IMG/VR virus record: IMGVR_UViG_3300033145_002043
Coordinates: 1 to 32,902 of that record
DNA length: 32,902 nucleotides
Origin: a virus
Direction: 5' to 3' (one strand)
Both the position numbers and the translations under genes were made by a program. Positions 1 to 32,902 of this stretch are shown in pieces (position 1 is the stretch's first letter; every line of letters begins with the position of its first letter). The notes under the pieces are model-generated. The model was not told the DNA's origin and ran no database searches. It saw only the letters and a program-made list of their open reading frames with translations.

Positions 1-702
1 AATTGAGATATCACTCTTAAACATACAATAAGGGTCAGCATTAATCTGAGATATTTCTTTAGGAGAGAGAACTCTATCCCACACCATAAAGCCTTTAACA
101 ATACAGCCTGTGTCATAAGCTAGCCCGTAATTGTGATTAAGGCATAATTTACCACCTGCCGTCCACGCAGTTCCCACTGTGTCCCAAGATGAAGAACCAT
201 GAATATTTCCATCTGATACCCCATTATAGTATCCATGAACAAAGTCAGTTGGTCGATTCCAAGTAGCCGCCAAAGACACATCAACACCCAGCGGAATAAT
301 GTCTGCTGTTACTTTATAATCCCAATGATAATATGTTTCAAGACCATCCACATTTGGTGTAAAGCTTAATTCATAATCTGGATATCCTGTTGATCTGCCG
401 AGAGCTATCTCGTCTGGCATATTATTCGTAACGTTGTCTACATTCAATAAACAAGCGTAAGAATCCCAAGTCCATCCACTTTCTTTTCTCCTTTCAAAAA
501 AAACGATCATACTCCCTGTTGTTTGACTAAGAATAGAAGGATCTATTAGCACACCATCGCTACCAGCAGGAGTATGTGGAAAGCCGATACCTTCTTTTTC
601 CCATGTACCATTAACAATATCACCGTAGCTTCCGTCAAAGGAATACACAAAATTCCCACCACCCTCGTTGAACAAGAAACACCCAGTTAACCCATTAAAG
701 AT
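1..702 (-). CDS. Third LamG unit in the -1 frame (partial)
   Basis: The frame is open from 723 to the window edge. It reads LYEKIFNGLTGCFLFNEGGG, which matches the start of domain 1 (LYEGIVGAFLFNEGGG), then a LamG-like body (WDRVLSPKEISQINADPYCM near the end). The repeated DPYCMF tag recurs at positions about 18-35. There is no ATG near its start, so it must be reached by a -1 shift from the upstream gene or result from an indel. It continues beyond position 1, so length and downstream content are unknown. Confidence 0.7.
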   Translation of the reverse strand, partial: MFNGLTGCFLFNEGGGNFVYSFDGSYGDIVNGTWEKEGIGFPHTPAGSDGVLIDPSILSQTTGSMIVFFERRKESGWTWDSYACLLNVDNVTNNMPDEIALGRSTGYPDYELSFTPNVDGLETYYHWDYKVTADIIPLGVDVSLAATWNRPTDFVHGYYNGVSDGNIHGSSSWDTVGTAWTAGGKLCLNHNYGLAYDTGCIVKGFMVWDRVLSPKEISQINADPYCMFKSDISI

Positions 703-2288
703 TTTTTCGTATAGTGCCTTTTTCTATACGTAGAGTTCGGTATGCTTTCCCTTGATAAAAAAGATAGTGTCTCTTCAGAGAAATTTTTCTCAAACATACA
801 GTATGGGTCAGCATGAAGTTGAGCTATGTCATTTTCTAATAGATGTGAATCAAATAAATGATACGTTGCAAGAGTTCCAGCAGCATGAAGTGTGCTTGAT
901 GCTGGCGTAGAGCTATAAGCTGCAATAGAAAAATTTACTGGAACAGTATTGTTACCTGATCCAGAAGCTATAGGAATACCATCAAAATAAATCTGGTAAT
1001 CATTCCATCTCCATGTCATAGCTACAGAGTGGAACTCTGAATCAAAGACATATTCAGTAGTGTTCAGTCCTTCTGCCCCCCACCTATAACAAAATTTTCC
1101 TTCGTCATTAATTAAAAAATACCGATACCCACCACTACCCACTATAGATGCAATATATTGGCTAGCTTTTGTATTATTTTCTGATCTCCAGATCAAAAAC
1201 ATACATCCAGTTCTACCTGAAATACGTTTAGCTATTTCATTATATGCCAAGTAGTCACCAGAGCCATCAAATGACCTTCCTTCTGGAACTATAGGGACAG
1301 TCCCAACCAAATCAATCGACTTAGAAGACACACTATCATATAATTTCTTTCCACCTCTTTCATTAGCAAGAAATGAAGCAACGAGTCTTTGACCTAACTT
1401 AGTGCTTGTATTAATCCTACTACCTAAAGGTGGTTTTGAGTAAATTACTGGTATGTGTTTTGTATAAGGTAAACTTTCTCTTGAAAGAACTGATAATGTT
1501 TCTCTGGAGAAATCTTTCTCAAACATACAATAAGGATCTTGGCACAAGGCAACAGCATCTCGATTTGTTAATTCTTTCTCGTAAACATAAGCATAATGGT
1601 ATGTCGCATCACCATACATATCTACTGCTTCATTCTCTGGATATTGGGAATTGATCGTCCCATGAGAAGCATAAGTAGCCATACCAGTATAAGAACCAAC
1701 GCTAGCATCATTTACTGTTACCGATACACCATCCAGATAAAGCTTTATGCCAGGAATACTTTTACTACCATCATATGTAATAAGGACATTGTGGTAACCA
1801 GAGGTAACGAAAGCATCATCACTATTGCCCCTTAAAGTCATGTTCATAGATGAAAATAATCTTAGAGATATTCTTCCATCCCATATATAAGCCATCCAGA
1901 TTGGATTAGTTGTATTGTCACACAACGCAACCATACAATCCATATCCGTGGCATCCTTAATATTGATACCCATTGCAACAGAAAAGGGGTAATCAGTTCC
2001 ACCTACCCCTGTTGAAAACTTCCAATCATGCTTAGAGCCACCACTAGTGCTGGCATTGGAGACTGTAGCGTAATGCTCTGATATCTCTGAGCCATCTCCT
2101 TGCATCCCACCATTTACCCAAGGCCAATTGTTTTTTACAACGCCTCTCATACGGTAGGGGCTGTAATCCTGTATGATGTCTCCACCACCCTCATTAAACA
2201 GAAATGCCCCGACTATACCTTCATATAAAGGATGGTATATTTTTGGAACAGCACCAACAGGTGGTTTAGGTAGTTTTAATAGTGTCAC
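687..2288 (-). CDS. Fibre/adhesin with two LamG (concanavalin-like) domains
   Basis: A 533-residue protein starting at GTG (TLLKLPKPPVGAVPKIYHPL) after AAGGGGATTTAA. LamG-like jelly roll 1 covers residues about 25-255 (GAFLFNEGGGDIIQDYSPY, YHNVLITYDGSKSIPGIKLY). LamG 2 covers about 285-500 (LVASFLANERGGKKLYDSVS, VAMTWRWNDYQIYFDG). Each ends in the same tag: DPYCMFEKDFSRETLSVLSR and DPYCMFEKNFSEETLSFLSR. LamG folds bind carbohydrate or protein, so this is a probable receptor- or glycan-binding fibre. The stop at 687 is followed by a third LamG unit in the -1 frame, so the true product may be longer. Confidence 0.8.
   Translation of the reverse strand: MTLLKLPKPPVGAVPKIYHPLYEGIVGAFLFNEGGGDIIQDYSPYRMRGVVKNNWPWVNGGMQGDGSEISEHYATVSNASTSGGSKHDWKFSTGVGGTDYPFSVAMGINIKDATDMDCMVALCDNTTNPIWMAYIWDGRISLRLFSSMNMTLRGNSDDAFVTSGYHNVLITYDGSKSIPGIKLYLDGVSVTVNDASVGSYTGMATYASHGTINSQYPENEAVDMYGDATYHYAYVYEKELTNRDAVALCQDPYCMFEKDFSRETLSVLSRESLPYTKHIPVIYSKPPLGSRINTSTKLGQRLVASFLANERGGKKLYDSVSSKSIDLVGTVPIVPEGRSFDGSGDYLAYNEIAKRISGRTGCMFLIWRSENNTKASQYIASIVGSGGYRYFLINDEGKFCYRWGAEGLNTTEYVFDSEFHSVAMTWRWNDYQIYFDGIPIASGSGNNTVPVNFSIAAYSSTPASSTLHAAGTLATYHLFDSHLLENDIAQLHADPYCMFEKNFSEETLSFLSRESIPNSTYRKRHYTKKSLMG
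702..708 (-). other. Possible -1 frameshift site (A6 run)
   Basis: In the frame of the two-LamG gene the codons are ACG AAA AAA TCT. Slipping back one base on GAAAAAA puts ATC TTT AAT in frame and joins the third LamG domain. The heptamer fits G-AAA-AAA, a permissive rather than ideal slippery site, and I see no strong downstream hairpin. A one-base length error in the A-run would have the same effect. Confidence 0.4.
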
Positions 2289-2298
2289 TTAAATCCCC

Positions 2299-2736
2299 TT
2301 AGAACTCAAAATTAGTTGCTCTGTCCTCATCAACTGCATCTGTCGATAACGTAAGTGTAGCGATCAACCGTAAGTCCAAACTGATACTAAAATCTGCTTG
2401 ATCACTAGGCCAATTTGTATCATCATCTGATTCTTCAAGATATAGATATGCAGTCCCATCTGTACTAGATACATCTGCTGTTAATTCAAAATAACCCTTA
2501 ATACCCAAATACAGATTTGAAGTGTTATCAACAGCAGTACCTTCAACTTCCCCTTCATCAACTATGGTTTCACCACCACCAAACCCAAGATCTTCAGTTA
2601 TGGTAGTTCCATAACTCAATGCTCCTGATGAAAACTTCCAAGGAGAGCATCTAATTGCGATTCTTGCCCCATCGTCATAAGTTAGGGTTTGATCTGCATC
2701 CCATTTCATTCTTAATCTCCAATATTTTGCTAACAT
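2299..2736 (-). CDS. Beta-rich structural protein (145 aa)
   Basis: Starts MLAKYWRLRMKWDADQTLTY after AAAAGGGGATTACAAT. The body is acidic and strand-rich (YFELTADVSSTDGTAYLYLE, then FSISLDLRLIATLTLS), ending EDRATNFEF. The IRCSPWKFSSGALSY stretch near residue 30 is the only cysteine-containing part. The pattern is that of a virion beta-sandwich of the fibre region. It precedes the LamG gene by 10 nt, and the two may form one adhesin complex. No named family. Confidence 0.55.
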   Translation of the reverse strand: MLAKYWRLRMKWDADQTLTYDDGARIAIRCSPWKFSSGALSYGTTITEDLGFGGGETIVDEGEVEGTAVDNTSNLYLGIKGYFELTADVSSTDGTAYLYLEESDDDTNWPSDQADFSISLDLRLIATLTLSTDAVDEDRATNFEF

Positions 2737-2760
2737 ATTGTAATCCCCTTTTTATTTTTA

Positions 2761-3054
2761 TTAACTGTTCATGTAGGTATCAGCCATTGTTTCTAAATTT
2801 GAAACAAGAGTTGTGAAATTAGCATTATCATATAAGCCCTTCTCAGCTAAATATTCATCCCAATCATTTTTTATTTTATTAACTAAGACTGTTTCTACTT
2901 CATCTATAGTTACAGAGGTATTATACCTCTTTGAATATACTTTGTCTAATACAGTTTCAGCATCCTCTGTCACAACTACTTTTACAGATACTGAAAACTC
3001 ACCATCTTCTAACTGACTAACTGTTTCTTTTGTTATAGTTACTACATAAGCCAT
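2761..3054 (-). CDS. Small structural protein of the fibre block (97 aa)
   Basis: Begins MAYVVTITKETVSQLEDGEF after TTTAAAAAGGAGAAAATA. The first half is beta-strand-rich (VSVKVVVTEDAETVLDKVYS), and the second is helical (IKNDWDEYLAEKGLYDNANF). Small beta-plus-helix proteins of this size commonly accompany tail fibres and may act as connectors. It lies between the beta-helix and the 145-aa beta protein with short gaps. Function inferred only from location. Confidence 0.55.
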   Translation of the reverse strand: MAYVVTITKETVSQLEDGEFSVSVKVVVTEDAETVLDKVYSKRYNTSVTIDEVETVLVNKIKNDWDEYLAEKGLYDNANFTTLVSNLETMADTYMNS

Positions 3055-3096
3055 TATTTTCTCCTTTTTAAATAAGTGTTATTTTTACCCAACAAA

Positions 3097-4890
3097 TTAG
3101 CTAATTACCACAAGAGGATCAATATAAATTTCATTTGAAGCATCATAATAGGAGCAATAGCATCTTATTCTAACTTTGCTTGCAACTGCTGGAGCAATTC
3201 CAGTTACTTCCATATACTCTGCCCAATCATTCTCATCAGCTCTAGCTGTAAATGCTTCATCAGATAATTGCGTTGTAAAAGTTTGTAATTCATTAGAAGA
3301 AGAATTAATGTACTCACACTCTATCCAAAGTTCTGATGCAGTTACAATACCCTCACACTGGACATAATAACGATATGATTTTGAATCAGTATTAACCTCA
3401 AACTCATGTTCAAATACTAAGGGTGTCAGTTCTGAAATTGGTTGTTTTTGAAGTGCATTATTAATATCATAAATAATTCTAATAATCTTATCTGCACCAT
3501 CAGTTCTTTTATAAGGATCTCCAGAACCAAGAACTACATCATGACTTCGAATCACCCCAAGGCCATTGTACTCTCTATGATCCCCAAGAACATGATTAAA
3601 ATTTTCTACTCTAAACCTAACTCTTGGAGAATTTATTATCGAATAACCATACGCCTTTATATGCCCACCACAACTTACATTTTTACCTATTAATTCTGAA
3701 TAGTAACTCACACGAACATCTGAATAGCCGTTGCAAGGAATCTCTACTCCTATATTAACATTGTCTAATTTTACTCCGGGTGCTGCTGAAGAAAGTCCTT
3801 GATTTGAGCCAAAAATAGCAGAATCTTTGATTTCCCCAATACCGGAGAATCTAATACCCTCGTCCCCAGTACCCTTATTTCTACCCTCCGCTACACACCT
3901 CACTAAATTGAAATCTCCACCTACACTAATAATAGGTTCGTTGTAGTTATTACTCAACAAAAACCCTCTAATTTTTGTGGTAGAACTTGCATTGGATATT
4001 ATCCCGCTAGGATCAGAACTGTTTCTAAAATCAAAACAATCAAGAAAATGGACTCTATCTTGATTAAATAAAACATTAAAATCCCCGGAATTAAAATCCA
4101 GCTGAGGAAGAGTAATAGCATCTGCATCCCACGCTGCTCTTAAACCGCCAACATCAGGTCTCGCAGAATAATGATCATCTTCATTTATTTGAAATTTTCC
4201 ATCAACTCCTGTAACAGTTGCTCCAACATACGGTTCTAGAATCAGAAACCCAACAGGGGTTTCTGCCCCCGCATCTATTTCAGCATCACCACTACCCTCA
4301 TCTGTAATATTATCATCCTCAACCCACGCAGCAAGGTAATCTCTGGTATATTGGATTGTTCCAGTTGTATCTGCGTCATCAGTAAAACCCCAAAGTTTAC
4401 CAATCGCAGTTTGAGTTGTGTTAGATAGGCCCATCCCCCCCTCCTTAGAATCTGGGGCAGTAAACTCATCACCACCAGCCATTCCATCAATTCCTGCTTC
4501 ATAAAGAATGGCTGTTATTGTATATTGTTTACCATCAGGAGCGGTTATATATCTTGCACAATGACTCTCCCTGTTAGGGGTTATTCCAACAACATTATCA
4601 ATTATTCTACTACCATTTGTAAAATCCGCACTAGTTATAGTAGTGTCTGGAATTGCTGCCCTAGGCCATCCAATCCATAACAAAGGGTCACTGGCTGGTG
4701 GTTGTTCTGCTATAGATATGTTTGCCCCCGGAGTTTCTTGACAGGTTCTTCTAAACCAAACTTTATCCCCAGCAGAAGCATACCCACTACTTTCAAAACC
4801 TGTCGACATAAGTTGAAAAGCATTTGTATCCCAATCTGTTCCATCATCTAAACCACCAACAACTGTATCATCAACAAAATAATCAGTCAT
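3097..4890 (-). CDS. Large fibre/spike-like protein, probable right-handed beta-helix
   Basis: A 597-residue virion protein. The N-terminus (TDYFVDDTVVGGLDDGTDWD, then SAGDKVWFRRTCQE) resembles the start of pectate-lyase-like beta-helix proteins, which open with a YxVD...GxDDGT strand and an AGDxVxxR rung. Residues about 290-420 have short strand-turn units typical of coils (FLLSNNYNEPIISVGGDFNL, IGEIKDSAIFGSN, VKLDNVNIGVEIP). Residues about 480-597 form a beta-sandwich-like end domain (FEHEFEVNTDSKSYRYYVQC). It could bind or cut surface glycan, or carry sugar itself. No catalytic residues identified. Confidence 0.6.
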   Translation of the reverse strand: MTDYFVDDTVVGGLDDGTDWDTNAFQLMSTGFESSGYASAGDKVWFRRTCQETPGANISIAEQPPASDPLLWIGWPRAAIPDTTITSADFTNGSRIIDNVVGITPNRESHCARYITAPDGKQYTITAILYEAGIDGMAGGDEFTAPDSKEGGMGLSNTTQTAIGKLWGFTDDADTTGTIQYTRDYLAAWVEDDNITDEGSGDAEIDAGAETPVGFLILEPYVGATVTGVDGKFQINEDDHYSARPDVGGLRAAWDADAITLPQLDFNSGDFNVLFNQDRVHFLDCFDFRNSSDPSGIISNASSTTKIRGFLLSNNYNEPIISVGGDFNLVRCVAEGRNKGTGDEGIRFSGIGEIKDSAIFGSNQGLSSAAPGVKLDNVNIGVEIPCNGYSDVRVSYYSELIGKNVSCGGHIKAYGYSIINSPRVRFRVENFNHVLGDHREYNGLGVIRSHDVVLGSGDPYKRTDGADKIIRIIYDINNALQKQPISELTPLVFEHEFEVNTDSKSYRYYVQCEGIVTASELWIECEYINSSSNELQTFTTQLSDEAFTARADENDWAEYMEVTGIAPAVASKVRIRCYCSYYDASNEIYIDPLVVIS

Positions 4891-5330
4891 TAGTCTACCC
4901 CCTCAAACTTTTTATTTATCACATAAGTTTTAAACTGATCCCAAGTGATATTGCCTATGGTGGCTTTGATTTTACTAACTAGCTTATCAAAATCAAAAAT
5001 CTTATCTGCCATTTCTGTATTCCACACTGTTTCTGCTTGTGCTAATGTTGCATCTGGATTTGCCCTTATCTTTTTAACAAGCCAAAACAAAGCTTCTTTT
5101 ATAGGAGGATCAAGAATATCAACTTCCACAGCTCTATTTAATTCAAAATCTATATGAGCCTGTATCTGAGATATGTGCCTATCAATACGTTTTTGTATTG
5201 TTTCTTCTGATGGAGATTCCCCTTTAAATTCCAAAATAAGAGTTTGTATATGAAGAAGCCCTTCTTTAATAACAACTTTGACTTCTTCCCCCCATAATCT
5301 TTGTTTTCTGCTTATTATTTCTCCTATCAT
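4890..5330 (-). CDS. Helical hypothetical protein of the fibre block (146 aa)
   Basis: A 146-residue, mostly helical protein starting MIGEIISRKQRLWGEEVKVV after AAGGAGAAATAATG. A central region (EETIQKRIDRHISQIQAHID) looks coiled-coil forming, and the C-terminal part has FWLVKKIRANPDATLAQAET and NITWDQFKTYVINKK. The stop overlaps the next start (TAATG), so it is translated together with the large beta-helix protein. It could be a fibre adaptor or a chaperone. It is the first gene after the terminator. Family not recognised. Confidence 0.6.
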   Translation of the reverse strand: MIGEIISRKQRLWGEEVKVVIKEGLLHIQTLILEFKGESPSEETIQKRIDRHISQIQAHIDFELNRAVEVDILDPPIKEALFWLVKKIRANPDATLAQAETVWNTEMADKIFDFDKLVSKIKATIGNITWDQFKTYVINKKFEGVD

Positions 5331-5339
5331 TATTTCTCC

Positions 5340-5441
5340 TTAAACTAATGGTATCGTTATTGGTACTCTTCGTAAAGTTGCATCATCTCTTAAATTAAAA
5401 TCCTCACTTCCATCGGTCTTGTTTGTATATCCTTAACTCAT
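5340..5441 (-). pseudogene. Short coding-like frame with a stop at codon 3
   Basis: The frame ATG AGT TAA is followed by 30 open codons (GYTNKTDGSEDFNLRDDATL and RRVPITIPLV) ending just before the ribosome site of the 146-aa gene. The residues look protein-like rather than random, and the ATG overlaps the preceding micro-ORF stop. This could be a small gene inactivated by a nonsense change, a gene with stop readthrough, or chance. Low confidence. Confidence 0.25.
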
Positions 5442-5476
5442 TATTTTTTCTCGTTTTTTACGTCTTCCCACAACAT
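5441..5476 (-). CDS. Possible 11-codon peptide after the terminator
   Basis: ATG TTG TGG GAA starts an 11-residue ORF (MLWEDVKNEKK) with AAGAGGTGTTGTC in front, a plausible ribosome site. Its stop forms TAATG with another short frame. It is the only good start signal in the interval 5341-5498 and could be a leader peptide or a chance ORF. The remaining bases of this gap show no promoter I can defend. Confidence 0.25.
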   Translation of the reverse strand: MLWEDVKNEKK

Positions 5477-5498
5477 GACAACACCTCTTAAATGTTTT

Positions 5499-5526
5499 AA
5501 TAAGGTAGTTTTTAAACTACCTTATT
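5499..5526 (-). terminator. Palindromic hairpin ending the sugar operon
   Basis: A perfect 13-bp inverted repeat (AATAAGGTAGTTT / AAACTACCTTATT) separated by 2 nt lies 7 nt after the stop of the 55-aa gene. On the minus strand it is followed by AAAACATTTAAG and so lacks a long T-run, but the stem is long and perfect. It divides the sugar cluster from the fibre-gene block and is my best terminator candidate in the window. It is symmetrical and could act on either strand. Confidence 0.65.
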
Positions 5527-5532
5527 TTAAAT

Positions 5533-5700
5533 TTAAGCTACTGATAACTGTCCATCCATCACACCGTCAATGGCAGCTAAAAGAGCTTTTTCAATCAAAA
5601 GTACTGTTTTTATATCAGTATCTTTATACTCTAAAGTAAAGTTAACACTCTCTTTTCCAACTACATCTACTTTAATCGTCATATTTAATTTGTCGGACAT
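5533..5700 (-). CDS. Small hypothetical protein (55 aa)
   Basis: A 55-codon ORF with one of the best ribosome sites in the window (GAAGGAGGTGATGGGGAATG). It begins MSDKLNMTIKVDVVGKESVN, continues with alternating strands (FTLEYKDTDI) and ends LLAAIDGVMDGQLSVA. The pattern suggests a small beta-strand/helix protein. It overlaps the preceding gene by 29 nt and is the last cistron before the palindromic hairpin at 5499-5526, so it closes the operon. Function unknown. Confidence 0.6.
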   Translation of the reverse strand: MSDKLNMTIKVDVVGKESVNFTLEYKDTDIKTVLLIEKALLAAIDGVMDGQLSVA

Positions 5701-5884
5701 TCCCCATCACCTCCTTCATAATAGCAATTACTTTTGGATCTTCATCATCCATTGTAATAACACGATGAACATATTTTTCATTTACAACTTTCCATAAATC
5801 AATATACCAATGAATCCATATAGGGTGAAAAACATTAACATTCTTCATTCGTGAAAAGATAAAATTCAAATGATTTAAATCCAT
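5672..5884 (-). CDS. Small hypothetical protein (70 aa)
   Basis: The product starts MDLNHLNFIFSRMKNVNVFH after AGAGGATGATAAC. It is rich in aromatic residues (HPIWIHWYIDLW) and has an acidic C-terminal part (ITMDDEDPKVIAIMKEVMGN). No membrane segment is likely despite the Trp cluster. The end overlaps the next small gene by 29 nt and carries that gene's ribosome site. It lies at the end of the second sugar cluster. Family and role not recognised. Confidence 0.5.
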   Translation of the reverse strand: MDLNHLNFIFSRMKNVNVFHPIWIHWYIDLWKVVNEKYVHRVITMDDEDPKVIAIMKEVMGNVRQIKYDD

Positions 5885-5901
5885 GTTATCATCCTCTTAA
5901 C

Positions 5902-6810
5902 TTATTTGTGCCATTTGTAATTCTTCCATGTTGGTGGATTAAATTTTTTAACTAGCCACTCTAAATCATGAACAGCTTTATCCCACTTATTTCCTATCCA
6001 TAATTCTTTTGAATAGTTCCTTGCATTTTGAACTTGTCTACCTGATTGTTTATACGGAAACCCAAAGTCCCCACCTTGAGTTCTAAACATATGGGAAAAC
6101 CAAGTTTTCCTATTACACATCAATTTACCCCCAGATAACCAAGACTTTGCACCAACTTCAGTTCCTTGCTGACCCCAACTGCCATGTTTCTCATCACACA
6201 TATTTAGTTCCCAATACCTATCTCTTTCCAACATCCAACAAGCACCAAGTAAAGACATTGTTTCAACTATATTTTTTTCTTTAGGTGGTTTGTACCCACT
6301 ACCACCATATTGAAATCTTAAATCTGTATCAAAATACCATGACCATGTACACCTGTTTCTCCGTGGTTTCCATATCATCTTTCTTTCTGTTGGTTCACCA
6401 CATTCTTCACATGGGCCTGATGGACTTTGATACCTGTTATGCCCATTTTTACATACCCAATCAAAAGAATGTAAATTATACATTAAAGGTACAACAGTCC
6501 AATCCGGTTGCATATCTTTTATTAATTTTCTATCAAATCCTCTATCAAACATACAATGAGCATCCAATTTCATTACATATTTTGCTCTTGATAATGTACA
6601 TGCTAAATTTGTAGCTGCTCTTTGTCCTATTGCTTCAGGAACATAAACTAACGTAACATCTGTGTGGTCTTCTATTTCAGGATCTGCCCACTCTCCGTCT
6701 AAAACAGCTATAACTTCTGTATCAGCTTCCTTCTTAACTAATATGTCTTCAATTGTATTCTTTAAAAACATTTCATTTCTCGATGGGATTAAAATTGAAA
6801 GTTCTGCCAT
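5902..6810 (-). CDS. GT2 (polypeptide-GalNAc-transferase-like) glycosyltransferase with zinc-ribbon insert
   Basis: A 302-residue GT-A enzyme. MAELSILIPSRNEMFLKNTI opens the fold. VIAVLDGEW, YVMKLDAHCMFDRGFD with the DAH metal site, MSLLGACWMLERDRYW and GAKSWLSGGKLMCNRKTW follow, matching the larger GT2-methyltransferase fusion at 10331-11791. Between residues about 115 and 140 is an insert with CKNGHNRYQSPSGPCEECG, arranged like a C/H-C-C zinc ribbon and absent from the paralogue. GAGGAGAAATCCTAG provides the ribosome site, and no base separates it from the upstream stop. It probably transfers a hexose or HexNAc; the insert may select the acceptor. Confidence 0.86.
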   Translation of the reverse strand: MAELSILIPSRNEMFLKNTIEDILVKKEADTEVIAVLDGEWADPEIEDHTDVTLVYVPEAIGQRAATNLACTLSRAKYVMKLDAHCMFDRGFDRKLIKDMQPDWTVVPLMYNLHSFDWVCKNGHNRYQSPSGPCEECGEPTERKMIWKPRRNRCTWSWYFDTDLRFQYGGSGYKPPKEKNIVETMSLLGACWMLERDRYWELNMCDEKHGSWGQQGTEVGAKSWLSGGKLMCNRKTWFSHMFRTQGGDFGFPYKQSGRQVQNARNYSKELWIGNKWDKAVHDLEWLVKKFNPPTWKNYKWHK

Positions 6811-7545
6811 CTAGGATTTCTCCTCATAAATAGACCCATTATTCACCCTTCTTAAAAAGTCATTCCAAGGAGTTAACTTCCCCCAAAATGGTATGTCATA
6901 TGTTTCATTCCAACCTTGTCTACTATTAGGAGAACTGAATTGACTCTTATGCATTCGTTTTCTTGTATATGTACCTTCATGTCTAATATCTAAACAAGGT
7001 AGTTCAGCTTTCCATGTAACATACTTTGCTCTTTCTTTTGCAGGTATTCCTTTAGGTGGTGAATAACCAAGACTACTTTTAAATCCATGTTTCTCAGTCA
7101 ATTCAACTCGTCTTACCCAATGTCTCAGCATCAAATCTTTATGTGCAACTAAAAGACTTAATACATTCGTTTCATAGAATACACCAAGACCATAAGTTTT
7201 ACTTGATGAAACTGGATCTACAGCATATCTGTTTCTATTATAATAAAATATATCTTTCTTAGGTGGGATGAAATCAAAATGACTTGGATGATATAATATA
7301 TCATTTTCAATTAAATATATAATATCTGCATCAACTTGCTGTAATCCAAACAGTATCTTTTTAAATATCTGTAACGGCCCTCTAGGAATATCATCAATTA
7401 TAAAATTTCTACCAAGATCAGTAGGTATGCTTGACACTGAAACAATATCATGCTCCCCGGCACATCTCTTTAAGTTACTTCTACAGACTCCTAATAAATA
7501 TGGGTCTGATGTATTATCTGTATAATAAACTAATCCTTTTTTCAT
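6811..7545 (-). CDS. Glycosyltransferase-like protein (GT-A type)
   Basis: A 244-residue protein whose N-terminal half looks like a nucleotide-sugar transferase core: KKGLVYYTDNTSDPYLLGVC, LQIFKKILFGLQ and DADIIYLIENDILYHP, an acidic ENDxLY strand in the place of a DxD motif. FYETNVLSLLVAHKDLML and LPCLDIRHEGTYTRKR lie further on. I use the ATG at 7545, overlapping the dehydratase stop (ATGA) after TTGGAGTTCACAAC; a frame 18 nt longer lacks support. It fits the sugar operon. I cannot place it in a numbered GT family. Confidence 0.7.
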   Translation of the reverse strand: MKKGLVYYTDNTSDPYLLGVCRSNLKRCAGEHDIVSVSSIPTDLGRNFIIDDIPRGPLQIFKKILFGLQQVDADIIYLIENDILYHPSHFDFIPPKKDIFYYNRNRYAVDPVSSSKTYGLGVFYETNVLSLLVAHKDLMLRHWVRRVELTEKHGFKSSLGYSPPKGIPAKERAKYVTWKAELPCLDIRHEGTYTRKRMHKSQFSSPNSRQGWNETYDIPFWGKLTPWNDFLRRVNNGSIYEEKS

Positions 7546-8543
7546 GTTGTGAACTCCAACCACTTAGGGTTTTTTAAATACCATTGAATAGTAGTTTCAA
7601 TGGATCTTGTTATTGTCATAGGGGGTTTCCATCCTATGATTTTCATTAATGTTCCATCAAGAGCATACCTAAGATCATGCCCCGGCCTACTGCTATGAAA
7701 GTCTACCATCTCATAGTTCAACGTCTTTCCCAGTATGTCAGCTACTAACTTAGCCATTTCAAGATTAGACATCTCAGCTTCACCTACAATGTTATACTTT
7801 TGTCCAACCTCAAAGTTATTAAGAAGAAAATGTACCCCATTTGCTACATTACGACAATGGATATAACTTCTAACCCCCGAAACAGTTTTTGTTTTATCGG
7901 CATGGACTGTTATCTTATCCCCTTGTAATATATTTCTAATACAAAGAGGTATAAACTTTTCTGGATGCTGTCTTTCTCCAAACATATTCATACCATGTGT
8001 AATAAAAACCGGAACACCATATGTATTAGCAAAAGCAAGGCACATCTCCTCTGCTCCAGCTTTAGATGCAGAATAAGGATTCCCACTATTATATCTATCC
8101 CATTCTTTATATGCTTTTTCAACATTGTATGCTGGCCCAAAAACTTCATCTGTTGACATAAACAGCATAGCTTCAAGATTATCTAACTTACGAGCAAAGT
8201 TTAGCATATTACAAGTTCCCAACACATTAGCTTTAACAAATAGAATAGGGTCTATAATTGATCTATCAACATGAGTCTCACCAGCTAAATGAAGTAATAT
8301 ACTACTTTCTTTTAATTCCTTTAAAATACCTTCTGAAATTTCTTCAGACAAATCTACGGTATAGAATGTAACTCTTTTATTATCAAATACGTTAATATCC
8401 CGAACACGATCAAAACCATTAGCAGCATATGTTAACTTATCTAAAACAGCTATATCCCAATCAGTCTCTTTTAAAAAATGTTCAACAAAATGATGCCCTG
8501 CAAATCCACAACCACCAGTTATTATTATCTTTTTATTATTCAT
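7542..8543 (-). CDS. dTDP-glucose 4,6-dehydratase-like (RmlB-type) SDR
   Basis: A 333-residue extended short-chain dehydrogenase/reductase. NAD binding uses ITGGCGFAGHHFVEHF (residues about 8-23). HLAGETHVDRSI is the RmlB-type loop, FMSTDEVFG supplies the Thr-Asp-Glu catalytic triad typical of dehydratases, and NPYSASKAGAEEM holds the YxxxK pair. Later HGMNMFGERQHPEKFIPLC and GVRSYIHCRNVANGVHFLLN match the substrate-binding half of dTDP-glucose 4,6-dehydratase. It makes a 4-keto-6-deoxy nucleotide sugar, a precursor of rhamnose or amino-deoxy sugars. Its TGA overlaps the next ATG (ATGA). Whether the nucleotide is dTDP or another base cannot be told from the sequence. Confidence 0.88.
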   Translation of the reverse strand: MNNKKIIITGGCGFAGHHFVEHFLKETDWDIAVLDKLTYAANGFDRVRDINVFDNKRVTFYTVDLSEEISEGILKELKESSILLHLAGETHVDRSIIDPILFVKANVLGTCNMLNFARKLDNLEAMLFMSTDEVFGPAYNVEKAYKEWDRYNSGNPYSASKAGAEEMCLAFANTYGVPVFITHGMNMFGERQHPEKFIPLCIRNILQGDKITVHADKTKTVSGVRSYIHCRNVANGVHFLLNNFEVGQKYNIVGEAEMSNLEMAKLVADILGKTLNYEMVDFHSSRPGHDLRYALDGTLMKIIGWKPPMTITRSIETTIQWYLKNPKWLEFTT

Positions 8544-8554
8544 TTACCTACCCT

Positions 8555-9238
8555 TCATTTCTCCCACTCTTTCTCAATGTATTGAATGTCTTCTGGTGAT
8601 AAATAATCTACATAACCACCAACTTTACCTTTACGGAACTTATGAGACTCTGGATTTTTTGGGGTAGGCGTACTTACTCTTCTTTTTTCCATTGCCCAAT
8701 ATCTCCAGCGTTCATTAAATCCTCTAAATTGTTCTAGATTATTTCGTATATTATCAAACTTACAGTCTTCATGTATTTTATTAACAGCATCAATATTTAC
8801 TGGGAGTTCAAAATACGTTAATATTTCTGACCATATGTTTTCAAATAACATCTCATATTCTATTATAAGTTGATCTCCTGTATATCCTAACCAATACGTT
8901 GTCCAATTTTTATAAGATTCAATCCCATACTTTTTATGCCTAATAAAAGAAGAGATATCTAATAAACCTAATTTATTTTTTCGTTTTGCTTCATCACTTC
9001 TAAAATATAAGTGAAAATAATAACTTACCATAACATCACACGGTTGTCTCCGTAACAAAATTCTCTTAACATCTTTATCTGTAATTCCAAGCTTCTCCCA
9101 TCGTTTCAGAGCATTATTTTCATCATGTACATATAATATACTAGGTAACTCCTCTTCCAACAACTCAAAGTACAATTTCATAAATAATCTTATCCAAGTT
9201 CTTCCACTCTTTGGATAAGAGATAACATATCTCAGCAT
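8555..9238 (-). CDS. PAPS-dependent sulfotransferase
   Basis: A 227-residue cytosolic sulfotransferase that would move sulfate from 3'-phosphoadenylyl sulfate to a hydroxyl, here presumably of a sugar. The 5'-phosphosulfate loop is at residues 7-17 (SYPKSGRTWIR). The 3'-phosphate strand-helix is ILLRRQPCDVMVSYYFHLYF (residues about 60-79). A C-terminal FRKGKVGGYVDYL corresponds to the family's RKGxxGxW-type PAPS contact, with G-Y in place of W. The central LIIEYEMLFENIW also fits. The start follows GGAGAATGATTAA, 4 nt after the broken methyltransferase. Family confident; acceptor unknown. PAPS must come from the host unless encoded elsewhere. Confidence 0.9.
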   Translation of the reverse strand: MLRYVISYPKSGRTWIRLFMKLYFELLEEELPSILYVHDENNALKRWEKLGITDKDVKRILLRRQPCDVMVSYYFHLYFRSDEAKRKNKLGLLDISSFIRHKKYGIESYKNWTTYWLGYTGDQLIIEYEMLFENIWSEILTYFELPVNIDAVNKIHEDCKFDNIRNNLEQFRGFNERWRYWAMEKRRVSTPTPKNPESHKFRKGKVGGYVDYLSPEDIQYIEKEWEK

Positions 9239-9242
9239 TTAA

Positions 9243-10019
9243 TCATTCTCCAATTTTAAATAGATGTCTTCTTCTAAGTGTTTTCATATGAGTTACTTCT
9301 TTATAGCCACTAATTTCTTTTAAAAAAGCACTCACTGTAGCTCTATCCTTCAACCACTTCACTCTGTATCTTCCATTACTGTCTCTACTTGCAGTTTGAA
9401 AGAACGTAGTCTTACTGTTTTTTATTAAATTAGATACTATCTCACTAGACTTCTCTCTGCCAAATTGCTTTACCAACCACATATGAACATTCATACATAT
9501 TGCTAAATCAACTTGTTTAAATTCTGTATCTGGTGTAACACCTTTCATCAATTCAATTTCTTTTAACCTATAGCACTTTCTTACCTGTTTTAAAAAATTA
9601 AACATAAGAGGATCAGCTTCATATGCAACTACAAAATCAACCATAAACTTTCTCATCAAATTAAAAGTTGTATATCCAGCAGCACACCCAAGATCTATAA
9701 CCGTTTTTGGTGGAGTTATAATATTTGAAAATATTATATCAACTTCTTTTGTACTATCTTTATGATATTCATGATCTTCAAAATAAGGTATATCAATCTT
9801 TTGGTATGTCTTCCCTAAAGTAGCTGCTGATCCATCATAATAGACATCACCAAACTTTTTTGTTAGATTCTTAATTACTTGAATTTGTTCATTAACTTTT
9901 GGTAGTACTGATATTATATCATTTTTTATCTTATTAATAGCATCTCTATCAGTTTTCCCCCATCTCCTATTAAGATTTTTTAAATCTCCTACCGTAACTC
10001 CATCTGTTCTAGCCCAAAA
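9243..10019 (-). CDS. SAM-dependent methyltransferase fragment of the interrupted fusion
   Basis: The frame gives 258 residues without an initiator until Leu/Met at 9659. Residues 1-60 (numbered from 10019) are FWARTDGVTVGDLKNLNRRW and a helical linker. The methyltransferase domain begins with PPKTVIDLGCAAGYTTF, a good SAM motif I, then FVVAYEADPLMFNFLKQV with the acidic ribose contact and DLAICMNVHMWLVKQFG as motif IV. It ends MKTLRRRHLFKIGE. If translation starts at 9659, motif I is lost and the 138-residue product would be inactive. It is followed after 4 nt by the sulfotransferase gene. Confidence 0.6.
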   Translation of the reverse strand, partial: FWARTDGVTVGDLKNLNRRWGKTDRDAINKIKNDIISVLPKVNEQIQVIKNLTKKFGDVYYDGSAATLGKTYQKIDIPYFEDHEYHKDSTKEVDIIFSNIITPPKTVIDLGCAAGYTTFNLMRKFMVDFVVAYEADPLMFNFLKQVRKCYRLKEIELMKGVTPDTEFKQVDLAICMNVHMWLVKQFGREKSSEIVSNLIKNSKTTFFQTASRDSNGRYRVKWLKDRATVSAFLKEISGYKEVTHMKTLRRRHLFKIGE

Positions 10020-10329
10020 GAAAAATATCTCTATGTTGAATATTTTCTTCTTCTAATATAGTCAAAATTTCATCAAACTGCCTGAAGAGTTCTTCTAAAC
10101 TTATTGAAAATAAAATTCGTCTTATGTTTCCGTTTATATCCCTATAATTACCTACACGACATTTGTATTTTTTCATAGTGTAAGAACCCTCACCAACACT
10201 TAAAACTTCAGGGGCATAAGGATTTGTGCCACCCCTTGAAAATTTATTAATACAATATAATTCATTCTCTATTGAAGATAGATGAGAATACTTTTTATTT
10301 TTATCTGTATACTTTTTTGTAAAAGTCAT
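10009..10329 (-). CDS. Kinase-like N-terminal fragment (106 aa)
   Basis: This is the translated upstream part of the interrupted fusion, starting MTFTKKYTDKNKKYSHL at the ATG that follows TTTTAAGGAATAAT. The upstream stop (10331) overlaps the ribosome site. It holds a helix Glu region (SSIENELYCINKF), a hinge-like SYTMKKYKCRVGNYRD, a long helix (LEELFRQFDEILTIL) and the catalytic-loop start ENIQHRD. It ends IFLLG at TAG. HRD without the following Asn or DFG cannot form an active site. The layout fits LPS-core-type sugar kinases, consistent with its neighbours. Confidence 0.55.
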   Translation of the reverse strand: MTFTKKYTDKNKKYSHLSSIENELYCINKFSRGGTNPYAPEVLSVGEGSYTMKKYKCRVGNYRDINGNIRRILFSISLEELFRQFDEILTILEEENIQHRDIFLLG

Positions 10330-10330
10330 A

Positions 10331-11791
10331 TTATTCCTTAAAATAAAACCAAGATGAACAAGCATCACCACGATTCTCTCTTGGTGCTTTCTTATCCGTT
10401 AAGTATATCTGTTCAATCTTATAAGCTTTTGCAAAATCTAATAGAGCGTGGGCAACCTTTGGATCTTTTTTAATCTCACCACTACCTTTATATTCAAAGT
10501 CATGACCAGCAACAATACCCCCCGGCCTAACTTTTCTGCTCCATAATATTAAATCCATCATAGCAAAATCATAAGTGTGCTCACCATCAATATACACAAA
10601 ATCAAGGGTATTATCAGGTATATCATAAGATGCTACATCAGAAAACTTCTCTATCCAGAACAATCTGTCATTATATACAGGATCTGTAAATCTACCGTAT
10701 GCCTGTCTCTTAAACTTTTCATGCGTTTTCCTACCCCATAATCTTTTGTTACTCATATGATCAGCATAAGGTTCAATAAGAAATAAAGATAAATTTGGAA
10801 TGTTATCAAACATTACTTTAGCATTTCTACCCCTTTGAACACCAATCTCTGCACCAAGCTTTAACCCAAGCTCTGCAAAATACCTATACAACCCCGCTCT
10901 TTTCATTCCCTTTTTTATAATTAATTTCTTATCTGACATTAATATAGTTTCCTCCCCCTCTTCTATTGTTGGTGTTTTGATGAGAAGATCCTCATCAAAA
11001 ACATCTTCCCATGTTGGTACAGGGCTAAAATGGTTAATAAGCCATTCTAATTTTCTAGTCTGTTTATCCCATTTATTATTTTTCCATATATCAACAGCAT
11101 AATCTATTGATTTTTTCTTATCATCCCTGTTAGAATATGTCATATCCTTAGAACCCTTAGACCAATGTGCATACCATGTTTTTCTATTTAATTTACATTG
11201 ACCACCAGATAACCAAGATTTTAAACATATTTCTTGAGCTTCTCTGCCCATACCACCATAGTTAACTTCATCCAAACCACCTATTTCAAAGAATCTTTCT
11301 CTGTGCATAAACCAACAACTTCCTTGAAATGTCATTAAATCAGGCAATCCTTCACTAGTAACTCGTTCAGAATATTCAGGCCATTTTCTTCCTTTTAGAT
11401 CTTCTTGGGATATATATTCAAACTCATATTTTTTATTTAGATTCTTTTTCCAAGTTTTTACATCTAAAGAGTATCTAACAGGAACTACTGTCCAGTCAGG
11501 TTTACACTCAAGTTTTAATACTTCATCAAATGCGTTATCAAAAGCACAATGTGCATCACACTTTAAAATATATTTACCTTTAGCCATCCTAGCGGCTGAA
11601 TTTATGGAGTATCGCATTCCCTTTCTAGTACCATTATGCAATATTTTAATTTTTTTATTATCTTTTAATTCAACCCAATATCCATCGAGACATACTATAA
11701 TTTCTATATCCCCTTCGGCTTTTTCCAATATATCATCCACTGTACGTTGTAACCATATCTCCTTATAAGCAGGTATAATAACAGAAATCAT
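10331..11791 (-). CDS. GT2 glycosyltransferase fused to a methyltransferase (MT24-like)
   Basis: A 486-residue bifunctional enzyme. Residues 1-240 form a GT2 domain: MISVIIPAYKEIWLQRTVDD, IIVCLDGYWVE, KYILKCDAHCAFD holding the metal-site DAH, FQGSCWFMHRE and SWLSGGQCKLNRKTWYAHW. Residues about 290-486 form a class I methyltransferase of the methyltransferase-24 type: LGAEIGVQRGRNA, LFLIEPYADH, LDFVYIDGEHTYDFAMMDL and RPGGIVAGHDF. The ATG at 11791 is used because AAGAAAGGAATAGAT precedes it; a 7-codon longer frame is less likely. The GT2 half is paralogous to the gene at 5902-6810. Probably glycosyl transfer coupled to sugar methylation. Confidence 0.87.
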   Translation of the reverse strand: MISVIIPAYKEIWLQRTVDDILEKAEGDIEIIVCLDGYWVELKDNKKIKILHNGTRKGMRYSINSAARMAKGKYILKCDAHCAFDNAFDEVLKLECKPDWTVVPVRYSLDVKTWKKNLNKKYEFEYISQEDLKGRKWPEYSERVTSEGLPDLMTFQGSCWFMHRERFFEIGGLDEVNYGGMGREAQEICLKSWLSGGQCKLNRKTWYAHWSKGSKDMTYSNRDDKKKSIDYAVDIWKNNKWDKQTRKLEWLINHFSPVPTWEDVFDEDLLIKTPTIEEGEETILMSDKKLIIKKGMKRAGLYRYFAELGLKLGAEIGVQRGRNAKVMFDNIPNLSLFLIEPYADHMSNKRLWGRKTHEKFKRQAYGRFTDPVYNDRLFWIEKFSDVASYDIPDNTLDFVYIDGEHTYDFAMMDLILWSRKVRPGGIVAGHDFEYKGSGEIKKDPKVAHALLDFAKAYKIEQIYLTDKKAPRENRGDACSSWFYFKE

Positions 11792-11804
11792 ATCTATTCC
11801 TTTC

Positions 11805-12341
11805 TTAGTCAATTTTATAAAAATATTCCGTATCTATAGGGTTTATAACCTTATCCTTAGTTGTATTATACCCCGTTATAAGTTTTAAAGCATTACACTT
11901 TGATCTTATAATATTATTTGAAAGTATAAAAGCTTCATGATTTTTATCACTACCATACATGAATAATTTAAGGTTAAGTTGTTTCCTCAAAGCTATCAAA
12001 ATATCATATAATATATTATTATTCTGAAAATATATCGTATTTATACCTGACACCATTAGTAAAAACTGTAAATGCACAATAAACTTTTGTATAACGTCAC
12101 CTTCAGAAAATTTAAAATTTGATATCTTTTTAATTCCTAATGATTTACCTATATTAAAAACGTCAAAACGCCTTTGTTCAGATACAGATTGTTTACATAA
12201 GAAATTACAATTATGAATTGGTATATCAGAATCATCTGAAAATATGATGACTTCATACATACTACTATTTTTAGCAATAATACCTGCACAATATTTTACC
12301 CAAGAATAAGAGTCATACGAAATAATAATAGATTTACACAT
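11805..12341 (-). CDS. Hypothetical protein (178 aa), faintly PIG-L deacetylase-like
   Basis: An alpha/beta protein starting MCKSIIISYDSYSWVKYCAG. The order of elements resembles PIG-L N-acetylglucosaminyl deacetylases: the first strand, then GIIAKNSSMYEVIIFSDDSD, a central VHLQFLLMVSGINTIYFQNN and a C-terminal KLITGYNTTKDKVINP. The HPDD and later His zinc ligands are absent, so it is either inactive or a different family. It overlaps the previous gene by 8 nt and is followed by a GT2 fusion, which fits a sugar pathway. Low confidence in any family. Confidence 0.5.
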   Translation of the reverse strand: MCKSIIISYDSYSWVKYCAGIIAKNSSMYEVIIFSDDSDIPIHNCNFLCKQSVSEQRRFDVFNIGKSLGIKKISNFKFSEGDVIQKFIVHLQFLLMVSGINTIYFQNNNILYDILIALRKQLNLKLFMYGSDKNHEAFILSNNIIRSKCNALKLITGYNTTKDKVINPIDTEYFYKID

Positions 12342-12543
12342 TTAACATTTCCTCTCTACATAATTCACTTTTTCGTAAATCTGAATACCTACATCCAATA
12401 TCTTCATGTGCTAATTTATGACATTCATAACTATCACGCTTTTCATTACAATTTTTATATTCTTTGGATAATAGTATATACTTTCTATCTTTAAACTGTT
12501 CTTTAACATATTGATATGTTAACTTTTTTCTAGAGTGTGTCAT
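12334..12543 (-). CDS. Small protein with a truncated zinc-ribbon-type 'YVKE...LLSKEYKN' domain
   Basis: A 69-residue protein. KLTYQYVKEQFKDRKYILLS followed by KEYKNCNEK matches the N-terminal strand-helix of a small domain often found beside homing endonucleases and in virus proteins, usually followed by a CxxC...CxxC ribbon. Here the ribbon is replaced by an irregular C/H region (YECHKLAHEDIGC, then SELCREE), so metal binding is doubtful. It overlaps both neighbours (4 nt and 8 nt). It may be a remnant or a small regulator; no function is assigned. Confidence 0.5.
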   Translation of the reverse strand: MTHSRKKLTYQYVKEQFKDRKYILLSKEYKNCNEKRDSYECHKLAHEDIGCRYSDLRKSELCREEMLNV

Positions 12544-13331
12544 ACGTTATCAATAATATCCTTTGCTGTTATTAACTTTAAATCTGGAGATTGTTTATAT
12601 TTTCCCGGCACTTTTAACAATCTACATTTATTAATTATTTTATCTCCATTTTCGCCAATTATAAATACTGAAGTATTTAAAATAACTGGTATATAAGCAA
12701 ATTGGTTATCGACTGTGATAGTCATAACTGAATTTTTAGTATATGCCATTACATCTTTCATACTTTTAACTACAGCTGCATTATCAAAATCATACCTACT
12801 GTTATTATACAACACTACATTATTTTTTTTGTTAAGTGTCTCTATTACACCATCCCAGACTTCTTTTTCAATTTCATCACTAACGTAGATCATAACAATA
12901 TTCTTATCCGATTTAATTTCCTGTATAGGATAATTAATGAATTCATTTGAATTAACTTCCATTAATTTTGAGTCTCCTCTCGGACACCAAAACTCTAAAG
13001 CTTTACCAGTATTATAAAATTGTCTAAAATATTTCATTAACTTCATATATACATCTGGGTCTGTATATAAATTACCCCCAGAAACTGCTTCATAGTTTAA
13101 TGGGGTTAAATTTTTCTTTAAAAACCAATCAGGAAGATCAATATTCCATTTTACAAAATCTTCTATGTAAGGGTATAATTCATTATCACACATAACTAAA
13201 AAACTATAATCCTTATAATCCCCCTTACTAAGATATCTTAACCTACCCTGAAATTTATTTAAAAACGTTCTGATATCACCAACAAAAAACACAGTCAATA
13301 CTGGTTCATCAACATAAAAGTCTGAAGTCAT
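12540..13331 (-). CDS. Hypothetical protein of the sugar cluster (263 aa), possibly GT-B-like
   Basis: An alpha/beta protein beginning MTSDFYVDEPVLTVFFVGDI. Its middle has KNIVMIYVSDEIEKEVWDGV and NNVVLYNNSRYD. The C-terminal half runs through MTITVDNQFAYIPVILNTSV, then FIIGENGDKI, an arrangement reminiscent of the nucleotide half of GT9/ADP-heptose-type glycosyltransferases (fixed-time strand followed by a small-residue turn). The similarity is faint, and no diagnostic motif is complete. It is the first gene after the membrane-protein block and overlaps the next small gene by 4 nt. Glycosyltransferase-related is my guess; otherwise unknown. Confidence 0.55.
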   Translation of the reverse strand: MTSDFYVDEPVLTVFFVGDIRTFLNKFQGRLRYLSKGDYKDYSFLVMCDNELYPYIEDFVKWNIDLPDWFLKKNLTPLNYEAVSGGNLYTDPDVYMKLMKYFRQFYNTGKALEFWCPRGDSKLMEVNSNEFINYPIQEIKSDKNIVMIYVSDEIEKEVWDGVIETLNKKNNVVLYNNSRYDFDNAAVVKSMKDVMAYTKNSVMTITVDNQFAYIPVILNTSVFIIGENGDKIINKCRLLKVPGKYKQSPDLKLITAKDIIDNV

Positions 13332-13345
13332 TCTACTCTACCTTT

Positions 13346-14242
13346 CTAAAATAAATTTGAAACTTGAATTCCTACTTTAAGATCAAAGTATTCATTTGTA
13401 TAAAAGCCAATGCCACCAAAAAGATTATTTATCAGTGGAATATGATTAGCAAAATTATACTGTACTGGGTCTATGCCAAACACGAATTCATCATTATACC
13501 CAACACCAATATTAAAAAATCTATAATCAATATCCTTTTTAGTTCTCCCGTATGAAAATAATCCTAGGCTTAAAGTAGGGTAAGTATTATCATAGGTAGT
13601 GTTGACCCCTAAAGATAAATTTGGGTTTACCATAAATGACCTATCATTAACTTCTTCTTCAACCCAATTTACCGATTTTACAGTCACTGGTATCTTTTTA
13701 TCTCTATACCCCAATTTATCTATAACCATATTAGTGTTAGCTATAACTTCAGTATCCCCATTTTTATTTTTTGTTATCACTATATCGGTTGAATATTCTT
13801 TTCTATACATACCTGATTTCCATCTATTTGTAGGTCTATTATTATAATGCATTGCCCATGACTCAGGTATGCCTTTTTCATTTGTTATATTTATGAATTC
13901 ATGATCATTTATATCACCCTTATTATACACATGATCAGAACTTTGTTTTTTATTTACAGTTTGTTTAACTTCCGTTACTATATTTCCTATCTCTGTCACT
14001 TTTAAATCTGTAGATCTAGTATACCTTTTTACTTCCCTATCTAATTGTTTAAATTTTGTACTCAATAATTTATCGCTTTCAATCTTGTTAGCAACCATAA
14101 TATTTTCAGCAACAATTTTATAATCACTCATCAACTTTATCTTCTCATTTAACAGCATATTACTAACTTTATGGTATGTAAAATACATACCTAATATTGA
14201 AAACAACATAACTATAATTATTAAAATTGTTTTTATTTTCAT
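13346..14242 (-). CDS. Membrane-anchored protein with coiled coil and outer-membrane-like C-terminus (spanin-like candidate)
   Basis: A 298-residue protein. Residues 5-24 are an N-terminal membrane anchor (TILIIIVMLFSILGMYFTYH). Residues about 30-105 are helical/coiled coil (TKFKQLDREVKRYTRSTD). Residues about 110-200 form a mixed domain with W and Y clusters. The last 100 residues alternate in beta-strand pattern (NLSLGVNTTYDNTYPTLSLG) and end VGIQVSNLF, with a terminal Phe as in outer-membrane barrel proteins. This would tie the inner membrane to the outer membrane, as spanins do. It overlaps the holin candidate by 4 nt. The topology is read from sequence; the spanin role is inference. Confidence 0.55.
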   Translation of the reverse strand: MKIKTILIIIVMLFSILGMYFTYHKVSNMLLNEKIKLMSDYKIVAENIMVANKIESDKLLSTKFKQLDREVKRYTRSTDLKVTEIGNIVTEVKQTVNKKQSSDHVYNKGDINDHEFINITNEKGIPESWAMHYNNRPTNRWKSGMYRKEYSTDIVITKNKNGDTEVIANTNMVIDKLGYRDKKIPVTVKSVNWVEEEVNDRSFMVNPNLSLGVNTTYDNTYPTLSLGLFSYGRTKKDIDYRFFNIGVGYNDEFVFGIDPVQYNFANHIPLINNLFGGIGFYTNEYFDLKVGIQVSNLF

Positions 14243-14520
14243 TCCATACCTTCTTCCCCTTCATAAAACCCATCAGAATCTTCAGTTAATTTAGTTTTAG
14301 CATATATTCTTATACTAAAAACAGTGAGAAAACTCCCGAATAAAAATCCCAATCCAACTTCAACGGGTATTAAGGATACCCATACATCCTCAACCCACCT
14401 ACCCTCAAATATACCGAATATCACTGGTAAATATAAAAGTATAAGCCACTGATATTTCATGGATGAAAGGTTACGCAAGTTTTTTTGTAACCATAAAGGC
14501 CAAAATTTTGACCACTCCAT
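14239..14520 (-). CDS. Two-span membrane protein, holin candidate
   Basis: A 93-residue protein with two membrane segments at residues about 23-40 (YQWLILLYLPVIFGIFEG) and 50-72 (LIPVEVGLGFLFGSFLTVFS). The N-terminus is basic and aromatic, and the C-terminal tail is acidic (EDSDGFYEGEEGME). Size, topology and place between two other envelope proteins fit a class II-type holin. However, no endolysin gene is visible in the window, so the lysis role is not proven. TTAGGAGAGTTGTT gives its ribosome site, and its stop overlaps the next start by 4 nt. Confidence 0.55.
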   Translation of the reverse strand: MEWSKFWPLWLQKNLRNLSSMKYQWLILLYLPVIFGIFEGRWVEDVWVSLIPVEVGLGFLFGSFLTVFSIRIYAKTKLTEDSDGFYEGEEGME

Positions 14521-14530
14521 AACAACTCTC

Positions 14531-15058
14531 CTAACTATTATATTTTTTGTTTTTAACCTCTAATAATATCTGAGATAATAGATCTGTCATAACATCATCT
14601 TTCTTAGTTATCTCACTTTTTATCTCATCTTTCATCTCTTTAAAACTTAATTTAAGTTCTTCATTCCGTTTATCACATGTAAGAACAGTGACATACTTAG
14701 GAATTTTATCTTTATCTAGGTAATATGTACTAACAGTATCCATTTGATCACCCATCCTATTTTGACATGTAGTGTTTATAAAACTATCTATCTTATCCCC
14801 CATAGACTTAAACTCAACATTAACTCCAGATCTACAATCTTTACATTCAGTTGTTATTTCCTTAAATTTAATATTTTCATTATCTATAATTTTATTATTG
14901 GTTTCTTTAATTTCTTTAAATTTCTCATTATATGATTTAAGTAAAGTTTTTAAAGTCCCATATGTAACAGATATTGGAACAACAACAGTAGTAATAAACC
15001 CAATTATTAACCACTCAGTACTAGTTAACGCCACTTTAATCAACTCACTTTTATCCAA
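14531..15058 (-). CDS. Membrane-anchored coiled-coil protein
   Basis: A 175-residue protein starting at TTG, preceded by GGGGTGATAGCCC. One transmembrane segment lies at residues about 14-38 (WLIIGFITTVVVPISVTYG), followed by a long charged coiled coil (LKSYNEKFKEIKETNNKIID). A CKDCRSG pair lies at about residue 75, and the C-terminal half is helical (MKDEIKSEITKKDD). It is the first of three consecutive membrane proteins and may belong to the lysis system as an Rz-like or antiholin component. A 13-codon ORF beginning MNNWGDSPW overlaps its start in another frame and could be a leader. Confidence 0.6.
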   Translation of the reverse strand: MDKSELIKVALTSTEWLIIGFITTVVVPISVTYGTLKTLLKSYNEKFKEIKETNNKIIDNENIKFKEITTECKDCRSGVNVEFKSMGDKIDSFINTTCQNRMGDQMDTVSTYYLDKDKIPKYVTVLTCDKRNEELKLSFKEMKDEIKSEITKKDDVMTDLLSQILLEVKNKKYNS

Positions 15059-15093
15059 GGGCTATCACCCCAATTATTCATTTTTATTATATA

Positions 15094-15807
15094 TTAATGC
15101 TGTATATTTATATCAAAATGTATTATTGTACAATTTCTAGCTGCTGTTGTATTTCTCACTACAAAAAATATCTTATCACCATCATTAGCAAGAATCATAC
15201 CAGTACCACTAAGACTCCCAACATCCGTATTTGAAAATTTACGAGTAGACCCAGCTTTTGGGGAAATAGTTGTATTTACCACTGGCCCTAATTCAAATAT
15301 ATCATTTGCTGTAGCAGCACTCATACTAGCTGCCCATCTTCCAGCGTACACCCCACCTGATCCAGCATTAAAGGTAAGGCTTGATCCACGTTGCCAATTA
15401 CCTGTCTCACTCCCTTCAGAATTTGTTTCTGTAATAGTAAAACTATTAACATTAGGAACAGTTTTAACTTCATATACCCCATTATATGAAGTAGTACCGT
15501 TTATTGTAATCATATCACCAACGGATAACCCATGTGTACTATCGTTAATTGTAACAATTGATCCAGCCGTTGTTGATGTTGACGCAATAACCCCCACAAT
15601 ACCAGCTTGAAAAGTTAACCCATTAACTAGCCCGACAATAGGCCCAGTCCAAGCTTGATATTCATCAGATTCAACAATAGTAATAGTATCTCCTACCCCA
15701 TTATAATACATTTCACCATATGTAGAAGGTACCAGATTTCCATCAGAGTCTACTAAACTCTCCAAAGACTTTATAACTTTTGTACTAAATAAATCATTTA
15801 AAGGCAC
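15094..15807 (-). CDS. Structural protein with an E1 FCCH-like beta insert (237 aa)
   Basis: The gene begins at GTG (MPLNDLFSTKVIKSLESL) after AGGGGTGAAGTGTT. Residues about 80-130 match the small beta-domain common in phage fibre and neck proteins (IVTINDSTHGLSVGDMITIN, then YNGVYEV). The C-terminal 90 residues are Gly/Ala/Thr-rich (NAGSGGVYAGRWAASMSAAT) and finish in a strand-rich block ending HFDINIQH, compatible with a jelly roll. It is likely a head-fibre or adsorption protein. The next gene is a membrane protein, so this closes the virion block on this side. Confidence 0.6.
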   Translation of the reverse strand: MPLNDLFSTKVIKSLESLVDSDGNLVPSTYGEMYYNGVGDTITIVESDEYQAWTGPIVGLVNGLTFQAGIVGVIASTSTTAGSIVTINDSTHGLSVGDMITINGTTSYNGVYEVKTVPNVNSFTITETNSEGSETGNWQRGSSLTFNAGSGGVYAGRWAASMSAATANDIFELGPVVNTTISPKAGSTRKFSNTDVGSLSGTGMILANDGDKIFFVVRNTTAARNCTIIHFDINIQH

Positions 15808-15860
15808 AACACTTCACCCCTATTTTTATAAATATTTTTAACATTATTCAAATATACCCT

Positions 15861-16238
15861 CTATCTAACTTCTGTATTACATATACCTGCATATACTGTA
15901 TTTGGGGTTGCTTCGTTCCCTGCTTTTACACCAACACGTAATTCTTTTACTTTCTCTGTTACAGTTATCAATTCATCAATAGTCGTAGTAGCAGTAACTG
16001 TACTTGAGTATACTTCAGCCCACCTATTAATTGTATCAAATCTACCTTCCACCCTATAATACAAACAGCTAGCCGACAATTCCGGCACCCCAATTTGAAT
16101 AACAGAGTGATCGGTTTTTGTAGTTATAGCCCCGGCATTTACACCAGTGGCATTTGTATTATCATAGATAAAAGAAGTTGTTGCAGTTACGTTATGTCCT
16201 TCATAGAACCAACGTGAACTTTGCGACATTATAGACAT
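15861..16238 (-). CDS. Structural protein (125 aa), probable virion component
   Basis: A 125-residue Thr/Ala/Val-rich, beta-prone protein: SRWFYEGHNVTATTSFIYDN, then ITVTEKVKELRVGVKAG. The composition matches its two neighbours, with a predicted beta-sandwich look and no membrane segment. AAAAGGATGTGAATTTAG precedes the ATG; a second in-frame ATG three codons later is a possible alternative start. It probably assembles on the head or neck. Not recognised as a named family. Confidence 0.58.
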   Translation of the reverse strand: MSIMSQSSRWFYEGHNVTATTSFIYDNTNATGVNAGAITTKTDHSVIQIGVPELSASCLYYRVEGRFDTINRWAEVYSSTVTATTTIDELITVTEKVKELRVGVKAGNEATPNTVYAGICNTEVR

Positions 16239-16266
16239 CTAAATTCACATCCTTTTGTGTTTATTT

Positions 16267-16290
16267 TTTCAGTTTCAGTTTCAGTTTCAG
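16267..16290 (-). repeat. Four tandem copies of CTGAAA
   Basis: On the minus strand the 6-mer CTGAAA occurs four times without interruption, about 30 nt upstream of the gene at 15861-16238, inside a 127-nt gap. A further related CTGAACTGA follows on the upstream side. The unit could be a protein-binding array, a slipped-strand tract altering leader length, or chance. The rest of the gap holds TATAGGAAAGAA (16342-16353) on the plus strand and nothing else I can support. Confidence 0.55.
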
Positions 16291-16365
16291 TAAAAACAAA
16301 TCAGTTCAGATAGAAATAGTATTAGAATATTTTGTGAGGAATATAGGAAAGAATTAATACGTAGA

Positions 16366-16707
16366 TTATGTTATAGCTATCTTAGTTGCAGTTGTATCCC
16401 CATCAAGTATCCACAAACTGCCCGCCCCAACATACAAAGACCCAGCCGCACCACTTAAAGCGGTAGCAGCAGCAACAATACTTGCTTCAACGGTAAGTAT
16501 ACCACCTAAAATAACTTTTCCAGTAGCAACAGTTAAAGAATCAACACCTGTATCTCCAAGATCAACAGTAGTAGCTGATAAATTATTGACATTTAAAGTA
16601 TCAACACCTAAAGTATCAAACTCACCAGTTGTGGCTACCATTTTACTTGCAGTAAAAGTCACATCGGGAGCACCAGTCATATTACTTGTTACATTACTAT
16701 CACCCAT
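16366..16707 (-). CDS. Repetitive beta-structured virion protein (head-fibre-like)
   Basis: A 113-residue Ala/Thr/Val/Gly-rich protein. Residues about 30-70 show short degenerate repeats of the type DTLGVDTLNVNNLSATTVDL and DTGVDSLTV, as in beta-helical or trimeric fibre shafts. It ends AGSLYVGAGSLWILDGDTTA. There is no signal or membrane segment. AAAAAGGATGGTG is the ribosome site. It is followed by two further low-complexity structural genes, and together they look like capsid fibres or decoration subunits. Structural role likely; exact identity not recognised. Confidence 0.6.
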   Translation of the reverse strand: MGDSNVTSNMTGAPDVTFTASKMVATTGEFDTLGVDTLNVNNLSATTVDLGDTGVDSLTVATGKVILGGILTVEASIVAAATALSGAAGSLYVGAGSLWILDGDTTATKIAIT

Positions 16708-16726
16708 TATTTATACACCATCCTTT

Positions 16727-17233
16727 TTATTTTTTCATTATCCATGTTTTTTCAAGGACATTACCAATTTCTTTTCCAACAACTTGTTCACATATAAAAC
16801 CAAAACTCTTTTGTAATGCCTCAGCAATGTGAACATTTTTAACTTGTATTTCATTATCATTATTAGCTACAAGTTCGGTTGCAATCTTAAATGCATCTGA
16901 TTCCTTTTTTACGATAATCTCAGCCATTTTCTTATTACTACCATATATTGCTTTTCTTAATATATTATATAATTCAATTTCTGATATCTCAAACTCCATC
17001 AAAACATCAGATAACGTTGTTTCCGGTTTATCAGGACTTTCAGTTTCAGTCTCATCCAGTTTAATATCTTGTTCTGAAATTTCTATAATTTCAGTAGGTT
17101 TAATAATATCTTCATTCTTTACATCATTTACAAATTTATCATAAAATTCCATAGTTATGTTATGTTTCTTTAATACGTGAAGTTTTAAACCTTTTATATC
17201 TGTCTTACCACAGATCTTACATGTATAAGTCAT
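16727..17233 (-). CDS. C2H2 zinc-finger-containing protein
   Basis: A 168-residue protein whose first 25 residues form a compact C2H2 zinc finger: CKICGKTDIKGLKLHVLKKH (Cys5, Cys8, His18, His24). An acidic linker follows (DVKNEDIIKPTEI), then SEQDIKLDETETESPDKPE, and a helical C-terminal half (residues about 75-168, for example KSFGFICEQVVGKEIGNVLE). Single fingers of this kind occur in MucR/Ros regulators and in phage DNA-binding or structural proteins. Placed among head genes, it could be a head-completion or DNA-binding protein. The finger is clearly visible; the role is inference. Confidence 0.65.
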   Translation of the reverse strand: MTYTCKICGKTDIKGLKLHVLKKHNITMEFYDKFVNDVKNEDIIKPTEIIEISEQDIKLDETETESPDKPETTLSDVLMEFEISEIELYNILRKAIYGSNKKMAEIIVKKESDAFKIATELVANNDNEIQVKNVHIAEALQKSFGFICEQVVGKEIGNVLEKTWIMKK

Positions 17234-17237
17234 TTTT

Positions 17238-17474
17238 TTACCTTTTCTTTAATTGATTTCCTACCAATTTGTTAGTATTCACATAAAATGTTTTACTATA
17301 ATCGGGGGGATTACGCATATCTTTTATATAGTTTTTCATACCTACATGATTCTTAGCATGAGTTCCAACCGGGTCAGGATCACCTAACTTCCATTTAAAC
17401 AAATTATCCATATCATCTTTTGTATTAGGATGCTCTGAATCAGTTGGTGCTACTTTTGTTTTATTGCTTAACAT
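17238..17474 (-). CDS. Small hypothetical protein (78 aa)
   Basis: A polar protein starting MLSNKTKVAPTDSEHPNTKD, rich in Asp, Asn, Lys and Pro. A middle segment (FKWKLGDPDPVGTHAKNHVG) contains two histidines, and the C-terminus is basic (NQLKKR). It is probably soluble, with no recognised domain. AAAGGCGGTTTTTAAATG provides its ribosome site, beginning directly at the 3' end of the tRNA gene. It sits 4 nt before the zinc-finger protein gene and is likely a head-region accessory. Function not known. Confidence 0.6.
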   Translation of the reverse strand: MLSNKTKVAPTDSEHPNTKDDMDNLFKWKLGDPDPVGTHAKNHVGMKNYIKDMRNPPDYSKTFYVNTNKLVGNQLKKR

Positions 17475-17489
17475 TTAAAAACCGCCTTT

Positions 17490-17566
17490 TGGTAGCGAAG
17501 GTAGGATTTGAACCTACGACAACTTGCTCCCAAAGCAAGCATTCTCCCAGACTGAATTACTTCACT
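17490..17566 (-). tRNA. tRNA-Pro (anticodon UGG), CCA encoded
   Basis: 77 nt fold into a complete cloverleaf. The acceptor is AGTGAAG/CTTCGCT with one G-T pair, followed by discriminator A and an encoded CCA. The D-stem is ATTC/GAAT with loop AGTCTGGGA, and the anticodon stem CTTGC/GCAAG has loop TTTGGGA, giving anticodon TGG. The variable loop has 5 nt, and the T-stem GTAGG/CCTAC has loop TTCAAAT. It reads CCA and, with wobble, other proline codons. It lies between the major capsid gene and a small ORF. The ribosome site of that ORF (AAAGGCGG) starts at the very next base after CCA, so tRNA 3' processing would free or cut the leader of that mRNA. Confidence 0.95.
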
Positions 17567-17578
17567 ACATAAATTAAA

Positions 17579-17608
17579 GTTATGACCACCAAAAATGATG
17601 GTCATAAC
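17579..17608 (-). terminator. Stem-loop between capsid gene and tRNA (possible terminator or processing signal)
   Basis: A perfect 10-bp stem (GTTATGACCA / TGGTCATAAC) encloses a 10-nt loop. Read on the minus strand it is followed by TTTAATTTA, a weak U-tract. It may attenuate transcription after the capsid gene or block 3' exonucleases. The tRNA begins 12 nt further on, so complete termination here would require a separate promoter for the tRNA, which I cannot see. Confidence 0.5.
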
Positions 17609-17617
17609 ATATACTAA

Positions 17618-17639
17618 TTACCTACTAACTAGTAGGTAA
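17618..17639 (-). repeat. Hairpin over the capsid-gene stop codon
   Basis: A perfect 9-bp stem (TTACCTACT / AGTAGGTAA) with a 4-nt loop covers the last codons and TAG stop of the major capsid gene. It is the first of two hairpins in a row. It may protect the capsid mRNA 3' end after processing at the tRNA downstream. It lacks a T-run, so it is not a classical terminator on its own. Confidence 0.55.
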
Positions 17640-18587
17640 ATTGCACCCATACATATAACGCCAATTTTTAACCGTTCCACCCCATCGAGTGAAAATGTTA
17701 GCGTAATAGTCTTTATTCCTGTCATCCTGAAAGAAATCTAACAGAGGTTCCTCTCTGCTAGTCTTCAACAGGCCAATCCCCCTTTTCATGAGAATCCAGT
17801 CATCCGTACCCGACAAATAATTCCATTCCAACGGTTCTACAATTGTTCGTAAAACATTAACCGTATTATCCATTGAGGAAGGAATATGCTCAGACATTAA
17901 AATTTCTTGTGCGGTAAATTTTAAACTAGGATTAATTAACAGTGTATCTGGTTTAACGTCAATGACATCAGCCCTTTCATCTTTTGCATTCGTTACTGTA
18001 AAAGCTAAGTATGCACTTTTCAAGTTAGGCCCAGACAGAGCACTAGAAGCTGCAAAGTTAGCGTAAGTATTGCCAACTTTATCTGGATGAGTACCGCTAA
18101 ATAATGGTTTCCCATCATAAATCAGATCTCCACTAGCATCGGTTACAACACCAGTAATAGAACCATTGAACGTATCATGACCTGCCGTATACGCACCATA
18201 GTTTAAAAATCCAGAGAAAAATTTCTCCTGAGTAATTGGGATAGATGTTCCCCAACTACCTACAGTCTCCGCAACCATGTTGTTAATTTTCTTTGAATCA
18301 GAAACTGACTCATAAGAAAATCGTACTTCGGCTGCAAAAGCTCTATTCCTACATACAATCGTGTAAGATTCGATTGGTACCTGAGCTTGTATGTCTTCAC
18401 CTTCTGGCTTCTCAAACAATTCACCAAGACCAATTGCACTAGTAAACTGTTCGTAAGCACTTGAAGAGTTAATAACTTCAAACAATAACTCATGAACCAT
18501 AGGTTTCTGAGGGTATGCTTCCCAAAAATAAGTATACATATCCTGTTTCATATTTTCCGTAAATTGTGATCTCATTACACCTGCCAT
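17625..18587 (-). CDS. Major capsid protein (HK97-fold, Mu gpT-like)
   Basis: A 320-residue major head subunit. It has the strongest ribosome site of the head genes (AAGGGGGTGAAGTATAAATG). Features fit the gpT-like branch of HK97-fold capsids: an N-terminal helix MRSQFTENMKQDMYTYFWEA, a region ending SWGTSIPITQEKFFSG, the loop DGKPLFSGTHP and the late strand block PDTLLINPSLKFTAQEILM. The C-terminus has FTRWGGTVKNWRYMYGC. The scaffold is separate, and there is no obvious cleavage sequence. Two hairpins follow the gene, then a tRNA, which may set high expression of this cistron. Confidence 0.88.
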   Translation of the reverse strand: MAGVMRSQFTENMKQDMYTYFWEAYPQKPMVHELLFEVINSSSAYEQFTSAIGLGELFEKPEGEDIQAQVPIESYTIVCRNRAFAAEVRFSYESVSDSKKINNMVAETVGSWGTSIPITQEKFFSGFLNYGAYTAGHDTFNGSITGVVTDASGDLIYDGKPLFSGTHPDKVGNTYANFAASSALSGPNLKSAYLAFTVTNAKDERADVIDVKPDTLLINPSLKFTAQEILMSEHIPSSMDNTVNVLRTIVEPLEWNYLSGTDDWILMKRGIGLLKTSREEPLLDFFQDDRNKDYYANIFTRWGGTVKNWRYMYGCNLPTS

Positions 18588-18602
18588 TTATACTTCACCC
18601 CC

Positions 18603-19067
18603 TTATAGTATTACCCGATTAGCCGGGATAACCTTTACCTTAAATGTATTATTAACTGTATCTACGTCTACAATAGATAAACAAGAGCTAGCTGCTGTAT
18701 TTACAGTTTCAGCTTTTTGTACTCCACTCTCTATAATTATCTTTGCTCCAACGCCAATATCGGATGCAGTACAACTAGCTTGCTTATTTGGGATCTCAAA
18801 CCCATTCTGATCATCTGAATAAATCATAAACACTTTATCTTTTCCAGCAGTAGAACTAGAAGTCCAGTAAGTACCGGATGCAGCAGCATCCTTTGGAGTT
18901 TCTAACCAACCATGAATTGTAGCTGCGTCAGAGGCACACAATGTTGCATACCCATTAACTAACTTGGCAAATTTTCCACCTCTTCGGTAGAATTTCTGAC
19001 TAGCTGCTACTCTAACTTCCCGACCTTTGCCATCACCTTCGACAAGGCCAAACCTAATTTCAGCCAT
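18603..19067 (-). CDS. Head protein, probable decoration/stabilisation protein
   Basis: A 154-residue protein between scaffold and major capsid gene, where lambda gpD-like decoration proteins are commonly encoded. It starts MAEIRFGLVEGDGKGREVRV after AAAAGGAAGTGACT. Composition is small, beta-prone and Ala/Ser/Thr/Gly-rich (TPKDAAASGTYWTSSS), as in capsid decoration proteins, with two cysteine-containing stretches (ASCTASDIG and SSCLSIVDVD). No membrane segment. The assignment rests on position and composition only; another minor capsid role is possible. Confidence 0.6.
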   Translation of the reverse strand: MAEIRFGLVEGDGKGREVRVAASQKFYRRGGKFAKLVNGYATLCASDAATIHGWLETPKDAAASGTYWTSSSTAGKDKVFMIYSDDQNGFEIPNKQASCTASDIGVGAKIIIESGVQKAETVNTAASSCLSIVDVDTVNNTFKVKVIPANRVIL

Positions 19068-19085
19068 ATTTTAGTCACTTCCTTT

Positions 19086-20012
19086 TTATTTTTTTCGTTT
19101 TTCTGTTACTTCATCTCTTATCATAAGAGTTTTTATATGATCCTCAACAGACATACCTTTTAGATCTGCCTGTCTCTTTATATCTTCATCTTCAGGATCA
19201 TATTTTGATGTTGATATGTCAAACTTTTTAGTTACTTTTTTATTATCTGCATTATGTAAATCAGTACGTGTTCCTTTTTTAACATCAGCTTCCACTAGAT
19301 TATCACTATCTTCTAAACTTAAAAACTCTTTGACTCTTTCATCAACATCTAACTCATTCATGAGTTTCTTCGGGTCTTTAGGATTATACACTAAAAATTC
19401 AAACCGATCTAATGTTTCATTGTATGTAAAGTCGTCTTTGAGTAATTTAACAATTTGTTCAGGTTTTAATGCTTTATATCTAGTAGATGCTTTTATAATT
19501 TCACCTTCCAGCTTATAACCTCTGAGCATTCCCACTTGTGCAGAAATCTCATTTTTTTCTTTCTCTTTACCTACTAACAGCTCATTCTGTCTCTTTCTTT
19601 CTGTCTCCATCTCTTCTTTAATCTTATCCAACTCTTTGTTAAATTTAATTTGAGTTCTTTCAAGTTCAGTTTTCTTTTTAAGATCCTCTTCCTCAGTTTT
19701 CTTTTCAACCGCTTCTCTAAATTCTTTTAATTCACCAAATTGTTTTTTAAGATCTTCAACTTCTTCATTTGTTGGTGTTGAAGAAATTGTGGTTTTTAAA
19801 GCTTCTACATCTTCAAGTAATTTTCGTCTTTCTTTTTTAACATCATCCCTTTGTTTTATAACCTTATCTAATTCAGATTGTAAATACTCAGGATCTTTCG
19901 TTTTTTCTTCTTTTTTCTTTAACTCTTCTTCCTTCTTTTTTAACTCTTCTTCTTTTACTTTTAAAGCTATTGCTTCATCAGCTGCTTTTTGTTCTTCTTC
20001 TGTTAATGGCAT
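19086..20012 (-). CDS. Capsid scaffolding protein (coiled coil)
   Basis: A 308-residue, highly charged, mostly helical protein in the scaffold position between portal and major capsid protein. Residues about 10-45 contain a near-perfect repeat (KEEELKKKEEELKKKEEK). Long coiled coil continues to about residue 160, and a conserved-looking globular tail (RGYKLEGEIIKASTRYKALK) follows. It probably assembles the procapsid and is lost on maturation. I chose the ATG at 20012 (MPLTEEEQK) because GGAGGGTAAAAATTATG gives an ideal ribosome site. The longer frame starting 33 nt upstream lacks one. Confidence 0.85.
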   Translation of the reverse strand: MPLTEEEQKAADEAIALKVKEEELKKKEEELKKKEEKTKDPEYLQSELDKVIKQRDDVKKERRKLLEDVEALKTTISSTPTNEEVEDLKKQFGELKEFREAVEKKTEEEDLKKKTELERTQIKFNKELDKIKEEMETERKRQNELLVGKEKEKNEISAQVGMLRGYKLEGEIIKASTRYKALKPEQIVKLLKDDFTYNETLDRFEFLVYNPKDPKKLMNELDVDERVKEFLSLEDSDNLVEADVKKGTRTDLHNADNKKVTKKFDISTSKYDPEDEDIKRQADLKGMSVEDHIKTLMIRDEVTEKRKK

Positions 20013-20054
20013 AATTTTTACCCTCCGGTAGATTTCCGATAACATCCGTTATCA

Positions 20055-20291
20055 TTATTTTTTCTTACTTGACTTTTTAGTAGTTGCTTTTTTTGTGGTA
20101 CTATTATTTGTTACTTTCTTGATAGCCTTAACTTCATTTTCTTTATCTTTGACCATAACCTTAGCCGCTTTTATAGCAGCTGTTTTTCTTACTTTATCAG
20201 AATTAATCTTTTCTGCATTCATAAGAGTGTAAGCGTCATCCTGTGCTCTCCATCTTTTATCTTCAGCAGAAAGTTTATTTATCGTCATCAC
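20055..20291 (-). CDS. Small lysine-rich head-region protein (78 aa)
   Basis: A 78-residue protein, or 77 if the ATG at 20288 is used instead of the GTG at 20291. The AAAGGAAAAAGAG stretch ahead of it serves either start. The first half is mixed helix (LSAEDKRWRAQDDAYTLMNA). The rest is Ala/Lys-rich, ending in TTKKATTKKSSKKK, a nucleic-acid-binding type tail. It lies between portal and scaffold and overlaps the 30-codon ORF by 17 nt. It may be a minor head or DNA-binding protein. No family recognised. Confidence 0.6.
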   Translation of the reverse strand: MMTINKLSAEDKRWRAQDDAYTLMNAEKINSDKVRKTAAIKAAKVMVKDKENEVKAIKKVTNNSTTKKATTKKSSKKK

Positions 20292-20367
20292 TCTTTTTCC
20301 TTTTCTTAGTATTTTTTTTCTTTTTCTCGTTTGCTTTCCTAAGATCTTTATTTCTTTTCTTACCCAT
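20275..20367 (-). CDS. Tiny lysine-rich protein (30 aa)
   Basis: A 30-codon ORF starts on the ATG that overlaps the portal stop (TAATG) and ends with TAA inside the next gene. It begins MGKKRNKDLRKANEK, and about half of its residues are Lys or Arg, ending in SDDDK. The double coupling and the absence of any other use for this interval support it being translated. A strongly basic peptide beside the portal could bind DNA or the scaffold, but no function can be assigned. Confidence 0.5.
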   Translation of the reverse strand: MGKKRNKDLRKANEKKKKNTKKRKKSDDDK

Positions 20368-21911
20368 TATTCCTTACTCCTATGTTCTGATTCCTCTTTT
20401 TTATTCTTATCAGATGTTCTAAATGTATCAGAAAGTTTATTCAAGTTTGGATTTCCACTCTTTTCAAGTCCTTCTAAATCCTCAGACTTTGCACTAACTG
20501 AATCTACCACCCCATCACCACTTTCGATCTCATCTTCTATATCTTTTCTAATGGAGGGTGGTGCTAAAGGAACTATCTTCCTTGCTAATTCTTTTTGAAT
20601 TGTCTTATTTAAAGTAGGACTAAAATTTCTTTCCATGATAGACATACTAGATTCCAATTCCTCAGACAGAGCAATAAGGTCAAACTTAGTTGGATATTGA
20701 ACACTTTCGTACTCTTCTTGATTCTTACCAGAGTGGGCATAAACTAATTTACCTAAATCATTTTCAAATGTTTGGTATGCTTGTGCTTTCTCAGCTAAAG
20801 CAGAGTTAGTATATAAAAAGCCCATTTGGGTTGCTCTCCCAGATGCTGGTGCATAAAGATCTCCGGTACCTGAGATCAAACCACCTAATCTGTATATTTC
20901 TTTTATATGGTCTGTAACTATATTCCATATCGTTGTAATTGTATCAACTTCTGGGGAAATAAACTGTGGTGGATGTCGAGACTCACCATCAAAAGTGAAC
21001 ACTGACGAGCTTCCAACAGTAACTAATGGATTATCTGACCCACCCCTAACTGAGTTAGCTATTTCACCACGATCTGGTATTACAAGTTGTGAAAAACAAT
21101 TCCTTGATAATTGTTCATCAATCAATGAGCACCAATTAAGAATAAGTATATTAATATACACTATATCCTTTAACATAGACTCCCCTACTTTATCATTCCC
21201 TGTATTTTTATTATACATAGTTATGATTGGAACCATCCCTAAATCATGAGTTCCCGCATTTTGGGAACCATCCTCAAATTTTACAGGGTTTCCATCTGCA
21301 TCAACAATCTCCCAACTATCAACAGTTATCAGCTTATAATGTGTATGTATTTCTCTCTCTTTAGTGGGGTCTGTATCTTCCAAATAATCATACTCTATGA
21401 TAACCCACTGAAAAGTGCCATACCTATCAACTGACCAGTCACGTAGTTGATGAGGATGAATTACACTTGCATATGGATATATATTATCTTTTTTAACATC
21501 TGCTCTAGTTAATTTACCTTTTTTAGTTTTAGGGTCTGGGACATCTACTATAGCGTGGCACACACCATAAACAGATGCCCAGTATCCGACCTGCTTAATA
21601 AATTCATTTATACTTGAATTTTTACCATCAACATTATCCCTAAAAGGGTCTAAAACTTCATCAGGTTTTCTTTCAATGTTATCTCTAAAAATATAAGAAT
21701 TGTATATAGATGGTACTGTGTCACAAAAATTAAGATAGTACCCTCTTTCTTGTCTATCAGCAAAATCATCATTATCTTCTAATCTATGCGTTTTTAAGTT
21801 ATCTTCAATGAATTGCCTACCACCTTTTGCAGCATTTTTATAAAGATTCCAATCAGTATTGTTATCATCATAATAAGGATGTGTTCTTTGACTATATTCA
21901 ATATCTGCCAT
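20367..21911 (-). CDS. Portal protein
   Basis: A 514-residue protein in the position and size of a phage portal, the dodecameric ring at the DNA entry vertex. Sequence features recall the DUF4055/SPP1-type portals: HPYYDDNNTDWNLYKNAAKG, then ERGYYLNFCDTVPSIYNSYI, a central domain with SVYGVCHAIVDVPDP, and a long helical stem/wing region (WNIVTDHIKEIYRLGG). The C-terminus is highly charged (DKNKKEESEHRSKE). AGGTGGTAATACATG gives a good ribosome site. Its stop overlaps the ATG of a 30-codon basic ORF (TAATG). Function is confident from gene order; exact family assignment is less so. Confidence 0.88.
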   Translation of the reverse strand: MADIEYSQRTHPYYDDNNTDWNLYKNAAKGGRQFIEDNLKTHRLEDNDDFADRQERGYYLNFCDTVPSIYNSYIFRDNIERKPDEVLDPFRDNVDGKNSSINEFIKQVGYWASVYGVCHAIVDVPDPKTKKGKLTRADVKKDNIYPYASVIHPHQLRDWSVDRYGTFQWVIIEYDYLEDTDPTKEREIHTHYKLITVDSWEIVDADGNPVKFEDGSQNAGTHDLGMVPIITMYNKNTGNDKVGESMLKDIVYINILILNWCSLIDEQLSRNCFSQLVIPDRGEIANSVRGGSDNPLVTVGSSSVFTFDGESRHPPQFISPEVDTITTIWNIVTDHIKEIYRLGGLISGTGDLYAPASGRATQMGFLYTNSALAEKAQAYQTFENDLGKLVYAHSGKNQEEYESVQYPTKFDLIALSEELESSMSIMERNFSPTLNKTIQKELARKIVPLAPPSIRKDIEDEIESGDGVVDSVSAKSEDLEGLEKSGNPNLNKLSDTFRTSDKNKKEESEHRSKE

Positions 21912-21921
21912 GTATTACCAC

Positions 21922-23775
21922 CTATTTATTTTTCTTTGTTAGCATTTTGAATCTTTTTTCTCGACAAATTCTAATACATTGTTCTAACGCATCTGGGCAA
22001 TCATCATGTTTTACGCCCAATTGATATGTTGTTATCTCTTCAATAGCATGCCTATATGATATATTATTACTATATTTATTATTATCAAATATCACAGTAC
22101 CATCCTTTAATAAAGGTATAACACTCTCTATCCTCATATGCTTATCACTATAATTTTGAAGTTCTATTATAGGTATATATAATCCTAGTTTAAGAGACTT
22201 CTTTCTTAATATCTCTGCTATAACTATCTGAAAAGAATTTGTTTCTATTGCTATAAGCTGTTGATTGTATTTATCAAATTTTTCGACTAAAGTATCAACT
22301 TGCTGTTGTACTGGTCTTCTCTTTACATCAAAATCTATAGCTAATAGAACCCCAGTATCTGGGCATTTTGCTAATGTAACTATTACAGAATTATCTGAGG
22401 TTTTTGTTTTTCCTAGGGATGGGTCTAATGCAGAAAATCTTTGTGTTCTTGGATTTTTTAATATTGCCTGTATATCTGGATTAGTCCTAAAATTCTTAAA
22501 GGTGAGGTCTTCTTTTCTAACTAAAATTTTGGTTGGATCTGAGGGATCATTTTGTTTCTCTGAAGTAAAACCAGACTCATCTGATACTTTAGCTACCATT
22601 AATTTGTAGTATGATTCACCTTCAGGCCAAAGTACAGTAGTGCCTAATAGCATCTCTTCATTATTATTAATAAAAAATTCATAAGCTTCTTGTATCCTAT
22701 TAGGATTTAAACTATTTTTATATAACATTTCCCACTCGCCCCATTTTTCAGATATTGAAAAATTTAGGACAGCTGCAAATCGTTTAGACTCCCACTCCGG
22801 GTATTCTTCCGATTGCATAAGAGCATTTAGTAAGGCATCTTTACCTAGGATAGTGCCTACTATTAAAAAATCTGTTGAATCTTCATCTCCACCAATGAAT
22901 ATAACATCTTTATTAAACCAATTATATCTTATATCATCTCTAATCAAAGCTGATTTAATAGAGTCTCTACTTTCTAAATCGTCCCCGATTAAAAGGTCTG
23001 GTCTATAAATACCAAACCTTTCACCACGTATATTATTACCAGTGCCAAAAACTTTAATCTTTCTATCACTATTTGTTACTATTTCATTTGCTCTCCACAT
23101 TGGGCCTTTTCCAGTAACATTTGGAAAATCTTTTGCTAATTTTTCATTATATAAAAGTTCCCGTTTTAAATCTTCAAGGAATGATTCAGCCTTAGTTGCT
23201 GTATCAGACACTATAATAATAAATTTCTTTTTATCATAACATAAACACCAGATAGGCAAAATCACTGAAATGACAGTAGATTTTGCCCCACCTCTTGGTG
23301 CTGCTATAGCTTTTTTAAATGCTTTTCTTTGTTTCTTTGAAAACTTTTTATTTATATACCTATAAAGATATTTATGAAATTTAGATGATGGTTTTTTTAA
23401 ATAATGACTAAAATAACGAACTGCAAATGCATAAATATTTGATTCACATGCTTGTTTTAATGCTTCAATTTCATCCTTAGTTAACTCTAATTCTTTTTCA
23501 TCAATATTCTTTATTTTTTTAGGGATTACATTTTCTTCTTCTATCTCATAATCAAGTTTTTTTGACCCTCTAGCCCCATAAAGATATGTACTTACTTGTT
23601 TTTTTGTAGCCCCTTTTTCATATAAGACATCTTTAGTCTCTTTAATATTTAACTTTTTTTCTTCTCCGTCAAAATAATCAATTAAATATTGTGGTAAATC
23701 CCCTTCAAATTTTTGTAAAAGATCTTCTCTATGAGTTCTAAGTTCTAATATTGTATCATAACTCGTTTTCATCAT
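21922..23775 (-). CDS. terL: Terminase large subunit (ATPase and nuclease)
   Basis: A 617-residue packaging motor protein. The N-terminal ATPase has a variant Walker A, APRGGAKST (residues 159-167), Walker B LLIGDDLE (261-268) and a coupling-motif-like IVGTIL (305-310). The C-terminal RNase H-like nuclease shows LDPSLGK (D451), LIAIETNS (E511) and HDDCPDALEQ (D591/D592/D595) as metal-binding acids. Residues 1-100 are a charged extension of unknown role. The protein cuts concatemeric DNA and pumps it through the portal. Two ATGs stand in tandem at the start; the second (23772) is an equal candidate. A long protein for the family but complete. Confidence 0.95.
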   Translation of the reverse strand: MMKTSYDTILELRTHREDLLQKFEGDLPQYLIDYFDGEEKKLNIKETKDVLYEKGATKKQVSTYLYGARGSKKLDYEIEEENVIPKKIKNIDEKELELTKDEIEALKQACESNIYAFAVRYFSHYLKKPSSKFHKYLYRYINKKFSKKQRKAFKKAIAAPRGGAKSTVISVILPIWCLCYDKKKFIIIVSDTATKAESFLEDLKRELLYNEKLAKDFPNVTGKGPMWRANEIVTNSDRKIKVFGTGNNIRGERFGIYRPDLLIGDDLESRDSIKSALIRDDIRYNWFNKDVIFIGGDEDSTDFLIVGTILGKDALLNALMQSEEYPEWESKRFAAVLNFSISEKWGEWEMLYKNSLNPNRIQEAYEFFINNNEEMLLGTTVLWPEGESYYKLMVAKVSDESGFTSEKQNDPSDPTKILVRKEDLTFKNFRTNPDIQAILKNPRTQRFSALDPSLGKTKTSDNSVIVTLAKCPDTGVLLAIDFDVKRRPVQQQVDTLVEKFDKYNQQLIAIETNSFQIVIAEILRKKSLKLGLYIPIIELQNYSDKHMRIESVIPLLKDGTVIFDNNKYSNNISYRHAIEEITTYQLGVKHDDCPDALEQCIRICREKRFKMLTKKNK

Positions 23776-24316
23776 ATTTCTGTCTTATCTTTTCTTCGTG
23801 ATCTCCTATAATAGCACTTGCTAATGCATCTTTGACTTTATGGCTTACTTGCTCTGGTTTTTCATACCTATTTATCTGTTGATTTATAACAATACCATCT
23901 GTCTTTATAACATCAACACCAAACATTTTTGCCTTAGATTCTATAACATCTTTCCATAAACGTAAATACGCCCTTGCATCATTTGCATAACTTGCTTTAT
24001 TTTTATAATTTTCATACTGGTCTTTGACTTCTTTTTCAACTTCAGTTAATTCAATAAATAATTCAGCACGTTTTCCAGCGATATCTTGACTTGTAAGATC
24101 AGCTACTTCTAATTCTTTTAAATAATTTATATTATTATAAACAACTTGTTCAGATATCCCTAACTCCTCAGATATCTTTTTTACAGTCTTCTCTTCTGAT
24201 AACATTTCCTGTACTTTTTTCAATCTTACAACTTGATCTACAATGGAAATATGTATGCCTTTTCTCTTGACAATAACATCAGAATTTTCCTCATTTTTAG
24301 CTTTATCTTTTGACAT
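23756..24316 (-). CDS. terS: Terminase small subunit
   Basis: A 186-residue DNA-recognition subunit of the packaging motor. A helix-turn-helix is visible at residues about 45-72 (KTVKKISEELGISEQVVYNN). It is followed by a long helical oligomerisation segment (YENYKNKASYANDARAYLRL) and a basic/acidic C-terminal tail expected to contact the large subunit. The gene sits directly upstream of the large terminase and overlaps it by 20 nt, the standard phage order. Small terminases are poorly conserved, so the call rests on HTH plus position. The start follows GGGGTTAAATG, a short-spaced ribosome site. Confidence 0.85.
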   Translation of the reverse strand: MSKDKAKNEENSDVIVKRKGIHISIVDQVVRLKKVQEMLSEEKTVKKISEELGISEQVVYNNINYLKELEVADLTSQDIAGKRAELFIELTEVEKEVKDQYENYKNKASYANDARAYLRLWKDVIESKAKMFGVDVIKTDGIVINQQINRYEKPEQVSHKVKDALASAIIGDHEEKIRQKYDENEL

Positions 24317-24332
24317 TTAACCCCTTAAAAAC

Positions 24333-24385
24333 TATACTTAAACTGCAATACCCTCTACTATAGGAAAGAAAAAAATTTAAGTATA
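24333..24385. repeat. Interrupted perfect inverted repeat upstream of terS
   Basis: TATACTTAAA at 24333-24342 is exactly mirrored by TTTAAGTATA at 24376-24385, with a 33-nt spacer. It lies in the 95-nt gap between the HTH gene and the small terminase gene. It could be an operator, a terminase recognition (cos/pac) element or an AT-rich chance palindrome. The spacer contains TATAGGAAAGAA (24359-24370), a 12-mer that recurs in the other larger gap at 16342-16353. I found no convincing -35/-10 pair on the minus strand. Confidence 0.4.
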
Positions 24386-24411
24386 ATAATTTTAATAGGT
24401 TAGTTTAGATT

Positions 24412-24702
24412 TTACTTGCAGGGTAAGTCGTTATATTCTCTAATTACTAAATTACAATATTGACGAGAACAAGGTAGGTATTGTGAAATTTGAACTGAGG
24501 ATTTTCCTTCTAAATGGAACCCAATAATGAGTTGTTTGAGGTGATTTGAATCTCTGATATGAAATATATCCCACATCTCATTCTCTGGGTAGTCATCCAC
24601 AAAATTTTCAATATTATCCACATGCATTTCTCTTAGTGAAATATAATCTTGATTAATGTAATCATTCCTCTGTTTTGGTGTTAAGTCCTTCCAATCAGGC
24701 AT
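24412..24702 (-). CDS. Small helix-turn-helix protein (96 aa)
   Basis: The C-terminal part has a plausible helix-turn-helix, GKSSVQISQYLPCSRQYC, preceded by acidic helices. It begins MPDWKDLTPKQRNDYINQDY and overlaps the peptidase gene by 8 nt. Its position is immediately ahead of the only sizeable gap before the small terminase gene. It could therefore regulate the packaging/head operon by binding the inverted repeat there, or be a packaging accessory. That link is inference; no family is recognised. Confidence 0.55.
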   Translation of the reverse strand: MPDWKDLTPKQRNDYINQDYISLREMHVDNIENFVDDYPENEMWDIFHIRDSNHLKQLIIGFHLEGKSSVQISQYLPCSRQYCNLVIREYNDLPCK

Positions 24703-25357
24703 CCTTTACACCCTTAGACACATTTTCTATTTCATTAAAAAATTTCTTTATATTTATATCTTTGAACACTTGGTAAATCCCATTCGCAAATTGTGTCAAA
24801 TACAATTCATAATTAAAATCTTCTTCCGTAATACTATGTCTATATATAACAGCTAATATCATAGAATAAATAAAATTAATAACTTGTATATCTTTATTAA
24901 TATCATACCCTAGAAGTTTATCCCCTAATAAAATAAAACAATCATTATTATCACAACAAGTTGTCATAAGATTACTGATATTATCTTCTTCAAATATATC
25001 ATCAAAATCATAAGGATATACAACATCATACTTAAACCCACTAATCATAACTGACTCTGGAATAATACCATTGATAAAATCATCATTATTTTTTATAAGT
25101 TGAAATAATGCATTTGTAAATTTTTCTACACATAACTCTTTCAAAATATACCCACAATATACAAAATCAATTGCATGTATTATTTCATGTAAAAATATTT
25201 CTACCAAACTCTGATCTGAATTCTTTTCATCAATAATGATCATAGCTCTTGGACTTTTACATAACCCTGAAACTCCTGTTAAATCCCTATTTAAGTCTTT
25301 TAATATAATATTATAAGTAACACCACCAACTTTAATACTCTTTGGAAATTTTATCAT
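24695..25357 (-). CDS. Small zinc metallopeptidase-like protein (HEXXH)
   Basis: A 220-residue cytoplasmic protein carrying the zincin motif LHEIIHAIDFVYCG (residues about 57-70). It follows IIIDEKNSDQSLVEIF, the arrangement seen in short phage- and plasmid-encoded metallopeptidases of the ImmA/SprT type. A third zinc ligand is not obvious, although the E in KELCVEKF a few residues on is a candidate. The C-terminal half (residues about 85-220) has no recognised domain and may be a specificity module. The gene is TAATG-coupled to the CgeB-like gene upstream and overlaps the HTH gene downstream by 8 nt. Possible roles are proteolysis of a host regulator or head maturation. Neither is shown. Confidence 0.65.
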   Translation of the reverse strand: MIKFPKSIKVGGVTYNIILKDLNRDLTGVSGLCKSPRAMIIIDEKNSDQSLVEIFLHEIIHAIDFVYCGYILKELCVEKFTNALFQLIKNNDDFINGIIPESVMISGFKYDVVYPYDFDDIFEEDNISNLMTTCCDNNDCFILLGDKLLGYDINKDIQVINFIYSMILAVIYRHSITEEDFNYELYLTQFANGIYQVFKDINIKKFFNEIENVSKGVKDA

Positions 25358-26214
25358 TAATAGATCCTCTCAATAATTTCTTTAGCCCTAATTTCATATC
25401 TATGATTCAAAACAGCTTCTTTATACCCATTATCTGCTATAACATACCTACGTTTTTCGTTGTTTAAATAATAGTTTAATCTCCATATCAACTCTTCATC
25501 CACATCATAGGATGCAAAATGGTATACATCTTTAAACGGATTATTCATATTTAACCTCTCCGATAACAAAAATGACTTAGAACCTAAAACTTCATAAACT
25601 CTTGTTTCCATGTCTAGATAATCTTCTGCATGGATATTTAAAATTATCTTACTTTTATTAAACTCCTCATTCAGATCTTTACCAAACTTAGTAGACACTG
25701 ACACCTTAAAATACTTTGATATATTTTTTAAAATAGCATGTCTTCTTGGGGTCATAACCCCCGAAAATAGTATATCAATACTTTTTTCACAACCGGGTAT
25801 AGGTTTATAAATATTTGTACTAAAACCATTTAATAATACTGAACTTTTATCATAATCAGCATTTGCAAGTTTCATACACTCTGATGAATGGAAAAATATG
25901 TAATCAAACAACCCAGACTCTAAAAGTCTATCCTGATCCCTGTTCCTACTAACAAGCTCACTTGCAAAAAAAACTTTCTTACATTTCATTGATTTTATAA
26001 TATCTAAGGGGAACCCATCACCACGCTGAAGAAAGAATAAATCAAAATCCATACTTGACATAGCTTCCTTATGTTTAGTATGTATCTCGTCCCTATGCTT
26101 TCTATAGTCTATACAATATGTAGTGTGTCCTAATTTTTTAAACCCATCATCTATGAAAGACTCAGCACCCCACCCTGCATTATTCTCATGTACTGCATAA
26201 TATAATATATTCAT
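25357..26214 (-). CDS. CgeB-like GT-B glycosyltransferase
   Basis: A 285-residue protein with the layout of CgeB/GT1-like glycosyltransferases. The N-terminal Rossmann half is MNILYYAVHENNAGWGAESF, DLFFLQRGDGFP and YIFFHSSE. The C-terminal half has LLNGFSTNIYKP, IDILFSGVMTPRRHAIL, SKIILNIHAEDYLDMETRVYE and VLGSKSFLLSER, which matches the conserved R-x-(Y/F)-E-x-x-(G/A) donor region, then HRYEIRAKEII at the end. Length is a little short for the family (about 300-400). It is coupled to its neighbours by a 4-nt overlap upstream and TAATG downstream. It probably adds a sugar within the same pathway; specificity is unknown. Confidence 0.82.
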   Translation of the reverse strand: MNILYYAVHENNAGWGAESFIDDGFKKLGHTTYCIDYRKHRDEIHTKHKEAMSSMDFDLFFLQRGDGFPLDIIKSMKCKKVFFASELVSRNRDQDRLLESGLFDYIFFHSSECMKLANADYDKSSVLLNGFSTNIYKPIPGCEKSIDILFSGVMTPRRHAILKNISKYFKVSVSTKFGKDLNEEFNKSKIILNIHAEDYLDMETRVYEVLGSKSFLLSERLNMNNPFKDVYHFASYDVDEELIWRLNYYLNNEKRRYVIADNGYKEAVLNHRYEIRAKEIIERIY

Positions 26215-26984
26215 CTACTCTCACCTTTATATATATACTTACCAAACTTATCCATATTTTTTAGAACGTAATTCGGAACATCTAACTCGTCAATATACCA
26301 ATCTATATTTCTACCAAATATATCTATCTGGTTTTCCATACAATATAATATCCACTCATCTTTTTTAAATTTATCCAGATCAAACTCAACTTCAACTAGA
26401 TTACCTATTTTTTCTTTTATATCATTAAGATATGAAAAATGCCATCCACCGGGAGTAGCCAAGTGTGGGATATAACTCTCTCTGACTTGACTAAATGTTG
26501 TTAAATCTCTACTTTTTAATAACACAGTACCAGTAACCCAATCAGTCTTACACCTACAGTTCATATAATAATAATAGAATTTTTGATTTAATCTTATGGG
26601 GGTATCAAACCCATCCCTTATTATTTTACTTATCCCCGGATGTGGTATTTCATCTATATCCCCAATTAATAAAATATCATCAGCCTTAAACTTAAACTGT
26701 GTTATAAAAGAATTCCTTTGTACAAATTCATTTAACTTTCTTTTCTTCTTTTCAAATGTATGTAATTTAATAGGCATATTCTCATCAATAACAATGTTTA
26801 ATATTTTATATTCATTAGATCTGAATTTATCTCTATTTTCGTTAAAGTATAATGGTTTTTTATCCCCAGAAAAAGTATAAATAGACTCTGTAAGAATAAA
26901 AACATCCACTAAATCTTTTAGGGTGTTAAGCCTAATCTCTAATAAATCAAGTTCATTATTGAAAGGAAAAATATCATATACCAT
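26211..26984 (-). CDS. GT17-family glycosyltransferase (copy 2)
   Basis: A 257-residue paralogue of the preceding gene. It keeps the same markers: MVYDIFPFNNELDLLEIRLN, ILLIGDIDEIPHP with the DxDE acid cluster, FYYYYMNCRCKTDW, GTVLLKSRD and GGWHFSYLND. By eye roughly half of the positions are identical to copy 1, with divergence concentrated between the N-terminal block and the DxDE motif and at the C-terminus. This suggests an older duplication followed by specialisation for a different acceptor or linkage. The start overlaps copy 1 by 11 nt, and the stop overlaps the next gene's ATG region by 4 nt, so all three are probably translated together. Confidence 0.88.
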   Translation of the reverse strand: MVYDIFPFNNELDLLEIRLNTLKDLVDVFILTESIYTFSGDKKPLYFNENRDKFRSNEYKILNIVIDENMPIKLHTFEKKKRKLNEFVQRNSFITQFKFKADDILLIGDIDEIPHPGISKIIRDGFDTPIRLNQKFYYYYMNCRCKTDWVTGTVLLKSRDLTTFSQVRESYIPHLATPGGWHFSYLNDIKEKIGNLVEVEFDLDKFKKDEWILYCMENQIDIFGRNIDWYIDELDVPNYVLKNMDKFGKYIYKGESR

Positions 26985-27744
26985 TACATATATACTTTCT
27001 GTATTTATCTATGTTATTTGTAACATACTCAGGAACATCTAACTCCTCAATATGATACTTTATATCACGATTAAATATATCTTTTTTATCCCTAAGACAT
27101 TTATCTATCCAATCTTTACTTTTAAATTTTTCTAAATCAAATTCAGCCCCTGCTAAATTCCCTATCTTTTCACTTATATCATTAAAAATATAAGAAAAAT
27201 GCCAGCCTCCGGGTTCTAGTATAATGGGTATATCCTTTTTTCTCAATTCACTAAAACTTGTAAAATCTTTACCTTTTAACATAACAGTACCACTTAACCA
27301 ATCATTTTCACATCTACAATTCATATAATAGTAATAAAACTTTTGTCTTAATCTGATAGGTTGATCAAACCCATGTTCTATAACATCCGTAATCAAAGGA
27401 TTTGGTATTTCATCTACATCACCAATTAATAAAATATCATCACTTTTAAACTGTATATGGTTCATAAATAAATTTCTCTGAACATGCTCATTAGTTTTTC
27501 TCTTAACTCTACTTTTAGTGGGAGTCTTAAATGGCATATTCTCACCTAATATTATATGAAAAACTGCGTAATCGTCTGACTTAAACATCCCTTTATGCTC
27601 ATCAAAATATAATGATTTTTTATTACCTGAATAAGTATAAATACTCTCAGTGATAATAAAAACATCAACAAAATCTTTTAATGTGTTTAATCTCAACTCC
27701 AATAAATCAAGCTCATTATTAAATTGAAAAATATCATATATCAC
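26974..27744 (-). CDS. GT17-family glycosyltransferase (copy 1)
   Basis: A 256-residue protein matching the GT17 pattern, the family of eukaryotic MGAT3 beta-1,4-N-acetylglucosaminyltransferase with many bacterial and viral members. Markers are MIYDIFQFNNELDLLELRLN at the N-terminus, DVFIITESIYTYSG, a metal-binding ILLIGDVDEIPNP, FYYYYMNCRC, SGTVMLKGKDF and GGWHFSY near residue 180. It lies head-to-tail with a second copy, overlapping it by 11 nt, and the two align along their whole length. It is presumably cytoplasmic and adds a sugar such as GlcNAc to a glycan; the substrate is not deducible. GT17 enzymes are not among the commonest phage glycosyltransferases. Confidence 0.88.
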   Translation of the reverse strand: MIYDIFQFNNELDLLELRLNTLKDFVDVFIITESIYTYSGNKKSLYFDEHKGMFKSDDYAVFHIILGENMPFKTPTKSRVKRKTNEHVQRNLFMNHIQFKSDDILLIGDVDEIPNPLITDVIEHGFDQPIRLRQKFYYYYMNCRCENDWLSGTVMLKGKDFTSFSELRKKDIPIILEPGGWHFSYIFNDISEKIGNLAGAEFDLEKFKSKDWIDKCLRDKKDIFNRDIKYHIEELDVPEYVTNNIDKYRKYICNGI

Positions 27745-27750
27745 TTATAA

Positions 27751-28809
27751 TTACCTTTCACAAACTATCACAAATTCACCATTATTTTCCTCTAACACGA
27801 AAAACAAAAACATAGTTAATTCGTTTATCCTATTTATAATATTATTAGAGTCTGTTATACCATTTAATTCTTTTCCTATAAATACCAAGGTATTACACAT
27901 TTTAGAAGCATCAAAAATCTTATCTTCACTTGGGCTATTTAATATAATTATATCAGACTTTGTATTTATATCATCTTTAGATATAATAACATCAGTTGTA
28001 TTAATTATTTTACTTAAAATGTCTACATCTATATTTTGTTTACCTTCTGGTTTACATTTTTGCGTATAATCATCTGATTTTCTTGCAGATATTACTATGT
28101 CATAATCAGGTCTAAACGTTCCAGTATTTATATCTGCAAACCCCTCAGCATACTTAAAAAATTCATTAATCATATCCTTAGTCAGATATAATGTGTGAGT
28201 CACTTCTAATCTTAAATTATAATCACACATATACCCATCTGGGACAAACATTATCAAATAACCATTTGGTTTCAAAACTTTAAAAGTTTCTTTAAGAACA
28301 GTTATAGGTTTTTCTACATGCTCAAAAGTGTGGGAAGACACAACAAAATCAAATTTATTATTATCAAAATGTTTTGATACCTCAGACCAATTAGAAGAAA
28401 TCATTCTATCTTTTGGATATTTATCGATACCCCACTCCCTGTGTTCAAAATTTATCTTACCATCTTCATAATTTTTATCAATTGCAACCCAATTAGGGTA
28501 TTTATTATGATCAAACAAAGCATAATCACCCGGCCCAACTTCTAAAATATAACTATCTTTTGTTAATCCCGGAAAATTATTTTTAATATAATAATTCATA
28601 TATTTTTGTGGGGGTGTTTTTTCCTCAAAATAATACCCACCAACAATCCCTATAGAATATAAATATTTATGTATCCCTACACATGTATCCTCACTAATGC
28701 CCGTTACTTTAGAACACATATCAATAGACCTAAACCCATCATATTTAGTAAAAAACTTACGTACTTCATTTACCTCTCTTCTCTCTACTTCTACCCTATG
28801 TTCTGTCAT
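27751..28809 (-). CDS. SAM-dependent methyltransferase with N-terminal winged-helix-like segment
   Basis: A 352-residue protein. Residues about 10-55 read like a winged helix (VRKFFTKYDGFRSIDMCSK, then GISEDTCVGIHKYLYSIGI). Residues about 75-205 form a class I (methyltransferase type 11) domain: SYILEVGPGDYALFD as motif I, VAIDKNY as the acidic ribose contact, FDFVVSSHTFEHVEKP as motif IV and LKPNGYLIMFVPDGY as post-motif III. The remaining 120 or so residues form an unassigned alpha/beta segment. It probably methylates a sugar or lipid-linked glycan, given glycosyltransferases on both sides. The N-terminal segment may bind substrate rather than DNA. The start overlaps no gene and follows the kinase-like gene by 15 nt. 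Confidence 0.8.
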   Translation of the reverse strand: MTEHRVEVERREVNEVRKFFTKYDGFRSIDMCSKVTGISEDTCVGIHKYLYSIGIVGGYYFEEKTPPQKYMNYYIKNNFPGLTKDSYILEVGPGDYALFDHNKYPNWVAIDKNYEDGKINFEHREWGIDKYPKDRMISSNWSEVSKHFDNNKFDFVVSSHTFEHVEKPITVLKETFKVLKPNGYLIMFVPDGYMCDYNLRLEVTHTLYLTKDMINEFFKYAEGFADINTGTFRPDYDIVISARKSDDYTQKCKPEGKQNIDVDILSKIINTTDVIISKDDINTKSDIIILNSPSEDKIFDASKMCNTLVFIGKELNGITDSNNIINRINELTMFLFFVLEENNGEFVIVCER

Positions 28810-28824
28810 TTATACTTCTCCTGC

Positions 28825-29403
28825 CTATTTATTTATAAAATCACGCCTAACTTTTAATAAATTACCTAATATCTTATTATTTTTACGTGCAAATTCATGA
28901 TACCTACTTTCATCAGTTTCAAGATCAACTATCTTTATGCTTTTAGCCTCTTCATTAATTATAATGTTATTATAATTAACTTCAAAAAATTTATTCATAT
29001 CATATTTTATCAATAACTCTATAAACCTTATTAATTCATTTAACACTACTACAAATTGTAATCTACTTAACTTCAAGTTTGATGTAAACTTAACCCCATC
29101 ACAATGTTCACACAATATCTTACCATCATCATAATCATAAGCTTTCATTGTAATACTAGAACTTTCAAAAAATTTACACATATTATATTCAAGAAACCCA
29201 ATATGTTTATTCTCTAAATATTCTTTTACAAAGTATGTATTATTACCACGATCTTTAACAATATGAAAAACCCTACCATGAAATATATTTGGGATATTAT
29301 TATTATTTACATCATCCACTGAAAAATATTTTTGGTCTGAAGCCCCACATGTTCTATAAAAAGACCTAACAATGTCATACTCTTCATTATTTATCTGTAA
29401 CAT
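28825..29403 (-). CDS. Kinase-like (LPS-core/aminoglycoside kinase type) small protein
   Basis: A 192-residue protein with the outline of a protein-kinase-like fold. It has a candidate ATP-lysine strand (TYFVKEYLE, residues about 57-65), a helix glutamate in HIGFLEYNMCKFF, a hinge-like ILCEHCDG, a catalytic-loop-like segment ending VNYNNIIIN and a DFG-position IKIVDLETDE. The canonical HRD is replaced by NKFFEVN, so catalysis is uncertain. WaaP/WaaY-type kinases phosphorylate lipopolysaccharide sugars, and the setting in a sugar cluster fits a glycan kinase or a pseudokinase. The gene overlaps the upstream fusion enzyme by 13 nt. The fold call rests on motif order alone, hence moderate confidence. 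Confidence 0.5.
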   Translation of the reverse strand: MLQINNEEYDIVRSFYRTCGASDQKYFSVDDVNNNNIPNIFHGRVFHIVKDRGNNTYFVKEYLENKHIGFLEYNMCKFFESSSITMKAYDYDDGKILCEHCDGVKFTSNLKLSRLQFVVVLNELIRFIELLIKYDMNKFFEVNYNNIIINEEAKSIKIVDLETDESRYHEFARKNNKILGNLLKVRRDFINK

Positions 29404-31349
29404 TTAATTATAACCCTTTCAATATCATGAATCGGTAAAAATCCTATAACCTCAAACTCTGTGAAAGAGGTATGATCTTTTAGTTCTTTCTTAATACCAT
29501 CGAAATAGCATATATGTTCAGGAAGTTTATCTTTCCAACTAAAAGTACCTGATTCATTAGTCTGACCAGTTTCAAATATCATAATATCAGTATACTCACT
29601 TATTTTTTTAAGGATCTGTCTTGCTTTATCCAACCCTTTTAAATTAATTAAGTGATGATAAGCACTCATAAATAATGTAATAGAGGTAAATTTAAAATCC
29701 CAATCTTCAATATCTATCCTTGTGAAGCTGACATTAGATGATGCTTTATTTTTATTTGCAATATTATTACATCCTATATCTAAAACATCTTTATTATCAA
29801 AACTCACAGCATTTTTAATAATATCTAATTTTTGTTTATTTCTCTCTGTATACCTTTCCTGATAAGTACTATCAGTTACTACAACACCTTCATCAACTTT
29901 AAAACAACCTAAACCCCCCCATTTTTGTATAAATAAAGTTTTATTTTTAACTACTTTTTCTATATACTCTGGGTCTAAATCTCTTACAAATCCACCAAAA
30001 TGTTCAATAACACCATCAGAATGAAATATTTTATACCCTATATTACGCAATGTCATACAAATATCTACATCTTCCCACCCATTTATATAACTCTGATCAA
30101 ATAAACAAACTTCAAATAATATATCTTTTTTAAATAAAATACAAGAACCACCTACAAATGTAACTTCTGTAGGGGTATCATCAAGAGGATCATATTCCTC
30201 ATCAAGCCCTATTTGAATGGAGTTAAAAGAAGGATAATCAAATGTACACCCTTTATTTATAATAATATTCGTACCCATACGTAAATTTGTTGGGGCTACG
30301 GCAGCTATTCTATCATCACTTTCAATAGTATCTAACATTTTGGATAACCAACCAGAATGTACTACAGTATCAGCATTAATAGTAACTACATATTCGTACT
30401 GAGCAAGCTTAAACCCAACATTATTAGCTTTAGAAAACCCTAAGTTTTTATGTAATGTTATATACTTAACACCACTACTTTCAAGATACTCTAAAAAATC
30501 TTCATCCCCACCCCCATCATTTATAACAATTATTTCATACTCTTCCTCAGTATTCTTCTTAATTGATTCTATACACTCCTGAAGGAACTTTAACTTTAAG
30601 GTAGGTATAATTATACTAACTTGCCTACTTGATTTTGGTACACTTTTGGGTATTGTATCTTTCTTAACATCTATTTTAGATTCAAACAATTCAACATCTT
30701 TATTACCAACTTTTATTAATATCTCTATTATTTTCCTATAAGGTAAAGTTGAAAGTTCAGAGATATTATATATTTTATTTAGAAACCTTTTAAAATCTTT
30801 TAACTCTTTTAAATCACGATTTGATTTAGTTACCTGCTGTAAAAGTATAGTAGAAGCCCAAGATATTAAATTATCATTATTATATATTCCATATGCCACA
30901 TCAATTTCTTCTAAATATTTAACAACATCATACAAATCTGGTAACCCATTATCGATGTGCTCTTTTAAGTTAAGATTACCAGTGATATCATAAATTAACT
31001 TTTCTGCATCAGCAACAAAAGGTTCATTAAAGGGGCATGCAATTATAGCTTTATACTTAGCTAATCTAATAGCTTCTTCTAAAAAATACATTCTTTTATC
31101 TGGCAAAACATGTTCAAAGGTATCAATTGATATTACAAAATCAAAAGATCTATCACCATAATTAGAGGTTGCTGGGGTATTATATTGGGGGTTAACAACA
31201 GTTATATTATCTCCAAAAAACATTTTTATTTCCTCATCAGCAGGATTCCCCCCAATATCTAATATACTAAAATCACCCTTTGGGACTAATTCACTAATAG
31301 TTAACCATCTCCTAAATACATCCGGGCTTACATCATAAATATCTGTCAT
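29391..31349 (-). CDS. Methyltransferase - GT2 glycosyltransferase - methyltransferase fusion
   Basis: A 652-residue multidomain enzyme. Residues about 25-110 form a class I SAM methyltransferase-like domain (SILDIGGNP, then FDFVISIDTFEHVLPDKRMY). Residues about 244-455 form a GT2 (GT-A fold) glycosyltransferase: VSIIIPTLKLKFLQ, VINDGGGDEDFLE, NLGFSKANNVGF, the metal-site region TINADTVV, the GGSCILFKK acceptor loop and WEDVDICMTLRNIGY with the catalytic-base ED. Residues about 518-600 form a second methyltransferase-like domain (KDVLDIGCNNIA, then LFMSAYHHLINL) that lacks a full GxGxG loop. The protein could add a sugar and methylate it, or cap a growing chain. It is coupled to both neighbours: TAATG with the upstream GT and a 13-nt overlap with the downstream kinase-like gene. 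Domain calls are firm; the combined activity is inference. Confidence 0.88.
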   Translation of the reverse strand: MTDIYDVSPDVFRRWLTISELVPKGDFSILDIGGNPADEEIKMFFGDNITVVNPQYNTPATSNYGDRSFDFVISIDTFEHVLPDKRMYFLEEAIRLAKYKAIIACPFNEPFVADAEKLIYDITGNLNLKEHIDNGLPDLYDVVKYLEEIDVAYGIYNNDNLISWASTILLQQVTKSNRDLKELKDFKRFLNKIYNISELSTLPYRKIIEILIKVGNKDVELFESKIDVKKDTIPKSVPKSSRQVSIIIPTLKLKFLQECIESIKKNTEEEYEIIVINDGGGDEDFLEYLESSGVKYITLHKNLGFSKANNVGFKLAQYEYVVTINADTVVHSGWLSKMLDTIESDDRIAAVAPTNLRMGTNIIINKGCTFDYPSFNSIQIGLDEEYDPLDDTPTEVTFVGGSCILFKKDILFEVCLFDQSYINGWEDVDICMTLRNIGYKIFHSDGVIEHFGGFVRDLDPEYIEKVVKNKTLFIQKWGGLGCFKVDEGVVVTDSTYQERYTERNKQKLDIIKNAVSFDNKDVLDIGCNNIANKNKASSNVSFTRIDIEDWDFKFTSITLFMSAYHHLINLKGLDKARQILKKISEYTDIMIFETGQTNESGTFSWKDKLPEHICYFDGIKKELKDHTSFTEFEVIGFLPIHDIERVIIKCYR

Positions 31350-32452
31350 TATAATAATTCCTTCATCTTTGACTTTAAATTTTCCATACTAAAATTTTTT
31401 TCTATAAAATTCCTTGCATTTTCACCTTTTTCAATCCTATTCTGAAAATTCAATAACTTATCAACAAATGCATTGTAATCCAAAACAGCTTCAGGAAATA
31501 TTACATTGTCATATCTTGGAACCCTATTAACTACAGGAATCAAATCCCCAGTAATACCATCATTTACAAACTCATTCATAGGAGGTTCATCTGTAGCTAT
31601 TACAGACATACCACTTGCCATACCCTCCAATAGGGGAAGACCAAGACCTTCCAATTTTGATATAAATATTAATATGTTACCTTTAAAATACATACCGGGG
31701 TGTGGTATATTACCAATAAAATACACAAGCCTATCATTATTTTGTATGATCTCAATTATCTCAGGGGGTAACTTGGTATATTCTGCCTGTGAGTGAATAA
31801 ACATTGTTATATCTAAATTTTGCTTACTTGCCTCATCAAACCCTTTGATCACCATAGGTGTATTTTTCCTATAGTTATTACCTAACCATCCAGCATTATG
31901 AAAGAATGTAAATTTAGTACTTTTTGGGAAAAACATATTCTTGCTCTTAACATAATCCCTTTTTACGTTTGACATAATCTCAGGAGTTGGTTTGAACAAA
32001 TCAGTATCAACACCCCACCCTATATATTTAGCATTACAAAAATCTTTCACCATATCATAAGATCTATGGGTGGAGCACCAAACCTCATCATATAGATCCA
32101 TCCTCTCTTTCCAAGCTTCCATATAAAAATCAAGATAAGTTATAATCTTAGCATTTGTCTTTTCTTTAGTCTGTTCAACCAAATCAAAGTCATATTCCTC
32201 ATTAAAGACAACCATATCTAACTTATTCTCATTGACCCAATCAACAAAATCAGGTGGGTGGACTTTATATGCATGATACCTTTTTAAATTATCTATCTCC
32301 CAACCTTCACCAAACTCCATCTGACTAACACCAAACACAGCACCAGTTCTAGCAAAAACAAATAACTCATGACCTTCAATAGCTTTTATCAATGTTTTTG
32401 TTATGTATGTAGCCCCACGTTCAAACCAAATAGTTAAAAAACCTATTCTCAT
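31349..32452 (-). CDS. GT-B fold glycosyltransferase (group 1 / GT4-like)
   Basis: A 367-residue protein that probably transfers a sugar from a nucleotide-sugar donor to a glycan acceptor in the cytoplasm. The N-terminal half begins MRIGFLTIWFERGATYITK, the usual first beta-strand and acceptor-side loop. The C-terminal half has the donor-binding pattern of GT4 enzymes: a NAGWLGNNYRKN strand-loop, IFISKLEGLGLPLLEGMASG (the E-x7-E type region) and VIATDEPPMNEF. A longer reading frame begins 48 nt upstream, but the sequence AAAGGAGAAGTTATAATG puts an ideal ribosome site in front of the start used here. Its stop overlaps the next ATG (TAATG), indicating translational coupling with the fusion enzyme downstream. 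Family assignment is firm; donor and acceptor are unknown. Confidence 0.88.
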   Translation of the reverse strand: MRIGFLTIWFERGATYITKTLIKAIEGHELFVFARTGAVFGVSQMEFGEGWEIDNLKRYHAYKVHPPDFVDWVNENKLDMVVFNEEYDFDLVEQTKEKTNAKIITYLDFYMEAWKERMDLYDEVWCSTHRSYDMVKDFCNAKYIGWGVDTDLFKPTPEIMSNVKRDYVKSKNMFFPKSTKFTFFHNAGWLGNNYRKNTPMVIKGFDEASKQNLDITMFIHSQAEYTKLPPEIIEIIQNNDRLVYFIGNIPHPGMYFKGNILIFISKLEGLGLPLLEGMASGMSVIATDEPPMNEFVNDGITGDLIPVVNRVPRYDNVIFPEAVLDYNAFVDKLLNFQNRIEKGENARNFIEKNFSMENLKSKMKELL

Positions 32453-32465
32453 TATAACTTCTCCT

Positions 32466-32648
32466 TTAATTATCCCAATATTTCTCGTAATATTTACCAT
32501 CCAATATTGCTAAAAAAACTGCACCAAATCTTTCTTCGTAAGCAGCTTCTGTTATTGAACACATTCCATGCTTACAATTAATAAGACTTTCAGCATATTT
32601 CCTTACTCTTCTTATTATTTCCATATCACTTAAAATTTTATCTTCCAT
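32466..32648 (-). CDS. Small hypothetical protein (60 aa)
   Basis: The product starts MEDKILSDMEIIRRVRKYAE and overlaps the upstream gene by 11 nt. It has two cysteines in a CKHGMC arrangement (residues about 24-29), which could be a half metal site but has no partner pair. There is no membrane segment, and the C-terminus is aromatic (YYEKYWDN). The stop lies 13 nt before the start chosen for the downstream glycosyltransferase, so the genes are likely co-transcribed. Family not recognised. Confidence 0.55.
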   Translation of the reverse strand: MEDKILSDMEIIRRVRKYAESLINCKHGMCSITEAAYEERFGAVFLAILDGKYYEKYWDN

Positions 32649-32835
32649 CCTTTAATTTATTCCTTAATTCATGGGCATACACAGATAACTTTAAATTATT
32701 TTTCATAGAATACTCAATAGCTTCTAAAAGTCTATCAAAAGACAATAGCTTATTATATGCATATTCAAGCTCATTATATTGTATACTGTAATATTTTGAA
32801 ATAATATTCAGTAAGTATCTTGTTATATCACTCAT
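32638..32835 (-). CDS. Small helical hypothetical protein (65 aa)
   Basis: Starts at ATG (MSDITRYLL), overlapping the preceding stop by 8 nt. The product is probably all-helical, rich in Tyr, Leu and Asn, with no signal peptide or membrane segment. I do not recognise a family. It overlaps the next small ORF by 11 nt, and both stand just ahead of a glycosyltransferase gene, so they are probably co-translated with the sugar cluster. The function is unknown; a small regulatory or accessory protein is as far as the sequence allows. Confidence 0.55.
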   Translation of the reverse strand: MSDITRYLLNIISKYYSIQYNELEYAYNKLLSFDRLLEAIEYSMKNNLKLSVYAHELRNKLKDGR

Positions 32836-32902
32836 TATGAAACACCTTTATCATCTCATTCAATATATCTGAATACCTGATTGACGTTTTAGGAGAAAAA
32901 TC
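32828..32902 (-). CDS. C-terminal end of an unidentified protein (partial)
   Basis: An open frame enters from the right edge of the window and encodes 24 residues, ending in VFHNE before a TGA stop. It overlaps the start of the next gene by 8 nt (ATGAGTGA), the same close coupling seen elsewhere in the window, which supports it being coding. The visible tail includes PKTSIRYSDILNEMIKVF, which looks like an amphipathic C-terminal helix. Too little is present to name a family. From its position it probably belongs to the first sugar-modification cluster. Confidence 0.5.
   Translation of the reverse strand, partial: DFSPKTSIRYSDILNEMIKVFHNE

Follow-up and report, generated by a model that had tools for sequence, protein, structure and literature searches.

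In animals, mucin-type O-glycosylation is carried out by GALNT enzymes, and bacterial serine-rich-repeat glycoproteins are modified by GtfA/GtfB. Glycosylation of phage-particle proteins has, in the literature examined, so far been shown in few cultured phages. The mycobacteriophages Che8 and Rita are described as glycosylating their virions, with glycans at the C-termini of capsid and tail tube subunits (Freeman et al. 2023, as cited in PMC11256854 and PMC12619734), and two glycosyltransferases have been described in Maravista (PMC11256854). Patescibacteria phages carry the O-antigen nucleotide-sugar genes rmlB, galE and gmd (PMC12911398).

The stretch of DNA analysed here (the window; 32,902 nt, IMGVR_UViG_3300033145_002043) is a fragment of an uncultured bacterial virus, cut off at both ends, and belongs to a lineage of uncultured phage comprising 40 IMG/VR records, the window counted in. 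This phage probably sugar-coats its own proteins. The block of genes downstream of its capsid gene has, in our estimate, a slightly better than even chance of being a late cytosolic glycosylation locus within the structural module, with enzymes that attach a short, modified glycan to proteins of the phage's own virion. The structural genes of the window are:

21922..23775, minus strand: terminase large subunit (TerL), no intein (phrog_38, 4.7e-90)
20367..21911, minus strand: portal protein (phrog_145, 7.8e-65)
18603..19067, minus strand: small conserved head protein that precedes the capsid gene and is kept in relatives
17625..18587, minus strand: major capsid protein (MCP; phrog_371, 3.4e-6)
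687..2288, minus strand: LamG-domain protein (PF13385 in two stretches, 3.2e-11)

The terminase and capsid genes named in the initial annotation were recovered with PHROG profiles, the match of the MCP being weak; it is 51-67% identical to those of relatives, and a host search with it in 84,980 bacterial and archaeal genomes found no relative. The window yielded single-span proteins only and no recognisable lysis gene. The product of 18603..19067, which has no match in a PHROG search, is decoration-like by position alone, and the LamG-domain protein is a probable virion appendage. The C-termini of the capsid proteins are Ser/Thr-rich in many relatives and are a possible acceptor.

The glycan enzymes had been described as two blocks split around the head genes; they are indeed so placed, though what the lineage shares is the downstream block alone. 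This downstream block consists of:

12540..13331, minus strand: GT9-like GT-B glycosyltransferase, core of the conserved block (assigned by the fold of a modelled relative)
12334..12543, minus strand: 69-aa ORF between the two core genes (weak match to an ORF of the relative L004)
11805..12341, minus strand: PIG-L/LmbE-fold protein (Foldseek E 6.8e-8; Z 17.7 over 175 residues)
10331..11812, minus strand: GalNAc-T-like GT2 fused to Methyltransf_24 (PF00535, 2.3e-15; PF13578, 1.4e-12)
10009..10371, minus strand: N-terminal piece of a broken kinase-methyltransferase gene (60% identical to the relative L101)
9243..9659, minus strand: C-terminal (methyltransferase) piece of the same gene (59% identical to L101)
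8555..9238, minus strand: PAPS sulfotransferase (PF00685, 1.1e-13; motifs YPKSGRTW, RRQPCDVMVS and RKGKVG)
7542..8543, minus strand: dTDP-glucose 4,6-dehydratase-like protein (RmlB; PF16363, 2.4e-42; best PDB match 1.8e-61)
6811..7563, minus strand: putative GT-A enzyme (ENDILY motif), partner gene of the zinc-ribbon GT2
5902..6810, minus strand: zinc-ribbon GT2, polypeptide GalNAc-transferase-like, with a DxH motif (PF00535, 7.4e-9)

The GT9-like gene, of which the lineage has 20 copies, is present in all 14 records that extend at least 5 kb past the capsid gene, 3.2-8.8 kb after that gene, and a head-tail adaptor lies beyond it in every record where an adaptor is seen (seven of seven), which places the locus between the capsid and neck genes. 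Conserved synteny with the head genes is seen for the downstream block; the upstream block is rare (two of eight records). Relatives with the head genes and neither block were looked for, and none was found.

Two block genes had been overlooked in the initial inventory, the GT9-like gene and the LmbE-fold gene. Sequence searches of solved structures with alignments of these families returned nothing useful, and their folds were settled by structure prediction. The model of a relative of the GT9-like protein (pLDDT 86) has a GT-B fold of the WaaC/WaaF type; its best fold match is the E. coli heptosyltransferase II (1psw; Z 18.3, rmsd 3.8, 244 residues), and TibC, a protein heptosyltransferase, is also among the matches (Z about 15). 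Neither the modelled relative nor the window copy has a Pfam match, to PF01075 (GT9) or otherwise; the window copy is divergent or degenerate, with two conserved motifs missing. The LmbE-fold gene was first taken for a truncated GT-B enzyme, which its fold rules out; the HPDDE zinc motif is absent from an alignment of five members, all of which have S-x-[DN]-[ST]-Y there. The 69-aa ORF is possibly the remnant of a mobile gene.

Among the other enzymes, catalytic motifs were found in the sulfotransferase, RmlB, GT17 and DxH GT2 genes. The RmlB-like protein has the SDR motifs TDE and YxxxK and is closest to RmlB, but its score with the best NCBIfam model (TIGR01181, dTDP-glucose 4,6-dehydratase) is 283.6 bits, below the equivalog cut-off of 365.1, so its substrate is uncertain. 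The gene 6811..7563, annotated earlier as GT-A-like, matches nothing in Pfam or PHROG; of the 115 loci that surround members of the GT2 family, however, 105 contain a homologue. Of the supposed kinase-like genes, 10009..10371 proved to be, together with 9243..9659, one broken kinase-methyltransferase gene (a frame change, with about 18 residues missing) that is intact in L101, and the other (28825-29403, upstream block) matches no Pfam kinase family; the phosphorylation that had been suggested as a possibility is thus unsupported.

Apart from the GT9-like gene, the content of the downstream block is variable: its smallest version has three glycosyltransferases (GT9-like, CgeB-like and GT9; records G033 and G034), and others add GT2, GT8, DegT aminotransferase, radical SAM, methyltransferase, sulfotransferase or RmlB genes. 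The region might be cargo, made up of host glycan gene cassettes that are moved by homing endonucleases and recombination, have little phage function and are partly decaying. NUMOD3-type endonucleases (42 copies in 27 records) would fit such traffic, and the broken kinase-methyltransferase and degenerate GT9-like copy suggest that the block may indeed be partly decaying in the window, but the retention of the GT9-like gene at the same place in 14 of 14 records and the intact sulfotransferase, RmlB and glycosyltransferase motifs imply selection, and we consider the cargo explanation improbable.

Glycosylation of virion proteins by the phage is also suggested by the two GalNAc-T-like GT2 enzymes. 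The fusion 10331..11812 has a DAHC motif and a weak match to GALNT2 (E 0.05). For the zinc-ribbon family, a profile of 21 relatives finds GalNAc-transferases in all of the top 14 PDB matches (best 1.2e-10), and among these relatives DAHC is invariant and SWGxQGxE nearly so, corresponding to the DxH motif and WGxE-type acceptor motif of GT27; in the 302-aa window protein Pfam finds Glycos_transf_2 only, the ricin-type lectin domain C-terminal in GT27 being absent. Relatives of this enzyme occur on at least 135 uncultured viral contigs and in cellular genomes that are mostly Patescibacteria MAGs; there are none among 50,697 isolate phages. In other phages its neighbours include head proteins, head-tail adaptors and endolysins, and a mucin-like Ser/Pro-repeat protein, always on the strand of the glycosyltransferase, is found in 65 of 80 viral loci (about 74 distinct glycosyltransferase sequences, the strict count of 65 including near-duplicates). 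No such protein is present in 27 records of the lineage of the window (717 kb); its lack in the window itself, although this is cut off at both ends, counts against virion glycosylation. In the reverse direction, matches to a Ser-x-Ser DNA pattern were mostly low-complexity artefacts; the glycosyltransferase occurred in two of five loci with strict SPS repeats and in none of 75 others, which are small numbers. A tentative interpretation, to which we assign somewhat less than an even chance, is that the family adds sugars to the mucin-like Ser/Pro-repeat stalks of fibre-like phage proteins, as a phage-encoded mucin-type O-glycosylation system, and that the two copies in the window are members with an acceptor encoded in another part of the genome, or with a different Ser/Thr-rich protein of the virion as acceptor. 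Literature on phage serine-rich-repeat or GalNAc-transferase systems gave no match, most subscription papers lying outside the scope of the search.

The upstream block (25357-32500) consists of:

31349..32500, minus strand: GT4 glycosyltransferase (PF13692, 4e-11; PF00534, 2.3e-10)
29391..31349, minus strand: methyltransferase-GT2-methyltransferase fusion (PF00535, 1.2e-24)
28825..29403, minus strand: putative protein, earlier called kinase-like (sole match phrog_4040, of unknown function)
27751..28809, minus strand: SAM methyltransferase (PF08241, 2.4e-10)
26974..27744, minus strand: GT17 glycosyltransferase (PF04724, 1.7e-27; DVDEIP motif)
26211..26984, minus strand: GT17 glycosyltransferase, paralogue of 26974..27744 (PF04724, 1.4e-26)
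25357..26214, minus strand: CgeB-like glycosyltransferase (Glyco_trans_1_2; PF13524, 1.8e-13)

The GT2 domain of the fusion matches chondroitin synthase, not GalNAc-T, among solved structures; its N-terminal Methyltransf_11 is barely above the Pfam cut-off, and the C-terminal methyltransferase was assigned by eye. Orthology of the CgeB-like gene with those downstream in relatives is unsupported (14-22% identity). An arsenal of glycan enzymes is indeed present, the family calls from the GT4 gene to the zinc-ribbon GT2 gene (GT4, methyltransferase-GT2-methyltransferase, methyltransferase, two GT17, CgeB-like, GT2-Methyltransf_24, sulfotransferase, RmlB-like and GT2) being above Pfam cut-offs.

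The enzymes of the blocks look soluble: hydropathy predicts no protein with three or more membrane spans in the blocks of the window or of its relatives. No thymidylate synthase-like gene, the one kind of base-modifying companion searched for, is present in 13 records, which are fragments, one of them of 96.9 kb. These two results favour cytosolic modification of virion proteins, and soluble enzymes with two GT2 domains nearest to polypeptide GalNAc-transferases are as expected for it. The apparent lack of thymidylate synthase also speaks against glycosylation or hypermodification of the phage DNA as a defence against restriction, which we regard as very improbable: phage glycosyltransferases are often DNA-modifying, and one methyltransferase domain matches phrog_2675, named 'DNA methyltransferase', but the genes sit with structural, not replication, genes, and no DNA-modification pathway that we know of includes a sulfotransferase, RmlB or GT17.

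A serious rival, although we think it less likely than virion glycosylation, is that a surface glycan of the infected host (LPS core, S-layer or another) is what the enzymes act on, so that superinfection or the adsorption of progeny to debris is blocked. Enzymes of the LPS core (GT9, GT8) are likewise cytosolic and need no flippase of their own, which counts against virion glycosylation; LPS biosynthesis typically employs GT9-, GT8- and RmlB-type enzymes, and the best fold matches of the core glycosyltransferase are LPS heptosyltransferases. The GT2/MT24 gene set is shared with Patescibacteria genomes, in which its role is presumably at the cell surface; the phage could thus be altering its host, and such roles have been proposed for pelagimyophages (PMC7029224) and Patescibacteria phages (PMC12911398). 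Against this, no block encodes a flippase, polymerase, ligase or GtrA-type membrane protein; by hydropathy the hallmark of O-antigen conversion, a GtrA flippase with membrane glycosyltransferases, is lacking, a weak GtrB-like PHROG match being confined to the GT2 fusion. The downstream block also sits within the structural module, two of the glycosyltransferases are similar to protein-modifying GalNAc-transferases, and in other phages the zinc-ribbon GT2 is linked to Ser/Pro-repeat proteins.

The original proposal of a glycan on the phage's own capsid or fibres keeps the support of the enzyme set and of the position of the downstream half between the capsid gene and head-tail adaptor in long-enough relatives, but that both blocks form a single conserved system is unsupported for the upstream one. 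In virion glycosylation of this kind, the downstream block would be expressed late. A surface protein of the virion would receive its initial sugar, at Ser/Thr, from the GalNAc-T-like GT2 enzymes, and further glycosyltransferases, the GT9-like and GT-A enzymes among them, would lengthen the glycan; the dehydratase would provide a deoxy-sugar precursor, and the methyltransferases and sulfotransferase would cap the chain. Further sugars may come from the upstream block, with its GT4, GT2 fusion, two GT17, CgeB-like enzyme and methyltransferases. The benefit might be masking, stability or receptor fit.

If this is true, virion sugar coats would be a general and evolvable phage trait, with a capsid-neck locus across an uncultured lineage and sugar genes rapidly exchanged. 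The GalNAc-T-like family and its Ser/Pro-repeat neighbours offer a candidate enzyme-substrate pair that is directly testable, and possibly a bacterial and viral counterpart of mucin-type O-glycosylation.

The statement that the combination resembles no described system was too strong, as glycosylated virions of mycobacteriophages (PMC12619734), LPS-type gene sets of pelagimyophages (PMC7029224) and the O-antigen nucleotide-sugar genes of Patescibacteria phages (PMC12911398) have been described. Phage-encoded glycosyltransferases are shared with the mycobacteriophages, which, as far as the citing papers describe them, have few, whereas the window has at least ten enzymes, among them GalNAc-T-like GT2, a sulfotransferase and RmlB, in an unrelated lineage and between capsid and neck genes. 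The pelagimyophage hypervariable region also has many glycosyltransferases and sugar-precursor genes near structural genes, but these are mostly GT8, lie near tail-fibre genes and are read as host O-chain modification (PMC7029224); the lineage of the window differs in the fixed place of its locus between MCP and head-tail adaptor and in its lineage-specific GT9-like core. Patescibacteria phages share with the window an rmlB-type gene and LamG-type lectins, and Patescibacteria dominate the cellular relatives of the GT2 family; the genes of those phages are read as enhancing host adhesion (PMC12911398). In comparison with the GALNT and serine-rich-repeat systems, the window has a GalNAc-T-like enzyme that in other phages adjoins a Ser/Pro- or Ser-x-repeat protein. 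This zinc-ribbon GT2 is not GtfA/GtfB; its resemblance is to the enzymes with which animals initiate mucin glycans, from which it differs in lacking a ricin lectin domain, in having an extra zinc ribbon and in being phage-encoded and presumably cytosolic.

The window record, an IMG/VR fragment of 32,902 bases with nearly all of its genes on the minus strand, encodes, in a block upstream of the terminase gene (block at 25357-32500), a GT4 glycosyltransferase (GT), a methyltransferase-GT2-methyltransferase fusion, a methyltransferase, two GT17 enzymes and a CgeB-like GT, and, in a block downstream of the capsid gene (block at 5902-13331), a GT2-Methyltransf_24 protein, a sulfotransferase, an RmlB-like dehydratase and a zinc-ribbon GT2, all over curated Pfam cut-offs. 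Motifs expected for catalysis are recognizable in the predicted sulfotransferase, dehydratase, GT17 and DxH GT2 proteins. The terminase and portal genes match their families strongly, the capsid gene weakly. The enzyme arsenal described in the initial annotation as flanking the head genes therefore holds in the main, with corrections: no lysis gene was recognized in the window, where lysis genes had been named, and a gene called kinase-like (28825-29403) matches no kinase family. Another supposed kinase (10009-10371) proved to be one part, with 9243-9659, of a single kinase-methyltransferase gene that is broken: by comparison with the intact copy in the related locus L101, 9243-10371 lacks approximately 18 residues in the region of the kinase catalytic loop and changes frame, and is either a dead gene or a point at which the assembly is wrong. 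A tRNA-Pro (TGG) gene (17490-17566) directly follows the capsid gene.

Portal and capsid profiles recovered 39 related IMG/VR records; isolate phages are remote relatives only (capsid approximately 25% identical in 5 records). Gene maps have a constant order of terminase, portal, scaffold-like protein, small head protein, capsid and a few small genes, followed by a GT9-like gene, a CgeB-like GT in most records, a variable cassette, a head-tail adaptor (recognized by PF20557 and phrog_477) and tail-like genes. All 14 records that extend at least 5 kb beyond the capsid gene carry the GT9-like gene 3.2 to 8.8 kb downstream of it, and the adaptor, found in 7 of the 14, always lies beyond the GT9-like gene. 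The intervening cassette variously contains GT2, GT8 and GT9 enzymes, DegT aminotransferases, B12-radical SAM enzymes, methyltransferases (including the FkbM type), a sulfotransferase, RmlB and a sugar-nucleotidyltransferase; in two records (G033 and G034) the downstream locus consists of three glycosyltransferases only. Because its position is fixed and the GT9-like gene constant while the cassette varies between records, the downstream block is a locus of the whole lineage whose contents can be exchanged. This does not hold for the upstream block: of the 8 records that reach 14 kb or more upstream of the capsid gene, only the window and G034 have glycan genes there by a search for the GT2, GT4, sulfotransferase and epimerase families. 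The G034 block (L067:535-6955 and L066:18223-19560, two fetched loci) encodes NeuB, an M28/DUF4910 peptidase-like protein, a radical SAM-B12 enzyme, a methyltransferase and a GT2-cytidylyltransferase fusion, a predicted content that suggests nonulosonic acid.

Several relatives also encode a GT-B-like protein among their tail genes (family c27, e.g., G021 oriented position 13350-14534), near a tail-tube-like gene and weakly matching the glucosyltransferase structure 4w6q (E 2e-4). Members of a NUMOD3-type homing endonuclease-like cluster (42 copies in 27 lineage records) often lie between head genes. Intein-like insertions at differing sites lengthen the terminase large subunits of relatives to 951 to 1382 residues, as in three fetched loci:

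L002:3671-6526, terminase large subunit with intein-like insertion
L003:3614-6700, terminase large subunit with intein-like insertion
L004:1748-5896, terminase large subunit with intein-like insertion

The window terminase has no such insertion; an intein is also present in the radical SAM gene of G026 (L071:12001-14145).

Two genes of the downstream block had been missed by the initial annotation. The GT9-like gene (12540-13331), for which Pfam gives nothing beyond noise, belongs to a family with 20 copies in the lineage and none found elsewhere in IMG/VR or in isolate phages. The structure model, that of a relative (pLDDT 86), has GT9 heptosyltransferases as its best predicted fold matches (1psw, Z 18.3, rmsd 3.8 over 244 residues) and also resembles the protein heptosyltransferase TibC (Z approximately 15). 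The window copy lacks the family motifs PRGRARAxNRN and SSQSGGTH, and may be inactive. The second gene (11805-12341) represents a family of 150-180-residue proteins in 6 records, usually encoded just before the head-tail adaptor; in its predicted structure the family resembles PIG-L/LmbE deacetylases (Foldseek 6.8e-8, Z 17.7). All five aligned members, however, have S-x-[DN]-[ST]-Y in the position of the HPDDE metal motif, and as modelled the family keeps a conserved deacetylase fold but lacks the catalytic site known for it.

No protein with three or more predicted membrane spans is encoded in any block, and therefore no flippase, polymerase or GtrA-like partner is present there; a search of 13 records, one of them 96.9 kb, found no gene of the thymidylate synthase family. 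Cytosolic modification of virion proteins is favoured, judging from the position of the locus among structural genes, its conservation and the predicted solubility of its products. That the phage alters the LPS core or another surface glycan of its host seems less likely but is a serious alternative, because core glycosyltransferases act in the cytosol and need no flippase of their own. If virion proteins are the substrates, the capsid protein offers a possible acceptor: in the lineage (window 17625-18587 and relatives) many capsid proteins end in a short Ser/Thr-rich tail such as PTS, SSS or ASS. A small protein family encoded between the capsid and glycan genes (c12, e.g., L002:12307-12636) is 27% Ser+Thr, versus an ORF mean of 12.6%.

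The zinc-ribbon GT2 (5902-6810), searched alone, matches 14 solved-structure sequences, of which 13 are named GalNAc-transferases, and a profile of its 21 phage relatives (48-75% identical, with DAHC and the zinc-ribbon cysteines invariant) ranks 14 polypeptide GalNAc-transferases top among solved structures (best E 1.2e-10). This signal is not general to GT2, because the other window GT2 (29391-31349) matches chondroitin synthase instead. GALNT enzymes have a ricin lectin domain that is absent here, and so the protein is described as GalNAc-T-like rather than filed as a GT27 member. At least 135 IMG/VR contigs carry the family, as do 35 genome (MAG) contigs (L181-L215), 29 of which are named as Patescibacteria groups; none of 50,697 isolate phages has it. 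Its tree interleaves phage and cell copies, with 13 changes, at least 9 of them forced by well-supported branches; given two identical pairs, some of the cell contigs may be phage sequence that was sorted into MAGs. Methyltransferases and GTs lie nearby in cell loci. In phage loci, as in the window, the GT2 often sits beside a Methyltransf_24-type gene or a member of the putative GT-A family to which 6811-7563 belongs; genes for head proteins, head-tail adaptors and endolysins are among its neighbours. L101 holds the block most closely related to that of the window: GT2-Methyltransf_24, kinase-methyltransferase, GT-A and zinc-ribbon GT2 genes stand there in the window's order, and after them comes a protein of 1378 residues that is Ser-rich in one stretch.

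Strict Ser-Pro-Ser repeat ORFs are present in 65 of 80 fetched viral loci with the GalNAc-T-like GT2, on the GT strand in 65/65; a looser measure finds 90 repeat ORFs in 64 loci, none of them on the opposite strand, and 71 of the 90 lie no more than 1.5 kb from the cluster. Outside the repeats, several resemble LamG or fibre proteins by eye. Ser/Pro-repeat ORFs are also near the GT2 in 18/35 cell loci. The reverse test, though small, agrees with the association: the GT is present in 2/5 strict-repeat loci versus 0/75 others. The window has no Ser/Pro-repeat protein and ends in LamG proteins, and strict repeats occur in none of 27 records (717 kb) of its lineage.

The general kind of system is already known from mycobacteriophages, with glycans on capsids and tail tubes (as cited in PMC11256854 and PMC12619734), from pelagimyophages, with glycosyltransferase-rich regions (PMC7029224), and from Patescibacteria phages, with O-antigen nucleotide-sugar genes (PMC12911398). 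What is new is a locus that keeps a constant position between capsid and neck genes and has a lineage-specific GT9-like core, a protein of predicted deacetylase fold without the metal site, and, in uncultured phages, a GalNAc-T-like family tied to Ser/Pro-repeat proteins.
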